From Thiomicrorhabdus sp. Kp2 (GTDB taxonomy: Bacteria; Pseudomonadota; Gammaproteobacteria; Thiomicrospirales; Thiomicrospiraceae): a stretch of DNA of 64,000 nucleotides. The position numbers were made by a program, and so were the translations under genes. Below the pieces are notes generated by a model. The model had not been told where the DNA came from. It worked only from the letters and a program-made list of their open reading frames with translations, and did not search any database. This document shows positions 1-64,000 of the stretch, one piece after another (within the stretch, counting starts at the first letter, position 1; each line of letters begins with the position of its first letter). The stretch lies in contig NZ_ARWI01000001.1 of NCBI RefSeq assembly GCF_000478585.1, forward strand, positions 1,674,001 to 1,738,000, in the 5' to 3' direction.

Positions 1-1
1 A

Positions 2-1351
2 TTACGTGATTATGAAGTACGTATTAAAGCTGGGTTTGATGAGATTAAATCGGTTGTACAACATTTAATTGTGCAGCAGAAACGTAACGATTTTGAGCAA
101 TGGGCTCAGCAGACAATTAAACAAAAACTGGGTATTACCCTAAGCCAAAAACAAGTTGAAGAGAGTCTTAGCCAGAAGTTCGATAGCAATGTTTTATATG
201 GCCAATGTGTTTTTAACCAGTTTATGTCAATGTCTAAGGAGTTTTTTGAACAAGATCCGTTACACGGTCAAAACAAATTACAGGCAGAGCGTCTTTTTAA
301 AGATGCGGGTTTTCACGCCGTCGGTGTTGCACCATGTGCCGATGGACGTTTAGCACACATTATTAGTTATGTATTACGGTTGCCTTATTCGGTAACCAGA
401 AGAAAAGCACATGCTGGAGCTCTGTTTGATGTGAGTGAAAGCGTACGTAACTGGGTCTTTATTGAACATAGCCGTTTTCGTGATGGCATACCAAATTCAA
501 GTGAAGAGCCAACAAAATATTTAAAAATTGCAGTGTATCACTACTCAAAATCAGATCCACACCACCAAGGTTGTGCGGCTCATGGTAGTGATGATGCCAA
601 AGCGGCAGAGGCAGCTTTAACGAAATTGAAAGATTTCCGCCAAGCAATCGAAAATCGTTTTGGATGCGGGTCAACCGTACAAACACTGCTTATTGGAATG
701 AATACGGATGACGATAGTCTGAAGATACACGTTCCAAACCAACAAGGGAAAGTGTGTTTAAAACGTTTTGTAGAAACGGATGCACTTTTCCAACAAACAA
801 CCAATATGAATTCTGAGCAAGCCAGAATCAAGATTGAACAAGCGGTAGAGCAATGTAACCCAGAGTTAGGCTCAACCGCACCAGTTGAATCGATGAATAA
901 ACTGATTGCTTGGTTCATTGAGAATAATTTTTCTCAGATTGCGTATGTACAAGAGTATGAAAACGGATGTTATTCAGACATTGGACACGCAGAAAGATTT
1001 ATCGGCATTGGTAACGGATTTGAAGAAGTACAGCTTCGTAACCTAACTTACTACAGCTATTTGGATACGGTTGAGGAAGGATTAAATGATGTCAATGTCG
1101 GGATTAAGATTTTTACCGGTCTTAATCTTAAAAATGGCTGGCCAATTCCCATCATTATCCGCTGTGATTATGACGGAAGAGTACCAGGTTCTAAAGACAG
1201 AGCTGAAGACAAAGCCAGACGAATTGAACAAGCGTTACACGATCGTTACACCGATTTATCGGCAAATGGTCAACTACAAACCCTTTGTACTTTAAGGGAT
1301 AACACCGGAAATCAACCAGCTGAGAAGTTACCAGGCCTGGTGATTCTGTAA
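2..1351 (+). CDS. csoSCA: Carboxysome carbonic anhydrase CsoSCA (5' end outside window)
   Basis: Epsilon-class carbonic anhydrase of the alpha-carboxysome, which dehydrates bicarbonate to CO2 for the enclosed Rubisco. The frame is open to the left edge, so the gene starts upstream; about 450 residues are present and the family is usually 500-550. The family's active-site signature is visible: CADGR near nt 335-349, then a His (nt 539-541) followed 11 residues later by a Cys (nt 572-574). This matches the Cys/His/Cys zinc ligands and Asp-Arg pair known from the Halothiobacillus enzyme. The last codons contain one of the ACCAGGCCTGGT palindromes. It is followed 16 nt later by csoS4A in the expected cso order. 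Identification is firm. Confidence 0.96.
   Translation, partial: LRDYEVRIKAGFDEIKSVVQHLIVQQKRNDFEQWAQQTIKQKLGITLSQKQVEESLSQKFDSNVLYGQCVFNQFMSMSKEFFEQDPLHGQNKLQAERLFKDAGFHAVGVAPCADGRLAHIISYVLRLPYSVTRRKAHAGALFDVSESVRNWVFIEHSRFRDGIPNSSEEPTKYLKIAVYHYSKSDPHHQGCAAHGSDDAKAAEAALTKLKDFRQAIENRFGCGSTVQTLLIGMNTDDDSLKIHVPNQQGKVCLKRFVETDALFQQTTNMNSEQARIKIEQAVEQCNPELGSTAPVESMNKLIAWFIENNFSQIAYVQEYENGCYSDIGHAERFIGIGNGFEEVQLRNLTYYSYLDTVEEGLNDVNVGIKIFTGLNLKNGWPIPIIIRCDYDGRVPGSKDRAEDKARRIEQALHDRYTDLSANGQLQTLCTLRDNTGNQPAEKLPGLVIL
1330..1341. repeat. Iterated palindrome ACCAGGCCTGGT, exact
   Basis: Exact copy in the 3' end of csoSCA, encoding Leu-Pro-Gly-Leu. See the finding on the palindrome family. Confidence 0.9.
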
Positions 1352-1367
1352 CAACAAGGAGGATTGG

Positions 1368-1640
1368 ATGAAGATATTTCAAGTTGAAAAAACCCTGGTC
1401 TCCACCAACCGAATCGCCAGTATGGAACATAAGCCCTTATTGGTGGTAGCCGAAAAGGCAGGTGGAACTCCACAAGTTGCAGTCGATCCAGTTGGCTGTA
1501 AGCCAGGGGATTGGGTGTTATGTGTAGGGAGTTCGGCGGCACGTGATGCCAGTGGGATTAAGGGATATCCAAGTGATTTAACCATAGTTGGAATCATTGA
1601 CCGATGGGAGGTGAATAACGATGGAGATTCATCAAGTTAA
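1368..1640 (+). CDS. csoS4A: Carboxysome vertex protein CsoS4A (BMC pentamer)
   Basis: Small shell protein of 90 aa from the CsoS4/CcmL/EutN (BMC-P) family. It forms pentamers that cap the vertices of the icosahedral shell. The fold is supported by the family pattern around DPVGCKPGDWVLCVGSSAAR and by the C-terminal TIVGIIDRW stretch. The ATG follows an AAGGAGG ribosome site. Its end overlaps the start of csoS4B by 20 nt, which implies translational coupling. The position between csoSCA and csoS4B is the standard cso order. Confidence 0.95.
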   Translation: MKIFQVEKTLVSTNRIASMEHKPLLVVAEKAGGTPQVAVDPVGCKPGDWVLCVGSSAARDASGIKGYPSDLTIVGIIDRWEVNNDGDSSS

Positions 1641-1875
1641 ACAACGATTGATTATGACCAGTCGACTTGATGGTTTAGGACACCTTCCAGTAAAGGTTTT
1701 ACAAAGTGTATCTGGATCGACCTTAGTCGCTTTAGATCCGATTGGTGTAAAAAATGGAGATTGGGTTTTTACCATCGCCAACTCTGCAGCGAGAACCGCC
1801 GCAGGCGACGACAAAATTTTAACCGACTTAACGGTAGCCGGCATTATTGATAACTGGCAACCGCACACAAATTAG
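1621..1875 (+). CDS. csoS4B: Carboxysome vertex protein CsoS4B (BMC pentamer)
   Basis: Second BMC-P vertex protein, 84 aa, clearly paralogous to the preceding one: DPIGVKNGDWVFTIANSAAR aligns with the matching stretch of CsoS4A. The start codon sits inside the 3' end of csoS4A, and its ribosome site (GGGAGGTG) is within csoS4A coding sequence. Together with the csoS1 hexamers it closes the shell. The csoS1 array starts 25 nt after the stop. Confidence 0.95.
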   Translation: MEIHQVKQRLIMTSRLDGLGHLPVKVLQSVSGSTLVALDPIGVKNGDWVFTIANSAARTAAGDDKILTDLTVAGIIDNWQPHTN

Positions 1876-1900
1876 TAAATGAAGTAACAGGAGAAATATC

Positions 1901-2191
1901 ATGAGCGAATATGGAATTGCTTTAGGAATGATTGAAACCCGTGGTTTAGTACCAGCGATTGAAGCGGCAGATGCGATGACCAAAGCGGCAGAAGTACGCT
2001 TAGTCAGTCGTGAATTTGTAGGCGGTGGTTACGTAACCGTTATGGTACGTGGTGAAACGGGTGCGGTAAACGCAGCAGTAAGAGCGGGAGCTGACGCCTG
2101 TGAACGAGTTGGCGACGGATTGGTTGCTGCGCACATCATTGCACGTCCACACAAAGAAGTGGAACCTGTATTAACCATTGAAAAAGCGTAA
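1901..2191 (+). CDS. csoS1C: Carboxysome shell hexamer CsoS1, copy 1
   Basis: Single-domain BMC-H shell protein, 96 aa, that tiles the facets of the carboxysome and forms the pores for bicarbonate and RuBP. It begins EYGIALGMIETRGLVPAIEA and carries the canonical BMC core, including a VSREFVGGGYVTVMVRGE segment. It is the first of three tandem, near-identical copies, and the csoS1C symbol is assigned by position only. The preceding AGGAGAAA ribosome site differs from that of copies 2 and 3. At the 3' end it is nearly identical in DNA sequence to copy 3 (see finding on gene conversion). Confidence 0.96.
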   Translation: MSEYGIALGMIETRGLVPAIEAADAMTKAAEVRLVSREFVGGGYVTVMVRGETGAVNAAVRAGADACERVGDGLVAAHIIARPHKEVEPVLTIEKA

Positions 2192-2234
2192 AAGTTTTTA
2201 AAGATAAATTAGTAAGAACGTTAGGAGAAGAGCC

Positions 2235-2528
2235 ATGAGTACAGAATATGGAATTGCTTTAGGAATGATTGAAACCCGCGGTTTAGTACCAGCGATTGAA
2301 GCGGCAGATGCGATGACCAAAGCGGCAGAAGTGCGTTTAGTCAGTCGTGAATTTGTAGGTGGTGGTTACGTAACCGTTATGGTACGTGGTGAAACGGGTG
2401 CGGTCAACGCAGCAGTAAGAGCGGGAGCCGATGCTTGTGAACGAGTCGGTGACGGACTGGTTGCTGCGCACATCATTGCACGCCCTCACAACGAAGTTGA
2501 ATCAGTCGTTACGATTGAAAAGAAGTAA
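2235..2528 (+). CDS. csoS1A: Carboxysome shell hexamer CsoS1, copy 2
   Basis: BMC-H shell hexamer, 97 aa, with the same protein sequence as copy 1 apart from one inserted Thr near the N-terminus (MSTEYG) and the last dozen residues. The leader AAATTAGTAAGAACGTTAGG plus the ribosome site and first codons are repeated word for word before copy 3. Its 3' half carries silent differences from the other two copies (for example GTCAAC, GCCGATGCT). The csoS1A symbol is by position. Role as for copy 1. Confidence 0.95.
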   Translation: MSTEYGIALGMIETRGLVPAIEAADAMTKAAEVRLVSREFVGGGYVTVMVRGETGAVNAAVRAGADACERVGDGLVAAHIIARPHNEVESVVTIEKK

Positions 2529-2570
2529 TTGAGAAATTGATAAATTAGTAAGAACGTTAGGAGAAGAGCC

Positions 2571-2879
2571 ATGAGTACAGAATATGGAATTGCTTTAGGA
2601 ATGATTGAAACCCGCGGTTTAGTACCAGCGATTGAAGCGGCAGATGCGATGACCAAAGCGGCAGAAGTGCGTTTAGTCAGTCGTGAATTTGTAGGTGGTG
2701 GTTACGTAACCGTTATGGTACGTGGTGAAACGGGTGCGGTAAACGCAGCAGTAAGAGCGGGAGCTGACGCCTGTGAACGAGTTGGCGACGGATTGGTTGC
2801 TGCGCACATCATTGCACGTCCACACAAAGAAGTGGAACCTGTTCTAGACATGGCTAGCAGCGGAGCGAGAATCGGTTAA
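2571..2879 (+). CDS. csoS1B: Carboxysome shell hexamer CsoS1, copy 3 with C-terminal extension
   Basis: BMC-H shell hexamer, 102 aa. The common core is followed by a short distinctive tail (LDMASSGARIG), as expected for CsoS1B, the minor hexamer with an extended C-terminus in the csoS1C-A-B trio. The nucleotide sequence is mosaic: its upstream leader and 5' half match copy 2, and its 3' half matches copy 1. The switch lies between nt 2697 and 2740. The symbol is assigned by position and by the extension. Confidence 0.94.
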   Translation: MSTEYGIALGMIETRGLVPAIEAADAMTKAAEVRLVSREFVGGGYVTVMVRGETGAVNAAVRAGADACERVGDGLVAAHIIARPHKEVEPVLDMASSGARIG

Positions 2880-2922
2880 ACCCAATGGGGGCTAAGGCCC
2901 TCGGTTACGAGAGGAGTAAGTT

Positions 2923-3471
2923 ATGCGTTATCAACCACGAATGCAAGGTAGTGTTATGCCTGGAATCGGAAGTTACCCTCAATTTGAGACACCTCAAAAT
3001 ACAGGGGCTAACTCAAGAGTGCTCGGTTACTTAGGGCGAGCTTTAAGCTTAGAGTTCTCAGCAGGTCAGCACTATTTAGCACAAGCTTCTTTAGCTAAAT
3101 TTCGTAATGAAATGACTTATGCTCAAGGTTTTGTCACTTTGGCAAATGAGGAGTTTCAACATGCTAACTTATTAACCGATCGCATGGTCGCTCAAGGGGC
3201 TTTGCCAGCGGGCAGTGTATTGAGTCCAGCTACGCCTGCTAATTCAATTGCAGAAGCTTTAAGAAGCTGTGAAGCGCGTGAGTTAGCTTTGATTCAGCTT
3301 TATGGAGAAGCCACGCAGTATTGTGCAAATATCGGTGCTATGGAAGATCATTCATTATTTAGTCGCCTTCTTGAAGAGGAGCAAGCTCAGTTAATGAGAA
3401 TTAATGGTTGGTTAGCCGAGTTTTATCACTCTATGAATGTAAATCAATATTCAGATAGGAGTTTTGTATGA
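2923..3471 (+). CDS. Ferritin-like protein of the cso operon
   Basis: Ferritin-like four-helix protein of 182 aa, the bacterioferritin-type gene that commonly follows csoS1 in proteobacterial cso operons. Visible iron-box features are the LSLEFSAGQHYLAQ helix and ANEEFQHANLL (E...EExxH), then a C-terminal EARELALIQLYGEA helix and EEEQAQ. Its function in carboxysome biology is not established; iron binding is inferred from the motifs. The stop overlaps the acRAF start (ATGA), so the two are translationally coupled. A GAGAGGAGT ribosome site precedes the ATG. Confidence 0.82.
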   Translation: MRYQPRMQGSVMPGIGSYPQFETPQNTGANSRVLGYLGRALSLEFSAGQHYLAQASLAKFRNEMTYAQGFVTLANEEFQHANLLTDRMVAQGALPAGSVLSPATPANSIAEALRSCEARELALIQLYGEATQYCANIGAMEDHSLFSRLLEEEQAQLMRINGWLAEFYHSMNVNQYSDRSFV

Positions 3472-3743
3472 ACGAACGTTGGAAAGCTAAATTAAAACCT
3501 GCTTCATTAGAAACACGGTTTGAATTTAAAGATTTTTCAGTTTTGAGATCTTTTTTGGACGAACTAGCAGAACAGGCGGATTTACTAGATCACCACCCAA
3601 ATATCAGTTTTGGTAGAGGCCATGTTTCGGTGATGATTTACTCAAAATCTGATGAGTTACAGACTATTGATTTTACTTTAGCCAAAGGGATTGATGAAGG
3701 TTATCACAGGGTAACCAATCAGTCTGAAGGAGCATGGGCATGA
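3468..3743 (+). CDS. Alpha-carboxysome Rubisco assembly factor (acRAF)
   Basis: Protein of 91 aa with the fold signature of pterin-4a-carbinolamine dehydratase: LLDHHPNISFGRGHVSVMIYS near residues 39-59. In cso operons this divergent family acts as a Rubisco chaperone (acRAF) rather than as a pterin enzyme. That assignment rests on the genomic position between the ferritin-like gene and mcdB. The ATGA overlap with the upstream gene and a second ATGA overlap with the downstream gene indicate a tightly coupled operon. Confidence 0.85.
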   Translation: MNERWKAKLKPASLETRFEFKDFSVLRSFLDELAEQADLLDHHPNISFGRGHVSVMIYSKSDELQTIDFTLAKGIDEGYHRVTNQSEGAWA

Positions 3744-4036
3744 CAGTTGAAGAAGAAAAAACAGAAAGCTGGGTTTTAGGTAGCTCGGTGATGAAAGATG
3801 AGTCATCTACAGAACCTAAAGCGGCTGAAAACAAAGCGGTTGATGATAAACCTGAGGTGAAACCTGCTACGGCAAAAAAAACAGTTCAGCGTAAACCTGC
3901 TGCAAGAAAACCCGCAGCACAAAAAACGGCAACACCAAAAACGAAGAAGAGTGCAGCGGTAAATAAAAATACCGAGCAAGCGCACATTGCCGATCAGATT
4001 AAGGTGTTTTCATCAAGAAGGGTTTGGCCTGACTAA
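3740..4036 (+). CDS. mcdB: Alpha-type carboxysome positioning protein McdB, no adjacent McdA
   Basis: Disordered, low-complexity protein of 98 aa, rich in Lys/Ala/Pro, with repeated KPAARKPAAQKTATPK-type stretches, and ending in SRRVWPD. A disordered body with a conserved Trp at the extreme C-terminus is the hallmark of alpha-carboxysome McdB proteins. McdB normally links carboxysomes to the ParA-type ATPase McdA to space them over the nucleoid. I place the start at the second ATG (3740): it overlaps the acRAF stop as ATGA and sits 7 nt after AAGGAG, whereas the ATG at 3734 is only 1 nt from that site. No mcdA lies beside it. It is the last gene before a terminator. Confidence 0.78.
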   Translation: MTVEEEKTESWVLGSSVMKDESSTEPKAAENKAVDDKPEVKPATAKKTVQRKPAARKPAAQKTATPKTKKSAAVNKNTEQAHIADQIKVFSSRRVWPD

Positions 4037-4064
4037 AAGCAATTTTTAAACGTTCTTAGCCATT

Positions 4065-4094
4065 GAGGGTACCTAAAACGTGCCCTCTTTTTTT
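4065..4094 (+). terminator. Intrinsic terminator of the carboxysome operon
   Basis: GAGGGTAC / GTGCCCTC form an 8-bp stem (one T-G wobble) with a 7-nt loop, followed directly by a run of T. It lies 29 nt after the mcdB stop and separates the cso operon from the sbtA block. Confidence 0.85.
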
Positions 4095-4275
4095 ATCTAA
4101 AAATAGAGAACCATTCTCTATAAATTGTTTATAGAAAGCGGTGTATCTGTCAGAGAACTAACCTATTCACTGTTCTCTATAGCAGGGAGTTGAATTATCA
4201 ATTTCTCATATATAGGACTTTTCCATACTATGGAAACTATTAGAAATATTGCATCTGCAATAAAGGAGAAAGGAC
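4095..4275 (+). promoter_or_regulatory. Dyad-rich control region upstream of sbtA
   Basis: Four inverted repeats are packed into 181 bp: ATAGAGAA-CCA-TTCTCTAT (4103-4121), AGAGAAC-N13-GTTCTCT (4152-4178), TTTCCATA-C-TATGGAAA (4220-4236) and ATTGCA-TC-TGCAAT (4248-4261). The first two share the half-site AGAGAA / TTCTCT. This is the arrangement expected for a LysR-type regulator, and a LysR gene lies at 7004. No clear -35/-10 pair could be fixed. The ribosome site AAAGGAGAAAGG precedes the sbtA ATG. Confidence 0.6.
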
Positions 4276-5280
4276 ATGTTGGGATTGGATAGCTTATTAA
4301 TTCCTGCGGTACTGTTTTTCGCTTTAGGCGTAATCGCAACACTTATAAAATCAGATCTAAAGTTTCCTGAGGGGATGTCTAAAGGGATCTCATTTTATTT
4401 ATTGATGGCAATCGGTTTGAAGGGAGGAGCAGAGCTTGCACATGCAAACTTAGGTGTTGCGGTACAAGCCATTTTTTGGGCAATTGTGATGGGTTTTTTA
4501 ATACCTCTTATCGGGTATGTCTTACTGAGATATAAAGACCGAATTGATCCTTTTAATGCAGCGGCTATTACCGCGCATTATGGTTCGGTAAGTGCGGCAA
4601 CTTTTTTAACTGCAGTGGCTTTTTTGGAAGCCTCTCAAATTGCACACGAAAGCTACCCTATTATTATGATGGTGATGATGGAGTCTCCAGCGATTATTGT
4701 TGGCTTGGTTCTCGCTGCGATGGCAAGAAAAAGATTAGCTTCGACTTCAGGTGATGGTTCTCAGCTGCTTGATACACCAAAGATGGAATGGTCTCCAGTA
4801 CTTAAAGAGGCTTTTACAAACGGCAGTGTTATTTTGTTGTTGGGCGCAATGGTTGTTGGAGCAGTCGCTTCACCTGAGGCGATGGAAAAAGTCACACCAT
4901 TTTCTACAGAAATTTTTATGGGTGTGTTGTGCTTATTCCTATTAGACATGGGGATGGAAGCGGCAAAACGTCTAAAAGCGTTTAAAAATGTTGGAACAAC
5001 CTTAGTTTTTTTTGGCGTGATTATGCCGTTAATAGGCGGAACTATTGGTGTTTTTGTAGGGATTACCTTACTAAACTTGACTACTGGTGGTGCTTTATTG
5101 GTGGCTATATTGGGCGCAAGTGCCTCTTATATTGCGGTACCTCCTGCGATGCGTTATGGCGTGCCAGAAGCGAATCCATCTTACTATTTAACCTTAGCCT
5201 TAGGAGTTACGTTTCCATTTAATGTCGTGGTGGGTATTCCATTATTTTATCAACTTGCTATGTGGTATTCAGCGGTATAA
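4276..5280 (+). CDS. sbtA: SbtA-type sodium-dependent bicarbonate transporter
   Basis: Integral membrane protein of 334 aa with about ten hydrophobic segments, in the SbtA (former DUF897) family that imports bicarbonate with sodium. Visible family features are the GLKGGAEL segment near residue 50, the HYGSVSAATF stretch near residue 95 (SbtA proteins carry HYGSVSAVTF there), and the matching GASASYIAVPPAMRYGVPEANPS stretch near residue 275, with a charged cytoplasmic loop between the two halves. Cyanobacterial SbtA is slightly longer. The context is decisive: it sits between the carboxysome operon and a PII-like gene, which matches sbtA-sbtB pairs, so it probably supplies the carboxysome with bicarbonate. 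Confidence 0.9.
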   Translation: MLGLDSLLIPAVLFFALGVIATLIKSDLKFPEGMSKGISFYLLMAIGLKGGAELAHANLGVAVQAIFWAIVMGFLIPLIGYVLLRYKDRIDPFNAAAITAHYGSVSAATFLTAVAFLEASQIAHESYPIIMMVMMESPAIIVGLVLAAMARKRLASTSGDGSQLLDTPKMEWSPVLKEAFTNGSVILLLGAMVVGAVASPEAMEKVTPFSTEIFMGVLCLFLLDMGMEAAKRLKAFKNVGTTLVFFGVIMPLIGGTIGVFVGITLLNLTTGGALLVAILGASASYIAVPPAMRYGVPEANPSYYLTLALGVTFPFNVVVGIPLFYQLAMWYSAV

Positions 5281-5291
5281 AGGAGTTAAAA

Positions 5292-5606
5292 ATGACTGTA
5301 ACAACATGTAATGAAAAAGTCGTTCAGATAATTGCTAATACAGCCCTCGAAAAAAAATTGAAAAGAACGCTGACATCAATTGGCGTCAATGGTTATACCA
5401 TATTTGATGTACGAGGTGATGGCGATACAGGCTTTCAAGGAGGGCATATTGATGGTGATACGAATGTACTAATTATGGTGGTTGTACCTATTCATATTGC
5501 TGAAGAATTAATGTGGCAATTAAATAATGATTATCTCAAAAGAGGGCATCATCTTATGGTGTTTTCTTATGCGGCAGATGTTTTAACGCCAAGTAAATTT
5601 GGATAA
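5292..5606 (+). CDS. PII-like regulator paired with SbtA (SbtB-like)
   Basis: Small protein of 104 aa with the PII ferredoxin-like fold pattern: KLKRTLTSIGVNGYTIFDVRGDG, a T-loop region, and VVVPIHIAEELMWQL. In cyanobacteria SbtB binds adenine nucleotides and plugs SbtA. The same role is inferred here from the fold and from the position 11 nt after sbtA. The frame is open further upstream, but the ATG at 5292 has an AAGGAG ribosome site 8 nt before it and matches the family length, so I chose it. No PROSITE uridylylation Tyr motif is evident. Confidence 0.82.
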   Translation: MTVTTCNEKVVQIIANTALEKKLKRTLTSIGVNGYTIFDVRGDGDTGFQGGHIDGDTNVLIMVVVPIHIAEELMWQLNNDYLKRGHHLMVFSYAADVLTPSKFG

Positions 5607-5617
5607 AAATTATTATC

Positions 5618-6232
5618 ATGACTACGATTGTTTTAGCCACAGCTAACCCAGATAAGGTTGAAGAACTGAGCACTCCTCTGCGTCTGAATGGTTTTAATAT
5701 AAAGCTACAAACTGACTTTTTTACTGAACAGGTAGTAGAAGATGGTTTGAGCTTTATTGAGAATGCCTTGAAAAAAGCGAGGTTTGCCAGTGCTAAAACA
5801 GGGTTGCCAGCCATTGCAGATGACTCAGGATTACAGGTGGATGCTCTAAATGGCAGGCCTGGTATCTTTTCGGCTCGTTTTGCTGAAACTCTCGGGCTTG
5901 GCGAAAGCTCTGAGGAGGAGAATACTCGCCAGCTCGTCAAGGCGCTTGAAGGTTTACCCTTACGAAATCGTAAAGCTAATTACATCTGTGTTGTTGTGTA
6001 TGTGGCACATGAAAACGATGAAACGCCTTTGATTGGTATTGGAGCATGGCATGGTGATATTCTTACAGAACCCAGAACTCAATATGGTATTGGCTACGAC
6101 CCAGTCATGTGGATTCCAAGTGAGTTAAAAGCGGCTTCTGAAGTGCCATTAGAGAGAAAATTAAAAATTAGTCACCGCGCTCAAGCAATGGAGTCGGTGA
6201 TTAAGCAAATCAAACAGCGGGAGGCTAAATGA
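5618..6232 (+). CDS. rdgB: HAM1/RdgB-type XTP/dITP pyrophosphatase
   Basis: Hydrolyses non-canonical purine nucleoside triphosphates to monophosphates. The family features are present: [10 protein letters not shown] at the N-terminus (phosphate-binding), [24 protein letters not shown], and a C-terminal ISHRAQAM. Length 204 aa is normal. It sits inside a CO2-concentrating block, between the PII-like gene and a BMC shell gene, and a HAM1 gene is a known neighbour of cso loci. It may be a dedicated paralogue, and the symbol is given for the family only. The stop overlaps the next start (ATGA). The GRPG codons carry a degenerate copy of the CAGGCCTG palindrome. Confidence 0.85.
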
Positions 6233-6849
6233 TAGAGTTAAGAACCTATATATTTTTAGATTCATTACAGCCTCAATTAGCCTCATATATTGGTACGGCT
6301 TCTATGGGGTTTTTGCCAGTGCCTGGTGATTCCTGTTTATGGGTGGAAGTGGCTCCAGGTATGGCGGTTCACAAGATTACCGATATCGCTTTGAAAGCGA
6401 GCAATGTCCGTTTGGCTCAACAGGTTGTTGAACGTGCTTATGGTTCGATGTTGTTTAACCACCGTGACCAAAGTGATGTCTTGGAGTCTGGACAGCATAT
6501 CCTGAATTATCTACAAACGAATGAGTTTGAGCGTGACAAATGTCATGTGAAATGGTCAGAAATTATAAGAGGTATTACCCCTGACCACGCTGTGTTAATT
6601 AACCGAGATAACCGAAGAGGGTCGATGATTCTGCCAGGACAAAGTATGTTTATTATGGAAACGGATCCTGCTGGCTATGTTGTCTATGCTGCTAATGAAG
6701 CTGAAAAAGCAGCTAATGTCACTTTGGTAGAGGCTCGCGCAGTGGGGGCTTACGGGCGTTTAATTATGTGTGGCAAAGAGGCGGATGTCATTGAGGCAGA
6801 AAGGGCGGCTAAGGCAGCGCTTGAAAGAATGCCTTGTCTAGTTAAATAG
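6229..6849 (+). CDS. csoS1D: Tandem-BMC shell protein, CsoS1D-like
   Basis: Protein of 206 aa with two BMC domains. The first covers roughly residues 1-95 ([20 protein letters not shown], then [15 protein letters not shown] helix). The second covers residues 105-206 ([49 protein letters not shown]). This architecture is that of CsoS1D, which forms double-stacked trimers with a gated large pore for metabolites such as RuBP. It is shorter than the Prochlorococcus protein (about 250 aa). It is coupled to the HAM1 gene by an ATGA overlap. Shell function is inferred from family and context. Confidence 0.85.
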
Positions 6850-7003
6850 TGTAAACAATTCTGAATCGTACGGTAAGTAAAGGTAAATGGTTGTATAAAA
6901 ATCGTATAGGTTAAATGTTTTTTTAATGTATAGTTGTACATTGTTGTTTATTAAATATGAGTAATTGTTTGATTAATATCAGAATTACTTTTAGGGGAAT
7001 GGA

Positions 7004-7966
7004 ATGGGCGAATCCAGTCAAAATCAATCTAACTTCTTAATCCGCCATGCATCGTTAAGACAAATTCAGGTTTTTGAATCTGTCGCGCGTAATCTGAGTT
7101 TTACGCGTGCTGCCGAAGAGCTACATTTAACGCAGCCAACGGTTTCCTCGCAAGTGAAGAGTTTGGTTGAAGCGATAGAAATGCCTTTATATGAGCAAGT
7201 AGGCAGAAATATTTATCTTACTGAAGTCGGTGAGCATGTTGCTTGTAGTTGCAGAGAAGTTATTGATCGATTATCAAATTTAGAAATTTTATTGGACGAC
7301 TTTAGAGGTTTGACACGTGGCCGACTAAGAGTAGCTGTGGTTTCTACGGCCAAATATTTTGCGCCACTTGCATTGGGTAATTTTATCAAACAGCACCCTG
7401 ATATCGATTTAAGTCTTAAAGTTTCTAACCGAGATAGTATTGTAAACCGCATTAATCGCAATATGGATGATCTATATATTTTGGGGCAAATTCCGCCCAG
7501 TCATTTGGATTTAGAAATTATTCCTTTTGCGCGAAATCCGCTTGTTGTAATTGCTAATAGCAACCATGAGTTAGTTGGTAAAAAAGTCTCTCTAAAAAAA
7601 CTAACTAAATACCCTTTTATTATGCGTGAAGAAGGTTCTGGAATACGTTCAGCTGTGGAGACAGTGTTTGCTAAGCAGGGGCTAGAAATAGAAGAGAGAA
7701 TGACTCTAGAAACGAATGAAGCGATTAAGCACTGTGTTGCTGCAGATTTAGGTGTGGCAGTGGTTTCTGGTCACTCATTGTATTTGGGCGATGAATTTAG
7801 TCCGATAGCAAAACTAGATGTAGAAGGGTTTCCTATTGAAAAACAGTGGCATATTGTTTACCCAAAAGGCAAAGAACTCTCATTGATTGCTAAAGCCTTT
7901 TTAGAGTTCTTACAGGATAAAGGGGTTAAATATATAAATATTCATGGGCAGTACAATAACGTTTAA
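7004..7966 (+). CDS. LysR-type regulator, CbbR/CcmR-like
   Basis: LysR-family transcription factor of 320 aa. The N-terminal winged helix is clear (RQIQVFESVARNLSFTRAAE, ELHLTQPTVSSQVKSLVEAI), followed by a periplasmic-binding-like effector domain. The sequence type resembles CbbR/CcmR regulators of carbon fixation. Its place at the end of the sbtA block suggests that it controls this block or the cso operon, with the dyads at 4103-4261 as candidate sites. An AGGGGA ribosome site lies 5 nt before the ATG. The 154-bp gap before it holds AT-rich sequence with no firm promoter. It converges on spoT. Confidence 0.85.
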   Translation: MGESSQNQSNFLIRHASLRQIQVFESVARNLSFTRAAEELHLTQPTVSSQVKSLVEAIEMPLYEQVGRNIYLTEVGEHVACSCREVIDRLSNLEILLDDFRGLTRGRLRVAVVSTAKYFAPLALGNFIKQHPDIDLSLKVSNRDSIVNRINRNMDDLYILGQIPPSHLDLEIIPFARNPLVVIANSNHELVGKKVSLKKLTKYPFIMREEGSGIRSAVETVFAKQGLEIEERMTLETNEAIKHCVAADLGVAVVSGHSLYLGDEFSPIAKLDVEGFPIEKQWHIVYPKGKELSLIAKAFLEFLQDKGVKYINIHGQYNNV

Positions 7967-7986
7967 AGACGTTACATGTTATAGAA

Positions 7987-10128
7987 TTACAGTCGTTGGA
8001 TTTTTTCAACAATAGGCAGGCGTTTTAATCTTCGCATAACTTGGGCTAAGTGCACGCGGTCACGCACATTAATAACAAAGTGCATTAAGCTGTATGATTC
8101 ATCTTTATCTTCAGAGCGCACACGCTCAATATCGGTATTGGTTTTAGCAATTTCATTAGCTATGGTAGCCAGCGTTCCACGCTGATTTTTGGCTTCAATT
8201 TGCACTTCTGCTAAGAATGTCGCAGTTGACTCTTGATCCCATTGAACATCGAGGCATTTATCTGGTTGGTTGCGAATGTTTTTGATGTTATGGCACGCTT
8301 CTCTATGAATTACCAAGCCTTTCTCGGTACTGACAAAACCGATAATTTCATCTCCAGGAATAGGGTGACAGCAGTTTGCAAAATGCACCACCATGCCTTC
8401 CGTGCCCGAGATAGGTAGCGCGGCATCAGGGTTGGCGTTTTTAGGGCCTATTTCATCGTCCGAACCTAAAACGATATCGTGAATTTGTTTAGCCACCAAT
8501 GGTGCCATACGATTTCCAGAACCGAGTTCTGCAAGTAACTGTTCCCAATCCTTGAGTTTTAACTCTTCAATCAAATGGTTGCGGATTTCATCCGTTAACC
8601 CCTCATACGCCATATTGAAGTGTCGTAAGGATTTCATCAGCATTCTTTGACCAAGGGTAATGGCTTCACCTGCTTGCTGATTTTTCATAAAGTGACGAAT
8701 TTGCGAACGCGCCTTGGCTGTCTTAACAAAGTTTAACCAAGCGGGATTAGGTTCGGCTTCGCTGCCTTTGATAATATGAATGGTCTTGCCGCTTTCAAGA
8801 GGTGTTCTCAATGGAACAAGCTTTTTATCGATACGACAACCTAAAGTACTGTGACCAATATTTGTATGAACGGCATAGGCGAAATCTACGGGTGTAGAGC
8901 CTGTTGGTAAAGTGATAATGTCACCTTTAGGTGTAAACACATAGATAACATCTGGGAACAAATCAATTTTTACGTTTTCTAAGAAATCGAGAGAGTTTCC
9001 AGCACTCTGTTGGATTTCGAGTAAGTTTTTAACCCATTCTTGAGCACGTAAGTCTACATGCGATACTGAATTTTCTTGTTCCGTTTGATCTTGTTTATAT
9101 TGCCAATGCGCCGCAATACCGTGTTCTGATACTTCATGCATGGTTTCAGTACGAATTTGTACTTCTAAGTGCACACCATAAGGGCCAAATAAGGCAGTAT
9201 GAAGCGATTGATAGCCATTGGATTTTGGTATGGCAATATAGTCTTTAAACTTGCCTGGCAACGGCTTATAGAGCGAGTGAACTGTGCCTAAAGTGCGGTA
9301 ACAGTCATCGGCAGTATCGACAATAATGCGGAACGCAAAAATATCTAAAATATCATTAAAATTCTGGCGCTTGTTTTTCATCTTTTTGTAGAGTGAATAA
9401 AGATGTTTTTCTCGACCAACGACTTCGCTTTGAATATTTTCTTGATTGAGTCGATTTTGAATGGTTTCAGTAATTTGCTCAATCACTTCTTTGCGGTTGC
9501 CGCGTGCCTTTTTAACGGCATTTTCTAAAACGGCAAAACGCATAGGATGCATTGCTTTGAAACCTAAATCTTCCAGTTCGATTCGGATGGCATTAATGCC
9601 TAAACGACCAGCTATAGGCGCAAAAATATCTAAGGTTTCATGGGCAATACGACGCTGTTTGTCAGGGCGCATAACACCCAAAGTACGCATATTATGAAGT
9701 CTGTCCGCAAGTTTAATCAAAATAACGCGAATATCACGCGCCATCGCTAAGATCATTTTACGAAAGTTTTCAGCCTGGGCTTCTTGTGGGTTATCAAACT
9801 CAAGTTTACCGAGTTTGGTGACACCATCTACGATTTCAGCTACGTTTTCACCAAAGCGTTCAGTAATATCGTTTTTGGTGTAGGGAGTGTCTTCAACGAC
9901 ATCGTGCAAAATGGCCGCGATGAGGCTCTCTTTGTCGAGTTGAATGTCTGCCAGAATTTCGGCTACGGCAACAGGGTGCCAGATGTAGTCACCACCCGAT
10001 TTACGAGTTTGACCTTGGTGTGCAAGCGCTCCAAATTCATAGGCCGACTGAATGAGTTCGACCTGTTCTGGTGTTAAATAGGCTGAAGCCTTTTCAATAA
10101 GACCATCTAGAGAAGTTGGAGTTGGCAT
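7987..10128 (-). CDS. spoT: Bifunctional (p)ppGpp synthetase/hydrolase SpoT
   Basis: RelA/SpoT homologue of 713 aa. Domains in order: HD hydrolase (residues about 35-150, with HPVAVAEILA and an intact HDVVED), synthetase (about 235-355, with KHLYSLYKKM and FKDYIAIPKSNGYQSLHT), TGS (about 390-450, VFTPKGDIITLPTGSTPVDFAY), and a C-terminal ACT domain (about 640-713). The intact HD motif shows hydrolase capacity, so this is the SpoT/Rel type rather than hydrolase-dead RelA. It follows rpoZ on the same strand by 17 nt, the usual order. It sets growth in response to starvation. Confidence 0.95.
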   Translation of the reverse strand: MPTPTSLDGLIEKASAYLTPEQVELIQSAYEFGALAHQGQTRKSGGDYIWHPVAVAEILADIQLDKESLIAAILHDVVEDTPYTKNDITERFGENVAEIVDGVTKLGKLEFDNPQEAQAENFRKMILAMARDIRVILIKLADRLHNMRTLGVMRPDKQRRIAHETLDIFAPIAGRLGINAIRIELEDLGFKAMHPMRFAVLENAVKKARGNRKEVIEQITETIQNRLNQENIQSEVVGREKHLYSLYKKMKNKRQNFNDILDIFAFRIIVDTADDCYRTLGTVHSLYKPLPGKFKDYIAIPKSNGYQSLHTALFGPYGVHLEVQIRTETMHEVSEHGIAAHWQYKQDQTEQENSVSHVDLRAQEWVKNLLEIQQSAGNSLDFLENVKIDLFPDVIYVFTPKGDIITLPTGSTPVDFAYAVHTNIGHSTLGCRIDKKLVPLRTPLESGKTIHIIKGSEAEPNPAWLNFVKTAKARSQIRHFMKNQQAGEAITLGQRMLMKSLRHFNMAYEGLTDEIRNHLIEELKLKDWEQLLAELGSGNRMAPLVAKQIHDIVLGSDDEIGPKNANPDAALPISGTEGMVVHFANCCHPIPGDEIIGFVSTEKGLVIHREACHNIKNIRNQPDKCLDVQWDQESTATFLAEVQIEAKNQRGTLATIANEIAKTNTDIERVRSEDKDESYSLMHFVINVRDRVHLAQVMRRLKRLPIVEKIQRL

Positions 10129-10145
10129 AGAGGGGGCGGAACCTC

Positions 10146-10370
10146 TTAGCTAAAAAATGGAGGAGTATCTGGATCAGCCATAACCACTTCACCATCAATC
10201 GTGTTTTCTGCAAGTTCACGTAGGGCCATTACCGTTGGTTTGTCTTTATCCCAATCTAAAGTTGCTTCAGCACCGTTAGCTAATTGACGAGCACGTTTTG
10301 CACTTAAAATAACTAATTCAAAACGGTTTTCTACTTGAGTTAAACAATCTTCTACTGTGACGCGAGCCAT
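10146..10370 (-). CDS. rpoZ: RNA polymerase omega subunit
   Basis: Omega subunit of 74 aa that aids assembly and stability of RNA polymerase. The N-terminus [20 protein letters not shown] and the RARQLANG element are typical; the E. coli protein is about 90 aa, so the C-terminus is short. It lies directly before spoT and probably shares its transcript. Unlike the common gmk-rpoZ-spoT arrangement, gmk is 4.6 kb away, separated by four LPS genes. Confidence 0.93.
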
Positions 10371-10486
10371 AATTTATTTCCTATCCAATAAAATTCAAAG
10401 GTAAGGAGTTATTTTAACCTAAACAACACTTACTTAGCTATGTAAATCTATAATAATTGTAGGCTTTTAGTAAAGAATATTAAAAC

Positions 10487-11707
10487 TTAGGTGATATTGA
10501 GAGCGGCCAAATATTTTTGTAAGGTGTTTTTTTGTTTTTGTAACGCCTGGTAAGCGTTTTCACCTAATTGTTTGGCTTGCTCTGGGTTGGAGAGTAGTTG
10601 TATTAGAGCTTGCTGTAATTGACTGTAATCTTGGTTTTGAATAATACCATTGCTGGCTTTTAATAGAGTCATTTCGTCTTCAAAATCAGAGCTGTCTGGC
10701 CCTGTGATAATGGCTTTTTTAAATGCAGCAGGTTCTAAAATATTATGCCCGCCTTTGGCAACATAACTGCCACCCATAATGACGACTTCTGCGTGTGCAT
10801 ATAAAGGTAGCAAACGGCCAATGCGGTCATCTAAATAGACTCGAGTTTGTTCATCAATCATTTCTTGCTTGGTAGCCACTTTTAATTTTGTGCCTAGGAA
10901 TTCAAGTTGTTTTTGAATTTTGGCAGTGCGTTTTGGGTGGCGAGGTACAATCACCAAAAGTTCAGGTCTATTCATATTTAACCAAAGATTAACGATGTTT
11001 AACTCTTCATCATTATGGGTTGAAGCAGCTAATACAAATGGACTTTCAATTGGTCTAGGCTGGTTATGAACTTCTGGTTGAGCAGCGTATTTTAAGTTGC
11101 CTAATACCTGGATTTTGTCGGGGGTTGCACCAAGTTTTTTAAACATTTTGGCATCAAGTTCAGAGCGAGCAATGATTTTGTTTACACGCCTTAAACTATT
11201 TCGGTATGCGGTTTGCAGCCATTGTGGGGAAGTAAACGTTTTTTGGGTTAAACGACCATTTAAGATCGCGATTTCAATGCCGTTCTTATTCGCGACTCGA
11301 AAGAGGTTTGGCCAAATTTCAGTTTCTATCACCCATAACTTACTTGGTTTATAGGTTTTAACAAAACGTTTTAAGGCAAAAGGCCAATCAAAAGGTAAAT
11401 AGCGATGAAACACTTGTTCTGAAAATAGGTCAGAGACTAACTGTTGGCTGGTTTTTGTATTAGTGGTGAGTAAAATACGGTGGTTTGCCATTAGTTGGCG
11501 AATTAATGGTTCGGCCGCTTTAACTTCACCTACTGAGGCACAGTGAATCCAAATGGGATTTTGTAAGGTAGCAGGGCTTTGAGTGTAGTGTAGGCCGAGT
11601 TTTTGGGTTATAAATGTCCATCCAGCTTTGTGTTTAAACGCTTCTATAGCAACAATAAGCCATATTAGAGGACTAAGTAGGCGAATGAGTATTTGATAAA
11701 TAACCAT
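10487..11707 (-). CDS. waaA: Kdo transferase WaaA (lipid A 3-deoxy-manno-octulosonate transferase)
   Basis: GT-B glycosyltransferase of 406 aa with an N-terminal membrane anchor (residues about 8-24). It adds Kdo, or here probably the 8-amino derivative, from the CMP sugar to lipid A on the inner membrane. Family signatures are HCASVGEVKAAEPLI, LLTTNTKTS, VIETEIWPNLFR (with the catalytic Glu region) and GGSYVAKGGHNILEPAA. It lies 35 nt downstream of kdsB in transcription order, and that gap holds a 22-bp perfect palindrome centred on AGGCCT. Confidence 0.93.
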   Translation of the reverse strand: MVIYQILIRLLSPLIWLIVAIEAFKHKAGWTFITQKLGLHYTQSPATLQNPIWIHCASVGEVKAAEPLIRQLMANHRILLTTNTKTSQQLVSDLFSEQVFHRYLPFDWPFALKRFVKTYKPSKLWVIETEIWPNLFRVANKNGIEIAILNGRLTQKTFTSPQWLQTAYRNSLRRVNKIIARSELDAKMFKKLGATPDKIQVLGNLKYAAQPEVHNQPRPIESPFVLAASTHNDEELNIVNLWLNMNRPELLVIVPRHPKRTAKIQKQLEFLGTKLKVATKQEMIDEQTRVYLDDRIGRLLPLYAHAEVVIMGGSYVAKGGHNILEPAAFKKAIITGPDSSDFEDEMTLLKASNGIIQNQDYSQLQQALIQLLSNPEQAKQLGENAYQALQKQKNTLQKYLAALNIT

Positions 11708-11722
11708 TAATCACTCTCTTGA

Positions 11723-11744
11723 AACTTACCAGGCCTGGTAAGTT
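11723..11744. repeat. Iterated palindrome, exact copy, extended to 22 bp
   Basis: ACCAGGCCTGGT at 11728-11739, extended by flanking symmetry to a perfect 22-bp palindrome. It fills most of the gap between kdsB and waaA and touches the first base of the kdsB stop region. It is the longest perfect version in the window. Confidence 0.9.
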
Positions 11745-12489
11745 AATGTCCCGCTTGAAGCAGCGCTTCCATAATTGCAATATCGCCAGGCAAATCGACT
11801 TCTGGTGAGTCATAGTCACTCTGAACCACTTTAATTTTATGACCGTATTCTAAAGCACGTAACTGTTCCAGTTTTTCAATGTCTTCGAGTTTGCCCATAG
11901 GCAAAGCATTAAAGGTATCTACAAAACGTTTGGTATAAGCGTAAACGCCTAAATGTTTAAAACTGTCGTGATCCCAGTAATCACGACCATGTGGAATGGT
12001 GGCACGTGAAAAGTACAAAGCAAAACCATTTACGTCCGTGACTAACTTAACGTCTTTAGGGTTAGTGATTTCAGCCTCATTAATGATTTTGAAAGACAAT
12101 GTGCTCATTTCAAAGCTTTTATCGTAATCTTCAGCTAAGAACGGTGCAATAACGTCTTCAATCGATTGGTGGTGAACTAATGGTTGGTCACCTTGTACAT
12201 TGACAATTAAATCGTCATCTTTCAATCCAAGGGCGTTAGCTGCTGCTGCAATACGGTCAGTGCCTGAAGCGGCTTCAATAGGTGTCATCACGACTTTACC
12301 ACCAAATGCTTCTACCACCTCTTTAATACGATTATCGTCAGTGGCAATATAAACGCCTGCTAAACCTTTTGCTTTAGAAATACGCTCATACACATGCTGA
12401 ATCATCGGTTTGCCATCAATCAGTTTTAACGGTTTACCAGGTAAACGGGAAGAACCGTAACGAGCAGGAATAAAAACATAAGTGTTCAT
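11743..12489 (-). CDS. kdsB: CMP-Kdo / CMP-8-amino-Kdo synthetase
   Basis: Cytidylyltransferase of 248 aa that activates the octulosonate sugar with CTP. The N-terminal signature [15 protein letters not shown], the VNVQGDQPL metal-binding segment and the SRATIPH stretch are diagnostic. In Shewanella the kdnA/kdnB-linked KdsB prefers 8-amino-3,8-dideoxy-Kdo. The same preference is inferred here because kdnB and kdnA lie immediately upstream on the same strand. A 154-bp gap separates it from kdnB. Confidence 0.93.
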
Positions 12490-12564
12490 AATAGAAGGCT
12501 TTTTAGGTAGGTTAAAATTTTGAAGTTTAATGGATTTTGGACGTCAATTTTTGAGATTTGGCTA

Positions 12565-12617
12565 GGCGTTGATGAGGGAGTTGAGTATTACTCAATGACC
12601 GATTCAACAACAACGCC
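12565..12617. repeat. Nested inverted repeat between kdnB and kdsB
   Basis: Outer arms GGCGTTG (12565-12571) and CAACGCC (12611-12617) enclose a perfect inner dyad TTGAGTA-T-TACTCAA (12581-12595). It could form a cruciform or RNA hairpin. It has no T-run on either side, so it is not a standard terminator. Function unknown. Confidence 0.5.
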
Positions 12618-12643
12618 AAAACCAAAAAGTGGCGAACCAAAAT

Positions 12644-13741
<1,098 letters not shown>

Positions 13742-13761
13742 CTAGTAGCTTTTTAGCTGAC

Positions 13762-14958
<1,197 letters not shown>

Positions 14959-14998
14959 CTACGGTGGGGTGAAACGATTAAATGGTTATTTTTTAGGG

Positions 14999-15616
14999 TT
15001 ATTCTTCTTCGACCAGTGAGGCAATCAAGTTTTTGTGACTCAAGATTTGATGCTCTTTGGTTAAGCGGTTTGCTTGAAAAATACTGTGTAATTCTTTAAG
15101 TGCAATATCAAAATTGTTATTAATCACAATATAGTCAAACTCATGGTAATGCGACATCTCACTGGTGGCATCTTGCATTCGGCGTTGAATGATCTCTTTG
15201 CTGTCCGTTCCGCGACCAGTTAAGCGTTTAAATAATTCATCGCGTGACGGAGGCAAAATAAAAATAGAGTGCGCATCAGGCATAATTTTTCTGACTTGCT
15301 CAGCACCTTGCCAATCAATTTCTAAGATGACGTCTTTTCCTGAAGCGAGTTGAGATTCAACACTGCTTTTTGAGGTGCCGTAATAGTTGTCAAACACCTT
15401 AGCGTGCTCTAAAAAATCACCTTGAACAATTTTTTCATCAAACTCTGTAACCGTTAAGAAATGGTAGTTAACACCGTTTTCTTCACCTGGGCGCATGTCG
15501 CGAGTAGTGCTGGAAACCGATACAACAATACTACTGTCTTCTTGAATGAGTTTGCTTACTAGAGATGTCTTGCCAGCTCCAGAGGGGGCAGAGACAATAT
15601 ACAGTGAACCGCTCAT
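14999..15616 (-). CDS. gmk: Guanylate kinase
   Basis: Phosphorylates GMP to GDP. It is 205 aa, with Walker A SAPSGAGKTSL at the N-terminus, the GMP-binding STTRDMRPGE-NGVNYHFL segment and EIDWQGAEQVR. Length is normal. In many gammaproteobacteria gmk directly precedes rpoZ and spoT; here kdnA, kdnB, kdsB and waaA are interposed. A 120-bp gap upstream, without an obvious promoter, separates it from the outer-membrane protein gene. Confidence 0.95.
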   Translation of the reverse strand: MSGSLYIVSAPSGAGKTSLVSKLIQEDSSIVVSVSSTTRDMRPGEENGVNYHFLTVTEFDEKIVQGDFLEHAKVFDNYYGTSKSSVESQLASGKDVILEIDWQGAEQVRKIMPDAHSIFILPPSRDELFKRLTGRGTDSKEIIQRRMQDATSEMSHYHEFDYIVINNNFDIALKELHSIFQANRLTKEHQILSHKNLIASLVEEE

Positions 15617-15736
15617 AAGAGTTTCTCCAGTTTAAAATTGAAAGTGGTGGAGTATTTTAACAGAGAATTTGATGGGTTTGGCAATCTAGCTGAACCAAAA
15701 GATAGATTTAGGTAAATCCATTATAAATCAGTGGGC

Positions 15737-17032
15737 TTAAAAGAAAACTCGTGCTCTGAATTCCAATTTTAAGTCCGTTAATTTTTCCGCAAATTCGCTA
15801 TTGTTAGAACCTTGAAATGTGGTGGCTCTAAAGCGTAGTTCGCTGTTTTTATAACCTGTATAAATCAGCTCAGGTGTGAGTAGGTAGCTACTGTCTTCTA
15901 AATTAGAAATTAGGGTTAAGGCGGAATTCAAATAGACGATATCGGCAAAATCTTTTTGGCTGGCTTTTATATACAGATAGTTTTGTCTTGAATTGCTTAA
16001 AGAGTAGCTGCCCTGTTTGGCTTGCTGCGCTAATTGATAATCCAATGGACTGGTATCAGGATCGCTTTTGGCGAGCGAATAAAAGTCGGTCATTTCATTG
16101 GTGCTATAACCTTGTGGATTATGTAGCCACTCTACAATCCAGGTGAGATCGGTGGTTGTTAAATAGCGAATTCCAACTAAACTTTGAAAGGTAGATTCGA
16201 TTGTGGATGCTAAGCTAGGCGTGTCAGTGATTTGTGTTTGAAAAACTTGATCACGGTATGCAAAGTCGCCATGCAGTTCAAAGTTAGTGGCTAAGTTGGT
16301 GGCAAAACTCATTCCATAATCGGTATTGGTTTCTGCGGAGTGGCGTAGATAGAAATCAATATCGGTGTCAGCGACTAATAGGTAAAGTTTTCCGCCAAAA
16401 AACAGGCTTTCAGTTGTATTGCTGGAAAAGTCTTCGTTTAGAGTGTCGGAAACGGGAATCGCAAAAAAGGCGGCAGAAACCGTTTTTACCAGGCCTGGTA
16501 AACTTTTAGTGTATTCACCACCCGCTAAAATAAAGCCTTCTCGGTTGATTTCAGGGTCATCAGGATTTTTAGCTCGTTCTAGAAATCCAACAGGATTCCA
16601 AGCGTATCCTTTACCCCATTTTATAGCACGTTTACCTAAATCAAATGACCATTGGTTGCTAGGTTGATAACGCCAAAAACCTTCTTGTAAGGTGTGCTCG
16701 GTGGTTTGAGTCAAAATATCATCTTGCCATAAAGACAAACTGCGAAAATTGAGTGAGCTTTTATCAAAACGGTATAAGCCGTTCAGTTCTAGTTCACTGT
16801 TATAGCGTTGAAAATCTTGTGGTTTTGCGGGCGGTTTAAATGCAAGATTGCTTAGGGCTGAATTTGGGTTAATATTGAGTTGCGTAGCCATTAGGTCAAA
16901 ATGGCCGTTAAACTCGTAAGGCTTCTTTTCATAGGCACTAACATTAAAGCTAAACTCTTCGGCATTGGCGAGATTAAATACCATTTGTAGAGTTACCAGG
17001 CCTGTTAAAACCGTTAATCGAACGGGTTTCAT
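15737..17032 (-). CDS. Predicted outer-membrane beta-barrel protein
   Basis: Secreted protein of 431 aa. It has a signal peptide (residues 1-24, cleavage after LANA), alternating polar/hydrophobic strands and a C-terminal aromatic residue (ARVFF), as in beta-barrels. I cannot name a family with certainty. It overlaps the LolA-like gene upstream by 4 nt and is the last gene of an operon with an ABC exporter. That suggests an envelope export or lipid-trafficking set in which this is the outer-membrane part. Two copies of the CAGGCCTG palindrome lie in the gene, one exact 12-mer. Confidence 0.65.
   Translation of the reverse strand: MKPVRLTVLTGLVTLQMVFNLANAEEFSFNVSAYEKKPYEFNGHFDLMATQLNINPNSALSNLAFKPPAKPQDFQRYNSELELNGLYRFDKSSLNFRSLSLWQDDILTQTTEHTLQEGFWRYQPSNQWSFDLGKRAIKWGKGYAWNPVGFLERAKNPDDPEINREGFILAGGEYTKSLPGLVKTVSAAFFAIPVSDTLNEDFSSNTTESLFFGGKLYLLVADTDIDFYLRHSAETNTDYGMSFATNLATNFELHGDFAYRDQVFQTQITDTPSLASTIESTFQSLVGIRYLTTTDLTWIVEWLHNPQGYSTNEMTDFYSLAKSDPDTSPLDYQLAQQAKQGSYSLSNSRQNYLYIKASQKDFADIVYLNSALTLISNLEDSSYLLTPELIYTGYKNSELRFRATTFQGSNNSEFAEKLTDLKLEFRARVFF
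16488..16499. repeat. Iterated palindrome ACCAGGCCTGGT, exact, extended to 18 bp
   Basis: Exact copy within the outer-membrane barrel gene, with symmetrical TTT...AAA flanks that make an 18-bp perfect palindrome. Confidence 0.9.
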
Positions 17033-17784
17033 TCTCTTAATTCACCAATTTTGGACATATAACCTAGTGTAAAGACTTCTTCATTAAATTCTCTTGGTTT
17101 AATGCCATCAAACAGCATGACGGATTTAAATCCTTTATATAAAGGGCTGTCGGTTTCTAGCATGGCGGGGCGAATATAACCATTGCCAAAATCTTTTATT
17201 TTGCTGTAATGCAGGGTTTTAATGAGCATGCCGCTGGCGGAATAGGCTTCAATTTTAATCGGTGTTTTGTGGTTTTTATCTACCCACATTTTAAGTTGGT
17301 CATAAGCAACCGAACGGTTTTTGGCTTTGAGTGTTAATAGATAGAGATCATTCTCTTCGGTGATGTTTTCAGCACTGTATTCGGTACTGTAGTCGAGCTG
17401 AAGAATGTCCGAATTATTAAAAACACCGCCCACCACGGACTGCAAGCTTGTGATGCGCAGTGGTTTGCCTACATTGGGAATATATAACCACATATTGTCG
17501 CCCACACGTAAACTGCTTCGGCCTCGTTCACTTGCAGGGTCTAAAAAGAGTGCCACTACATTTTCTTTGCCTTTTTTAACGGTATAGAGCACAAACTCTT
17601 TGCGGTCGCCATCGGGTTCAATATTAATGAGTTTTCGGTACATTTCGTAAGACTCAGGCTGTAAACGTGCATCCACTTCTTTTAATAACGAATTCGCCTC
17701 TAAGGTATCTGACCAGGCCTGGTGAGAAAAAAGTAAGCAGCTTAATATCAAAAGGTATCGCATTTGTTGCTGGAAACAATTCAT
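17029..17784 (-). CDS. LolA-like outer-membrane lipoprotein-sorting family protein
   Basis: Periplasmic protein of 251 aa (or 244 from the internal ATG at 17763) with a signal peptide ending near HQAWSDT. The pattern SSLRVGDNMWLYIPNVGKPLRI, KMWVDKNHKTPIKIEAYSASG and MLETDSPLYKG fits the LolA-like family often annotated as outer membrane lipoprotein-sorting protein. It is encoded next to a LolCDE-like ABC pair and an outer-membrane barrel, so it probably carries a hydrophobic cargo across the periplasm. It is not the housekeeping LolA. Confidence 0.75.
   Translation of the reverse strand: MNCFQQQMRYLLILSCLLFSHQAWSDTLEANSLLKEVDARLQPESYEMYRKLINIEPDGDRKEFVLYTVKKGKENVVALFLDPASERGRSSLRVGDNMWLYIPNVGKPLRITSLQSVVGGVFNNSDILQLDYSTEYSAENITEENDLYLLTLKAKNRSVAYDQLKMWVDKNHKTPIKIEAYSASGMLIKTLHYSKIKDFGNGYIRPAMLETDSPLYKGFKSVMLFDGIKPREFNEEVFTLGYMSKIGELRE
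17712..17723. repeat. Iterated palindrome ACCAGGCCTGGT, exact
   Basis: Exact copy near the signal peptide end of the LolA-like gene; on the minus strand it encodes Gln-Ala-Trp. Confidence 0.9.
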
Positions 17785-17796
17785 TATGTTCTCCTT

Positions 17797-19038
17797 TTAA
17801 ACTTGTCGTAACGCTTCAACAGGATTGAGTTTTGAAGCTTTCCATGCGGGTTGCAGGCTCGCTAAAATGGCCGCTAAAATAACCGTGCCTGATGCAAATA
17901 GTGCATCACTTATCGTCAGGACAGGATAGAGTACCAGGCCTGTTTGGCGACCAAAGGCAAAACTGATTTCGGCTTGTTGTAAGCCAAAAATAATCAGTAA
18001 ACTAATAAGAATGCCCAAAACTGCACCAACAATGCCTAATAATAAACCCTCTGTTAAAAACAGCGCTAAGATGGTTCTGGGTTGCGTGCCCATAGCGGCC
18101 AAGGTGCCAATTTCGCGAACACGTTCATATACCGCCATAATCATGACATTCATCACACTAATTAAAACGATGGCAACCAACATGATTTTGATAAACAGAG
18201 TCATTAAATCAATCATTTTTGCAATATTGGCAAAGGGTGAAAGCTTGTCCCAACTGTGGATTTCAAAAGCGGGTTTATCCATTTGATTTTTCATCTGTCC
18301 TAGGGTTTCTTGCAAGGCTTTTTGGGCGGGTTTTTCCAGTTCAGCCGATTTTAATCGAATCGCTATCTCGCTGATTTCGTTGTCTTCAATGCGCAGTAAT
18401 TCACGAGCGTCGTCTATATGAATATAACCATCACGCCCGCCTGGACCAGACAGACCTTCTAAGATGCCGTGAACAACAAAGTTAATGCCATTGACTGAAC
18501 CATCTCGGTTGGTGGCGACAAGCACCACAGGGTCGCCCACTTTAACCTTGAGCCCTTTGGCAATCAGTTCAGGTATTAATAGCTTGCCCCGTTCAATTAG
18601 GGTTTGAGGTTGTTCACCAAGAATACGTTGTGACAACTCTGGACAAGCGGCTATCTCTTTTTCAGGGATAACGCCATTTAAACGAATACTGGTGGTTTCT
18701 GAAAAGTTACTGAACATGGCACCTAGTTTAATGCGCGGAGACCAAGCTTCTACTTGTGGCATTTGGGCTAGTTGTTGTTCGGCTTTTTCAACCATTTTAG
18801 GTTTCATATTAAGGGTGAGAGGTAGGCTGTCAATGGAGGATACATAGCCTTTTTTGTGGATTTGTAAATGTCCCATCATCGAGTCGGTAATTTGACCAAC
18901 CATCATCGCTTTAAATGATCCAGAGGTACTGACAAATAACAGCATGGCTACCACACCCAGCGTAATTAGTATGGTGGTTAAAAGGGTACGACGTTGATAA
19001 CGTAATAAGTTACGGCTGGCAATGCGTAGAATTTTCAT
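17797..19038 (-). CDS. FtsX/LolE-type ABC transporter permease
   Basis: MacB/FtsX-family permease of 413 aa. It has an N-terminal membrane helix (residues about 20-42), a large periplasmic domain, then three C-terminal helices (about 270-400), ending LNPVEALRQV, the typical FtsX-family tail. Its ATG overlaps the stop of the ATPase gene (TAATG), which implies stoichiometric translation. The substrate is unknown; the LolA-like and barrel genes downstream point to envelope lipid or lipoprotein traffic. Confidence 0.85.
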   Translation of the reverse strand: MKILRIASRNLLRYQRRTLLTTILITLGVVAMLLFVSTSGSFKAMMVGQITDSMMGHLQIHKKGYVSSIDSLPLTLNMKPKMVEKAEQQLAQMPQVEAWSPRIKLGAMFSNFSETTSIRLNGVIPEKEIAACPELSQRILGEQPQTLIERGKLLIPELIAKGLKVKVGDPVVLVATNRDGSVNGINFVVHGILEGLSGPGGRDGYIHIDDARELLRIEDNEISEIAIRLKSAELEKPAQKALQETLGQMKNQMDKPAFEIHSWDKLSPFANIAKMIDLMTLFIKIMLVAIVLISVMNVMIMAVYERVREIGTLAAMGTQPRTILALFLTEGLLLGIVGAVLGILISLLIIFGLQQAEISFAFGRQTGLVLYPVLTISDALFASGTVILAAILASLQPAWKASKLNPVEALRQV

Positions 19039-19739
19039 TAGGCTTGCCCTCCCTGAATATGTTGTGAGAGCTTTCCATCCTCAAGCGTAAACAAAACTTC
19101 TGCGGCATCCATGATTTTGGTGTCATGGGTGGAGAAAATAAACGTGGTATTGAATTCATCGCGCATCTGTTTCATTAAATCAATAATACGAAATGCGGTG
19201 TCGTGGTCTAAATTGGCGGTGGGTTCATCGGCCAAAATCAACTTGGCTTTAGAGGCTAAAGCACGCGCCACGGCAACACGTTGCTTTTGACCACCAGAAA
19301 GTTGGTGCGGAAACTTATTGGCTTGGTCACTAATGCCTACGGCTTCCATGAGTGTATTTACACGTTGTTGCCGTTCATTAGTGGGCCAGTTTTGTACCAT
19401 TAAAAGAGGGTATTCGATGTTTTCGGCCACCGTTAAAACAGGTATCAAATTGAAGTCTTGAAAAATAAACCCCACGGTTTCGCCACGGAATTTAGCCGCT
19501 TGTTGGCGATTTAAACGGCTAATATCAACGCCATCCACTTTAAGAGTACCATCTGTAGGTTTGTCTAAACAACCAATCATATTCAGAAGTGTGCTTTTGC
19601 CGCTACCTGAAGGCCCAACAAAGGAGACAAAAGCCCCGCTATGAATGACAAAATCGACACCTTGAATGGCATTGACGGTTTCGCCACCCATTGCATAAGA
19701 TTTAGTCAAATTTAATGCTTCAACCAGCTTCATACACAT
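19038..19739 (-). CDS. LolD/MacB-type ABC transporter ATPase
   Basis: ABC ATPase of 233 aa: Walker A GPSGSGKST, Q-loop FQDFNLIP, signature LSGGQKQRVAVARAL, Walker B LILADEPTANLD and switch His in FSTHD. It powers the FtsX-type permease encoded immediately after it. It is the first gene of a four-gene operon read on the minus strand. The sequence places it in the LolD/MacB/FtsE group. No assignment to a specific cargo is possible. Confidence 0.9.
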   Translation of the reverse strand: MCMKLVEALNLTKSYAMGGETVNAIQGVDFVIHSGAFVSFVGPSGSGKSTLLNMIGCLDKPTDGTLKVDGVDISRLNRQQAAKFRGETVGFIFQDFNLIPVLTVAENIEYPLLMVQNWPTNERQQRVNTLMEAVGISDQANKFPHQLSGGQKQRVAVARALASKAKLILADEPTANLDHDTAFRIIDLMKQMRDEFNTTFIFSTHDTKIMDAAEVLFTLEDGKLSQHIQGGQA

Positions 19740-19885
19740 TCCTTTTGCACAATGGTTTTTTTTACGTATTTTAAAAAGACTTTAACACAAAAAAGAGAGC
19801 TGGCTTAAATGATAAATTTAATTTTTTTGTGAATTTAACTCGGTATAACCTAAGGCAAAATAAGAAAATCCTTTATAATGAACAA

Positions 19886-20410
19886 ATGTATAAAGAAAGT
19901 ATATTTTTAGTAGGTCCTATGGGGGCTGGAAAGTCCACCGTAGGCAAATTATTAGCCGAAAAGTTGCACTACAGTTTTGTCGACAGCGATCATGAGATTG
20001 AGGCTCGAACGGGCGCGACGATTCCGATGATTTTTGATATTGAGGGTGAGACGGGTTTTCGAACTCGAGAAGCCGCGATGATTGATGAATTATCGGAGCG
20101 TTCAGAAGTGGTATTGGCAACAGGTGGCGGTGCGGTTGAAACGGAAAGTAATCGACAGCATTTGCGTTCCCGTGGATTTGTGGTCTATTTAAAGTCTCCC
20201 GTTGAGTCTTTAATTCAACGTACCAAACATGATCGTAATCGCCCCTTGTTGCAAACAGAGAACCCTGCACAAGTGTTAAGAGATTTGATGAAACGTCGTG
20301 AACCCTGGTATTTAGAGATGGCCGATTTGGTGATTGAAACACAGCAAGTACCCGTGCACCGTGTGGTCAAACAAATTATCGATTGTTTAGAATCTGAGCA
20401 GATCGTTTAG
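19886..20410 (+). CDS. aroK: Shikimate kinase
   Basis: Phosphorylates shikimate at the 3-hydroxyl in the chorismate pathway. It is about 174 aa from the ATG at 19886: [20 protein letters not shown] (Walker A), [15 protein letters not shown] (shikimate-binding DxD), [10 protein letters not shown] and LATGGGAVE. An in-frame GTG at 19829 would add 19 unusual residues, so I chose 19886, which fits the family. A TATAAT lies only 6 nt before this ATG and there is no ribosome site, so the mRNA may be nearly leaderless. aroB follows, as in most gammaproteobacteria. Confidence 0.93.
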
Positions 20411-20445
20411 CTTAGTCAACAGAATAAAAAGTAAGAGAAAACAGC

Positions 20446-21528
20446 GTGAAAACATTAAAGGTTGAATTAGGGGATAGAAGTTATCCTATTTTTATTGGTC
20501 AAGGCTTAATGGGTAATGCCGAGTTGGTTAAGCCCTATGTGAAAGGCCAACAAGTCTTAATTGTCACCAATACCACAGTGGCGCCACTCTATTTAGAGGC
20601 TTGTAAAAAAGCCTTTGCTGACTTTAATGTTCAATCAGTGGTGTTGCCTGATGGTGAAGAGTATAAAAACCTAGAAACCTTAAACTTGGTGTTTGATAAG
20701 TTGATTGGTGAACGTTTTGATCGTAGTTGCACTTTGATTGCGTTAGGTGGTGGAGTGATTGGCGATATGACGGGGTTTGCCGCGGCCGCTTTTCAGCGAG
20801 GTGTGAACTTTATTCAAATGCCAACCACCTTGCTTTCTCAAGTAGATTCATCGGTAGGTGGCAAAACAGGTGTGAATCATCCATTAGGCAAAAATATGAT
20901 TGGGGCATTTCATCAGCCAGAGTGTGTGGTGATTGATACCGAAACCTTAAATACCTTAGAAGATCGCCAGCTCTCGGCAGGCCTGGCAGAAGTGATTAAA
21001 TACGGTTTGATTCAAGATTTAGAATTTTTTGAGTGGCTAGAAGCCAATATTGAAAAGCTGCTTAATCGTGAACCAGAAGCATTGTCATACGCCATTGAAC
21101 GTTCTTGCCAAGATAAAGCCGATATTGTGGCTAAGGATGAAAAAGAAGCTGGGCTTCGAGCATTATTCAATTTAGGTCACACCTTTGGTCACGCGATTGA
21201 AGCGGGTATGGGTTATGGCAACTGGTTACATGGTGAGGGCGTGAGCGCTGGCTCTATGCAAGCGGTTTATATGTCTAAGTTATTAGGCAATCTTACCCAA
21301 GCTGACCAAGAGCGAATTCAAGCGATTTTTGAGCGTGCTAAATTACCTGTGGTTCCGCCATCGGTTGAAGAGATGAGTAATGAAAAGTATTTAGGCCTAA
21401 TGGCGGGTGATAAAAAAGTACAAGCAGGTACTATCCGTTTAGTTTTACTTAAAACCATTGGTCAAGCCTATGTAACGGGTGATTATCCCCAAGCCGTTTT
21501 AGAGCAAACGCTTACTGAGTGGCGTTAA
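20446..21528 (+). CDS. aroB: 3-dehydroquinate synthase
   Basis: Second enzyme of the shikimate pathway, NAD- and metal-dependent, 360 aa. Family blocks are [67 protein letters not shown] and [11 protein letters not shown]. The start is GTG with a weak AAGAGA site. The gap to aroK is 35 nt. The SAGLAEV codons contain a CAGGCCTG core, though that protein segment is itself conserved. Confidence 0.95.
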
Positions 21529-21566
21529 AACCGATTTAGCCTGTAACCATTTTTAGGAGTGTAAAG

Positions 21567-22463
21567 ATGACAAGTAAATATGCAAAGCAGTTTGATGTAG
21601 AAGGCGTTAAATTTACCACTCGAGATGGTGTTGAACTGATTCATATCGAAAACCAGTTTGCCAAGGCAACCATTACCACTTATGGCGCTACTGTATTAAG
21701 TTTTATTCCAATTGGACAACGAGATGTGTTGTGGGTAAGTGATACGGCTGTTTATGATGGAACCAAGCCAGTAAGAGGTGGTGTTCCAATTTGTTGGCCA
21801 TGGTTTGGGGCGGCAAATCAACCAGGCCTGCCAGCTCATGGCTTTGTGAGAAATATGGTTTGGCAAGTTGAAAAAGTAGGTAAGCTAGAAAATGGTGAAA
21901 CACGTATTTCATTAGTCTGTAAGTCAAACCAAGAGACGCTTAAAGTTTGGCCACACGAATTTGAACTCAAGCTTTGTGTGCAAGTTAATTCAAGCTTAAC
22001 TTTAACGCTAACTACCGTTAATTTGGGTGATGAGCCAGTAGAGATTACTGAAGCTTTGCATACTTATTTTGCGGTGGCCAATCCTATTGGGCTACCGATT
22101 AAAGGTTTAGAAAACAGTACGCACTTAGATAAGCTGATTGAGAATGCACCAGCAGAAGTTCAAAAAGAGGTGGTTGTGTTAAACCCCGCTAAAGATTCGG
22201 TATATTTAAATCAAGCGGGTGAAATCAGTATTGTGGATAGTGATAATTCACGTGAAATTATTATTGAAAAACGCAATTCACAATCGAGTGTGGTGTGGAA
22301 CCCTGGTCCTGAAATTGTAAAAGGATTTGCCGATATCGATGACCAGGCCTGGTTAGAATTTGCCTGTGTAGAAAGCGGTAATGTTTTAGATAATGTGATT
22401 ACGGTTCCCGCGCACTCTGAGCATTTATTAAGTGTCAAATACAGCGTAAAAACGACTTTATAG
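21567..22463 (+). CDS. D-hexose-6-phosphate mutarotase (YeaD family)
   Basis: Aldose-1-epimerase superfamily protein of 298 aa of the YeaD / hexose-6-phosphate mutarotase group, which equilibrates anomers of glucose-6-phosphate. Visible family features are PVRGGVPICWPWFG near residue 70, HGFVRNM, EALHTYFAVAN (His/Glu catalytic region) and VVWNPGPE near residue 250. It lies 38 nt after aroB on the same strand. Two palindrome copies are in the gene (21821 degenerate, 22342 exact, the latter encoding Gln-Ala-Trp). Confidence 0.87.
   Translation: MTSKYAKQFDVEGVKFTTRDGVELIHIENQFAKATITTYGATVLSFIPIGQRDVLWVSDTAVYDGTKPVRGGVPICWPWFGAANQPGLPAHGFVRNMVWQVEKVGKLENGETRISLVCKSNQETLKVWPHEFELKLCVQVNSSLTLTLTTVNLGDEPVEITEALHTYFAVANPIGLPIKGLENSTHLDKLIENAPAEVQKEVVVLNPAKDSVYLNQAGEISIVDSDNSREIIIEKRNSQSSVVWNPGPEIVKGFADIDDQAWLEFACVESGNVLDNVITVPAHSEHLLSVKYSVKTTL
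22342..22353. repeat. Iterated palindrome ACCAGGCCTGGT, exact
   Basis: Exact copy in the mutarotase gene, encoding Asp-Gln-Ala-Trp. Confidence 0.9.
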
Positions 22464-22514
22464 CTCCCGTATAGTAAGTGGTTTTAAATCACTTCATAAT
22501 CTGGTTTATCATTT

Positions 22515-22668
22515 GGGCACCTCGATTAACCCCCGCCCGAAGGGGCTTAGCCAAGTTCTCCAGCTTTGCGTTGTGAACGTTTGCAAGGTCTAGACATTGC
22601 TTCACGTTCACGCCTTGATCTGACAAGCTTGGCGTTGCCAGAATTCATTGGGGTTAATCGAGGTGCCC
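22515..22668. mobile_element. MITE-like 154-bp palindromic element
   Basis: The ends form a perfect 19-bp inverted repeat: GGGCACCTCGATTAACCCC at 22515-22533 and its complement at 22650-22668. The inner sequence is also an imperfect palindrome centred on TCTAGA near 22591 (matching GTGAACGT and GCCAAG blocks on each side). ATTT stands immediately on both sides, consistent with a 4-bp target duplication. It has no open frame of note and fills half of the 306-bp gap between the mutarotase and the next gene. The parental transposon family was not identified. Confidence 0.75.
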
Positions 22669-22703
22669 ATTTCTTAGCATCAACGAAGATGTATTGTTCT
22701 AAA

Positions 22704-22730
22704 CCTTGAAAAAACAGAACTTTTTCAAGG
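22704..22730. promoter_or_regulatory. Perfect hairpin upstream of the 22770 gene
   Basis: CCTTGAAAAA (22704-22713) and TTTTTCAAGG (22721-22730) form a perfect 10-bp stem with a 7-nt loop, 39 nt before the next ATG. It could be a 5' UTR hairpin, an operator or a weak terminator. The sequence alone does not decide. Confidence 0.5.
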
Positions 22731-22769
22731 TATTATTTTGTCCAAAAATTTATCATTTATGAGGTTTGC

Positions 22770-23306
22770 ATGCTTTCTTTAGAAGCTGGTAATAAAAATA
22801 ATTACATTGACGATTTATGTTTTATTCTTCCGTTAAAAACGCTAAGAACCACACCCAAGGTCTCTTTTTTTGCCATAGACGGTATTGTTGATGACTTATC
22901 GGGTGTTGACTTAGTGATGCATGAACCAGGCGGAAAAAGCCCTCTTATTGAGGGCGATGATACCTGGTATTGGTACATGCATACCGACCAAGAAGATAAA
23001 TTAGTGGTACATCAAGGAAGACGTTTGGTTCAGCTCTATTCAGTAAAACATGGCCAAGTTGAAAACTTTGAAGTAACGGCGGATGCTATCTATCACAACA
23101 GCCAAAAAATCTTTGATGGTGCGGCTATTTTAGGTTGGCCAGCCAAGGTTTTTCATCGAGTGCATTCACCAGAAGGGAGTCTCTCAACCAATTATGCGGC
23201 ACGTTTACCTGGTTTTGATATTGACACCAACTTTAATATTTATAAACTAGACACCCAAACAGGTCAATACCAAACAGCACGCTTAGGTGCGCTTGACCAA
23301 CCTTAA
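22770..23306 (+). CDS. Conserved hypothetical protein, possible cupin fold
   Basis: Soluble protein of 178 aa that I do not recognise. Its middle (WYWYMHTDQEDKLVVHQGRR, then VQLYS) has the look of a beta-rich cupin-type segment with His and Asp. A later HRVHSPEGSLSTNYAAR stretch would fit a second cupin motif. No signal peptide or membrane segment. It is preceded by a GAGG ribosome site and followed after 36 nt by tRNA-Arg. No function is proposed. Confidence 0.6.
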   Translation: MLSLEAGNKNNYIDDLCFILPLKTLRTTPKVSFFAIDGIVDDLSGVDLVMHEPGGKSPLIEGDDTWYWYMHTDQEDKLVVHQGRRLVQLYSVKHGQVENFEVTADAIYHNSQKIFDGAAILGWPAKVFHRVHSPEGSLSTNYAARLPGFDIDTNFNIYKLDTQTGQYQTARLGALDQP

Positions 23307-23342
23307 ATGACTCTAGGGCTTTTAAGGTAAAAATCAAACAAT

Positions 23343-23418
23343 GCGGCCATAGTTAAACTGGATATAACTGCCCCCTCCTAAGGGGCTGTTCGGGGTTCGA
23401 GTCCTCGTGGCTGTACCA
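23343..23418 (+). tRNA. tRNA-Arg (anticodon CCT)
   Basis: A 76-nt cloverleaf can be drawn by hand. The acceptor stem GCGGCCA / TGGCTGT contains two G-U pairs. The D arm is GTTA...TAAC, the anticodon stem is GCCCC / GGGGC around CTCCTAA (anticodon CCT), and the T arm is CGGGG-TTCGAGT-CCTCG. CCA is encoded at the end. The overall shape resembles E. coli tRNA-Arg(CCT). It reads AGG codons. It lies between the 22770 gene and the convergent lyase gene. Confidence 0.92.
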
Positions 23419-23422
23419 AATT

Positions 23423-24613
23423 CTATTGAGCAGGCAGTGAGTATATTGCCTGTCTTATCTGTTGCAAGGCTTTGTCTAAAGTGGGTTTGGGCACAGCGAG
23501 GTTGATGCGCATAAAGCCAGTTCCCGCCTTACTTTCTCCACCGAAATTTTCCCCATCATTTAAGCCAAGCTTGGCTTTATTGACTAACCAATCCTTAAGA
23601 TCCGTTTGATGGGTAAATAGTGCTCTAAAATCTAACCAAACTAGGTACGAGGCTTCTGGTCGCATAACTTTAACTTGAGGCAACTCTTTTTTTAAAAACT
23701 GCTCAAGCAGATCAATATTTTGTAGGAAGTGACTAAGCAGTTCATCTCGCCACTCCTTGCCTTGCTCAGTATAAGCAGCCGTCAAGGCGATTTGGCCAAA
23801 TAAGTTTACGCTATCAATCGCATTTTGTTGGCAAATTTGTAGATAATCCGCCTTGAGTTCTTTATTGGCAATAATGGCATAACCAATTTGCAATCCACCT
23901 AAATTAAAAGTCTTTCCTGGGGAGTTTAATGTGATGGTGATATTGGCAATCTTATCTGAGAGAGAGGCAATTGGAATGTGTTTATGCGGAGCATAAACCA
24001 TATCGGAATGTATCTCATCTGAAACAATGGTGACTTGGTGTTTAAGGCAAATATTGGCGAGTTGTTCTAGTTCGGTTCTTAGCCAAACACGCCCCGAGGG
24101 GTTTTGTGGATTGCAAAATAAAAAAAGTTTTACAGAGTTATCCACAACCGTTTTTTCAAATTCATCAAAGTCAATTTGATAGCGTCCATCAATCAAATTG
24201 AGCGGGGCTTCAACCAGTTTTCGGTCATTAATTTCGGGCGCTTTTAAAAACGGTGGATAAATCGGTGTTTGTACCAAAACTGAATCACCAGGCCTGGTAA
24301 AAGCTGAAACCGCCATAAAGAAGCCATTAGCCACATTATGAGTAAACAGTATTTGTGAGGTTTCTACAATGTAGTCATGTTGCGCCTGCCAACCAATAAT
24401 GGCTTGATACACGCCAGGAGGCGTAAGTGTATAACCTAATAAAGGGTGGTTTAAACGAGATTTAAGGACGTTCATTACAAATGGTGGGGTTGGCAAATCC
24501 ATATCTGCCACCCACATTGGGATGACATCGTTTGTGCCAAATAGAGCTTGGCGTAATTCATATTTTTCGGCATGAGTGCCAGCCCTAGAGATGGACTGAT
24601 TGAAGTTAAACAT
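23423..24613 (-). CDS. PLP-dependent C-S lyase of the MalY/PatB family, likely OvoB
   Basis: Fold-type I PLP enzyme of about 396 aa from the internal ATG at 24613; an upstream ATG at 24685 would add 24 residues unlike the family. MalY/PatB features are MWVADMDLPTPP, LFCNPQNPSGRVW, VSDEIHSDMVY and NSPGKTFNLGGLQ (PLP lysine). Such enzymes cleave cysteine C-S bonds. It lies directly downstream of ovoA, so its likely substrate is the histidyl-cysteine sulfoxide made by OvoA, giving 5-thiohistidine (the OvoB step). The family assignment is firm; the OvoB role is inference from context. Confidence 0.8.
   Translation of the reverse strand: MFNFNQSISRAGTHAEKYELRQALFGTNDVIPMWVADMDLPTPPFVMNVLKSRLNHPLLGYTLTPPGVYQAIIGWQAQHDYIVETSQILFTHNVANGFFMAVSAFTRPGDSVLVQTPIYPPFLKAPEINDRKLVEAPLNLIDGRYQIDFDEFEKTVVDNSVKLFLFCNPQNPSGRVWLRTELEQLANICLKHQVTIVSDEIHSDMVYAPHKHIPIASLSDKIANITITLNSPGKTFNLGGLQIGYAIIANKELKADYLQICQQNAIDSVNLFGQIALTAAYTEQGKEWRDELLSHFLQNIDLLEQFLKKELPQVKVMRPEASYLVWLDFRALFTHQTDLKDWLVNKAKLGLNDGENFGGESKAGTGFMRINLAVPKPTLDKALQQIRQAIYSLPAQ
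24287..24298. repeat. Iterated palindrome ACCAGGCCTGGT, exact
   Basis: Exact copy in the PLP lyase gene; on the minus strand it is read in a third frame, as Thr-Arg-Pro-Gly. Confidence 0.9.
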
Positions 24614-24698
24614 AATGGGTTCTTTTTCTGGTGCTAATTCATTAACGCACGTTGGTTGCGCGGTTGTATTTTTATAGCTTACCATTATTAAATACTAT

Positions 24699-26831
24699 TT
24701 ATGTAATTTTTTTCCATATTGTAAATTCAGACAGTGAATGTTGATATTTTCGCTGGGTTTCTCGAATCACAAAAGGCACGTCAAAAGGGGCTTTAACTCG
24801 AACGAAGTGTTTGTCTAGAATGGCGTGTAAACCTTCTAAAGTGGTGACATTCTCACCCGTTTTTTCATCTTTATAACCGCCTAACCAACGCGTTTTTTCG
24901 GTAAAATCTTCTAACCAGGTGTACGGAGAGCCAATCATTAAATAACCGTGGGAATTGATACGTTCATGGATCATGGTCAAAAATTTAGCGGGTTCATATA
25001 ATCGGTCAATCAGGTTAACCGCAACCACCATATCGTAATCGGTAAAATGGGGTTTAAGATTGCTGGCATCTTGTTGCATAAAGGTACAACGGTCTGCTTG
25101 TTCATGGAGGTTTAAGTTGACTAATGTTTGCGCTTTAAAGTCCATGATTTCGCCTTCTTGCGGGATGGTGTAGCGGATACTTCCTGTTTCTTGCAATTGG
25201 TTGGCAACTTGGATGAAACGAGCAGAGAAGTCCAGGCCTGTTACTTCATTAAAGTGTTTTGCTAACTCAAAACTTGCACGGCCAACTGAGCAGCCCAATT
25301 CGAGAACGCTTAAATGCTCTTTTTCATTAAACTCGGCATCATTTTTAATGGTATTGATAGCAATATTTGCATACGCTTTAGCAAAGTTTTCAACCGCAAA
25401 ATATTCATCCCCATAATGAAATTCGCAGTATTGAGAAACAGATTGATCGGTCTCATAGGTGGAAAACTCAGTCTGAACTTTAGCTTTTGATTCGATATAA
25501 CGAAAACCAGCGTGCTGGAAGAAATGACGGCGAAATGCGTAACGTGAATACCCATTGATTTCATTACCCGTTGAAATCCAACTGCCACCTGTAAAGAGGT
25601 TATGTTTGTTATCAAAAGTCGGCATGGTAAAGTCGTCATAGAGTGGGTGAACTTTAAATCCTTCGTAAGGGTAAATTGGGGTTTGAGTCCACTGCCAAAC
25701 ATTGCCCAAAACATCATAAAAATCGCCTGTTCTGTTTTCATCCACAGGGGTCGATGAGGCAAATTTTTGCAAATTAAAGTTGGCTTGTTCACGATAATTC
25801 AGTGCTTGACTATGCTCTCTTAAACGCAAGTACTCATCTTCGCTTGGTAGGCGAATAGGCAGGCCTGTCTGTTGGGCTTTCCATTGGCAAAAGGCGTGTG
25901 CTTCAAGCTGGTTAACTTCAACAGGCCAGTTCCAAGGCATGGGGATCTCTTCGGTCATGCATCGTAAATACCAGGCCTGGTCACTTTTTTTGACCCAAAA
26001 TGTGGGGTGTTTTACTGGGCTAAAAGTACGCCATTGATTGCCTTCATTATCCCAATATTCAGGTTTGTCATAGCCGCCATCTTCAACAAAAGCGAAATAC
26101 TCTTGGTTAGAGACTAAAAAAGCAGCCGCCTTAAAAGCGGAGACTTGAGCTTGATGTTGCCCATACTCATTATCCCAGCCATAGACTGGAGCGGGATCAT
26201 GGTGATTGATTAATACCTCGCCAGCAGGAACTTCACAAAGCTGGTTTTGTGGTGCTACGCCAGATTGGTCACAGATGGGAAACAGCTCATGAGATTGAAC
26301 TGAGCTAATGGGCAGTTGGCGAATGAGTACGGATGAGGTTTCTAAATGGATACGTTCATGCTCTATGCCCATTAAGATTGGCCACATTGGGCTATTCCAA
26401 TCAATAGGCAGTGTAAATTCAATATGGTCGATTAATTCATTTATTGCCGCTCGAACCTGGTTTCGATAAGTTCTAACTTCATCGGCTGTTGGCCAGTCAT
26501 AGTGGGTTTCATCTAAATCGTCCCAAGACATTTCATCTACGCCAATGGCGCACATAGACTCTATTTTGGGGTTAATACGATTGGGTAAAAGCTTGGCTAA
26601 AGCCAGTTTGTTGGTAAAAAAAGTGGCGGTATGACCAAAATAAAAAATCAGAGGATGGCGTAATGAACAAGGGCGTTCATAAAAAGCAGAATCGGATTTT
26701 AGCGTTAAAAACAGGGCTTCATAGGCATCGTAGGTGAGATTGAAATAAGATTTAATTTCTTGGCGTTTAGCTTCAATATCTCCCGTTAAAAGCTTGGGAG
26801 GTTGGGTAATTAAATCTTCTCTCGTTAACAT
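24699..26831 (-). CDS. ovoA: Ovothiol synthase OvoA (5-histidylcysteine sulfoxide synthase plus methyltransferase)
   Basis: Bifunctional enzyme of 710 aa. The N-terminal DinB-like domain carries the iron-binding HERIHLE (HxxxHxE, near residue 168). The middle formylglycine-synthase-like domain spans residues about 210-455 (GNVWQWTQTPIYPYEGF, FTGGSWISTGNEINGYSRYAFRRHFFQHAGFRY). The C-terminal SAM methyltransferase spans about 490-700 (VLELGCSVGRASFELA). OvoA joins cysteine to histidine C5 with oxygen, and the methyltransferase domain N-methylates the thiohistidine to ovothiol A. The product is an antioxidant, which suits an aerobic sulfur oxidiser. The lyase gene follows 13 nt after the stop (85 nt to its preferred start). 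Confidence 0.92.
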   Translation of the reverse strand: MLTREDLITQPPKLLTGDIEAKRQEIKSYFNLTYDAYEALFLTLKSDSAFYERPCSLRHPLIFYFGHTATFFTNKLALAKLLPNRINPKIESMCAIGVDEMSWDDLDETHYDWPTADEVRTYRNQVRAAINELIDHIEFTLPIDWNSPMWPILMGIEHERIHLETSSVLIRQLPISSVQSHELFPICDQSGVAPQNQLCEVPAGEVLINHHDPAPVYGWDNEYGQHQAQVSAFKAAAFLVSNQEYFAFVEDGGYDKPEYWDNEGNQWRTFSPVKHPTFWVKKSDQAWYLRCMTEEIPMPWNWPVEVNQLEAHAFCQWKAQQTGLPIRLPSEDEYLRLREHSQALNYREQANFNLQKFASSTPVDENRTGDFYDVLGNVWQWTQTPIYPYEGFKVHPLYDDFTMPTFDNKHNLFTGGSWISTGNEINGYSRYAFRRHFFQHAGFRYIESKAKVQTEFSTYETDQSVSQYCEFHYGDEYFAVENFAKAYANIAINTIKNDAEFNEKEHLSVLELGCSVGRASFELAKHFNEVTGLDFSARFIQVANQLQETGSIRYTIPQEGEIMDFKAQTLVNLNLHEQADRCTFMQQDASNLKPHFTDYDMVVAVNLIDRLYEPAKFLTMIHERINSHGYLMIGSPYTWLEDFTEKTRWLGGYKDEKTGENVTTLEGLHAILDKHFVRVKAPFDVPFVIRETQRKYQHSLSEFTIWKKIT
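25970..25981. repeat. Iterated palindrome ACCAGGCCTGGT, exact
   Basis: Exact copy in ovoA, encoding Asp-Gln-Ala-Trp on the minus strand. Confidence 0.9.
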
Positions 26832-26965
26832 TGTGATTGTCCAAATATGAATGAATAATCATCATTCTAAACAATACGAGAGGATACATCAAAGGTGATT
26901 TGTATCAATTTTATTAGATTTTGTATTAATTATGTAACGGTTAAGTATAGCTTATGGGGTTTTAT

Positions 26966-27670
26966 TCAATTTTCTTTTGGTGTGTTTTTAAATTGGTGTA
27001 GATATAGCCCACCCAAGGTTAAGCTAATGGCAGCAGGAAATATCAATGACCAGTTCGGAAAAATGCGATAGGCAAAGATACCGATAATGCCGCCAATAAT
27101 AAAACCTAAAAATAACACAATTAAGACATTTCCCTGCCAAGACCAGGGGGTTTTGTTTTTAATTTTTTGGGCAACATGAACGCCTAAATCCGTTACTGTT
27201 CCAGTTACATGAGTGGTTCGAATCTGTAGTCCACGATAGCTGGCAACCAACGCATTTTGTAGGCCACAAGCAATGGCCGCTAATAAAATAGATATTTCAG
27301 ATTGAATAAAGCTAAAGATCGTTGCGATGGTTAATAGTGCGCTATTAATAAGTAGGGCATAGCCATAATTTGGGGTGGTTTTGTATTTGGATTGACCAAT
27401 TAGCAGGCCAGAAAGGACTGCACCGCTGAAAAATCCGCATAAAATCATGAGATTTTTTGTCAGTTCAATCCAATCGATATCAATCAATGCATCACTAATG
27501 CGAGAGCTCACCCCTGTCATTTGGCTAACAGGGATTCCAAATTCAATCAAGATAGCACTATTGATGTAACCTGCGATGAGTGTCATGGTAAAGCTAATCC
27601 AATAGAGTTTGGATAATGAAACACTAAAGTCTGTATCGCTTTCTATTTGTTCTCGAATAGGGTAAGGCAC
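26966..27670 (-). CDS. YoaK/DUF1275 family membrane protein
   Basis: Membrane protein of 234 aa with about six hydrophobic segments, in the YoaK (DUF1275) family of unknown function. Family-like stretches are the early TLIAGYINSAILIEFG, SRISDA-type loop, CGLQNALVASYRGLQIRTTHVTGTVTDLG near residue 135, and a C-terminal GGxxG-containing helix. It lies between ovoA and rpoH on the same strand but follows the strong rpoH terminator, so it is probably expressed separately. No ion or substrate can be assigned. Confidence 0.8.
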   Translation of the reverse strand: MPYPIREQIESDTDFSVSLSKLYWISFTMTLIAGYINSAILIEFGIPVSQMTGVSSRISDALIDIDWIELTKNLMILCGFFSGAVLSGLLIGQSKYKTTPNYGYALLINSALLTIATIFSFIQSEISILLAAIACGLQNALVASYRGLQIRTTHVTGTVTDLGVHVAQKIKNKTPWSWQGNVLIVLFLGFIIGGIIGIFAYRIFPNWSLIFPAAISLTLGGLYLHQFKNTPKEN

Positions 27671-27684
27671 TGGCTCTCCAGAAA

Positions 27685-27725
27685 TAAAAAAGGCCTGCTA
27701 GAAAATGAATTCTAGCAGGCCTGGT
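27685..27725 (-). terminator. Intrinsic terminator of rpoH
   Basis: On the minus strand a perfect 13-bp stem (complement of 27710-27722 with 27691-27703) and a 6-nt loop are followed by TTTTTT. It lies 33 nt after the rpoH stop. The upstream arm contains a CAGGCCTG core, so the iterated palindrome overlaps the terminator. Confidence 0.9.
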
Positions 27726-27757
27726 AAGTTATGCACAATAACTGTGTTCTAACTTAT

Positions 27758-28645
27758 TTAAGCAACTAAGAGGTTTTTTAATTTATTTAATGCTTGTTGT
27801 TCTACCTGACGAATACGTTCCATTGAAACACCGTACTCAGCAGAAAGCTCTTTTAAACCAACTTTATCATCGGTTAACCAGCGTTTTTGTAGAATATCAC
27901 GGCTACGATCATCCAAACTGGCGAGTGCATTTTGCATGCGGGCTAGCTCATATTCTGCCTGGTTAGATTGAACTAAAGCCGTTTCTGGATCCGCTTCCTG
28001 GCTGATTAATACTGGGAAGGTGATGTTTTCATTCTCATCATCCAGCTGCATATCCACAGATAAATCTTTACCATAAAGGCGGGTTTCCATCTCTAGAACG
28101 TCTTTACGTGTTACACCGAGTTCTTCAGCGACCGCATCGGCATCTTTATCACCAAACCACTCTAGATTTTTTTTGGTGCTACGAAGTTTAAAGAACAGTT
28201 TACGTTGCGCTTTAGTGGTGGCCGTTTTCACAATACGCCAGTTTTTAATGACATACTCATTAATTTCGGCACGAATCCAATGCACGGCAAACGTCATTAA
28301 ACGCACATTCTCTTCAGGGTTAAAACGTTTTACCGCTTTCATTAAGCCAATGTTACCTTCTTGAATAATATCGCCTAAAGGTAAACCATAACCATTATAA
28401 GAACGTGCCACTGGTACCACATAACGTAGTGACGATAAAATGAGCTGACGAGCCGCTTCAACATCATCGTGGTAGTACAGTTTTTCAGCAAGTGCTTTTT
28501 CTTCATTTGCTGTCAGTTGTTGCACACTTTGAATGGTATGCAAATAACTTTCCAGGTTTTGGCCTGGCGCTAATTGGTGTGCTAATACGTGTGCAGAAGG
28601 TAAGGTCTGCGCTTGTTCTGCTTGTGGGTAAGTTGTAATTGACAT
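27758..28645 (-). CDS. rpoH: Heat-shock sigma factor RpoH (sigma-32)
   Basis: Sigma-70-family factor of 295 aa that directs RNA polymerase to heat-shock promoters. Region 2 is clear (GDIIQEGNIGLMKAVKRFNPEENVRLMTFAVHWIRAEI in two parts), followed by the RpoH box QRKLFFKLR (near residue 140) that distinguishes sigma-32 from RpoD/RpoS. Region 4 ends LSAEYGVSMERIRQVEQQALNKLK. A strong GGAGGG site lies 6 nt before the ATG. The promoter is covered by a CIRCE operator, implying HrcA repression, which is not how E. coli rpoH is regulated. Confidence 0.95.
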   Translation of the reverse strand: MSITTYPQAEQAQTLPSAHVLAHQLAPGQNLESYLHTIQSVQQLTANEEKALAEKLYYHDDVEAARQLILSSLRYVVPVARSYNGYGLPLGDIIQEGNIGLMKAVKRFNPEENVRLMTFAVHWIRAEINEYVIKNWRIVKTATTKAQRKLFFKLRSTKKNLEWFGDKDADAVAEELGVTRKDVLEMETRLYGKDLSVDMQLDDENENITFPVLISQEADPETALVQSNQAEYELARMQNALASLDDRSRDILQKRWLTDDKVGLKELSAEYGVSMERIRQVEQQALNKLKNLLVA

Positions 28646-28680
28646 ACATTGCCCTCCATTAATACTTTCTTATAAAGCTA

Positions 28681-28709
28681 ATATAACCTATTTTTAGCAC
28701 TCAATGCAA
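28681..28709 (-). promoter_or_regulatory. Sigma-70 type promoter of rpoH
   Basis: On the minus strand TTGCAT (28704-28709) and TTATAT (28681-28686) are separated by 17 nt. The -35 hexamer lies inside the CIRCE spacer. The predicted transcript has a leader of about 30 nt before the rpoH ATG. Confidence 0.7.
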
Positions 28710-28720
28710 GAGAGTGCTAA
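28694..28720. promoter_or_regulatory. CIRCE operator (HrcA binding site)
   Basis: A perfect match to the CIRCE consensus: TTAGCACTC (28694-28702), a 9-nt spacer, GAGTGCTAA (28712-28720). It lies 49-75 nt upstream of the rpoH start and overlaps the -35 element. Known CIRCE sites bind the repressor HrcA, usually before groESL or dnaK. Confidence 0.93.
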
Positions 28721-28925
28721 AACTGTTCACTATGTTTCAAGTATTGTAAAAAAGTGATTTTAAAACAATAGGTTGGTAAAAATTGCCGATTGCTATGATG
28801 ATGGCTTAAAAACCGATATATCGTTTGTTTTACGAGAGTAAATAAGGCGATAGTTGCCGTTAAGATAAATATAGGCTATTTGTTAAGAAAAGTGGTATTG
28901 CCAATTTAGTGAGATAAGAGAGCTA

Positions 28926-28982
28926 ATGAAAAAAGTGAAAGGAAAAAAAGCGAAAAGAAAAAAAGCCAAACTCAGAAAATAG
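28926..28982 (+). CDS. Possible 18-aa lysine-rich small ORF
   Basis: ATG to TAG encodes MKKVKGKKAKRKKAKLRK: 10 Lys and 2 Arg in 18 residues. A weak AAGAGAG ribosome site stands 5 nt before the ATG. An 8-bp stem AAGCCAAA / TTTGGCTT overlaps the stop (about 28963-28992). It is the only coding candidate in the 424-bp gap between rpoH and fliS. It could be a leader peptide or a chance AT-rich frame. No function is proposed. Confidence 0.3.
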   Translation: MKKVKGKKAKRKKAKLRK

Positions 28983-29054
28983 AATTTGGCTTATGAGAAT
29001 CATTAATTAGAGGCTTTGATGATGCAAAGCTCTCTACTATTGATAGTGTGATTT

Positions 29055-29074
29055 ATTAATATCTAGATATTAAT
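29055..29074. repeat. Perfect 20-bp AT-rich palindrome over the fliS stop
   Basis: ATTAATATCTAGATATTAAT at 29055-29074 is self-complementary and includes the fliS stop codon. Just downstream (about 29012-29037) AGAGGCTTTG...CAAAGCTCTCT forms a second hairpin. Together they may act as a fliS transcript end, though no T-run follows. Confidence 0.5.
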
Positions 29075-29504
29075 TGTTTTCAGGCAGCTGCCCTGTTTGC
29101 TGCATCATTTCTAACCAAGCGTCGCGAAGCTCAGTAAGGATTTCAATTGAACTATCAAGATAGAAGGTATCCTTTTCAAATACCGCTTCCTGAATACTTT
29201 GATCGGCATAACGGTAAAGTTCTTCTAAATCAAATGCTAACGGTGTGTCTTGAGTCAGGCTTAAACGATCACGAAGAGCATCAAGAATCGTAGTCATACG
29301 TCCTAAATGAAAGCCTTTTTCGACTAAAGCATGGCTTTGGTGGCAAACTTTTGCCAGGTTGCCTTTATCAACGGCACCTTGTAGTAGGAGTAAAACAGTT
29401 TTACGAGGGTTCTCGGCCAGCTGTTTTTCTGCTTCTTGGTTTCTATGATATTCTTCTAAAATTGGCGCTTTAATCTCTTGCGCTGTAGTGTTGTTTAAAG
29501 TCAT
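29070..29504 (-). CDS. fliS: FliS-like flagellar export chaperone, orphan
   Basis: All-helical protein of 144 aa. It matches the FliS pattern: NPRKTVLLLLQGAVDKGNLAKVC near residue 32 (equivalent to the P-x-x-L-L-x-M-L-x-x-G-A core), AFDLEELYRYADQSIQEAV, and the C-terminal EILTELRDAWLEM. FliS binds the flagellin C-terminus and blocks early polymerisation. No other flagellar gene is in the window, so it is separated from fliC/fliD. It is slightly longer than usual at the N-terminus. A candidate sigma-54 promoter lies about 100 nt upstream. Confidence 0.72.
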   Translation of the reverse strand: MTLNNTTAQEIKAPILEEYHRNQEAEKQLAENPRKTVLLLLQGAVDKGNLAKVCHQSHALVEKGFHLGRMTTILDALRDRLSLTQDTPLAFDLEELYRYADQSIQEAVFEKDTFYLDSSIEILTELRDAWLEMMQQTGQLPENN

Positions 29505-29601
29505 GTTATTCCCCTAGTGTGTTTAGCAGTTATGGCTTTTCTTGTGTATTTTTTGCAATGCTTGATTTTTAGTATTCAAGTTTTTGCTTTATTTGTCGTT
29601 C

Positions 29602-29618
29602 AGCATAAGCTATGCCAA
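29602..29618 (-). promoter_or_regulatory. Candidate sigma-54 promoter of fliS
   Basis: On the minus strand TTGGCATAGCTTATGCT has the GG-N10-GC spacing and fits YTGGCAY-N5-TTGCW at most positions. Sigma-54 drives mid-class flagellar genes in many gammaproteobacteria, which fits the downstream gene. Confidence 0.5.
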
Positions 29619-29778
29619 AAGAGGGGCTAAACAAAGGGTAAATAGAATTTTAGCAGTAGTTAAATGGCTTTTTAGTACTGGTAAGTTATTGAAACTAAAT
29701 AATAATTTATTAATTTTGTTTTTATTAAAATATTGATTGAATAGGTTTGATTTGCTTGTTTTCAGTAGCTGGTGAGTT

Positions 29779-29904
29779 GCCAGGCCTGGTAGTTTAAATA
29801 AGAACTGTCAATAAATAGATGTTAAATAATTGAGTGTTAATGAATGCTTGCGGGGTGCAAGTCACTCATTAAATAGTCAATAGATAGTGGGCAGATGCAC
29901 AGGG
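29779..29904. repeat. Intergenic region with iterated palindrome and nested hairpin
   Basis: The 400-bp gap 29505-29904 between fliS and purT has no gene. It holds GCCAGGCCTGGT at 29779-29790 (one mismatch) and a nested hairpin downstream of purT: outer arms TTAATGA (29837-29843) and TCATTAA (29866-29872), inner arms CTTGC and GCAAG. No T-run follows on the minus strand, so terminator function for purT is uncertain. Confidence 0.55.
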
Positions 29905-31095
29905 TTAAAAAGTCACTTTTACCGCATCTGCCACTCTATTGGCTTTTTCAATCGCTTTTTCAATGCTTTCAGCACGAGCAATGGCAACGCCCATTCTTCG
30001 GCGCCCATCAATATCAGGTTTACCAAATAAGCGAATTTGGGTGTCAGGTTCTGCTAGAGCTTGTTGTAGGTTAGAAAAGTTTGTTTGAGTTGAAGTGCCT
30101 GTTGGCAAGATAACGCTCGATGCGCAGAAACCATGTTGGGTAATATTGGGAATAGGCAAACCAAGAATAGCGCGTGCATGCAGGGCAAATTCAGATAGGT
30201 CTTGTGACATTAAAGTTACCAGGCCTGTATCGTGAGGGCGTGGTGAGACTTCACTAAAATAGACAGTATCACCCTTAATAAAGAGTTCTACCCCAAATAG
30301 CCCGCGCCCCGTTTCACCGCAAAGATTATTGGCCACTTTCTCGGCAATCTCTTTTGAAGTCGCTATGGCTTTTTGACTCATGGCAGCAGGTTGCCAAGAT
30401 TGGCGGTAGTCGCCATCTTCTTGGTGGTGGCCAATGGGTTCACAAAAACTAATGCCATTTTCATGGCGTACCGTTAATAGAGTGATTTCATAGTCAAAAT
30501 CCACAAAGCCTTCAACAATCACACGCCCTTTGCCAGCACGTCCACCTTCTTGAGCGTAGTTCCAGGCGGTTTGAATATCGTCAGCAGACTTAATCACGCT
30601 TTGCCCTTTGCCCGATGAGCTCATAATCGGTTTGACCACACACGGCATACCAATACGATTTACCGCGGCGGTAAAGTCTTCTAAGGTGTCAGAAAATTCA
30701 TAAGGTGAAGTTGGGATATTTAACTCTTCGGCCGCTAAACGACGAATGCCTTCACGGTTCATTGTCAATTGCGTGGCGCGAGCGGTTGGTATTATTTTGA
30801 CACCTTCGTTTTCCATTGCCGCTAAAGTATCGGTGGCAATCGCTTCGATTTCTGGCACAACCATATGCGGTTTTTCTAGTTCAATCACTTTTCTTAACGC
30901 TTCACCATCTAACATATCAATCACATGGCTACGGTCTGCAACCTGCATGGCTGGGGCATTTTGGTAACGGTCTGCGGCAATCACCTCTACGCCTAAACGC
31001 TGTAATTCAATGGCAACTTCTTTGCCTAATTCACCTGCGCCACACAATAAAACACGCACGGCTGTAGAAGAAAATGGTGTACCAATGCTAGACAT
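29905..31095 (-). CDS. purT: Formate-dependent GAR transformylase PurT
   Basis: ATP-grasp enzyme of 396 aa that formylates glycinamide ribonucleotide with formate and ATP in purine synthesis. Visible are [23 protein letters not shown] at the N-terminus, the ATP-grasp core ([19 protein letters not shown] near residue 150), [14 protein letters not shown] near residue 285, and a C-terminal [16 protein letters not shown]. Length is normal. It is divergent from the GGDEF gene; the 184-bp gap holds repeated TTAAGTAAA blocks but no recognisable PurR box. Confidence 0.94.
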
Positions 31096-31279
31096 GGCAT
31101 CTCCTTTGCTAAGAGGTAGTTAAGAAAAACAAAGAGCCAATATATCGGCAACTTTATTCAAAACTTAAGTAAAAGTTTAAGTAAACAGTTAAAACCCGTT
31201 AAACGGTCAGAATAAAACACCGAGCATTATACGGTATTTTTGCCACCGAGACCGCCAAACGGAATACGAGGTTAACACC

Positions 31280-32818
31280 ATGTTAGAGTTAAGCAGCGCA
31301 GTAAAAAAAGAATCGATTACTTCACCTGAAGTAGAGCGTTTTTTACAGTCTGAGCGTAACCGCACACAAACGTCGATTGAACGTCATGAAGAGGCGGGCG
31401 GTTTTAGCGTTAAAAAAATGATGCGTGCGTTACAGAATCGCTTTTCTCATACAGGTGATATCTCAAGCGAGATTGCCGAGATAGTTGAAAAACAAGTTCA
31501 ATTGCGTACGCGAGAATTGTTTCGTCAGGCTAACTATGATTCTTTAACGCATTTGCCAAACCGTGCTTATTTCAATACAACTGTTGAACAACTTGTTTTA
31601 AAAGCCCAAGAAGCTAAAGCAGATTTTGGTTTACTGTTTTTAGATTTAGATGGCTTTAAAGCGGTAAACGATACCCTAGGTCATCAAGTAGGTGATGAGC
31701 TGTTACGAAATGTCAGTGCTCGCTTAATGTCGGCCACAAGAGAGGGCGATATTGTTAGTCGTCTTGGTGGAGATGAATTTGTGGTGTTGCTTGCCGATAT
31801 CGCAGATAAAGAAACCATTGAAGTGGTTTGCCAGCGTATTATTAATGAAGTAAGCCGCCCTTATTGGATTAATGGTAATGACGTTGAAATCTCAATGAGC
31901 ATTGGTATTTCTCGTTTTCCGTTAGATGGTAAAACATCAACAGAATTAGTTGAACATGCCGACCAAGCTCTTTATGTTTCAAAGCAGAGTGGTCGTAAAA
32001 CGTATCGCTTTTATGATGAGATTGTAGAGGACGTTGTTTCACCAAAACATGTTTTGGTTAATCGTTTATATGATGCGGTGGATAATGGCCAGATTGCCTT
32101 ACAATTTGAACCTCAAATAGATTTAACCTCGGGTGTCATTGTGGGCGCAAGCCTAACTGCTAAATGGGATGAGACTGAAATTGAAACACCTTATTTAGCC
32201 AGCTGGATTGAAATGTTAAATGACTCGCAAACGGGTTATACCGTTGGCGCATGGTTAATGGATTCAGGGTTGTTTTATTTAAAACAGTGGCAACAATATA
32301 ATGATGCCATGATTGTTTCTATTCCTGTTATGGATGCCCTATGGAAACAGCAAGACTTAGTTATGATGCTAAATGAACGTTTTGCAAACTTTGAAGTGCC
32401 TGCTTCTCAAGTACAATTAGAGTTCTCTATTAAAACGCTAAATGAAAATGAAGCATTGCAAAATGTGTTAAATGCATTAACCGCCGCGGGGTATCAAATC
32501 ACTTTAAGTGAAGTGGGCAAAACGCCACTTGATTTAGCATTATTGGCTCAGTTAAATTTACAAGAGATTAAATTAGATCGTGACTGGTTACAGACCACGA
32601 TGACAAATGCAAAAGGCCAAAAATGGGTGCAAGCCCTGGTTCAGATGGCAAAAAGTTTGGACTTATGTGTGATTGCCACGGGGGTTGAAAGCCCAGAACA
32701 AGCGCAGCAATATCGTGCGATTGGCTGTTCAATGGCACAAGGTGAAAACTGGTCAGCGCCCATTGATGCAGAGCAATTACAACAAGCTATTCAACAAGAA
32801 TTAACCGTGATTTCTTAA
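31280..32818 (+). CDS. Diguanylate cyclase with degenerate EAL domain
   Basis: Cytoplasmic protein of 512 aa. An N-terminal region of about 85 residues without clear domain precedes an intact GGDEF domain (residues about 90-250: FLDLDGFKAVNDTLGHQVGDELL, SRLGGDEFVVLL). The C-terminal 250 residues have an EAL-like fold, but the EAL triad region reads GASLTAKW instead of E-A-L/V-L-R-W, and the later metal-binding acidic motifs are poorly kept. It therefore probably makes c-di-GMP and does not degrade it, with the EAL part perhaps a binding platform. The start has a GAGG site. The gene's terminator was split by the IS element. Confidence 0.85.
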   Translation: MLELSSAVKKESITSPEVERFLQSERNRTQTSIERHEEAGGFSVKKMMRALQNRFSHTGDISSEIAEIVEKQVQLRTRELFRQANYDSLTHLPNRAYFNTTVEQLVLKAQEAKADFGLLFLDLDGFKAVNDTLGHQVGDELLRNVSARLMSATREGDIVSRLGGDEFVVLLADIADKETIEVVCQRIINEVSRPYWINGNDVEISMSIGISRFPLDGKTSTELVEHADQALYVSKQSGRKTYRFYDEIVEDVVSPKHVLVNRLYDAVDNGQIALQFEPQIDLTSGVIVGASLTAKWDETEIETPYLASWIEMLNDSQTGYTVGAWLMDSGLFYLKQWQQYNDAMIVSIPVMDALWKQQDLVMMLNERFANFEVPASQVQLEFSIKTLNENEALQNVLNALTAAGYQITLSEVGKTPLDLALLAQLNLQEIKLDRDWLQTTMTNAKGQKWVQALVQMAKSLDLCVIATGVESPEQAQQYRAIGCSMAQGENWSAPIDAEQLQQAIQQELTVIS

Positions 32819-32899
32819 TCTATAAGCCTGAAAAAATTCAACTAAGCCCCGTTTATGAAGTGACCCCCAAATGTTGGACACCAACTTTGGGGGTTTTTC

Positions 32900-33412
32900 A
32901 TGTCCAAATACAATCGAGAATTTAAACTGGCGATTGCTAAGCAATGCCTTTCTCATGAATCCAGTCTGTCCATTTCCAAGCGACTCGGTATTCCAGATCG
33001 CTATATCCGTTACTGGACACAAGTCTATCGTTTCCATGGTCAAAATGCGTTTATCAAACGAAACACACCATACTCTTTTGAAGACAAATATCGTATCCTA
33101 AAACACATGCGTGAAAATAACTGGTCTATTAGTTATACCAGTATTGTCCATAACATGAGTTCTCCAGGTACGATTTCTACTTGGCTCACTCAATTCGAAC
33201 GGTTCGGCCTTTCAGGCTTGCAGCCTAAAAAGCAGGGTAGAAAAATGAAAAAAAACCAAAAGCAAGAAACCATTAAACCAACCGAACAAATGAGCCTAGA
33301 AGAGTTACGAGAAGAACTCGAATACCGTCGAGCGGAGAATGCTTATTTAAAAAAGCTCGATGCCCTGCTTCAGGAAAAAGAACGCCAAACCAAGAAAAAG
33401 CAGGGCTCATAG
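32900..33412 (+). CDS. IS3-family transposase OrfA
   Basis: DNA-binding half of the transposase, 170 aa. There are two helix-turn-helix blocks (residues about 5-55, AKQCLSHESSLSISKRLGIP, and about 65-110), then a Lys-rich linker and a C-terminal leucine-zipper-like helix (SLEELREELEYRRAENAYLKKL). Length and two HTH units fit the IS150 subgroup. The A-rich stretch GAAAAAG at 33394-33400 near the stop is the likely place for -1 frameshifting into orfB, though it is weaker than the usual A6G slippery site. Confidence 0.9.
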   Translation: MSKYNREFKLAIAKQCLSHESSLSISKRLGIPDRYIRYWTQVYRFHGQNAFIKRNTPYSFEDKYRILKHMRENNWSISYTSIVHNMSSPGTISTWLTQFERFGLSGLQPKKQGRKMKKNQKQETIKPTEQMSLEELREELEYRRAENAYLKKLDALLQEKERQTKKKQGS

Positions 33413-34248
33413 ATCAGCTTAGAAAGTTCTATCCACTTAAACATCTTCTCAAGGCCGCAGGGCTTGCGCGCAGTGTGTTTTATTACCATCAGGCGCGCAA
33501 TGCGCTGCCTGATCGTTATGCGGACGTTAAAAGAGCGATTCAACAACTCTGTAATGAGCATAAAGGTCGTTATGGGTATCGACGCATGACCTATGCGTTA
33601 AGACGCTTAGGTCACTTTTTAAACAAGAAGGCCGTTCAACGTTTAATGCAAGAACTGAACTTGAAGTCATTCGTCAGGCCAAAGCGTTACCGATCCTATA
33701 GAGGTCAAGTAGGCCGAATTGCCGAAAATGTGCTTCAAAGAAACTTCCGTGTTGATGCACCGGATAAAAAATGGGTCACCGATGTCACGGAGTTTAAAGT
33801 CGGAGAACAGCGAGTTTACTTATCCCCAGTGATTGACCTGTTTAACCAAGAAGTGATTAGTTATCGAGTGGCCAAGAGTGCACGGCTACCACTGGTGACC
33901 GACATGCTAAAAGAAGCAGTCAATAAGTTAACAGGCAAAGTCAAACCGATATTCCACAGTGATCAAGGCTGGCAGTATCAGCATAGTGATGTACAGAAGT
34001 TACTAAAAGAGAATGGATTAACTCAGAGCATGTCAAGAAAAGGGAACTGTTTAGATAATGCGGTTGCTGAGAACTTTTTTGGAATCCTCAAAACCGAGAT
34101 GTATCATCGTAAGAAGTTCAATAGCGCTGAGCATCTAATGGAAGAAATTAAAGACTATATTGAGTATTACAATACAAAACGAATCAAGGTGAAACTAAAA
34201 GGCCTGACTCCGATAGAATATCGAAATCAGGCCTTAAGTGCCGTTTAA
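33397..34248 (+). CDS. IS3-family transposase OrfB (made by -1 frameshift)
   Basis: Catalytic half of the transposase with a DDE integrase core: first Asp in KWVTDVTEF, second in FHSDQGWQYQH, Glu in DNAVAENFFGILKTE. The frame is open from about 33397, continuing LRKFYPLKHLLKAAGLARS, and overlaps the end of orfA. The fusion product therefore starts within orfA by frameshift. An internal GTG at 33475 would give 257 aa but would lack the conserved N-terminal segment. No disabling mutation is visible. Confidence 0.88.
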   Translation, partial: KAGLIDQLRKFYPLKHLLKAAGLARSVFYYHQARNALPDRYADVKRAIQQLCNEHKGRYGYRRMTYALRRLGHFLNKKAVQRLMQELNLKSFVRPKRYRSYRGQVGRIAENVLQRNFRVDAPDKKWVTDVTEFKVGEQRVYLSPVIDLFNQEVISYRVAKSARLPLVTDMLKEAVNKLTGKVKPIFHSDQGWQYQHSDVQKLLKENGLTQSMSRKGNCLDNAVAENFFGILKTEMYHRKKFNSAEHLMEEIKDYIEYYNTKRIKVKLKGLTPIEYRNQALSAV

Positions 34249-34333
34249 CTAAAATGTCCAACTTTTTGGGGTCACTTCATTACGGGGTTTTTTATTGTCT
34301 GTAAAAAGAGATAGCCAAATCATTATAGAATTG

Positions 34334-34345
34334 ACCAGGCCTGGT
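34334..34345. repeat. Iterated palindrome ACCAGGCCTGGT, exact
   Basis: Exact intergenic copy 55 bp downstream of the IS3-family element and 56 bp before the yjdF-like start. Confidence 0.9.
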
Positions 34346-34400
34346 AGAATCGTTACGATTACAAAACCATAAATCAAAATAGAGCCATGAGAACAGAGTC

Positions 34401-35015
34401 ATGTTAAAAGAGATGCACCTAAAACAGTTTCTTTGGCTTGCCATATTTTTTATGGTATTGATTTGGTCAGCCATAAACCCAAAAGATACACTCACTTGGT
34501 TTTTAGAAGTTGTCCCCGCGCTGATTGGCTTAACAATAATCGTGTTTACTCGTAAAATTTTCCCGTTAACCTCATTGCTCTATTTCTTAATTTTGATACA
34601 CAGTATTATCTTGATGATTGGCGGCCACTATACCTACGCCGAAGTGCCTTTTTTTGATACCTTAAAATACACCTTTGATTGGTCACGAAATAACTACGAT
34701 AAAGTGGGGCACTTAGCGCAAGGTTTTGTGCCCGTGTTAATTGCCAGAGAAATCTTAATTCGCAAGCATATTGTCAATGGCCAGGCCTGGGTCAATTTTA
34801 TGAGTGTGAGTATTGCGCTTGCCTTCAGTGCTTTTTACGAGCTAATTGAATGGTGGGTAGCATTGGCTTCAGAACAAGCAGCCGAAGCGTTTTTAGGGAC
34901 TCAAGGGTATGTTTGGGATACCCAATCCGATATGGCTTATGCGCTATTTGGGGCCATTATGGCCTTAGTCTTATTATCTAAGGTTCATAGTCGTCAAATC
35001 GCTAAGCTCCCTTAG
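34401..35015 (+). CDS. YjdF/DUF2238 family membrane protein
   Basis: Membrane protein of 204 aa with about six hydrophobic segments, of the YjdF (DUF2238) family, function unknown. Family stretches are GGHYTYAEVPFFDTLKYTFDWSRNNYDKVGHLAQGF near residues 72-107 (given as the core of the family), AFYELIEWW and GYVWDTQSDMAYALFGA. A downstream ATG (34413) is also possible. It stands alone between the IS element and a MITE-like repeat. A GCCAGGCCTGGG palindrome variant is in the gene. Confidence 0.85.
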   Translation: MLKEMHLKQFLWLAIFFMVLIWSAINPKDTLTWFLEVVPALIGLTIIVFTRKIFPLTSLLYFLILIHSIILMIGGHYTYAEVPFFDTLKYTFDWSRNNYDKVGHLAQGFVPVLIAREILIRKHIVNGQAWVNFMSVSIALAFSAFYELIEWWVALASEQAAEAFLGTQGYVWDTQSDMAYALFGAIMALVLLSKVHSRQIAKLP

Positions 35016-35031
35016 CGGTATTTAACTTTTA

Positions 35032-35141
35032 GAGACCTTTGCACGAGTCAGGGACGTAAGAAAAACGAGATAGAATTTTTTAGCCTGAAGATAGAGGATT
35101 ATAGCCGTTTTTATATGTTCATCGACTCGTGCAAAGGTCTC
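35032..35141. mobile_element. MITE-like element with GAGACCTTTGCACGAG ends
   Basis: Perfect 18-bp terminal inverted repeats (GAGACCTTTGCACGAGTC at 35032-35049 and its complement at 35124-35141) enclose 74 bp with no coding capacity. TTTTA flanks both sides (35027-35031, 35142-35146), as a target duplication would. Ends of this type resemble those of IS5-family elements, so this is probably a non-autonomous derivative. Family assignment is tentative. Confidence 0.75.
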
Positions 35142-35146
35142 TTTTA

Positions 35147-35614
35147 ATATGTCCAGTTTTATCAGCCATATTTTTCTCCTCTTATTAAGAAAATGCTTTA
35201 TTCACTTCCGTTTGTTTTTAACAAAAAAAACTCATAACTAACGACAGTTTTAGACGCAAAACCTTATTAAAGACCATAACTTCTTTCCTTATTAAGCCTC
35301 AAAACACATCTATTTTTCAAAATCATGGCTTTATAAGGCTATAAATTACAGCATATTCTAATATTAGCCATTGCTTAAATAAGCTTGATTAATGAATGGT
35401 AATAAAATTATTTTATTAATGAATTCAATAGGTTATAAGTCTGTTTTTGAATAAAACTTGGGTGAGAAGAAATACTTATGAAGTAATCAAAAGTTTTGTT
35501 TATGATTTGCTATAAAAATTATTGAATTAGTAAAAGTGATGATTTTAAATAGCTCCACGGTCCAAGAAGGCCAATGCTAAAAATTTATAAGTTTGATAAA
35601 ACCGAGGAAAAATT
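35147..35614 (+). promoter_or_regulatory. AT-rich leader region of the tad operon
   Basis: A region of 468 bp without a gene, between the MITE-like element and flp. It is very AT-rich and must carry the tad operon promoter, but no -35/-10 or -24/-12 pair is convincing. The flp ribosome site (CCGAGG) is at 35602-35607. Confidence 0.4.
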
Positions 35615-35815
35615 ATGTTAGATACAGCAAAAGTTACTCAGATGTTACAAGCTAAAAAACAGAAAAAACAGAAAGGGGCAACGATGATTGAATACGCCCT
35701 TGTAATTGCAGGCGTTGCAGCGATTGCAGCAGTATTGTTTTCTGGCGGAACAAGTGGCGGTGGTTCTGTTGGCGATGCAATCAAGACTAAAGTTGAAGCT
35801 TCGATTCCGAGCTAA
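35615..35815 (+). CDS. flp: Flp-type pilin
   Basis: Class IVb pilin precursor of 66 aa. A Lys-rich leader ends at KG, then comes the cleavage site and ATMIEYALVIAGVAAIAAVLF, the hydrophobic helix with Glu at +5 and Tyr at +6 typical of Flp. Cleavage by a TadV-type prepilin peptidase is expected; that gene is not in the window. It is first in a tad operon and the next gene begins 3 nt after its stop. Confidence 0.9.
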   Translation: MLDTAKVTQMLQAKKQKKQKGATMIEYALVIAGVAAIAAVLFSGGTSGGGSVGDAIKTKVEASIPS

Positions 35816-35817
35816 TT

Positions 35818-36324
35818 ATGCCTTCTTGTAGGTTGCGAAAACAGAAAGGAGCCGTTTTACTTGAAACGGCTTATTTTTTGCCCGTAATGGTGTCCGTTAT
35901 TTTATTGTCGGTAGAAGTGGTTGGTTATGCCATGAATAGTTTTGCGGCCAATGACGTTTTAACCGATATCCACTCAACGATGCTAAGCGAAGTTTCTGAA
36001 ATCAGCAACCTAGAAGAGGGTGAAGCGCCAAGTGCCTCCATTCAATATGCAAGTTGCAGTGGCGGAACGGTGGTTTTGCCCACTGGTACAAATAGCGCAA
36101 TCAACAGTGTTATTAAAACAACGCTGGCTACTAAAAATATCACCTTTTCGGATTCCGATCCTGGTGTAACTACTATTACCAAAAGCGCAGTTTCTGGTTT
36201 TGATGTCTATGTGGTTAATTTTAAAGGTACGGCCAATACACTCGTTATTCCCAATTTTTTATCAGAGTTACTTCCCATTAATGTCGATACGATTATCAGT
36301 ATTAAAGACAGTTGCGAAGACTAA
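35818..36324 (+). CDS. TadE-like pseudopilin
   Basis: Minor pilin-like protein of 168 aa. The short leader RLRKQKG is followed by AVLLETAYFLPVMVSVILLSVEVVGYAM, which has the TadE-type processed helix with Glu at +5. The rest is a small extracellular domain with two Cys near residue 80 and the C-terminus. TadE/TadF pseudopilins are needed for Flp pilus assembly. The position directly after flp is unusual, since tadE usually lies at the end of tad operons. Confidence 0.75.
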   Translation: MPSCRLRKQKGAVLLETAYFLPVMVSVILLSVEVVGYAMNSFAANDVLTDIHSTMLSEVSEISNLEEGEAPSASIQYASCSGGTVVLPTGTNSAINSVIKTTLATKNITFSDSDPGVTTITKSAVSGFDVYVVNFKGTANTLVIPNFLSELLPINVDTIISIKDSCED

Positions 36325-36343
36325 TCTGTTTACTACCAGATTA
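36322..36343 (+). promoter_or_regulatory. Hairpin between pilin genes and assembly genes
   Basis: TAATCTG (36322-36328) and CAGATTA (36337-36343) form a perfect 7-bp stem just after the tadE-like stop, without a T-run. It may stabilise the flp-tadE message or weaken read-through into the assembly genes. Confidence 0.45.
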
Positions 36344-36367
36344 ATAATTCATTTTTAAGAGAATTCT

Positions 36368-37252
36368 ATGAAACTTCAACGTAGTGATTTGATTTTATAC
36401 GGCGTGGCACTTTTGGCATCGCTCTTAGCGGTCAGTTTGGTGTATGGCTATGTTGAAAGCCGTGTGGCAGAGGTGGAGAGTAAAGCACAAGTAAAAACCG
36501 TTACTGTGATTGAAAAACCTGAGCTACGCTCTGTGGTTGTGGCTAATAGAGATATCTATCGCGGTGAAAAATTCAATGTCGATGATGTCAAAGTGCTTAT
36601 GGTGCCAACCGAAGGTGTAGTGGCATCAGGAGTGGTGGTAAACCCAGACAATATTGTTGGGCGTATTGCTAAACAACCTATCTATGCAGGTGAGTGGCTC
36701 ATAGAAAAGAAAATTGGCTTAAAAGATGTTGATGAGGGGCGAGTTGAATCGCTACTTGAAGAGGGGATGAGAGCGATGCGCATTCCTGTGTCGGCAGAGA
36801 GTGGGCTCTTAGGGATGCTTAATCCCAGCGATCATGTGGATGTTATTAGTGTTTTTGAAAGTGCGGATGGCAAGCGCATGGTGAGCCGAACCATTCTACA
36901 AAATATTGAGGTTTTATCGATTGGCCAGACCAACCGTATGGGGCGTCAAAATTATGAAGAGAGAAAAACACAGCAAGACAATCATGAAGGTGAGGCGTTT
37001 GTAAAAGCCTCTATGGTGGCCTTAAACGTCAATACCACCCAGGCTGAACAATTAGCATTAGCCATGAATGTGGGAGCGATTCATTTGGCTTTAAGGGGGC
37101 CTGCAGATGTGGCGTTGGTTGAAACGGATGGCGTCAATGTCAAGGTGATAGAGCGTAGCAAACAGAGACCGCCTAAATATAAACCAAAGCAAAATAGAGA
37201 CGTGATCCAAATTATGCAAGGTGATCAAGTTCAAGAGGTATTTACGCAATGA
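36368..37252 (+). CDS. rcpC: Flp pilus assembly protein RcpC/CpaB
   Basis: Periplasmic protein of 294 aa anchored by one N-terminal helix (residues about 8-28). A SAF-like domain follows (VVVANRDIYRGEKFNVDDVKV), then the RcpC/CpaB core with MRIPVSAESGLLGMLNPSDHVDVI near residue 140. It works with the RcpA secretin at the outer membrane. It overlaps the secretin start by 4 nt. Order rcpC-rcpA-tadZ-tadA-tadB-tadC-tadD is the standard one. Confidence 0.9.
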   Translation: MKLQRSDLILYGVALLASLLAVSLVYGYVESRVAEVESKAQVKTVTVIEKPELRSVVVANRDIYRGEKFNVDDVKVLMVPTEGVVASGVVVNPDNIVGRIAKQPIYAGEWLIEKKIGLKDVDEGRVESLLEEGMRAMRIPVSAESGLLGMLNPSDHVDVISVFESADGKRMVSRTILQNIEVLSIGQTNRMGRQNYEERKTQQDNHEGEAFVKASMVALNVNTTQAEQLALAMNVGAIHLALRGPADVALVETDGVNVKVIERSKQRPPKYKPKQNRDVIQIMQGDQVQEVFTQ

Positions 37253-38829
37253 GAATAAACACGCAAGGGTTAACACGCACAGCGGTTATTAGTGCCTTTA
37301 GTTTAGCGGTATTGGCCATGCCAGCAAGTGTCTCTGCCGCGCTGGCTAAGGTTTATAACTTAACCGAGACCGACAGCACTATTATCAAGTTTGATAAAGC
37401 GTTAAAACGAGCGATGATTGCTAATCCTGAGTTAGCCACCGCTAAGGTTTTAAATAGCCGTGAGCTATTAGTTACAGGTAAAGGTGCGGGTCGAACGCAG
37501 TTGATTGTCACCTATCGCGAACAACCCAATATTGACCACCAGGTGGTACTCAATGTTTCACCCGACCAGTCTCGCCGTGAAGAAATTACCAGTACTTTGC
37601 AAACCTTGCTTACGGATTTAAACCCACAAGGGACTGTGACGTTTGATTTAAAAAATATTTGGGTAAATTCCGAAGGAGCTGTACGCCGAGAAGTCGATGA
37701 AATCGGTAATCAAATTGATGGTGAAAGTACTCAAAAAACCGAAAAACGTAAAGATAAAGAGGTGTTACAGTCAGAGAGCGCGAGTGGTGAAATAGGGGCA
37801 CAGCCTTTAGCAGGTAACTATATGGTCTTGTTAAGAGGAACGGTTCCTAATAAAGCACAAAAGAAACGCATACATTCGGTGGTGTCGGCTTTAGGGTTGA
37901 GCGTGGTCAATATGATTAATGTAACAGGTCCTCAGCAGATAAAATTATCAGTTCGTGTGGCTGAGGTCGTTAAAGGCAATCCGTTTAGAAGCGGTTTTGG
38001 GGTGAGAGATAAAAAAGACCAGTTTGGTATTTTTCCACCAGGAAACTTAGGCACAACCGCTAATTTTTTATTAAATGTTAGACACGTTGCAGAGGGTACG
38101 CCAGCATCCATGTCTTTTCCGCATTCAGACGGTTTTCAGATAGGGGTAAACTCCACGGGGGGTGATCTATTTGGCGTGCTTTCTATCTTAGAAGGAAATA
38201 ACCTGGCGCGTGTACTGGCCAAACCAGAGTTGATTGTTCAGTCTGGTGAAACCGCCGACTTCTTAGTGGGGGGTGAAGTGCCGATTCCTGTCGCTCAAGA
38301 AGAGAACACCATTACCATTGAGTATAAAGAGTTTGGTGTACGCTTGCGTTTTAGCCCGATTGTAACGGAATCGGGTCAAATCCAAATGACGGTGGCTCCT
38401 GAGGTAAGCAATATTGATACAAGTGCGGGTTATAAGCTTGGCAGTATTGAAGTGCCAGGCTTTCGTTCACGCAAAACCAGTACTACTATTACTATGTCGG
38501 CAGGTCAGAGTTTTGTGATTGGTGGTTTGATTCAAGATAACCTGCGTAGTTCGGTTTCCAGAATACCGCTATTATCAGAAATCCCTGTTATTGGCACGCT
38601 ATTTCGTTCGACCAGCTATGAAAAAGATCAGTCAGAGTTAGCTATTTTAGTGACGCCAACCTTTGTTGAGCCGATTGAAAAGGGTGCCAAAATTACCCTG
38701 CCTGGTGAAAATATGACTCGCCCAAGTGTGGCGGATGGTTTTTGGCATGGTAAGCTCGCTAAACTGTTGCCAGAAGGCCAAAGTGCCCTACCTGAGCTAT
38801 CGGTTAAAGTTGGTTTGGAGACACCATAA
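37249..38829 (+). CDS. rcpA: Flp pilus secretin RcpA/CpaC
   Basis: Outer-membrane secretin of 526 aa with a signal peptide (residues 1-30, cleavage after SVSA). N-terminal periplasmic domains (RELLVTGKGAGRTQLIV) are followed by a charged linker near residues 145-185 and the secretin core (VLAKPELIVQSGETADFLVGGEVPIPV, IVTESGQIQMTVAPEVS, SFVIGGLIQDNLR, LSEIPVIGTLFRS). It forms the pore for the pilus. Start and stop overlap both neighbours. Confidence 0.93.
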   Translation: MRINTQGLTRTAVISAFSLAVLAMPASVSAALAKVYNLTETDSTIIKFDKALKRAMIANPELATAKVLNSRELLVTGKGAGRTQLIVTYREQPNIDHQVVLNVSPDQSRREEITSTLQTLLTDLNPQGTVTFDLKNIWVNSEGAVRREVDEIGNQIDGESTQKTEKRKDKEVLQSESASGEIGAQPLAGNYMVLLRGTVPNKAQKKRIHSVVSALGLSVVNMINVTGPQQIKLSVRVAEVVKGNPFRSGFGVRDKKDQFGIFPPGNLGTTANFLLNVRHVAEGTPASMSFPHSDGFQIGVNSTGGDLFGVLSILEGNNLARVLAKPELIVQSGETADFLVGGEVPIPVAQEENTITIEYKEFGVRLRFSPIVTESGQIQMTVAPEVSNIDTSAGYKLGSIEVPGFRSRKTSTTITMSAGQSFVIGGLIQDNLRSSVSRIPLLSEIPVIGTLFRSTSYEKDQSELAILVTPTFVEPIEKGAKITLPGENMTRPSVADGFWHGKLAKLLPEGQSALPELSVKVGLETP

Positions 38830-40091
38830 TGACACAAGCGCTTTCAACAAACTCCATGGCACTTAAACAGGCGCTTTATTTTGGTGTAGATGATGATTTA
38901 AGAGAGGCCGTTCGTGTTTCTATTATGTCTAAATATCACACTGAATTTATGCACGAAATTCCTCATATCTGGCCTGATGATATTCAACTGGTGTTGTTAG
39001 AGTATCAGGGCGATGCGCAACAAACGTTAAGCCAAGTTAATCAGTTATTGACCATGGCAAAAGGTGTTCAACTCTATGTCTTGCTAAAAGAGAAGGATGC
39101 GGATTTTATTATTGAGGCGTCACATCAAGGTGTACAAGGTTTTATAGAGTGCCCTAATGAAGTGTTGCATATTTTGTCAATCCTGCACATGCAAGACCGA
39201 AGACGTCAGGGAAAAAACGGTAATGTTTCCTCTTTATTCAGTTTAAAAGGCGGGGTTGGTTGTACCGCTTTGGCAACTAACTTGGCTTCTCACCTCAATG
39301 AAATGACCGACGGCAGAACAGTATTGGTCGATTTAAATATGCCACTAGGAGACACCGCTCTATACCTAAATATGGAAGGTCAGCGTCTCTATTCACTAAC
39401 AGACTTTGTATACAACTTAAACCGTTTTGATGAAAACTTGATTTATAAGTCGTTAAGCCGACATGAGTCAGGGTTATATGTGCTTTCACTGCCTACCGAA
39501 GTGAGTGAACTGGATAATTTGAACGGTGATATTATCAAAACCATTATTCAATCGCTGCGCCGTTACTATGATCATGTGATCATCGACTGTGCAAGTGACT
39601 TGTCCGATATGACGCTGAGTTGTTTAGATGAATCAGATAATATTGTTTTAATTGCCGAACCTTCCCTCTCTTCTTTACGTGCGGTGAACTCCGTTATTCA
39701 GTTAACGCAAAAACTGGGCTATATAAAAGAGTCCGTTAAATTGATTTTAAACCGCAGCTCAAGCCACGACGACGAAATGTTGGATGAGGTTATTGAGTCT
39801 CTAGACATTGATACCGTTATCCATGTGGCTAATGCTTATGTAGATTTTAATGAATCTCTTAAAGAGGGGGTGTTATTAAAAGAGTACAACCCAGATTCTA
39901 TTGTGAATAGCCAGCTAAATGGCGTTGCTAATATGCTACATAACGGCAGTTTACATATACCAATAGAGCAAAAAACACATCAATCTTCACTAGTAAATAA
40001 AGTGCTTTCCTTTTTTATGAACAAAAAAAAGCAACCCGTCAAAGCCTCACAAGAGTCACTTGTGATGACAGATAAAGCACTGGTGCAATAG
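38829..40091 (+). CDS. tadZ: Pilus localisation ATPase TadZ/CpaE
   Basis: ParA/MinD-superfamily protein of 420 aa. An N-terminal receiver-like domain (residues about 10-125) precedes an ATPase domain with a deviant Walker A: FSLKGGVGCTALATNLA has Cys where the usual Lys stands. Atypical Walker A motifs are common in TadZ/CpaE. VLVDLNMPLGD and HVIIDCASDLSD follow. It marks the cell pole for pilus assembly. It is the only ParA-type protein in the window but is not McdA by context. Confidence 0.9.
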   Translation: MTQALSTNSMALKQALYFGVDDDLREAVRVSIMSKYHTEFMHEIPHIWPDDIQLVLLEYQGDAQQTLSQVNQLLTMAKGVQLYVLLKEKDADFIIEASHQGVQGFIECPNEVLHILSILHMQDRRRQGKNGNVSSLFSLKGGVGCTALATNLASHLNEMTDGRTVLVDLNMPLGDTALYLNMEGQRLYSLTDFVYNLNRFDENLIYKSLSRHESGLYVLSLPTEVSELDNLNGDIIKTIIQSLRRYYDHVIIDCASDLSDMTLSCLDESDNIVLIAEPSLSSLRAVNSVIQLTQKLGYIKESVKLILNRSSSHDDEMLDEVIESLDIDTVIHVANAYVDFNESLKEGVLLKEYNPDSIVNSQLNGVANMLHNGSLHIPIEQKTHQSSLVNKVLSFFMNKKKQPVKASQESLVMTDKALVQ

Positions 40092-41501
40092 ATGAGTTTG
40101 CGTGATCGTTTAAGACAGGTAGAGCAACAACGCAAACCGCTGGCCAAAAATACCAAGACTGAGTCCTCTGAGGTAAATGATGCGGTGGCGCGTCGCACCA
40201 TTGCCGATGCAAGCCTGGCGCAAAACCCTACTCTTTTAGAGATAAAGCGCCGTTGTCAAAAAAAGGCTGCAGAAGATGATGCCTTTTATGAAGCCGACAG
40301 TCAGGAAACTCGCCAAGAGCTGCGTCCTCGTTTAGAAGAGTTGGTGAGAGAGCATGCCCTTGAGCTGGGTTACCCTTTGTCAGAGGTTGAGGTTAGGCAA
40401 ATTGGGGTTGAACTTTTAGATGAGATTTACGGTTTAGGGCCAATTGAACCTCTGCTATCTGACCCAAGTGTCTCCGATATTTTAATCAATGGCTACAAAC
40501 AAATCTATGTTGAACGTAGTGGGCAGCTAGAGCTTAGTGATGTGCGTTTTATTAGTGAAGAGCATCTTCGTAATAAGGTAGATCGCATGTTGTACTCAAC
40601 TGGACGGCGTGTGGATGAGTCTTCTCCTTTGGTGGATGCTCGTCTGCCTGATGGTTCACGTATCAATATTATCATTCCTCCCTTGGCGGTTGATGGCATT
40701 AGTGTCTCAATCCGCCGTTTTCCAGAACAACATCTACGCCCTAAAGATTTGATTGCCTTCGGTTCAATGACCGAGCAGATGTTTACTTTTTTAGATTATG
40801 CGGTAAAAGCAGGTTTAAACATCTTGGTGTGTGGCGGAACGGGGTCAGGTAAAACAACAACGCTTAATATGCTGTCAGGCTTAATTCCTGAAAATGAACG
40901 AACCGTTACTATTGAAGACAGTGCGGAATTACGTATGCAGCAAACCCATGTGGTGCGTTTAGAAACACGTCCACCTAATGCAGAGGGTGTGGGTGAGGTT
41001 ACGCAACGAGAGCTCTTAAAAAATGCGTTACGTATGCGACCTGACCGTATTGTGCTCGGTGAGGTTCGAGGTGGCGAAGTGCTTGATATGCTACAGGCTA
41101 TGAATACTGGGCATGATGGCTCTTTAGCCACGCTTCACGCCAATAGCCCAAGAGACAGTATTGCTCGATTGGAGCTGATGATTAATTTAAGTGGTGTCGA
41201 TATTCCAGCGCCCTCTATTCGCAAACAGATTGCCAGTGCGATTGACCTAATTATTTATGTTAATCGGGGTAAGGATGGTAAACGCCGTGTTGAATCAGTG
41301 ACTGAAGTGGTGGGGATTGAAGAAGAAAATGTTGTTTTACAGGAGATTTTTGTCTTTGAAAATAAATACAACAAGCAAACCGATACCATGAACGGGCAAT
41401 TTAAAGCGACGGGATTACGCCCGACTTGCGGTAAAAAGTGTGAGTCAGTGGGTTATCGCTTGCCGCAGGAGCTGTTTAGTTTTTCTAAAGAGGTGTTTTA
41501 G
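40092..41501 (+). CDS. tadA: Flp pilus assembly ATPase TadA/CpaF
   Basis: Secretion ATPase of 469 aa, bifunctional for pilus extension and retraction in the family. Visible are Walker [18 protein letters not shown] (near residue 250), Asp box [13 protein letters not shown], Walker [18 protein letters not shown] and the His box [14 protein letters not shown]. It starts at the base after the tadZ stop and overlaps tadB by one base, so translation is coupled along the operon. Confidence 0.95.
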
Positions 41502-42442
41502 TGGACTTAGGTTTTATTATTGTTGGTTTAGCGGTGATGATGCCTTTTGTTATTTTAGGTTTTACGCTCTCACTTAAACAAAAGCGCCATAAGGAGCAAC
41601 AGCTTAATGTATTGCTCAATCGAGTGGGTATTTCCACCAGTGAGCGGCGTGATGTTTCTCAGCACCTGTTACAACAAAAAGATAGCGCTTGGTATCAGTG
41701 GTTTTCAGGACATTTTAAAAAAGCGGGTATTGGCCACAAAAAAGAGATTGTTCGCCTTATTGTTATTCAAGCTATCTTGTTGTTTATTAGTGCATTCATC
41801 TTAGCAACTAAACTCAATGTGTTAACTCAAGAACACCTTTTTTTAGTGCTCGTGTTACCTGCTTTGCCAATGATTTATATTCAGCTGAAAATTAATCAAA
41901 GACAGAGAGAACTCCGTAAACAGTTTCCTGAGATGTTGGACTCTATTGTGCGCTCGTTGCAGTCGGGCTATGGCATTGACGGGGCTATTGGCGCAATTGG
42001 TGAAGACATGACAGGGCCGTTGGCCGAAGAGATGAAAGAGGTGAATAAACAGCTCACACTGGGTATCAGTATGCGTGATATCTTGCGTGAATTTCAGCGT
42101 AGGGTTTCACTGCCCGAAGCGCAGTTTTTTGTAATTACATTGATTATTCAAAGAGAGACAGGTGGTCAATTGGCAGCGATTTTAAATGAGTTAGCCAAAT
42201 TGATGAGGCGGCGTGATGTCTTTCAAGCAAAGTTAAAAACCTTAACAGCAGAATCTCGCTTTACGGCATGGTTTATTGGTGGAGCTCCTGTACTTTATAT
42301 TGCCTACAAATACCTTTTTGATCGCGAGTCTATGAACTTTTTCTTGCATGACCCTCTGGGCTTTAAGCTGTTCTTGATTGCACTGTTTTTGATTGGCACA
42401 GGCTCTTTGATTTTGCGTCAAATGTTAAAGATGAGGTTTTAA
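41501..42442 (+). CDS. tadB: Flp pilus inner-membrane protein TadB
   Basis: GspF-type membrane platform protein of 313 aa. One N-terminal helix, two mid helices (residues about 85-125) and two C-terminal helices surround a cytoplasmic T2SSF domain (FPEMLDSIVRSLQSGYGIDGAIGAIGEDM, VITLIIQRETGGQLAAILNELA). It forms the platform with TadC above the TadA ATPase. The start codon is GTG. tadC follows after 3 nt. Confidence 0.92.
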   Translation: MDLGFIIVGLAVMMPFVILGFTLSLKQKRHKEQQLNVLLNRVGISTSERRDVSQHLLQQKDSAWYQWFSGHFKKAGIGHKKEIVRLIVIQAILLFISAFILATKLNVLTQEHLFLVLVLPALPMIYIQLKINQRQRELRKQFPEMLDSIVRSLQSGYGIDGAIGAIGEDMTGPLAEEMKEVNKQLTLGISMRDILREFQRRVSLPEAQFFVITLIIQRETGGQLAAILNELAKLMRRRDVFQAKLKTLTAESRFTAWFIGGAPVLYIAYKYLFDRESMNFFLHDPLGFKLFLIALFLIGTGSLILRQMLKMRF

Positions 42443-42445
42443 CGA

Positions 42446-43342
42446 ATGGATTTAGCGGTGTTATTAGCGGTGGTTGCGCTTATGGCGTTTGGTGTAACCT
42501 GGTTATTGGTGAACCGAGCTTTATCGTTACAAACCAAACAGCTACAAAAAGAGCGCTTAAAATCCAGAGTGGGTTTAGCCAGTCAATACACCACTGAAAG
42601 CCGCCGCTACTCAACGTGTTGGTGGTGCACACTTGGACGTGTGATTGGCACAAAAAACCGAACAGAGCTTGAAAAGACTCAGCAACTGCTCGTGAGTGCG
42701 GGGTTCAGAGACGAAAACCACATTGGCGGTTACTTTTTTATTAAATACACCGCAATTTTATGCACGCTGCTGGTCATGTTGAGTTTATGGAGCTGGTACG
42801 GTCTAAGATTAGAGTGGGTGATTCTTGCGCCGATTGTGGTGATGCTGTTGCCAGAAAGAGTATTAATCTATTTGGGAAACCGCCGTTTGGCCGAAATCAG
42901 TACCCATTTACCTGATTTTTTAGATATGTGCAATATCTGTATGAATGCGGGTTTAAGTTATTTGGTGGCTATTAAACGTGTTTCAGCAGAGTTAAAAGAG
43001 CTTCATCCAGAGATCTGTTTTGAGTTTGAATACCTGTTAGACCAAATTCAGATTGGCGTGCCAAGAATCGACGCATTAAGGCAGTTTGCTCAAAGAAATC
43101 CAACCAAGGATATTCAAAACTTAGTGCAAGTATTGATACAAAATGAAAAGTTAGGTAGCTCCATTAGTGAAGCGTTAAGTGAATTTTCACGCCGTATGTA
43201 TCAAACCAGAGAACAACTATTGGAAGAGAAGGCTGCAAAAACCTCGGCCAAAATGGCGGTGGTGATTATGCCATTTTTAATGTTGCCTTATCTCATCTTA
43301 TTGGTAGGAGAGCGCATGGTGTTATTAGGGAGAGGATTCTAA
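42446..43342 (+). CDS. tadC: Flp pilus inner-membrane protein TadC
   Basis: Second T2SSF-domain platform protein, 298 aa, with helices near residues 1-22, 95-140 and 270-295. The core is LPDFLDMCNICMNAGLSYLVAIKRV and LVQVLIQNEKLGSSISEALSEF, ending with the KAAKTSAKMAVVIMPFLMLPYLILL helix. It pairs with TadB. The stop overlaps the tadD start by one base. Confidence 0.92.
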   Translation: MDLAVLLAVVALMAFGVTWLLVNRALSLQTKQLQKERLKSRVGLASQYTTESRRYSTCWWCTLGRVIGTKNRTELEKTQQLLVSAGFRDENHIGGYFFIKYTAILCTLLVMLSLWSWYGLRLEWVILAPIVVMLLPERVLIYLGNRRLAEISTHLPDFLDMCNICMNAGLSYLVAIKRVSAELKELHPEICFEFEYLLDQIQIGVPRIDALRQFAQRNPTKDIQNLVQVLIQNEKLGSSISEALSEFSRRMYQTREQLLEEKAAKTSAKMAVVIMPFLMLPYLILLVGERMVLLGRGF

Positions 43343-43980
43343 TGTCAGAGTTGGAAAAATTTAAATGGGTTAAATTGGGATTGCTCGTGTTGTTAGCCAC
43401 ATTCTTTGCAGGCTGTTCACAATCACCCACCAAGCTAAGTCAGCTTGAAAAACAAGCTTTTGAACGACCACAATCTCCGCCATTGGCCACTGAATTAAGT
43501 GCTCAGGATGAATATGAATTTGCTCTAGATCTAGCGGAGTTAGAGATTAACAGACAGCGATATCAGCAGGCAGAAAGCTTGTTGCATAAGTTACGCAAAG
43601 CTAAGTCCGACGACCTGCGGCTTTACAGAATGTTGGCAAAAGTTTATGAAGGACAACAAAAAAACTCAATGGCGTTGATTGCTTGGTTACATGTTAATAA
43701 ATCGAGCGATAGAACGGTCTCTGATGAAGCTGAATTGGCACGTTTGGCACTCGTTCAAGAAGCATTTGATATTGCAGAGCCAATCTACCAGGCCTGGTTA
43801 AATTCTGACAAGATTTCTACTCAAGTCAGTGGTTTAAACAATTTAGGTTTTGCCTCTATGTTGCAAAACGATTATCGGCAAGCAAAAGAGTATTTTAAAC
43901 AAGCTTTACGCAAAGATCCTTTAAACAGCAAAGCGAGCAATAATTTAGCTTTGGTTACTACATTGATTGAGAAACAATGA
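43342..43980 (+). CDS. tadD: Flp pilus TPR lipoprotein TadD
   Basis: Lipoprotein of 212 aa. Signal peptide with lipobox FAGC (residues about 22-25) is followed by TPR repeats (AELEINRQRYQQAESLLHKL, then ASMLQNDYRQAKEYFKQALRKDP). TadD is needed for secretin assembly or stability. An exact ACCAGGCCTGGT at 43787-43798 encodes Tyr-Gln-Ala-Trp, the only copy inside the tad operon. Confidence 0.88.
   Translation: MSELEKFKWVKLGLLVLLATFFAGCSQSPTKLSQLEKQAFERPQSPPLATELSAQDEYEFALDLAELEINRQRYQQAESLLHKLRKAKSDDLRLYRMLAKVYEGQQKNSMALIAWLHVNKSSDRTVSDEAELARLALVQEAFDIAEPIYQAWLNSDKISTQVSGLNNLGFASMLQNDYRQAKEYFKQALRKDPLNSKASNNLALVTTLIEKQ
43787..43798. repeat. Iterated palindrome ACCAGGCCTGGT, exact
   Basis: Exact copy in tadD, encoding Tyr-Gln-Ala-Trp. 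It is the only one in the tad operon. Confidence 0.9.
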
Positions 43981-45347
43981 AAACGCCAGATCATTTGACG
44001 AAACAAAAGGGTGCTATTTCACTACTTGGCGCATCTGTGATTGCATTAGGGTTAGTTAGCTTTGAGCAAATTCTGCAATACGGAAACGCCAAAATACTTG
44101 ATAGAGAGCTCGATAATTACGCTCGCACTGTCGCAAGTGTTGCTTTGCGTTCCGAGCTAGCTATTACCAAAGCGGGTATTGATGCAGGAACTATTGCGAG
44201 CAATCAAACTGATATTGTGGTGGACAGTCTCTTATCAAAAGTAGAGATGTACGCTGCCGCTACCGATGATAAATCAGTCAATATCAACAAAGAGATTACG
44301 TTTGGCAATTTAGATTCAGCGGGTAATTTTGTGGCTTTAAGCAGTAACGCTTCAAACCCACGAGGTGCAACCACCCCACCCGATTTTAGTGCGGTGGCGG
44401 TTCAACTTTGGAGTACCGACAGTTTTATGGGTATCTATACCCCGCAAGGCAAAGCCATCTATACACTCTCATTTGCCGACCAAAATGCTGACTCAGATTG
44501 CTATTGTAAAAACCGCTATACAGCCTGTTTAGATATGGATTTAACAGTCGCTGATTTGGCGCCCATTCCAGCTGGTCAAGCGGCTTTGATTGCAGTTAAG
44601 GGGTCTGATGCACGTAAAGAGTATTGCAACTATGGCTACACGGCACCGCACCCATCAAACCTTAATACAAGCAAATACCCTTGGGCGCAATTTGATGATG
44701 GCTGGATAGGTCGCGAACCCAATACCAGCAACTTTTTTATGTTTTACTCACAGGGTTATAGTGATGCTGCTTTTTCAAAAATTTTAGAACACAAACCTTT
44801 GGCTATTGATGATGGTGAAGACCCTTTATATAAAACGGGAGGCATGTTTTCCGCAATGAAAGACATGATGTTTAGTTTTATGCCTTGGGGGTCTTCGGAT
44901 GAAAAATTTGCCTATGAACAAGATGAAAGTACCTTCAAAAAAGACGAAATTTCGCCCTCTTCAGCTGTGAGTGACTATCGTTGTTTAGATACCTTTTTTA
45001 TGATGTCGTCAGTTAAATCCTGCGGCTCCGTCAGTTCAAGTAAAAAAGTGGTGCTGGATGACAGTTTTTACATTGGCTATAAAGGTACCTGCCTTCCAAG
45101 CACAAGCAGTGCAAAGATCAGTATGGGGCGCTGTCTTTCCTATAATGATGGAGGTACACCTCGTTATGAAAGCTGTTTAGATATTGAGCGCAGAAGTGCC
45201 ATGCACATGAATTTCTTCCAGCGAATGATGTCGTTTTTCTTTGGTCCAATCTTAAACTGGGAACGTGCTTATGAAGGACTAGATTGCGAAATGAAAAAGA
45301 TGAAATATGTGGGCTGGATGTTCTGGGGTGGCTGGAAAGAAGTATAA
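43977..45347 (+). CDS. TadG-like pilus-associated protein, Cys-rich
   Basis: Protein of 456 aa. The leader KQKG and a hydrophobic segment AISLLGASVIALGLVSFEQ resemble a processed TadE/TadG-type N-terminus; the next stretch (LDRELDNYARTVASVALRSEL) fits the Tad-family periplasmic helix. The large C-terminal region has about a dozen Cys (for example DSDCYCKNRYTACLD and later pairs), unusual for TadG. It could be an adhesin or a minor tip pilin. It overlaps tadD by 4 nt and is followed by the operon terminator. Confidence 0.65.
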   Translation: MKTPDHLTKQKGAISLLGASVIALGLVSFEQILQYGNAKILDRELDNYARTVASVALRSELAITKAGIDAGTIASNQTDIVVDSLLSKVEMYAAATDDKSVNINKEITFGNLDSAGNFVALSSNASNPRGATTPPDFSAVAVQLWSTDSFMGIYTPQGKAIYTLSFADQNADSDCYCKNRYTACLDMDLTVADLAPIPAGQAALIAVKGSDARKEYCNYGYTAPHPSNLNTSKYPWAQFDDGWIGREPNTSNFFMFYSQGYSDAAFSKILEHKPLAIDDGEDPLYKTGGMFSAMKDMMFSFMPWGSSDEKFAYEQDESTFKKDEISPSSAVSDYRCLDTFFMMSSVKSCGSVSSSKKVVLDDSFYIGYKGTCLPSTSSAKISMGRCLSYNDGGTPRYESCLDIERRSAMHMNFFQRMMSFFFGPILNWERAYEGLDCEMKKMKYVGWMFWGGWKEV

Positions 45348-45350
45348 ACA

Positions 45351-45362
45351 ACCAGGCCTGGT
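45351..45362. repeat. Iterated palindrome ACCAGGCCTGGT, exact, extended to 14 bp
   Basis: Exact intergenic copy (A...T flanks give a 14-bp palindrome) between the tadG-like stop and the strong terminator. Confidence 0.9.
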
Positions 45363-45381
45363 TATTTTGAGTGATAAATTA

Positions 45382-45419
45382 AAACGCCCGCAAATTTGAT
45401 TAAATTTGCGGGCGTTTTT
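45382..45419. terminator. Strong bidirectional terminator between tad operon and mtnN
   Basis: A perfect 16-bp stem (45382-45397 with 45402-45417) with a 4-nt loop GATT. T-run on the plus side and A-run (T-run on the minus strand) on the other. It serves the convergent tadG-like gene and mtnN. Confidence 0.95.
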
Positions 45420-45440
45420 GTTGGTTAGAGCGTGTTTAAA

Positions 45441-46133
45441 TTAAATACGGTCTAACATACCTAAAATCACTTTGGCAGAGTGAGTGGCCGCTTGTTCTAG
45501 ATATTGTTCAAAGGTTTTGGCGTTCTCTTTGCCTGCAATATCCGAAAGAGAGCGGATAATCACAAACGGTTTGTTAAAGGTGTGACAAACTTGTGCCACC
45601 GAAGCCGCTTCCATTTCACAAGCAATCATTTCAGGGAAGTTATTGCGTGTATTGGTGACATCTTCTGGCTGATGCATAAAACGGTCACCCGTGGCAATTA
45701 AACCGTGCATATGAACCACTTCTTTTAATGCCTCAATGCTTTGTTGAGCAGCTTTAACTAGATTATCGTCAGGTAAAAAACAAGCTGGCAGGCCTGGTAC
45801 TTGACCTAAATCGTAACCAAAAGGCGTTACGTCAACATCGTGGTGGCACACAGAACTACTGATGACAATATCACCCACTTCTAAATCGGTGTGAAAACCG
45901 CCAGCAGAGCCTGTATTAATGACATAGTCTGGTTGGTAGGATTGCATTAAAAGCGCGGTGCTAATGGCCGCGTTAACTTTACCAATGCCTGAACGCAGTA
46001 ATACAATCTCTTTATCGCCAATATGGCCCATATAGTATTCAAAGCCTGCATGTACTTCAGTGGTTTGATTTTCAAGTTTACTGCGAAGTAACGAGACCTC
46101 TTCTTCCATTGCTCCAATAATAGCTATTTTCAT
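45441..46133 (-). CDS. mtnN: 5'-methylthioadenosine/S-adenosylhomocysteine nucleosidase
   Basis: Cleaves adenine from MTA and SAH; 230 aa, normal length. Features are IIGAMEEEVSLL at the start, the purine-binding INTGSAGGF and the substrate-binding CEMEAASVAQVCHTF, with the catalytic Asp in RSLSDIAG. Its product S-ribosylhomocysteine is the LuxS substrate, and luxS lies 9 nt upstream on the same strand, so the two recycle SAH to homocysteine and release DPD/AI-2. Confidence 0.95.
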   Translation of the reverse strand: MKIAIIGAMEEEVSLLRSKLENQTTEVHAGFEYYMGHIGDKEIVLLRSGIGKVNAAISTALLMQSYQPDYVINTGSAGGFHTDLEVGDIVISSSVCHHDVDVTPFGYDLGQVPGLPACFLPDDNLVKAAQQSIEALKEVVHMHGLIATGDRFMHQPEDVTNTRNNFPEMIACEMEAASVAQVCHTFNKPFVIIRSLSDIAGKENAKTFEQYLEQAATHSAKVILGMLDRI

Positions 46134-46142
46134 GGCGTTATA

Positions 46143-46664
46143 TTAAACCTCATTACCCAATGATTTTAGAGTGTCTTCGCTTAGAGCGATATCGGCGTTT
46201 TTATTGACACCAATACCGTGGTCAATAATGTTTTGGGCAATTTGTTTGGCTTCTTCTAATGAGTGCATAACATAAGTACCGCACTGGTATTCGTTCAGCT
46301 CTGGAATATCTTCCATACGTTGTACATGAAGTACATCGTTCATTGCGGCTAACCAAGCTTTAGCTACGCGGTCTTCTGTTGGCGTGCCTAATAAACTCAT
46401 GTAAAAACCTGTACGGCATCCCATTGGTGAAATATCAATGATTTCCACGCCATCACCGTTTAGATGATTACGCATAAAACCTGCAAAAAGGTGTTCTAGA
46501 GTGTGGATTCCTTTTTCGCCCATCATATCTTCATTTGGCTTATTGAAACGCAAATCAAACACGGTAATGGTGTCGCCAGATGGCGAAGTCATGGTTTTTG
46601 CTACACGCACCGCTGGTGCATTCATAATGGTGTGGTCAACGGTAAAGCTATCTAGTAATGGCAT
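46143..46664 (-). CDS. luxS: S-ribosylhomocysteine lyase LuxS
   Basis: Iron enzyme of 173 aa with the zinc/iron motif HTLEH (near residue 55), the catalytic MGCRTGFY Cys (near residue 85) and a C-terminal metal Cys in [12 protein letters not shown]. It splits S-ribosylhomocysteine into homocysteine and the AI-2 precursor. The upstream gap of 91 nt to the lipoprotein gene may carry its promoter. Paired with mtnN. Confidence 0.96.
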
Positions 46665-46755
46665 AGTTTTGTCCTAATTCTTTATGTTAATTGGTGAGGT
46701 TACTGGGCGTTTAGTAATACGCTTATGTAAACCTATATGGATGCTTTAAACAGGT

Positions 46756-47235
46756 TTAGTGCAGCAAAGCTTGGCTTTCATCTGTTTGAGGCAGCTCTTT
46801 TTTAAGCAGCCAACCATTGTCGGTTTTAATAAACAGGTAGTTTTTTTCAAACTCTAATTGGTCGCCTTCTTGAAAAGCGGGCATTGAAAGTTTCATCATG
46901 CCCAGCGCCATGCTGTTGCTGATTTTTTCAAGGCTAGACATTGATTTGTCATTCATAACGCTCTTAGCATAATCTTCTAAAGATTGTTGTGCGGTACCTG
47001 TAATGGTCACTTCAGCCACATAATGGGTGTCGTTTTGTTTATAACCATTGTTCTTAACAATATTGCTGGCAATAAATAGGTCGCTGTATTCTTTATCAAA
47101 AAATTGTGAAGACATGGATTTAACATCGTTTTCGGATGGTTGAGAGTCACCAAAGCAACCTGCTAAAGAGAGGAACATTAAAAAAAGCAGGGCGATAAAT
47201 GGCGTTTTTAAAATAGAGTGTTGGGTTTGAATCAT
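46756..47235 (-). CDS. Small lipoprotein of unknown function
   Basis: Lipoprotein of 159 aa: signal peptide with lipobox SLAGC (Cys near residue 27) and a soluble domain ending in a strand-rich LEFEKNYLFIKTDNGWLLKKEL. The pattern is that of small domains that follow a DUF-type DUF4878/SnoaL-like shape, but I cannot assign a family. It stands alone between luxS and the metallopeptidase cluster. The upstream gap (47236-47394) holds an exact ACCAGGCCTGGT. Confidence 0.6.
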   Translation of the reverse strand: MIQTQHSILKTPFIALLFLMFLSLAGCFGDSQPSENDVKSMSSQFFDKEYSDLFIASNIVKNNGYKQNDTHYVAEVTITGTAQQSLEDYAKSVMNDKSMSSLEKISNSMALGMMKLSMPAFQEGDQLEFEKNYLFIKTDNGWLLKKELPQTDESQALLH

Positions 47236-47345
47236 TTGGTTTCCTAGTCACTACCTATAAAACAGTTTGTATTAACAACAATATGTATTAAATAGGTGTA
47301 TCAATGCGCTACATGAGTTTTGAAAATCAAAGGATATCATAAACT

Positions 47346-47357
47346 ACCAGGCCTGGT
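47346..47357. repeat. Iterated palindrome ACCAGGCCTGGT, exact
   Basis: Exact intergenic copy (T...A flanks give 14 bp) between the lipoprotein and metallopeptidase genes. Confidence 0.9.
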
Positions 47358-47394
47358 AAGATTGAGTTGATTCAGAATTTGGGCATTAAAAACG

Positions 47395-48444
47395 TTATTT
47401 TTTATAAGAGGCAAAGCCATCAATGAGTGAGTCAATAAATGCCAGTTTGCTGCGAACAATTTCCGTTAATACAAATGGGTAGGCATCATTTAAACCCATG
47501 CTGCGGTTCAGAGCGTTCATAATTTGTGCGACTCGTGCCCACTCAGAAAACCAGCTGTTAAAGTCGTTTATTTTAGGCTCATAACTACTTAAACCATAAC
47601 TCACGGCGGTTTCAAGCGTATCTACAATGTGTAAATAGTGCGCCCAAGTTTCTGCCCAGTCTTCATGTGGGTGACTGCTGGCATAATGGGTGATGAACTG
47701 ACTGCTTTTAAATTTTGGTTTTTCTTGTTGGTAATAACGCTCTAAAGCTTGTTGATAATCTTGTCTTTCATCGCCAAACAACTCCCTAAAGGCTTTAAGT
47801 TGGCTCTCATCTTGTAGCAGAATCGCCCAATAATAGTGGCCAACTTCATGTCTAAAATGGCCTAAAATCGTGCGGTAAGGTTCGCCCATTTCTTCTTTCA
47901 TGGTGTGTAAAAAACCTTCGTCCGCTTCGGCTGCATTTAATGTGATGGTGCCATTTGAATGGCCTGTCAAAACATGTTCAAGCGCCACATTGGGATTACT
48001 GCGTTGGTCTTCCAAGAAGTCAAAAGCTAAGCCACCTGTTTTTTGATGATAGTTCTCAATGGGCAAGTTTAAGCTGATTAAAGAGGAGATAAGTTGGCGT
48101 TTTGCCCGTTCAAGAGTGAGCCAACGTTGATTGTTTTTGGTAATCGATTGATCTGGAATAATACGGGTTGTTTTGCACGAAATGCACTGTGTATCATGCT
48201 CTGATGAGACTGACCAGTTACAAAGTATGCTGGATTGACGATTTGCACAAGGCCGTAGCACCATAGGTTCATCACCAGGTAATGCCATATTAGTATGGGT
48301 GACAAAACCATGATCGGTCAGCACACCACTCCACATGGTTTGTGCTTTCGGGTCGTAAATTAAGTCACGTCCACACTTTTCACAAAAGGCGTTATTAAAG
48401 AAAATTTCTTGTTTACACTGGCAATAATAACGCTTCAACGTCAA
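47395..48444 (-). CDS. Zinc-ribbon zincin-like metallopeptidase (Peptidase_Mx type)
   Basis: Protein of 349 aa. The N-terminal zinc ribbon (residues about 5-95) has Cys pairs CQC, CEKCG, CNW and CISC. The peptidase part has GHFRHEVGHYYW (HExxH near residue 205) and a downstream ASSHPHEDWAETWAHYLH that supplies the third ligand. This matches the family of putative zinc-binding metallopeptidases with a DUF2248 zinc ribbon. It is found here 6 nt after the alpha-E gene, in a known neighbourhood of circularly permuted ATP-grasp proteins. The substrate is unknown. Confidence 0.82.
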   Translation of the reverse strand: MTLKRYYCQCKQEIFFNNAFCEKCGRDLIYDPKAQTMWSGVLTDHGFVTHTNMALPGDEPMVLRPCANRQSSILCNWSVSSEHDTQCISCKTTRIIPDQSITKNNQRWLTLERAKRQLISSLISLNLPIENYHQKTGGLAFDFLEDQRSNPNVALEHVLTGHSNGTITLNAAEADEGFLHTMKEEMGEPYRTILGHFRHEVGHYYWAILLQDESQLKAFRELFGDERQDYQQALERYYQQEKPKFKSSQFITHYASSHPHEDWAETWAHYLHIVDTLETAVSYGLSSYEPKINDFNSWFSEWARVAQIMNALNRSMGLNDAYPFVLTEIVRSKLAFIDSLIDGFASYKK

Positions 48445-48450
48445 GTATCC

Positions 48451-49416
48451 TTACTGGCTTTGTTGCTGGTTTGTGGGTAAATCAATCGTTGGGTGAAACC
48501 AGGTATTATAAAACTCTTTGTGTAATACGGATAAGTGCATTTGAACTTCATCCAAGTAGTCATGTAAAACAGGAGAGCCTAATTCAAACGGAATGCTTTG
48601 ATTAATCAGTGTTTGTAAGTCTTCAAGTGCTTTGGTCACATTGGTGGATTCGGGCAGTGTAGCCACTTGAGTGTGCATCATACAAACGCAATGTTTGATT
48701 GATCGAAATAGCAATGGGTCATTGACCAAAAAGCGAATAACCGATTTACCGTTGATTTCCATTTGCACCGCTTGGCGATACATAAAGTAAGCACTGACCG
48801 ACTTTAATATATTTGCCCATAAGATACTCTCAAAGGGTTTAATCTCCTGCTCTTCAAGCTCTTGCGCCACAAAAAAACCACCTACATCTAAAATACGTGA
48901 GGTCATATCTGCTCGTTCAATAGCCGTGCCTAGCTGTAAAAATTGAAACGTTTTATTAAGCCTCATTGTTCCATCAAGCATACCTGAAATAGCTTGGCAT
49001 GAACGGATGACTTGTTCTAACAACTCATTACGTTTACGTCTTACATTAAAGTCCTCTTCATTCTCTTTTACCAATAGATACAGTTCATTAACGTATATCC
49101 AGGCCTCTCTAGGTAAGCTATCACGCGTGGTGCGAACATTCTCTCTTGCCCACCATAATGAGGAGATTAACGAGGCTGAATTATCTCGATCACCTAAGAT
49201 GGCCCAACAACAGTTTTTTTCGGTTTTAGCGTCATAGTGCTCTTCAAAAAAATCTTCATTACTGGTGATTTCAATTAATGTATACCATGACAGCTTGACC
49301 GATTTAGGCATATCAAACATGAGCTGTGAGTGAACTTGTGTTAAACGAGCGGTGTTTTCAATGCGTTCAATGTAACGCGCTAACCAATAGATTCTTTCTG
49401 CCACACGAGATAACAT
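48451..49416 (-). CDS. Alpha-E domain protein
   Basis: All-helical protein of 321 aa with the start MLSRVAERIYWLARYIERIENTARL, diagnostic of the alpha-E (DUF403) family. Function is unknown; the family is encoded with circularly permuted ATP-grasp proteins in proposed peptide-ligation systems. Its start overlaps the stop of the ATP-grasp gene by one base, which fits a stable complex. Confidence 0.92.
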   Translation of the reverse strand: MLSRVAERIYWLARYIERIENTARLTQVHSQLMFDMPKSVKLSWYTLIEITSNEDFFEEHYDAKTEKNCCWAILGDRDNSASLISSLWWARENVRTTRDSLPREAWIYVNELYLLVKENEEDFNVRRKRNELLEQVIRSCQAISGMLDGTMRLNKTFQFLQLGTAIERADMTSRILDVGGFFVAQELEEQEIKPFESILWANILKSVSAYFMYRQAVQMEINGKSVIRFLVNDPLLFRSIKHCVCMMHTQVATLPESTNVTKALEDLQTLINQSIPFELGSPVLHDYLDEVQMHLSVLHKEFYNTWFHPTIDLPTNQQQSQ

Positions 49417-50864
49417 TATTTATCCTCCAGTTTCACAATCCAAGTATCTTTACTGCCACCACCTTGTGATGAGTTAACCACTAAAGAGCCCTTAACCATA
49501 GCAACACGGGTTAGACCGCCTGCGGTCACATAGCTCTCCTCTCCATGTAGTATGAACGGGCGAAGGTCAACATGACGGGGTTCGAGTCCGTTTTCACAAA
49601 TGGTTGGGGCTGTGGATAAATTAAGTGTGGGTTGCGCCACATAATTTCTTGGGTTTTCTTGAATAAGTTGGCTAAAGGTCTCTAGTTCCTCTTGAGTTGC
49701 TTTGGGGCCAATTAATAAACCATAGCCACCAGACTCATTGGCAGGTTTTACCACCAATTCATTAAGGTGTTCTAAAACATATTCACGGTCTTTTTCATTA
49801 CTGCATAGGTAGGTGGGTACATTGGAAATCAAAGGTTCTTCATTAAGGTAAAAACGAATAATATCGGGTACGTAGGCATACAGAACCTTGTCATCAGCCA
49901 CGCCACAGCCTGGGGCGTTTGCGATGCCTACATTGCCTTTTCGCCATGCACGCATTAAACCTGGTACCCCTAAAGCAGAATCTTCACGAAACACTTCGGG
50001 GTCAATAAAATCATCATCAATACGGCGATAAATCACATCGATTTTTTGTGGACCATCAACATTACGCATATAAACACAGTCGTCATCACCCACCATTAAA
50101 TCAGAACCCTCCACCAGTTCTACCCCCATTTCATGGGCTAAAAAGGCGTGTTCATAATAAGCAGAGTTAAAAATACCTGGCGTTAAAACCACAATTTCAG
50201 GGTCTTCGGAATCAGTCGGGGAGATTGAACGCAACATTTTTAGCAGTTCATAAGGGTATTGGTTCATGGGTTGAATGTTAATATCTTGAAACGCCTCAGG
50301 CATGGCTGTTTTAGAGACATAACGATTTTCAAGCATATACGACACCCCTGAAGGCACACGAAGATTATCTTCTAATACATAAAACTCACCCGCATCATCA
50401 CGCACTAAGTCGGTACCACAAATACATGCCCAGGCCTGGTGTTTCAGCTTCATGCCTTTGCTTTCAGGTCTAAAATCCTTAGACGATAGGATGATTTCGG
50501 CAGGCACAATGCCTTTATTTAAGATATTTTGATCGTTGTAGATATCTTCAATAAATAGATTTAACGCTCTTAAACGCTGTTTCAACCCACTTGCAACCTG
50601 CTCCCATTCAGAGGCTTCAATGGTTCTTGGAATTAAGTCAAAAGGCCAAAGTCGGTCAATGTTTCCCTTATCACTGTAAACGGTAAAAGAGATTCCCATT
50701 TGGGCGATGGTTTTTTCAGCCGCTTTTTGGCGTTCTGTGAGCTCTTCAAAGCCCAGATTGGTTAGATGTTGAAAAAGCTCAACAGAAGCTGCGCGTGGTT
50801 TTTCATTGGCGTCTATCGATTCATCATAGAAGCCGTTATTAGGGTATTTGTTTTGTATTTGCAT
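49416..50864 (-). CDS. Circularly permuted ATP-grasp protein
   Basis: Protein of 482 aa from the ATG at 50864, which has a GAGG site 7 nt before it; an ATG at 50930 would add 22 residues without a ribosome site. Family stretches are RPFDLIPRTIEASEWEQVASGLKQR, DLVRDDAGEFYVLEDNLRVPSGVSYMLENR (split here), VVKPANESGGYGLLIG (nucleotide-binding) and HVDLRPFILHGE. It is part of the alpha-E neighbourhood, predicted to ligate amino acids or peptides with ATP. Known members are uncharacterised. Confidence 0.9.
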   Translation of the reverse strand: MQIQNKYPNNGFYDESIDANEKPRAASVELFQHLTNLGFEELTERQKAAEKTIAQMGISFTVYSDKGNIDRLWPFDLIPRTIEASEWEQVASGLKQRLRALNLFIEDIYNDQNILNKGIVPAEIILSSKDFRPESKGMKLKHQAWACICGTDLVRDDAGEFYVLEDNLRVPSGVSYMLENRYVSKTAMPEAFQDINIQPMNQYPYELLKMLRSISPTDSEDPEIVVLTPGIFNSAYYEHAFLAHEMGVELVEGSDLMVGDDDCVYMRNVDGPQKIDVIYRRIDDDFIDPEVFREDSALGVPGLMRAWRKGNVGIANAPGCGVADDKVLYAYVPDIIRFYLNEEPLISNVPTYLCSNEKDREYVLEHLNELVVKPANESGGYGLLIGPKATQEELETFSQLIQENPRNYVAQPTLNLSTAPTICENGLEPRHVDLRPFILHGEESYVTAGGLTRVAMVKGSLVVNSSQGGGSKDTWIVKLEDK

Positions 50865-51327
50865 AATAACCTCGTTTTTTAGGCATTTAGCAATAAGGGC
50901 GTAATTTGTGATTAAATTATTACATTTCAATAGGATAGGGTCTTTTTGTGAGTTGTTGTCTGCAGGGTCTTGTCTGAGTAAGGTGCTTTACGCACCATAT
51001 TGGTGAGAGGAAGGAGGGGTTTAGGTCTGTTTGATTAAGATTTTTTGCGTTTTTATCAAGATAAGGTTTCAGTTAGTTCACATTAATTATGTGTTTTAAT
51101 TGCTGTTATATAGACTCTATTTAAAAGTTTAATAAGTATTTAACTTATTGTTTTAGATATATTAATTAAGATATTCTTTTTAAGAAACAAGGTCTTTTTG
51201 GTGGGAGTTAATTAGGATGTATAAAAATTCATTGGCACAATGATTGCATTAACTCTATTAGTATTGAGTTGAAGTTATGAAGTTAAATTTTGAATTTGAA
51301 ACGTTGTCGAAAAGCAAAGGCGCCTAG
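50865..51327 (+). promoter_or_regulatory. Divergent control region with sigma-54 promoter
   Basis: A 463-bp gap between the divergent ATP-grasp gene and the glucosylglycerate operon. The last 150 bp before the operon hold a sigma-54 site (separate entry). The rest is AT-rich with no gene. Confidence 0.5.
51232..51248 (+). promoter_or_regulatory. Sigma-54 (RpoN) promoter of the glucosylglycerate operon
   Basis: TTGGCACAATGATTGCA matches the -24/-12 consensus YTGGCACGRNNNTTGCW at all fixed positions except one, with exact GG-N10-GC spacing. The expected transcript start is near 51259, about 70 nt before the first ATG. Activator sites could lie in the 300 bp upstream. Confidence 0.72.
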
Positions 51328-52170
51328 ATGAGAAAGTTGTTATTTACCGATTTAGACGGTTCCTTATTAGACCATCACGATTATGACTACTCACCTGCGT
51401 TACCCGCCATAAACGCTTTGCAAACTCAACACGTTCCTTGGGTTTTGACTACCAGTAAAACGGCAGAAGAGGTGATTGATATTCGTAATGAATTACATAA
51501 CAAATACCCTTTTATTGTTGAAAATGGCGCAGGTATTTTTTGGCCTAAAGGGAGTATGCAGTTTACAGAGGTTTTTCGCAAAGATTGGTTGCAAAACATC
51601 GAAATTTCGCAATGGAAAGAGAGTTATGACTACATTAGTCTAAACTCGGTTTTAATGTCAGAGATGTTGACTTTGGCTCAGGCTATGAGAAAAAAGTTTC
51701 ATTTTATTTGTACTGGCTTTTCTGAAATGAGTGTGCAACAGGTTTCTGATTGTACAGGCTTGAGCTTAGAGCAAGCGGCAAAGGCCAAGCAGCGTCACTT
51801 TTCTGAACCTCTGCTTTGGCAAGATACCGAAGAGCGTTTACAGCAGTTTATGGCTCTTTTGAAACCTTATGGTTTGCAACTCATAAAAGGTGGGCGATTT
51901 GTGCATCTAATGGGGTTGAGTAATAAGGGTTTGGCACTACGATTTTTAACAGATTATTATCACCAGGCCTGGCAAGAACCGATTGAGACCATGGCCTTGG
52001 GTGATGGTAATAACGATATTCCTTTATTAGAGGCGAGTGATTACCCCGTTGTGATTCGCTCTCCCGTTAATCCGCCACCCGTGGTGGAGCACGATAGGGT
52101 CATTGTGACCAAAGAGTATGGGCCTAAAGGCTGGAATCAAGCCGTTTTAAATTGGTTAGAAACGGCTTGA
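51328..52170 (+). CDS. Glucosyl-/mannosyl-3-phosphoglycerate phosphatase (HAD)
   Basis: HAD-superfamily phosphatase of 280 aa of the mannosyl-3-phosphoglycerate phosphatase family. Motif I LLFTDLDGSLLD (nucleophile Asp), IVENGAGIFWPKG, and motif IV GDGNNDIPLLEASD are present. Next to GpgS it should dephosphorylate glucosyl-3-phosphoglycerate to glucosylglycerate, a compatible solute. First gene of the operon behind the sigma-54 promoter. A CAGGCCTG copy at 51962 encodes His-Gln-Ala-Trp. Confidence 0.87.
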   Translation: MRKLLFTDLDGSLLDHHDYDYSPALPAINALQTQHVPWVLTTSKTAEEVIDIRNELHNKYPFIVENGAGIFWPKGSMQFTEVFRKDWLQNIEISQWKESYDYISLNSVLMSEMLTLAQAMRKKFHFICTGFSEMSVQQVSDCTGLSLEQAAKAKQRHFSEPLLWQDTEERLQQFMALLKPYGLQLIKGGRFVHLMGLSNKGLALRFLTDYYHQAWQEPIETMALGDGNNDIPLLEASDYPVVIRSPVNPPPVVEHDRVIVTKEYGPKGWNQAVLNWLETA

Positions 52171-52222
52171 TAGTTTAAAAAATTAACGAATATCCAAACC
52201 CCAACGGTGGGAAGGAGCAAGT

Positions 52223-53461
52223 ATGGATTTTTATCAGAACGGCATTATCACCACATTACATAATTTAGTGGATAGACCTATCGAGGATATGGAAGCTGAC
52301 TTATTAAAGTACAGTAAACAAAGGCCTTTAGGCTTGATTTTGCCAAGCTTATATTCTGAACTGCAAACGCCCGCCCTTGCCAAAATTGTTGAAGAGTTAA
52401 AGTCGGTTCCTTATTTGGAAGAGATAGTGGTGGGTTTAGATAGAGCCAATGAGGCTGAGTATCGCCATGCTTTAGAGTATTTTTCAGTGTTACCGCAAGA
52501 CGTTAAAGTCATTTGGAACGATGGTCCACGCATGAAAGCCATTCACAAGAAGTTGGTTGATGAAGGCATCGCTCCAGAAGCACCAGGCAAAGGGCGAAAT
52601 GTCTGGTATATGATTGGTTATGTTTTAGGTTCAGATAGAGTTGAATCGGTCGCTTTACACGATTGTGATATTGTCACTTATGAACGTTCATTATTGGCAC
52701 GATTGATCTATCCCGTGGCCAATCCACAATTTAACTATGCGTTTGCCAAGGGTTTTTATACCCGTATTGCCAATCAAACCATGAATGGACGAGTGACCCG
52801 TTTACTGGTTACGCCACTGATACGTGCATTGCAAAAAACCGCTGGAGAGCAAAATGAACGAGCCGACGAATATCTAAGTCATATCGACTCCTATCGTTAC
52901 CCGTTAGCAGGGGAGTTTGCTTTTAGAGCTGGGGTGATTTCGGATTTACGCATCCCTTCGGATTGGGGGCTTGAGATTGGCGTGCTTTCGGAGATGAAAC
53001 GAAACATCAGTTCTAACCGTATTTGCCAAGTAGATATTGCCGATATTTACGACCATAAACACCAAGACTTATCAGCCGATGACGCCCAAAAAGGTTTATC
53101 TAAAATGTCGATTGATATTGCTAAGGCGTTTTACCGTAAGTTAGCTGCGGAAGGTGTCACCTTTACCACAGAGGGCTTTAGAACCTTAAAAGCGACTTAT
53201 TACCGAATTGCCCTAGACCTAATTGAGTCTTACCGTAATGATGCGATTATGAATGGCTTAGAGTTGGATGTGCATAAAGAAGAAATTGCAGTAGAGATGT
53301 TCTGTGAGAATATTATTAAAGCGGGTCAACACTTTTTAGAAGCGCCAATGGAAACGCCATTTATTCCATCGTGGAACCGAGTTTCATCGGCTTTTCCAGA
53401 TATTTTGCAAGAGATTACCGAAGCGGTTGAAGCCGATATGCAAGAGTATCAATCTAAATAA
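52223..53461 (+). CDS. gpgS: Glucosyl-3-phosphoglycerate synthase
   Basis: GT81-family glycosyltransferase of 412 aa that transfers glucose from an NDP-glucose to 3-phosphoglycerate. Visible are LPSLYSELQTPALAKIVEEL, the metal-binding LHDCDIVTYER (DxD-like, near residue 150), FAKGFYTRI and GEFAFRAG. The substrate 3-PG is the direct product of Rubisco, so it links carbon fixation to osmoprotection. A strong GGAAGGAG site precedes the ATG, 52 nt after the phosphatase gene. Confidence 0.92.
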   Translation: MDFYQNGIITTLHNLVDRPIEDMEADLLKYSKQRPLGLILPSLYSELQTPALAKIVEELKSVPYLEEIVVGLDRANEAEYRHALEYFSVLPQDVKVIWNDGPRMKAIHKKLVDEGIAPEAPGKGRNVWYMIGYVLGSDRVESVALHDCDIVTYERSLLARLIYPVANPQFNYAFAKGFYTRIANQTMNGRVTRLLVTPLIRALQKTAGEQNERADEYLSHIDSYRYPLAGEFAFRAGVISDLRIPSDWGLEIGVLSEMKRNISSNRICQVDIADIYDHKHQDLSADDAQKGLSKMSIDIAKAFYRKLAAEGVTFTTEGFRTLKATYYRIALDLIESYRNDAIMNGLELDVHKEEIAVEMFCENIIKAGQHFLEAPMETPFIPSWNRVSSAFPDILQEITEAVEADMQEYQSK

Positions 53462-53475
53462 AGAAGGGGGCTTCT

Positions 53476-55236
53476 ATGCCAATGTCATCATGTCCATCTG
53501 CGGTCGCTTACTCTGCACTGATTGAGCGAATTACTCCATTAGTGCAGGCGCTCTATCCCGATCAAGATACGGCTGAATTGGCAGAGAAGTTTATCGAGAT
53601 AACTGGCATTGATAAAACATCTTGCCAGTTACCTATGTCGCACCAGTCACATTGGGATGAGCAAGATATTATGCTCATTACTTATGGCGATTCTATTCTT
53701 AAGAGTGGCGAAAAACCCCTGAAAACCTTAAAAAACACTTTAGACACTTACTTAAAAGAGAGTGTCTCAATGGTGCATATTTTGCCCTATTACCCTTATA
53801 CCTCTGATGGTGGTTTTGCGGTATCGGATTATGAATCCATTAACCCTGATTTAGGGTCTTGGTCTGATATCACAGAGATTAGCCAAGACTATAAAATCAT
53901 GGCAGACTTAGTGATTAACCACTGTTCAAGTGAACACCCCTGGTTTAAGGCTTTTGAGGCGGGTGATCCAAAGTATGAAAACTATTTTGTGCAAGCCAGT
54001 CCAACCGAAGATTTATCAGCGGTGGTTCGCCCACGTACGACTCCTTTATTGAGAATTACCCATACCACCGAGGGTGAAAAATACGTTTGGTGTACCTTTA
54101 GTCACGATCAGATTGATTTAAATTTCGCTAACCCAGATGTGTTTTTAGAGGTCATGCGTTTGATTTCTATGTACATCGATAAAGGTGCAAGTATTTTTAG
54201 ATTAGATGCCATTGGCTTTTTATGGAAAATTATTGGCACATCTTGTATTCACCTGCCTGAAACTCATCAAGCGATTCAATTAATGCGTGCTTTAATTGAG
54301 TACCGTTTGCCTGAGGCGATTATTATCACAGAAACTAATGTGCCTAAACGTGAAAACCTCACCTATTTTGGTAATGCCAATGAAGCGCACATGGTTTATA
54401 ACTTCTCCTTGCCACCGCTATTAATTAATGCCTTACTTACTGGTTCAGCCAAACATTTAAAATCTTGGTTAATGACTATGCCGCCTGCGCAAATGGGCAC
54501 CACTTTTTTAAACTTTATTGCCAGTCATGATGGTATTGGTGTCAGGCCTGCCGAGGGGATTCTTGATCCAGAAGAGCTGCAAAATATGATTCATGCCTTA
54601 CAATCGTTTGGTGCAAGAGTCTCTTGGCGTGCGGGTTTAAACGGTGAAAAACACCCGTATGAGATTAATATTGCTTTAATTGATGCCTTTAAGGGCACGG
54701 CTGATGGTGTGGATGAGTATCAGGTAGAACGTATGTTATGCGCTCATGCGATTGCCATCGCTTTGGAAGGTGTTCCAGCGATTTATGTGCATTCTTTCTT
54801 TGCCACTGAAAATGATTATGACATGTTAGAAAAAACAGAGCATAATCGTGATATAAATCGTCATAAATGGCAGTTTGATGAGTTGCAGCCTTTGCTTGAG
54901 GATTCCAACACCTTAAATTCCCGTGTTTTAAGTGGTTTAAGTCGTTTGATTCATTTACGTAAACAGCATGCGGCTTTCCATCCAAATGCCACGCAATTCA
55001 CTTTGCATTTACCTGATGAGCTGTTTGGTTTCTGGCGACAAAGTTTGATGCGTCATCAAAGTATTTTTGTGATTAATAATGTCACGAATCGGTCACAAAC
55101 ATTAAGTTTGGCACAATTAAACTTAATAGATATGGATGAGTGGAAAGAGATTATTAGCGACCAAATGATTACCGATTTATATGGTGAAATGACGTTAGCC
55201 CCCTATCAAACGGTTTGGATTACCAACCGTTTTTAA
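53476..55236 (+). CDS. GH13_18 sugar phosphorylase (glucosylglycerate or sucrose phosphorylase)
   Basis: Glycoside phosphorylase of 586 aa. GH13 catalytic residues are present: nucleophile Asp in IFRLDAIGFLWK (near residue 240), acid/base Glu in ITETNVP, and the transition-state Asp in FIASHDGIGVRPAEG. Sequence type is the sucrose phosphorylase subfamily, which includes glucosylglycerate phosphorylase. Placement 14 nt after gpgS favours glucosylglycerate as substrate, releasing glucose-1-phosphate and glycerate. Sucrose phosphorolysis remains possible because sucrose genes lie downstream. Confidence 0.86.
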   Translation: MPMSSCPSAVAYSALIERITPLVQALYPDQDTAELAEKFIEITGIDKTSCQLPMSHQSHWDEQDIMLITYGDSILKSGEKPLKTLKNTLDTYLKESVSMVHILPYYPYTSDGGFAVSDYESINPDLGSWSDITEISQDYKIMADLVINHCSSEHPWFKAFEAGDPKYENYFVQASPTEDLSAVVRPRTTPLLRITHTTEGEKYVWCTFSHDQIDLNFANPDVFLEVMRLISMYIDKGASIFRLDAIGFLWKIIGTSCIHLPETHQAIQLMRALIEYRLPEAIIITETNVPKRENLTYFGNANEAHMVYNFSLPPLLINALLTGSAKHLKSWLMTMPPAQMGTTFLNFIASHDGIGVRPAEGILDPEELQNMIHALQSFGARVSWRAGLNGEKHPYEINIALIDAFKGTADGVDEYQVERMLCAHAIAIALEGVPAIYVHSFFATENDYDMLEKTEHNRDINRHKWQFDELQPLLEDSNTLNSRVLSGLSRLIHLRKQHAAFHPNATQFTLHLPDELFGFWRQSLMRHQSIFVINNVTNRSQTLSLAQLNLIDMDEWKEIISDQMITDLYGEMTLAPYQTVWITNRF

Positions 55237-55271
55237 TTAAAAATTACCCAGAATTGAATAAGGAAGAGAGT

Positions 55272-56729
55272 ATGTCAGCTGCAGATATTGGTTTAATTGG
55301 CCTTGCCGTGATGGGACAAAACTTGGTTTTGAATATGGCGGAGCATGGCTTTCATGTTTGTGTGTATAACCGCTCAGAGCAAAAAACCAATGAGTTTATT
55401 GAAAAGCGTGCACAAGGTTTTCCAATTAGCGCGGCTTATTCCTTAAAAGAGTTAGTGGATTCTCTTGCGGCGCCTCGAAAAGTCATGTTAATGGTTAAAG
55501 CGGGTGACGTGGTTGACGCGTTTATTGAACAGCTCGTCCCGTTATTGGATGAAGGCGATATTATCATTGATGGTGGTAACTCTTTATACATCGATTCAAA
55601 CCGTAGAACCAAAGCCCTAGCCGAAAAAGGTATTTTATTTATTGGTACGGGGGTTTCTGGGGGCGAAGAGGGTGCGCGTTTTGGACCATCCATTATGCCA
55701 GGCGGAAATAACCAGGCCTGGGAAAGTGTCAAACCCATCTTTCAAGCGATTGCGGCTAAATCAGGTAACGAGGCTTGTTGTGATTGGGTGGGGGATGATG
55801 GTGCTGGTCACTATGTGAAAATGGTCCACAATGGGATTGAATATGGTGACATGCAGCTTATTTCAGAAGCTTATCAGCTAATGCGCGAAGGTTTGGGTAT
55901 GAGTGCAGATGAATGCCAAGCCGTCTTTGCTGATTGGAATAAAGGGGTTTTAGACTCTTATTTAATTGAAATTACCGCAGAAATCTTAACTTTTAAAGAT
56001 AAAGATGGTGAGCCGTTAGTCGATAAAATTTTAGATGCCGCAGGCCAAAAAGGTACTGGTAAATGGACTGGAATTAGCTCATTAGAGTTAGGGATCCCTG
56101 TGACCTTGATTACCGAATCGGTTTACGCACGTTGTTTATCGGCCTTAAAAACAGAACGTGTACAGGCCTCTAAAATTTACCCAAGAACGGTCGCCACAAA
56201 AACCTATTCATCAGAAGAAAAACAAGCCATTATCGCTTCAATTCACGATGCGCTTTATGCTTCAAAAATTATCTCTTACGCCCAAGGCTACATGTTAATG
56301 GCTGAAGCGGCTAAAGCCTATAGTTGGGACTTAAATTACGGTGGCATTGCGCTTATGTGGCGTGGTGGTTGCATTATTAGAAGCCGTTTTTTAGAAGAGA
56401 TTAAACACGCTTATGAAAAACAACCAGGCCTGGCAAACTTACTGCAAGCCCCCTTCTTTGAAAACGCAATTAAAGCCGCTGAAAGCCATTGGCGAAAAGC
56501 GGTGGTGTTTGGTATTGAACAGCAAATCCCAACCCCAACTTTAAGCTCGGCCTTAGCGTTTTTTGATGGTTACCGCAGTGAGGTTGTGCCTGCTAATTTA
56601 TTGCAAGCACAGCGTGATTATTTTGGTGCTCATACTTACGAGCGTGTAGATGCTCCACGTGGAGAGTTTTTTCATACCGACTGGATTCAATCTGGCGGTA
56701 ATGTTAGCTCTACAACGTATGAGGTTTAA
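55272..56729 (+). CDS. gnd: 6-phosphogluconate dehydrogenase, decarboxylating
   Basis: NADP-linked enzyme of the oxidative pentose phosphate pathway, 485 aa from the ATG at 55272, which has an AAGGAAGAG site; the frame is open further upstream into the phosphorylase gene but without family match. Features are [21 protein letters not shown] (Rossmann), [21 protein letters not shown] and [19 protein letters not shown]. The reverse order gnd-zwf-pgl follows. Two palindrome copies lie inside. Confidence 0.95.
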
Positions 56730-56731
56730 TC

Positions 56732-58216
56732 ATGGTTGAACCTTGTACATATGTGGTATTTGGTGCAACTGGGAATTTATCTCTTACCAAATTAATGCCT
56801 GCTTTTTACCACTTAGAATGCGTGGGTCGTTTGCCAGATGGTATGCGTATTGTGGCAATTGGTCGCAGAGAGTGGCGTCTTGAAGATTTATTGACTGAAA
56901 TTAAAAAGTACATTGAACCTGTTGCCCGTGGAGGTATTAATCATGCTATTTTTAAAGCTTTTGCCTCGCGTATGGACTACGTGCAAATGGATATTTCGAG
57001 TGCTGAATGTTATAAAAATTTAGCAACAACGTTAGCAGAGCCAAAATTTTCTTCCAAAATGGCTTTTTATTTATCGCTAGGGCCAGATATGTTTGGCCAA
57101 GTAACCCATGAACTTAAAGAGCATGGTTTATTAGATGAATCGAATGGTTGGAAACGTGTGGTTCTTGAAAAGCCGTTTGGGTATGACGTAGAAAGTGCTG
57201 CGGCACTGCAAAATAAAATCAGTAAAGCGTTATCTGAAGAGCAGACTTACCGTATTGACCATTATCTTGGCAAAGGTATGGTGCAAAATGTGATGGTTTT
57301 TCGTTTTGCCAATGCACTGATGGAACCCTTATGGAACCGAAATACCATTGACCATATTCAGATAACCCATGCCGAAGACAAATGTGTGGGAACTCGTGCT
57401 GGTTATTACGACCATAGTGGTGCTTTGCGTGACATGATTCAAAGTCATCTTTTACAGCTATTGGCGTTGGTTGCGATGGAGCCTCCTGCCTCTATGGATG
57501 CCGAATCTTTGCGTGATGAAAAGGTAAAGCTGCTTAAATCGATTCGCCCTATTAAAAAGAAACAGGTCAAAGGTCAAGCGTATCGTGCTCAATATGCCGA
57601 GGGTATTATTCATGGCAACCAAGTGCACAGCTATTTAGATGAGCCTGGTGTGGCCGAAGATTCGGTCACCGAGACCTATGCGGCTTTAAAACTCTATATT
57701 GATAATTGGCGTTGGGAAGGTGTGCCTTTCTACATTCAGACGGGTAAAAACATGAAGCAGTCTAAAACCTTGGTTTCAATCTGTTTTAAACATCCGCCTA
57801 AACAATTCTTCCGTGATTCACAGGTTAAAAAAATGGAGCCTAACTGGATTGTGTTTGGTATTCAGCCGAATGAGTCTATTAAAATCGAGATGATTGCCAA
57901 ACAACCAGGCCTGGAAATTAATACCGAACAGATTAGTTTGGATGCGGCCATGAAATACGATGAAAATTCAAAAATCGATGCCTATGAAGAACTGTTATTA
58001 GATGTTATTAAAGGCGATAGGTCACTGTTCTTACGTTTTGATGAAGTCAAAGCGGCTTGGGATGTGGTTGATCCCGTTTTGTCTGAGTGGGCAAATCAAA
58101 CGGATTATATTGATACGTACGCATCAGGCAGTTGGGGGCCTGAAGGTTCACATAAACTGTTTGATGATAACGAACAATATTGGCGTACCTATATTAATCC
58201 ACACTGTAAAGAGTAG
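56732..58216 (+). CDS. zwf: Glucose-6-phosphate dehydrogenase
   Basis: First enzyme of the oxidative pentose phosphate and Entner-Doudoroff pathways, 494 aa. Nucleotide-binding [20 protein letters not shown] (GxxGxL), active-site [21 protein letters not shown] and EKPFGYD are clear. It starts 2 nt after the gnd stop. Produces NADPH, which in an autotroph is likely to draw on stored sugar. Confidence 0.95.
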
Positions 58217-58225
58217 GCTTGCCAT

Positions 58226-58954
58226 ATGAGTTCATCTTTACCTGAAAATTGGCAAGTCTTCGATAACAGTGAAGCTCTTGCCCAGCAATGCGTAGAAGAA
58301 ATTCTGCAAATTGCGGATAGGGCGATTCAAAAATATGGTGCTTTTCATTTTATTACGGCAGGCGGTTCTACACCAAACCGTTGTTATCAATTATTAGCGG
58401 AACGCCATGCCGATTGGAAAAACTGGCATATCTATATGGGGGATGAACGCGTTTTGCCGTTTAATCACTCGGAACGCAATTCCCAGGCTTTGCTCTCTCA
58501 CTGGTTGAGCAATAATGATATACCCGTTAAAAATATTCATTTTATGAATACCGAAGCGGGTGCTGAAAAATCCGCTAAGGCTTATGCGAACTTACTTGCG
58601 TCAGTAGACCATTTTGATGTGTGTTTATTGGGTATGGGTGAAGATGGCCATACCGCCAGCCTGTTTCCTGGGCACGATGGAAGTGAAACTGTTCAACAGG
58701 TCTTTTCAGAATCTAATGGCAGTCAGGTCGCCCCTATTATTATAGAAAACGATTCTCCTAAGCCGCCTTCTCAACGAGTGAGTTTAAGTTACTCAGCCTT
58801 TAATCAGTGTGATTTAGTGATTAAATTGATTACAGGAGAGTCTAAGCGTAATGCTATAAGTGCCTGGCTCACAGAAGAGGCCAAGCTTCCCATTAAACAG
58901 GTTCAAGGCAAACACACTAAGGTGTATCTTAGCCAAGAGTCATTACCTTTTTAA
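58226..58954 (+). CDS. pgl: 6-phosphogluconolactonase
   Basis: DevB-type lactonase of 242 aa linking zwf and gnd. Motifs are FITAGGSTPNRCYQLLAE, MGDERVLPFNHSERNS and LLGMGEDGHTASLFPGHD. It begins 9 nt after the zwf stop, so gnd-zwf-pgl form a complete oxidative pentose phosphate set placed between the glucosylglycerate and sucrose genes. A gap of 160 bp follows before sps, without a firm promoter. Confidence 0.94.
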   Translation: MSSSLPENWQVFDNSEALAQQCVEEILQIADRAIQKYGAFHFITAGGSTPNRCYQLLAERHADWKNWHIYMGDERVLPFNHSERNSQALLSHWLSNNDIPVKNIHFMNTEAGAEKSAKAYANLLASVDHFDVCLLGMGEDGHTASLFPGHDGSETVQQVFSESNGSQVAPIIIENDSPKPPSQRVSLSYSAFNQCDLVIKLITGESKRNAISAWLTEEAKLPIKQVQGKHTKVYLSQESLPF

Positions 58955-59114
58955 GCCTCTTTGTATTTGATTTCTCTTTTAAAATCCACAAGTTAATCAC
59001 TTAAATCTTAGAATCCTATTTTAGAGTATGTTATAAATGAGGGAGCTAAAATTCAAATAACCTTTTAACCCATTGATTTCTGAGCCAACAAGAATTGTCA
59101 ATAAAGTGAAAAGT

Positions 59115-61319
59115 ATGAACGAACAGCAAACTGATGTGTATATCTCTCTTATTAGTGTTCACGGCCTTTTCCGTGGTAATAATCTCGAATTAGGTAGAGA
59201 CGCGGATACAGGAGGCCAAACTCTCTATGTTTTAGAGCTCGCTCAGGCTCTATCAGAAAGACCCGAAGTGGGTAAAGTAGAGCTTTTTACGCGTTTAGTA
59301 AAAGATAGCTCTGTTGATGCAGACTACGCCCAACCCATTGAAAAAATAAACGATAAACTCTCAATTATTAGAATCGAAGCGGGTCCAGAAGAGTATATAT
59401 TCAAAGAGCAGTTGTGGGATTATCTGGATACGTTTGCTGATAATATGATGGACTATTTTCGGCATCAAAATCATTACCCCGATATTATTCACAGCCACTA
59501 TGCCGACGCAGGTTATGTGGGAAGCCAGTTAGCCAATCAATTATCTATTCCGCTTATTCATACGGGGCATTCATTAGGGCGCGTTAAGCGTGCTAGACTG
59601 TTTGCCAATGGTGTGCCGTCCGAAGAGATTGAAAGCCAGTACAATATGTCCAGGCGTATTGATGCCGAAGAGCATGTATTGGCTACCGCAGAAAGGGTGA
59701 TTACCAGCACTCATCAAGAGATTGAAGAGCAGTATGAAATTTATGATTTCTATCAACCAGAGCAAATGCGGGTTATTCCTCCAGGAACAAATTTAGCCCA
59801 ATTTCAGCCACCATATGGCGATGAGTTAACCTCAAAACTTTATCAACAATTAACCTACTCTTTGGTTGATTCGCAAAAACCAATTATTTTGGCTTTATCA
59901 AGACCCGACCCTCGCAAAAATATTGCCGCTTTAATTGAGGCTTATGGTCAATCGCCCGAGCTACAACAACAAGCCAATTTATTGATTATTGCAGGTAACC
60001 GCGATGATGTAGAAGATTTGGAGTCAGGAGCGCAACAGGTCTTTCATGAAATCTGGGCGATGATTGACCGTTATGATTTATATGGCAAGGTCTCTTTGCC
60101 AAAACATCATAGTCGTAATGATGTCGCCTTTATTTATCGCATTGCGGCAGCGTCAGGGGGTGTGTTTGTTAACCCCGCCTTAACAGAACCGTTTGGTTTA
60201 ACTTTAATTGAAGCGACTGCATCTGGTTTGCCTATTGTTGCAACAGAAGATGGTGGGCCAAGAGATATTATAGAGAATTGCCAGAATGGCATTCTTATTG
60301 ACCCATTAGAACCACGAACAATTACCCAGGCATTGCTTGAGCTTTTTAAACAGCCTGAAAAGAAAAATCAAATGATTAAACATGGGTTAAGCGGTGTAGA
60401 GCAACACTATGCATGGAAAGCTCACGCAGAACGTTATTTGAATTTGATATGCCCAATTGTTAAAAATTCTGAACGGTTACCAAGAACACCGATTTCAAGA
60501 CGATCAGCTCTTTATAAAGACCGTGCCTTAGTCACCAGTCTTGACCATAACCTTGTTGGAAACCCTGAAGCGTTAACTAAACTCATTGCCGTGTTAAAAG
60601 AGCACCGTAAATCAACCCTATTTATTGTTGCAACTAACAGAAGGCTTGATTCCGCTTTACGTTTACTTAAACACTACAAATTGCCTGAACCTGATACTTT
60701 AATCACCAGTTCGGGAACCGAGATTTACTATGCCCCTAAACTCAATAAAGACAAATATTGGGCTAAACACATCGATTTTCACTGGGTTAGGTATAAAATT
60801 AAAGACCTGCTAGATGAACATCCAGGCCTGTATTTACAGCCAAAATCAGAGCAAGCCCCATTTAAGATTAGTTATTACCTTAATAAGGACATTACCGATC
60901 TTGACCACATCAATGGCATACTTCATCAAGAGGATGAATCGGCAAATGTTCAGCTCTCTTTTGATAAATACCTAGATATTCTGCCTATGCGAGCTTCCAA
61001 AGGAATGGCATTGCGTTATGTGGCTGACCGTTGGCAAATACCTTTAGAAAAAATACTGGTTGCAGGTGGTTCTGGTGCGGATGAAGATATGATGCGTGGT
61101 AATACTCTTGCCGTGGTAGTGGCTAACCGTCATAAGGAAGATCTCTCACAGTTGCAAGAGTTTGAGCGAATCTATTTTGCCCAGAAAAGTTATGAAGAAG
61201 GCATTTTAGAAGCGATTGAACACTATGATTTTTTTGGTAAATGTCGTCCGCCTGAAATGGAAGAAAAAGCCGAAGCTGAAAATAGTCATGCATCAGGACG
61301 CGAGCGGGAAAACGGATGA
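59115..61319 (+). CDS. sps: Sucrose-phosphate synthase with inactive C-terminal phosphatase domain
   Basis: GT4 glycosyltransferase of about 734 aa from the ATG at 59115; a TTG at 59073 is the alternative. It makes sucrose-6-phosphate from NDP-glucose and fructose-6-phosphate. Features are GRDADTGGQTLYVLELAQAL, IHSHYADAGYVG, LSRPDPRKNIAALIEAYG and NPALTEPFGLTLIEATASGLP. A C-terminal HAD-type phosphatase-like domain (residues about 480-715) keeps the motif IV region GGSGADEDMMRG, but the motif I reads TSLDHNL where the catalytic Asp of DLDNT is expected. It is therefore probably not a phosphatase. spp follows with an ATGA overlap. Confidence 0.9.
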   Translation: MNEQQTDVYISLISVHGLFRGNNLELGRDADTGGQTLYVLELAQALSERPEVGKVELFTRLVKDSSVDADYAQPIEKINDKLSIIRIEAGPEEYIFKEQLWDYLDTFADNMMDYFRHQNHYPDIIHSHYADAGYVGSQLANQLSIPLIHTGHSLGRVKRARLFANGVPSEEIESQYNMSRRIDAEEHVLATAERVITSTHQEIEEQYEIYDFYQPEQMRVIPPGTNLAQFQPPYGDELTSKLYQQLTYSLVDSQKPIILALSRPDPRKNIAALIEAYGQSPELQQQANLLIIAGNRDDVEDLESGAQQVFHEIWAMIDRYDLYGKVSLPKHHSRNDVAFIYRIAAASGGVFVNPALTEPFGLTLIEATASGLPIVATEDGGPRDIIENCQNGILIDPLEPRTITQALLELFKQPEKKNQMIKHGLSGVEQHYAWKAHAERYLNLICPIVKNSERLPRTPISRRSALYKDRALVTSLDHNLVGNPEALTKLIAVLKEHRKSTLFIVATNRRLDSALRLLKHYKLPEPDTLITSSGTEIYYAPKLNKDKYWAKHIDFHWVRYKIKDLLDEHPGLYLQPKSEQAPFKISYYLNKDITDLDHINGILHQEDESANVQLSFDKYLDILPMRASKGMALRYVADRWQIPLEKILVAGGSGADEDMMRGNTLAVVVANRHKEDLSQLQEFERIYFAQKSYEEGILEAIEHYDFFGKCRPPEMEEKAEAENSHASGRERENG

Positions 61320-62179
61320 GACTGCTTCTTTGTACCGATATGGATCGCACGGTGATACCCAATGGTATGCAAAAGGAAACGAGCGGTGCGCGAGAAAGAT
61401 TTGCCGATTTTTGTGGTTTGCCAACAGTGAATTTGGTTTATGTAACAGGGCGTCATCTGGCATTAATGCAGCAAGCCGTTCAAGAATATCAGTTGCCTTT
61501 AGCAGACTATGCAATCACCGATGTAGGTACACGTATTTACCAGCAAAAAGAGCAGCTGTGGCATCCTATAACCGCATGGGAAAAAGAGATTGATCAAGAT
61601 TGGCGTGGGGTTGAGCCAAAACAAATCTATGATTTACTCGACTCGATACCAGGCCTGGCAAAACAAGAATCTGAAAAACAGAACGCCCATAAAATCAGTT
61701 TTTATATTGACCTACAAAAGCTTGCCGAGCAAGACTGTTTGGCTAAAGTAAATGAACGTCTAGCACCTTTAAAAATTCAAACCAATTTGATTTGGAGTAT
61801 TGATGAAACCACTCATACTGGTTTGCTAGATATTTTGCCGCCCAAAGCCAATAAACTGCACGCCATTGAGTTTTTACAGCAATACTTAGGTTATCAAAAC
61901 CAAGAGGTGGTTTTTGCTGGAGACAGTGGCAATGACCTTGAAGTATTAATCAGTCCAATTCAGTCCGTTTTGGTGGCGAATGCAACGCCTGAGCTAAAAA
62001 AACAAGCATTAGAACTGGTTGAAAAACGTGGTACTGGAAAACAGTTTTTTCAAGCTATAAACGCCAATAATGACAATGGAAATTACAGTTCAGGTGTCTT
62101 GCAAGGCGTGATGCACTATCTTCCTAGGTTCAAACGACACATTCATGCTTTAGGGATTAAATATGAATCAATCAACTGA
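61316..62179 (+). CDS. spp: Sucrose-6-phosphate phosphatase
   Basis: HAD-family phosphatase of 287 aa that converts sucrose-6-phosphate to sucrose. Motif I LLCTDMDRTVIPNG is intact (DxD), motif II LVYVTGRHL, and motif IV FAGDSGNDLEVL is present. The start overlaps the sps stop, and the 3' end overlaps the fructokinase gene by 17 nt. The complete motif I contrasts with the degraded one in the SPS C-terminal domain, so this gene supplies the activity. Confidence 0.92.
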   Translation: MRLLLCTDMDRTVIPNGMQKETSGARERFADFCGLPTVNLVYVTGRHLALMQQAVQEYQLPLADYAITDVGTRIYQQKEQLWHPITAWEKEIDQDWRGVEPKQIYDLLDSIPGLAKQESEKQNAHKISFYIDLQKLAEQDCLAKVNERLAPLKIQTNLIWSIDETTHTGLLDILPPKANKLHAIEFLQQYLGYQNQEVVFAGDSGNDLEVLISPIQSVLVANATPELKKQALELVEKRGTGKQFFQAINANNDNGNYSSGVLQGVMHYLPRFKRHIHALGIKYESIN

Positions 62180-63071
62180 AACACAAATCACCCTATTTGG
62201 CGAAGTTTTATTTGACTGTTTTAGTCATCAAGAACAGCAACAGCAAGTTCTTGGTGGAGCTCCTTTTAATATTTGTTGGCACCTGCAAGCTTTGGGCGAT
62301 AATCCCGTGTTTATCTCTCGAGTAGGTAAAGATAAACTTGGTGAAAAAATTATTCAGCAAGCCCAAGATTGGGGGATTGCTACAGACAATATTCAAATAG
62401 ATGAACAGCATCCAACAGGCCAGGTACAAGTGACTTTTAAGGATGATGAACCACATTACGATATCAAAATTAACAGTGCTTACGATTTCATTAATCAGTC
62501 TGAAACACAGTTGAACAATCCAAAAGGCATTCTTTACCATGGTTCACTGGCTTTAAGAAGTAACTATGCGAAAGATCAGTTTCAAAAACTCGTTCACTCT
62601 GGAGAGTGGGATATTTTTTTAGATGTCAATTTAAGAGCGCCTTGGTGGGAACAGGAAACCTTAATTTATTGGCTTAAACAAGCAAAATGGGTCAAACTGA
62701 ATTTAGATGAATTGCGTGAACTTGGGTTTCAGCAATCCAATCTTGAAACCGCAATAAAAGCATTTCAAACGACGTTTGGTAATGAGCAAGTGATTGTGAC
62801 TCAAGGTGCTGATGGCGTTACCGTACTGACAGCAGATGGTTTTTTTAAAGAAACGCCTGACAAAATAGAGCAATTTGTCGATACCGTTGGCGCGGGCGAT
62901 GCTTTTACCGCCGTTTATATACACGGTTTAATAAAAAAATGGTCAACTCAACAAACGATCGCAACAGCACAAAGGCTAGCCAGTAAAATCATTGGTATTC
63001 GCGGTGCAACACCCAATCAAAAATCTTTTTATCAGTCATTACTACTAGCTGATTCAATACAAAATAGTTAA
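62163..63071 (+). CDS. Fructokinase (PfkB family)
   Basis: Ribokinase-family sugar kinase of 302 aa. Substrate- and ATP-binding blocks are LFGEVLFDCF, GGAPFNICWHLQALG and the C-terminal DTVGAGDAFTAVYIHGL with catalytic Asp. In sps-spp-fructokinase-amylosucrase clusters known from halotolerant methanotrophs, the kinase phosphorylates fructose released from sucrose by amylosucrase. It overlaps spp by 17 nt and precedes the amylosucrase gene by 16 nt. Confidence 0.88.
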   Translation: MNQSTETQITLFGEVLFDCFSHQEQQQQVLGGAPFNICWHLQALGDNPVFISRVGKDKLGEKIIQQAQDWGIATDNIQIDEQHPTGQVQVTFKDDEPHYDIKINSAYDFINQSETQLNNPKGILYHGSLALRSNYAKDQFQKLVHSGEWDIFLDVNLRAPWWEQETLIYWLKQAKWVKLNLDELRELGFQQSNLETAIKAFQTTFGNEQVIVTQGADGVTVLTADGFFKETPDKIEQFVDTVGAGDAFTAVYIHGLIKKWSTQQTIATAQRLASKIIGIRGATPNQKSFYQSLLLADSIQNS

Positions 63072-63087
63072 GAGCAGTTAAAAGCCT

Positions 63088-64000
63088 ATGTACGAAGAAA
63101 TCTCCCATTCATTATTGAACGATATCCTCAACCAAATCAAACCAGATATTTACCAAAAAGATTTACGCCATTTCTATACACGGCTTGGTGCAAACTTTTA
63201 TGCCATTCATGGTTTGTTTTCTAAGCTGTATGGTAATCGCCCAGATTTTGAACAACAGGCTTTAAAACTAGTTGAAACCATGGCTCGAAAATACATTAAT
63301 CGTTTAGATGATTTAAAACAGCTAGACATTGATCGTGAACGAGACCATAACTGGTTTTTACATCAAAAATGGGTGGGAATGGCGCTCTATGCGAATGGTT
63401 TTGCTAAAGACTTAAATGATATGCAAAGCCATTTAAGCTATCTGCAAGAGCTTGGTGTCAATCTGGCTCACATTATGCCCATTATGAAATGTCCAGAAGG
63501 GCAGAGTGATGGCGGCTATGCCGTCAGTGATTTTAGAGAGGTGGATAGTCGTGCTGGAACCCTAGAAGACTTACAGAATCTCTCTACAGAGATGCGTGAA
63601 CGAGATATGTTGCTGGCGTTAGATGTGGTTTTAAACCACACCTCGGACGAACACGAATGGGCCGAAAAAGCCCGTGAAGGTGACCCCGTTTACCGTGATT
63701 ACTATTACACCTTTGAATCTCGTAATATCCCCGATATGTTTGAGCAAAGCATGTTGGAAGTTTTTCCAGAAACCGCACCAGGAAACTTTACCTGGGATGA
63801 CAAAATGCAACGTTGGGTCATGACGGTATTCAATAATTACCAATGGGATTTAAATTACAATAATCCAGCCGTTTTTATTGAAATGCTTGATGTCATTCTC
63901 TACTGGGCAAATCAAGGGGCTGATATCCTGCGTTTGGATGCCGTTGCATTCCTTTGGAAAAAACTTGGCAGTACCTGTCAAAATGAACATGAAGCTCACT
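63088..64000 (+). CDS. Amylosucrase-type GH13 enzyme (3' end outside window)
   Basis: The frame starts at the ATG at 63088 and is open to the right edge, giving 304 residues of an enzyme expected to be about 640. The N-terminal helical segment and PIMKCPEGQSDGGYAVSDFREVD, LALDVVLNHTSDEHEWA, and the nucleophile region GADILRLDAVAFLWK match amylosucrase or the related sucrose hydrolases of GH13_4. It splits sucrose, and true amylosucrase also builds an alpha-1,4-glucan. Fructokinase immediately upstream suits fructose release. The choice between hydrolase and glucan synthase cannot be made from this part. Confidence 0.85.
   Translation, partial: MYEEISHSLLNDILNQIKPDIYQKDLRHFYTRLGANFYAIHGLFSKLYGNRPDFEQQALKLVETMARKYINRLDDLKQLDIDRERDHNWFLHQKWVGMALYANGFAKDLNDMQSHLSYLQELGVNLAHIMPIMKCPEGQSDGGYAVSDFREVDSRAGTLEDLQNLSTEMRERDMLLALDVVLNHTSDEHEWAEKAREGDPVYRDYYYTFESRNIPDMFEQSMLEVFPETAPGNFTWDDKMQRWVMTVFNNYQWDLNYNNPAVFIEMLDVILYWANQGADILRLDAVAFLWKKLGSTCQNEHEAH

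What the first reader, a model, noticed from the sequence alone, without database searches (positions are those of the whole stretch)
1330..61659. A highly iterated palindrome, ACCAGGCCTGGT, scattered through the whole window
By hand I count 11 exact 12-mers (1330, 11728, 16488, 17712, 22342, 24287, 25970, 34334, 43787, 45351, 47346). At least nine more have one mismatch (16995, 17933, 29779, 50429, 51962, 55711, 56423, 57904, 61648). The 8-bp core CAGGCCTG occurs about 31 times. Uniform expectation in 64 kb is about 0.004 for the 12-mer and about 1 for the 8-mer. Nearly every AGGCCT in the window is flanked by C and G, so the whole palindrome is selected or copied, not just a restriction site. 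It lies in genes on both strands in at least three reading frames (Gln-Ala-Trp, Pro/Thr-Gly-Leu, Arg-Pro-Gly) and in gaps, so protein sequence does not explain it. It resembles cyanobacterial HIP1 in behaviour but not in sequence. It could be a binding site for a nucleoid, segregation or repair protein, a methylation target, an uptake-like signal, or a self-spreading repeat.
Basis: seen in the sequence. Interest (0 to 1): 0.78.

Follow-up and report, generated by a model that had tools for sequence, protein, structure and literature searches.

The report
Possible DNA self-recognition tag, many dialects
A short DNA word repeated about a thousand times in this sulfur-oxidising bacterium, written in different 'dialects' by its relatives, looks like the tags that some bacteria use to recognise and take up DNA of their own kind, but uptake itself has not been tested here.

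Summary
The window has 11 exact ACCAGGCCTGGT and 31 CAGGCCTG; the genome (2.73 Mb) has 557 and 1133. It is a family trait: 32 of 62 family genomes carry 236-1173 CAGGCCTG, the other 30 carry 0-74; in 365 sampled genomes of the class outside the family the 12-mer count is at most 5. Six of the 30 carry related motifs instead, among them ACCGGCCGGT and the non-palindromic AAAATCTRCCAGGYTGGG. The palindrome thus looks like one dialect of motifs built from a half-site with an A-tract, used singly or as a dyad. Nine of 16 records carry a motif in one orthologous spacer, each in its own dialect. In the own genome the core is almost never singly mismatched. Twelve of 38 motif-bearing genomes match none of three DNA methyltransferase families, which weighs against a HIP1/methylase explanation. 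Best explanation: a DNA uptake (self-recognition) sequence of natural transformation, as in Neisseriaceae and Pasteurellaceae. Uptake, receptor and drive are inferred; no receptor was found, and several genomes without a found motif keep ComEC.

The parts
1330..1341 (.). exact ACCAGGCCTGGT
11728..11739 (.). exact ACCAGGCCTGGT; in the spacer 11708-11742 that carries the record's own dialect in 9 of 16 records compared
16488..16499 (.). exact ACCAGGCCTGGT
17712..17723 (.). exact ACCAGGCCTGGT
22342..22353 (.). exact ACCAGGCCTGGT
24287..24298 (.). exact ACCAGGCCTGGT
25970..25981 (.). exact ACCAGGCCTGGT
34334..34345 (.). exact ACCAGGCCTGGT
43787..43798 (.). exact ACCAGGCCTGGT
45351..45362 (.). exact ACCAGGCCTGGT
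47346..47357 (.). exact ACCAGGCCTGGT
16995..17006 (.). 12-mer with one outer mismatch
17933..17944 (.). 12-mer with one outer mismatch
27714..27725 (.).
29779..29790 (.). 12-mer with one outer mismatch
50429..50440 (.). 12-mer with one outer mismatch
51962..51973 (.). 12-mer with one outer mismatch
55711..55722 (.). 12-mer with one outer mismatch
56423..56434 (.). 12-mer with one outer mismatch
57904..57915 (.). 12-mer with one outer mismatch
61648..61659 (.). 12-mer with one outer mismatch
5854..5861 (.). CAGGCCTG core only
20978..20985 (.). CAGGCCTG core only
21823..21830 (.). CAGGCCTG core only
25233..25240 (.). CAGGCCTG core only
25860..25867 (.). CAGGCCTG core only
30220..30227 (.). CAGGCCTG core only
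34782..34789 (.). CAGGCCTG core only
45789..45796 (.). CAGGCCTG core only
54543..54550 (.). CAGGCCTG core only
60823..60830 (.). CAGGCCTG core only

Best explanation
The repeats are DNA uptake (self-recognition) sequences of natural transformation, a third set beside the Neisseriaceae DUS and the Pasteurellaceae USS. SHOWN here: hundreds to over a thousand copies per genome; one dominant motif in each genome in which one was found; the 12-mer not enriched in the sampled class outside the family; an exact core with graded A-tract flanks; clade-wise dialects that include asymmetric forms; presence in genes (all three phases) and, in the own genome, about four times denser in spacers; dialects sitting at one orthologous place. 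INFERRED: a surface DNA receptor of the transformation machinery, probably a pilin and probably a dimer where the motif is a dyad, binds DNA with the local motif; such DNA is taken up and recombined preferentially; matching sites spread and mutated ones are overwritten by intact copies from neighbours. When the receptor's specificity changes, the genome drifts to a new dialect.
For: (1) Copy number: 557 12-mers and 1133 cores in 2.73 Mb, about one core per 2.4 kb. (2) 32 of 62 family genomes have 236-1173 cores, the other 30 have 0-74; in 365 genomes of the class outside the family the 12-mer count is at most 5. (3) Six of those 30 carry another dialect: CTRCCAGGYTGGG 314, 331 and 376 copies in G007, G008, G013 and 0-1 in the other 59; ACMGGCCGGK 1058/1059 by strand in G027, 311/312 in G023, 174/193 in G036, at most 37 a strand elsewhere. 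(4) Architecture: own logo AA.TTACCAGGCCTGGTAA.TT; G061 tAAaatTgACCAGGCCTGGTcAattTTa; G027 aaa.tttACCGGCCGGTaaa.ttt; T. cannonii/DE12 one-sided A-tract + AACAGGCCGGGT (8 and 5 sites); G008/G013 AAAATCTRCCAGGTTGGG, A-tract on one side only (12 and 8 sites). AT-rich tracts and dialects with a kept inner core are USS/DUS traits (PMC12616744 introduction; PMC1626085 passages); a dyad DUS arrangement is reported for Simonsiella and Kingella (PMC3630211 section 11). (5) Exact core: own 12-mer perfect 100, single mismatches 1 at the eight core positions and 64 at the four outer ones (464 kb). Redfield et al. call an excess of perfect over singly mismatched copies a USS/DUS peculiarity unlike regulatory sites. 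(6) One orthologous spacer holds a motif in 9 of 16 records compared, in each record's own dialect. (7) Spacers: 75 of 227 sites in 11.4% of the DNA; divergent spacers poorest. (8) ComEC in 36 of 38 motif-bearing genomes.
Against: No uptake experiment and no receptor: in one pilin-like locus (12 genomes) the pilins diverge fast but show no dialect signal beyond kinship. ComEC does not separate the groups: 36 of 38 with motif, 20 of 24 without known motif (Fisher P 0.19); of seven genomes sampled without finding a motif, six have ComEC. Strictness is not uniform: core single mismatches 6 against 10 perfect in G053 and 6 against 39 in G027; where it is high it exceeds that reported for DUS, where singly mutated copies outnumber perfect ones: a 17-bp motif has 17 perfect and 3 singly mismatched copies in about 182 kb. 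Density is lower than the roughly one per kb of USS/DUS. Host-like motif density also occurs in a stretch of a probable temperate phage (L272, 4 cores in 8.3 kb, 0.09 expected); neutral, but not predicted. The A-tract is weak or absent in G052 and G053. Other competence genes were not searched.
Confidence: 0.6

Rival explanations
1. HIP-type element: a DNA methyltransferase recognises the core, and methylation-linked mismatch repair or selection builds and keeps the sites (Elhai 2015), with alternate HIPs when the methylase is exchanged.
For: Octameric, GC-rich, strict core with mismatches mostly at the edges, switching of motif between relatives: all as in HIP1 and alternate HIPs (PMC4390886: abstract, parts of results and discussion). 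The own genome has a PF00145, a PF01555 (in two pieces of one frame) and a PF02086 match.
Against: 12 of 38 motif-bearing genomes (11 of them at least 99% complete) have no match to any of the three families; 26 of 38 with motif and 17 of 24 without known motif have at least one (against 24, 46, 57; Fisher P 1.0). Asymmetric dialects do not fit a palindromic site. Type I, IIG and other methylase families were not searched.
Confidence: 0.15
2. Binding site of a chromosome-structure, segregation or recombination protein (nucleoid protein, Chi- or KOPS-like) needed along the whole chromosome.
For: Slightly even spread: gap CV 0.89 against 0.97 for random placing (P 0.07) and 13 gaps under 200 bp against 20.5 expected; conservation, 4 of 4 aligned sites kept in Milos-T2 and 4 of 4 in WV30 at 78-79% identity.
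Against: Near-absence in congeners, and dialect changes at hundreds of sites, are hard for a protein with a housekeeping duty. The asymmetric dialect shows no clear polar arms: plus/minus 136/178, 149/182, 181/195; 64 of 149 plus sites of G008 lie in the first 42% of the chromosome and 64 of 136 of G007 in the first 41% of its main contig (listing cut). Binding sites of regulators normally show many near-matches.
Confidence: 0.12
3. A transcription terminator or regulatory element spread by selection in spacers.
For: About fourfold denser in spacers, poorest in divergent ones; 18 of 30 asymmetric sites in spacers.
Against: 152 of 227 own sites lie inside called genes in all three phases; no conserved T-run in the logo; genome-wide dialects unexplained.
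Confidence: 0.05
4. An as yet unknown exact-match-only maintenance process (self-spreading or self-correcting code) unrelated to uptake.
For: Almost total lack of singly mismatched cores in several genomes, stricter than reported for DUS.
Against: No candidate gene; G053 and G027 do show singly mismatched cores; most other features are met by the uptake model.
Confidence: 0.08

Closest known systems
Pasteurellaceae uptake signal sequence (USS, Hin and Apl types)
   Same: Many copies, perfect copies exceed singly mismatched, core plus AT-rich tracts, copies in coding sequence, subclade-specific types with a kept inner core (PMC1626085 passages; PMC12616744 introduction).
   Different: Unrelated sequence; here mostly palindromic with A-tracts on both sides; lower density; more dialects in one family; no uptake data.
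Neisseriaceae DNA uptake sequence (DUS) dialects, incl. Simonsiella/Kingella dyads
   Same: Family-wide dialects around a fixed inner core; overlapping dyad DUS (1294 in S. muelleri) suggesting dimer recognition; permissive spacers (PMC3630211 section 11; PMC12616744 introduction).
   Different: DUS have no flanking motifs and have more singly mutated than perfect copies; ComP is known there, no receptor here.
Cyanobacterial HIP1 and alternate HIPs
   Same: Strict GC-rich octameric palindrome, extended by graded edges, lost or exchanged in relatives (PMC4390886).
   Different: Asymmetric dialects and A-tracts; no consistent methylase of three families.
Caldithrix abyssi palindrome / REP sequences
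   Same: Dispersed short palindrome (PMC5317091 passages).
   Different: 38 exact copies, mostly outside real genes; here about 1000 copies, two thirds inside called genes.

Membership tests
DNA uptake sequences (DUS/USS) | Hundreds to thousands of copies of one short motif per genome | tested here: met
DNA uptake sequences (DUS/USS) | Strong consensus: perfect copies exceed singly mismatched ones | tested here: met
   own genome: 227 perfect cores, 94 singly mismatched, about 117 expected. Not so in G053 (12-mer 10 perfect, 31 singly mismatched, 6 of these in the core)
DNA uptake sequences (DUS/USS) | Present in coding DNA and enriched in spacers | tested here: met
DNA uptake sequences (DUS/USS) | Clade-wise dialects with a conserved inner core | tested here: inconclusive
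   dialects and clades. Inner CAGG or GGCC is shared by most, but no one core by all (ACCGGCCGGT lacks CAGG, CCAGGTTGGG lacks GGCC)
DNA uptake sequences (DUS/USS) | AT-rich tract near the core (USS only) | tested here: met
   weak or absent in G052, G053
DNA uptake sequences (DUS/USS) | Competence machinery | tested here: inconclusive
   ComEC in 36 of 38 motif-bearing and 20 of 24 other genomes; other genes not searched
DNA uptake sequences (DUS/USS) | Cognate minor pilin receptor (ComP, ComN) | tested here: inconclusive
   pilins found, no candidate singled out
DNA uptake sequences (DUS/USS) | Preferential uptake of motif-bearing DNA | not testable with these tools
   needs transformation experiments
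Highly iterated palindromes (HIP) | Palindromic GC-rich octamer at high frequency | tested here: met
   for the own species; not so in G007, G008, G013 or T. cannonii/DE12
Highly iterated palindromes (HIP) | A methyltransferase for the sequence in every bearing genome | tested here: not met
   three families searched, none in 12 of 38 bearing genomes; other families not searched
Chi/KOPS-type polar motif | Orientation skew by replication arm | tested here: inconclusive
   a palindrome has no polarity; asymmetric dialect plus/minus 136/178, 149/182, 181/195, listed plus sites roughly evenly placed (listing cut)

The most novel reading that the evidence does not exclude
The motif is kept by a process that in several species tolerates almost no mismatch in the core and that can switch a whole genome between dimeric (palindromic) and monomeric (asymmetric) forms of one half-site: a new kind of genome-wide self-recognition code in free-living chemolithoautotrophs, either an uptake system with a dimer-reading receptor and a stronger drive than in Haemophilus or Neisseria, or an exact-match maintenance mechanism not yet described.
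Probability: 0.3. Interest if true: 0.9.

Novelty: new variant of a known kind. Interest (0 to 1): 0.74.

Why it matters
[quoted passage not shown] A third family, of sulfur-oxidising autotrophs, with at least six dialects including dyad and single-site forms and with relatives in which no motif was found, would be an independent replicate for the old question of how uptake sequences and their receptors evolve, and a way to find receptors by co-variation. It would also suggest testing some 'highly iterated palindromes' as uptake signals.

Tried and rejected
Methylase link: three family scans, no association. FimT-like receptor: PF12019 found in 3 of 62 genomes, none with a known motif; the one locus I read (L250) looks by recall of its proteins like a type II secretion operon; L248 and L249 were not read. 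ComEC as discriminator: P 0.19. Pilin locus comparison in 12 genomes: pilins differ by kinship as much as by dialect; not used as evidence. Phages: a scan for TACCAGGCCTGGTA gave 36 viral stretches with one such site each. Gapped A-tract motif scan: it recovered the known asymmetric dialects but no convincing new motif in G025, G029, G030, G031, G042, G050, G051 (40-100 kb each), T. heinhorstiae (22 kb; no row passed) or three MAG loci; G031 has 3 ACCGGCCGGT in 100 kb against 0.05 expected, perhaps relics; G030 AAAAGCC and G042 ACCGTCTG signals judged weak or unlike. Literature: uptake sequence + Hydrogenovibrio 0 papers; natural transformation + Thiomicrospira 6, incidental by title and abstract start; a six-term search 204 papers, of which the 40 listed include none holding both an uptake-sequence term and a taxon term, 164 not seen; the octamer as a string 848 papers, the 30 listed not about it by title. 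Other searches. No paper was read whole.
Full report
OBSERVATION. The window holds 11 exact ACCAGGCCTGGT and 10 copies with one mismatch (shuffled mean 0.06) and 31 CAGGCCTG (shuffled mean 0.53). CAGGCCTG is the most frequent 8-mer of the window and 31 of 38 AGGCCT lie in it. The window is bases 1,674,001-1,738,000 of a single-contig genome of 2,725,706 bp with 557 exact 12-mers and none of the reversed control, and 1133 cores.

ORGANISM. Window genes include carboxysome shell carbonic anhydrase, OvoA, sucrose-phosphate synthase and a TadA-family ATPase. The nearest named relative by SpoT is Thiomicrorhabdus sp. Milos-T2 (89% identity). The organism is thus a Thiomicrorhabdus-like sulfur oxidiser; its own name is not shown.

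ANATOMY IN THE OWN GENOME. In 464 kb (17% of the genome: twenty 20-kb stretches plus the window) there are 227 cores. Their symmetrised logo reads AA.TTACCAGGCCTGGTAA.TT: C at -5 in 75% and A at -6 in 76%, then A/T-rich positions at -7, -8, -10 and -11, little beyond about -12. Single-mismatch versions of the core are not enriched: 94 observed, about 117 expected by an order-2 Markov model (12 strand-paired variants). Within the 12-mer, 100 copies are perfect; single mismatches by position are 8, 19 | 0,0,0,0,0,1,0,0 | 15, 22, that is 1 in the eight core positions and 64 in the four outer ones (chance expectation 0.8 and 0.4). 152 sites lie in called genes, in phases 44/99/9 with many different peptides, and 75 in spacers that make up 11.4% of the DNA; spacer density is lowest between divergent genes (8 sites in 12.7 kb, against 48 in 29.1 kb tandem and 15 in 8.2 kb convergent, 4 at stretch edges). 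Gene calls there are simple longest-ORF calls. Spacing is near random, slightly even (CV 0.89 against 0.97, P 0.07).

DISTRIBUTION. Over 62 genomes of the family, core counts fall in two groups: 32 genomes with 236-1173 and 30 with 0-74 (reversed controls 0-36). The 12-mer itself ranges from 0 to 718; some core-rich genomes have few 12-mers (G024 900 and 16; G047 859 and 25) because their flanks differ. In a sample of 369 genomes of the class, 4 are of this family; among the other 365 the 12-mer count is at most 5. The other dialects were not searched outside the family.

PHAGES. A scan of viral contigs for TACCAGGCCTGGTA gave 36 stretches with one such site each. Counting cores in the 328 kb held: 51 in all, 30 stretches with one, three with two, and three with four or more. 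L272 has 4 in 8.3 kb (0.09 expected), GC 41%, A/T-rich flanks, and proteins matching CII-like and O-like replication families: probably a temperate phage, host unknown, at about the host's motif density. L256 and L281 have 7 and 4, but GC 58-59% and other flanks. So at least one phage seems to carry the motif; this fits several models.

DIALECTS. Sampling 40-100 kb from each of 18 relatives and scanning 20 named loci (L021-L040) gave these forms: ACCAGGCCTGGT (own, Milos-T2, WV30, T. arctica, G006, G061, WB1, H. halophilus); CCAGGCCTGG with other outer bases (G015); mixed C or G at -5 with weak or no A-tract (G052, G053); ACAGGCCTGT-like (G024 10 of 43, G047 9 of 44, ZW0627) and GCAGGCCTGC-like (ZodW 5 of 7, zzn3 2 of 13); ACCGGCCGGT with A-tracts on both sides (G027, 39 in 100 kb); AACAGGCCGGGT with a long A-tract on one side (T. 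cannonii, DE12); AAAATCTRCCAGGTTGGG (G008, G013, JE_KL2) and AAAATCTRCCAGGCTGGG (G007), A-tract on one side only. Genome counts: CTRCCAGGYTGGG 314 in G007, 331 in G008, 376 in G013, 0-1 in the other 59 genomes. ACMGGCCGGK by strand: G027 1058/1059, G023 311/312, G036 174/193, at most 37 elsewhere, mostly near the reversed control but about twice it in G025, G029 and G046. That G023 and G036 have the T. cannonii form is inferred from this count. So at least 38 of 62 genomes carry a motif. Of the other 24, seven were sampled (40-100 kb) and gave no convincing motif; 17 were judged by these pattern counts only. Dialects follow clades on a SpoT tree, e.g. cannonii with DE12, and own, Milos-T2 and WV30 together (9 of 19 inner branches well supported).

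THE SHARED UNIT. Read together, the forms suggest one half-site, an A-tract, a few bases, then RCCAGG, AACAGG or ACCGG, used once (asymmetric) or twice head to head (palindrome). This is a reading of the logos, not a statistical model; no single core is shared by every dialect.

ORTHOLOGOUS PLACES. In the spacer at window 11708-11742 (by recall of the protein sequences, between waaA/kdtA-like and kdsB-like genes) 16 records could be compared (own and 15 of 18 loci tried): 9 carry a motif there, each in its own dialect (own, WV30, arctica and WB1 ACCAGGCCTGGT; Milos-T2 ACAGGCCTGGT; zzn3 GAGCAGGCCTGCTC; ZW0627 GACAGGCCTGTTC; cannonii and DE12 AACAGGCCGGGT); 7 do not, among them the motif-bearing SC-1, CG07, H. 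halophilus and JE_KL2. Of own sites aligned, 4 of 4 are kept in Milos-T2 and 4 of 4 in WV30 (78-79% identity); over arctica, zzn3, ZW0627, heinhorstiae, cannonii and ZodW 2 of 13 are kept, and 2 more (at 11730) face a motif that is gapped or in another dialect. Sites present in only one of two species differ by substitutions, with one single-base gap near a site (few cases).

METHYLASES. PF00145 is found in 24 of 62 genomes, PF01555 in 24, PF02086 in 10 (E at most 0.001, a few below the curated cut-off). At least one is present in 26 of 38 motif-bearing and 17 of 24 other genomes (Fisher P 1.0). None is present in G006, G007, G022, G024, G026, G027, G046, G048, G049, G058, G060 and G061, all motif-bearing. 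Elhai reports a matching methylase in every HIP genome (PMC4390886, part of the discussion read). Type I, IIG and other families were not searched, so the methylase rival is weakened, not excluded.

COMPETENCE. ComEC (PF03772) is found in 56 of 62; 36 of 38 with motif, 20 of 24 others (P 0.19); one 99%-complete genome without known motif (G050) has none, and motif-bearing G023 has an open frame of 594 aa only. This does not discriminate. Pilins are present in all 12 genomes searched. A pilin-like locus, often beside miaB- and ybeZ/ybeY-like genes (names by recall), exists in the 12 regions read, but its proteins diverge with kinship and no receptor is proposed.

STRICTNESS ELSEWHERE. Perfect against core single mismatches: G061 17 and 0, G006 24 and 2, G015 28 and 3, G027 39 and 6, G053 10 and 6. 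The asymmetric 17-bp word of G008, G013 and JE_KL2: 17 perfect, 3 singly mismatched. Strictness is thus high in most but not all.

COMPARISON WITH THE KNOWN. [quoted passage not shown] DUS have dialects with an inner core, dyad pairs in Simonsiella (1294) and Kingella suggesting dimer recognition, and permissive spacers, but more singly mutated than perfect copies (PMC3630211, section 11); the two papers differ on DUS strictness. Bakkali finds overrepresentation falling with mismatch load for both (PMC1939737, passages). Helsem et al. write that only Neisseriaceae and Pasteurellaceae are known to discriminate DNA this way (PMC12616744, introduction). The present motifs match DUS/USS in number, strictness, dialects, placing and (mostly) A-tracts, and differ in palindromy and density. 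How a 17-bp word is kept so exact is left unexplained.

VERDICT. Works like an uptake sequence: likely (0.6, unchanged after the recount; the phage finding fits several models). Membership is not claimed, since uptake bias and a receptor, the functional definition, could not be tested. HIP membership fails on the methylase criterion as far as tested.

Noticed in passing
window 34782-43788: The longest stretch without CAGGCCTG (9.0 kb) in the own DNA scanned (464 kb plus L289 and L301) covers secretin and TadA-family genes, as would be expected if the locus was acquired from outside.
   Followed up: partly
L272 (8269 bases of IMGVR_UViG_3300005470_000015): A probable temperate phage (CII-like, O-like replication protein, exonuclease families) with 4 CAGGCCTG in 8.3 kb and host-like flanks; may infect a member of this family.
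   Followed up: partly
L256, L281: Two viral stretches of GC 58-59% share CAGGCCTG sites (7 and 4) without A-tract flanks.
   Followed up: no
window, three copies of GGTTACGTAACC: A second 12-bp palindrome occurs 3 times, expected 0.002-0.005.
   Followed up: no
L024, L025, L027: These Thiomicrorhabdus MAG loci hold repeated C8 words (11 in L024+L025, 14 in L027, overlaps counted) and no CAGGCCTG.
   Followed up: no
L221-L225 (G051), L216-L220 (G008): Repeats: about 96 copies of words such as AAGGCAGCTA in 100 kb of G051, and 17-34 copies of several 10-base words in 100 kb of G008.
   Followed up: no
L289-L300: A pilin-like locus with large prepilins, several bearing LPCPDTDGDG-type motifs, often with a response regulator and histidine kinase and often beside a miaB-like gene.
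   Followed up: partly
G050: A 99%-complete genome of the same genus without a ComEC match and without known motif.
   Followed up: no
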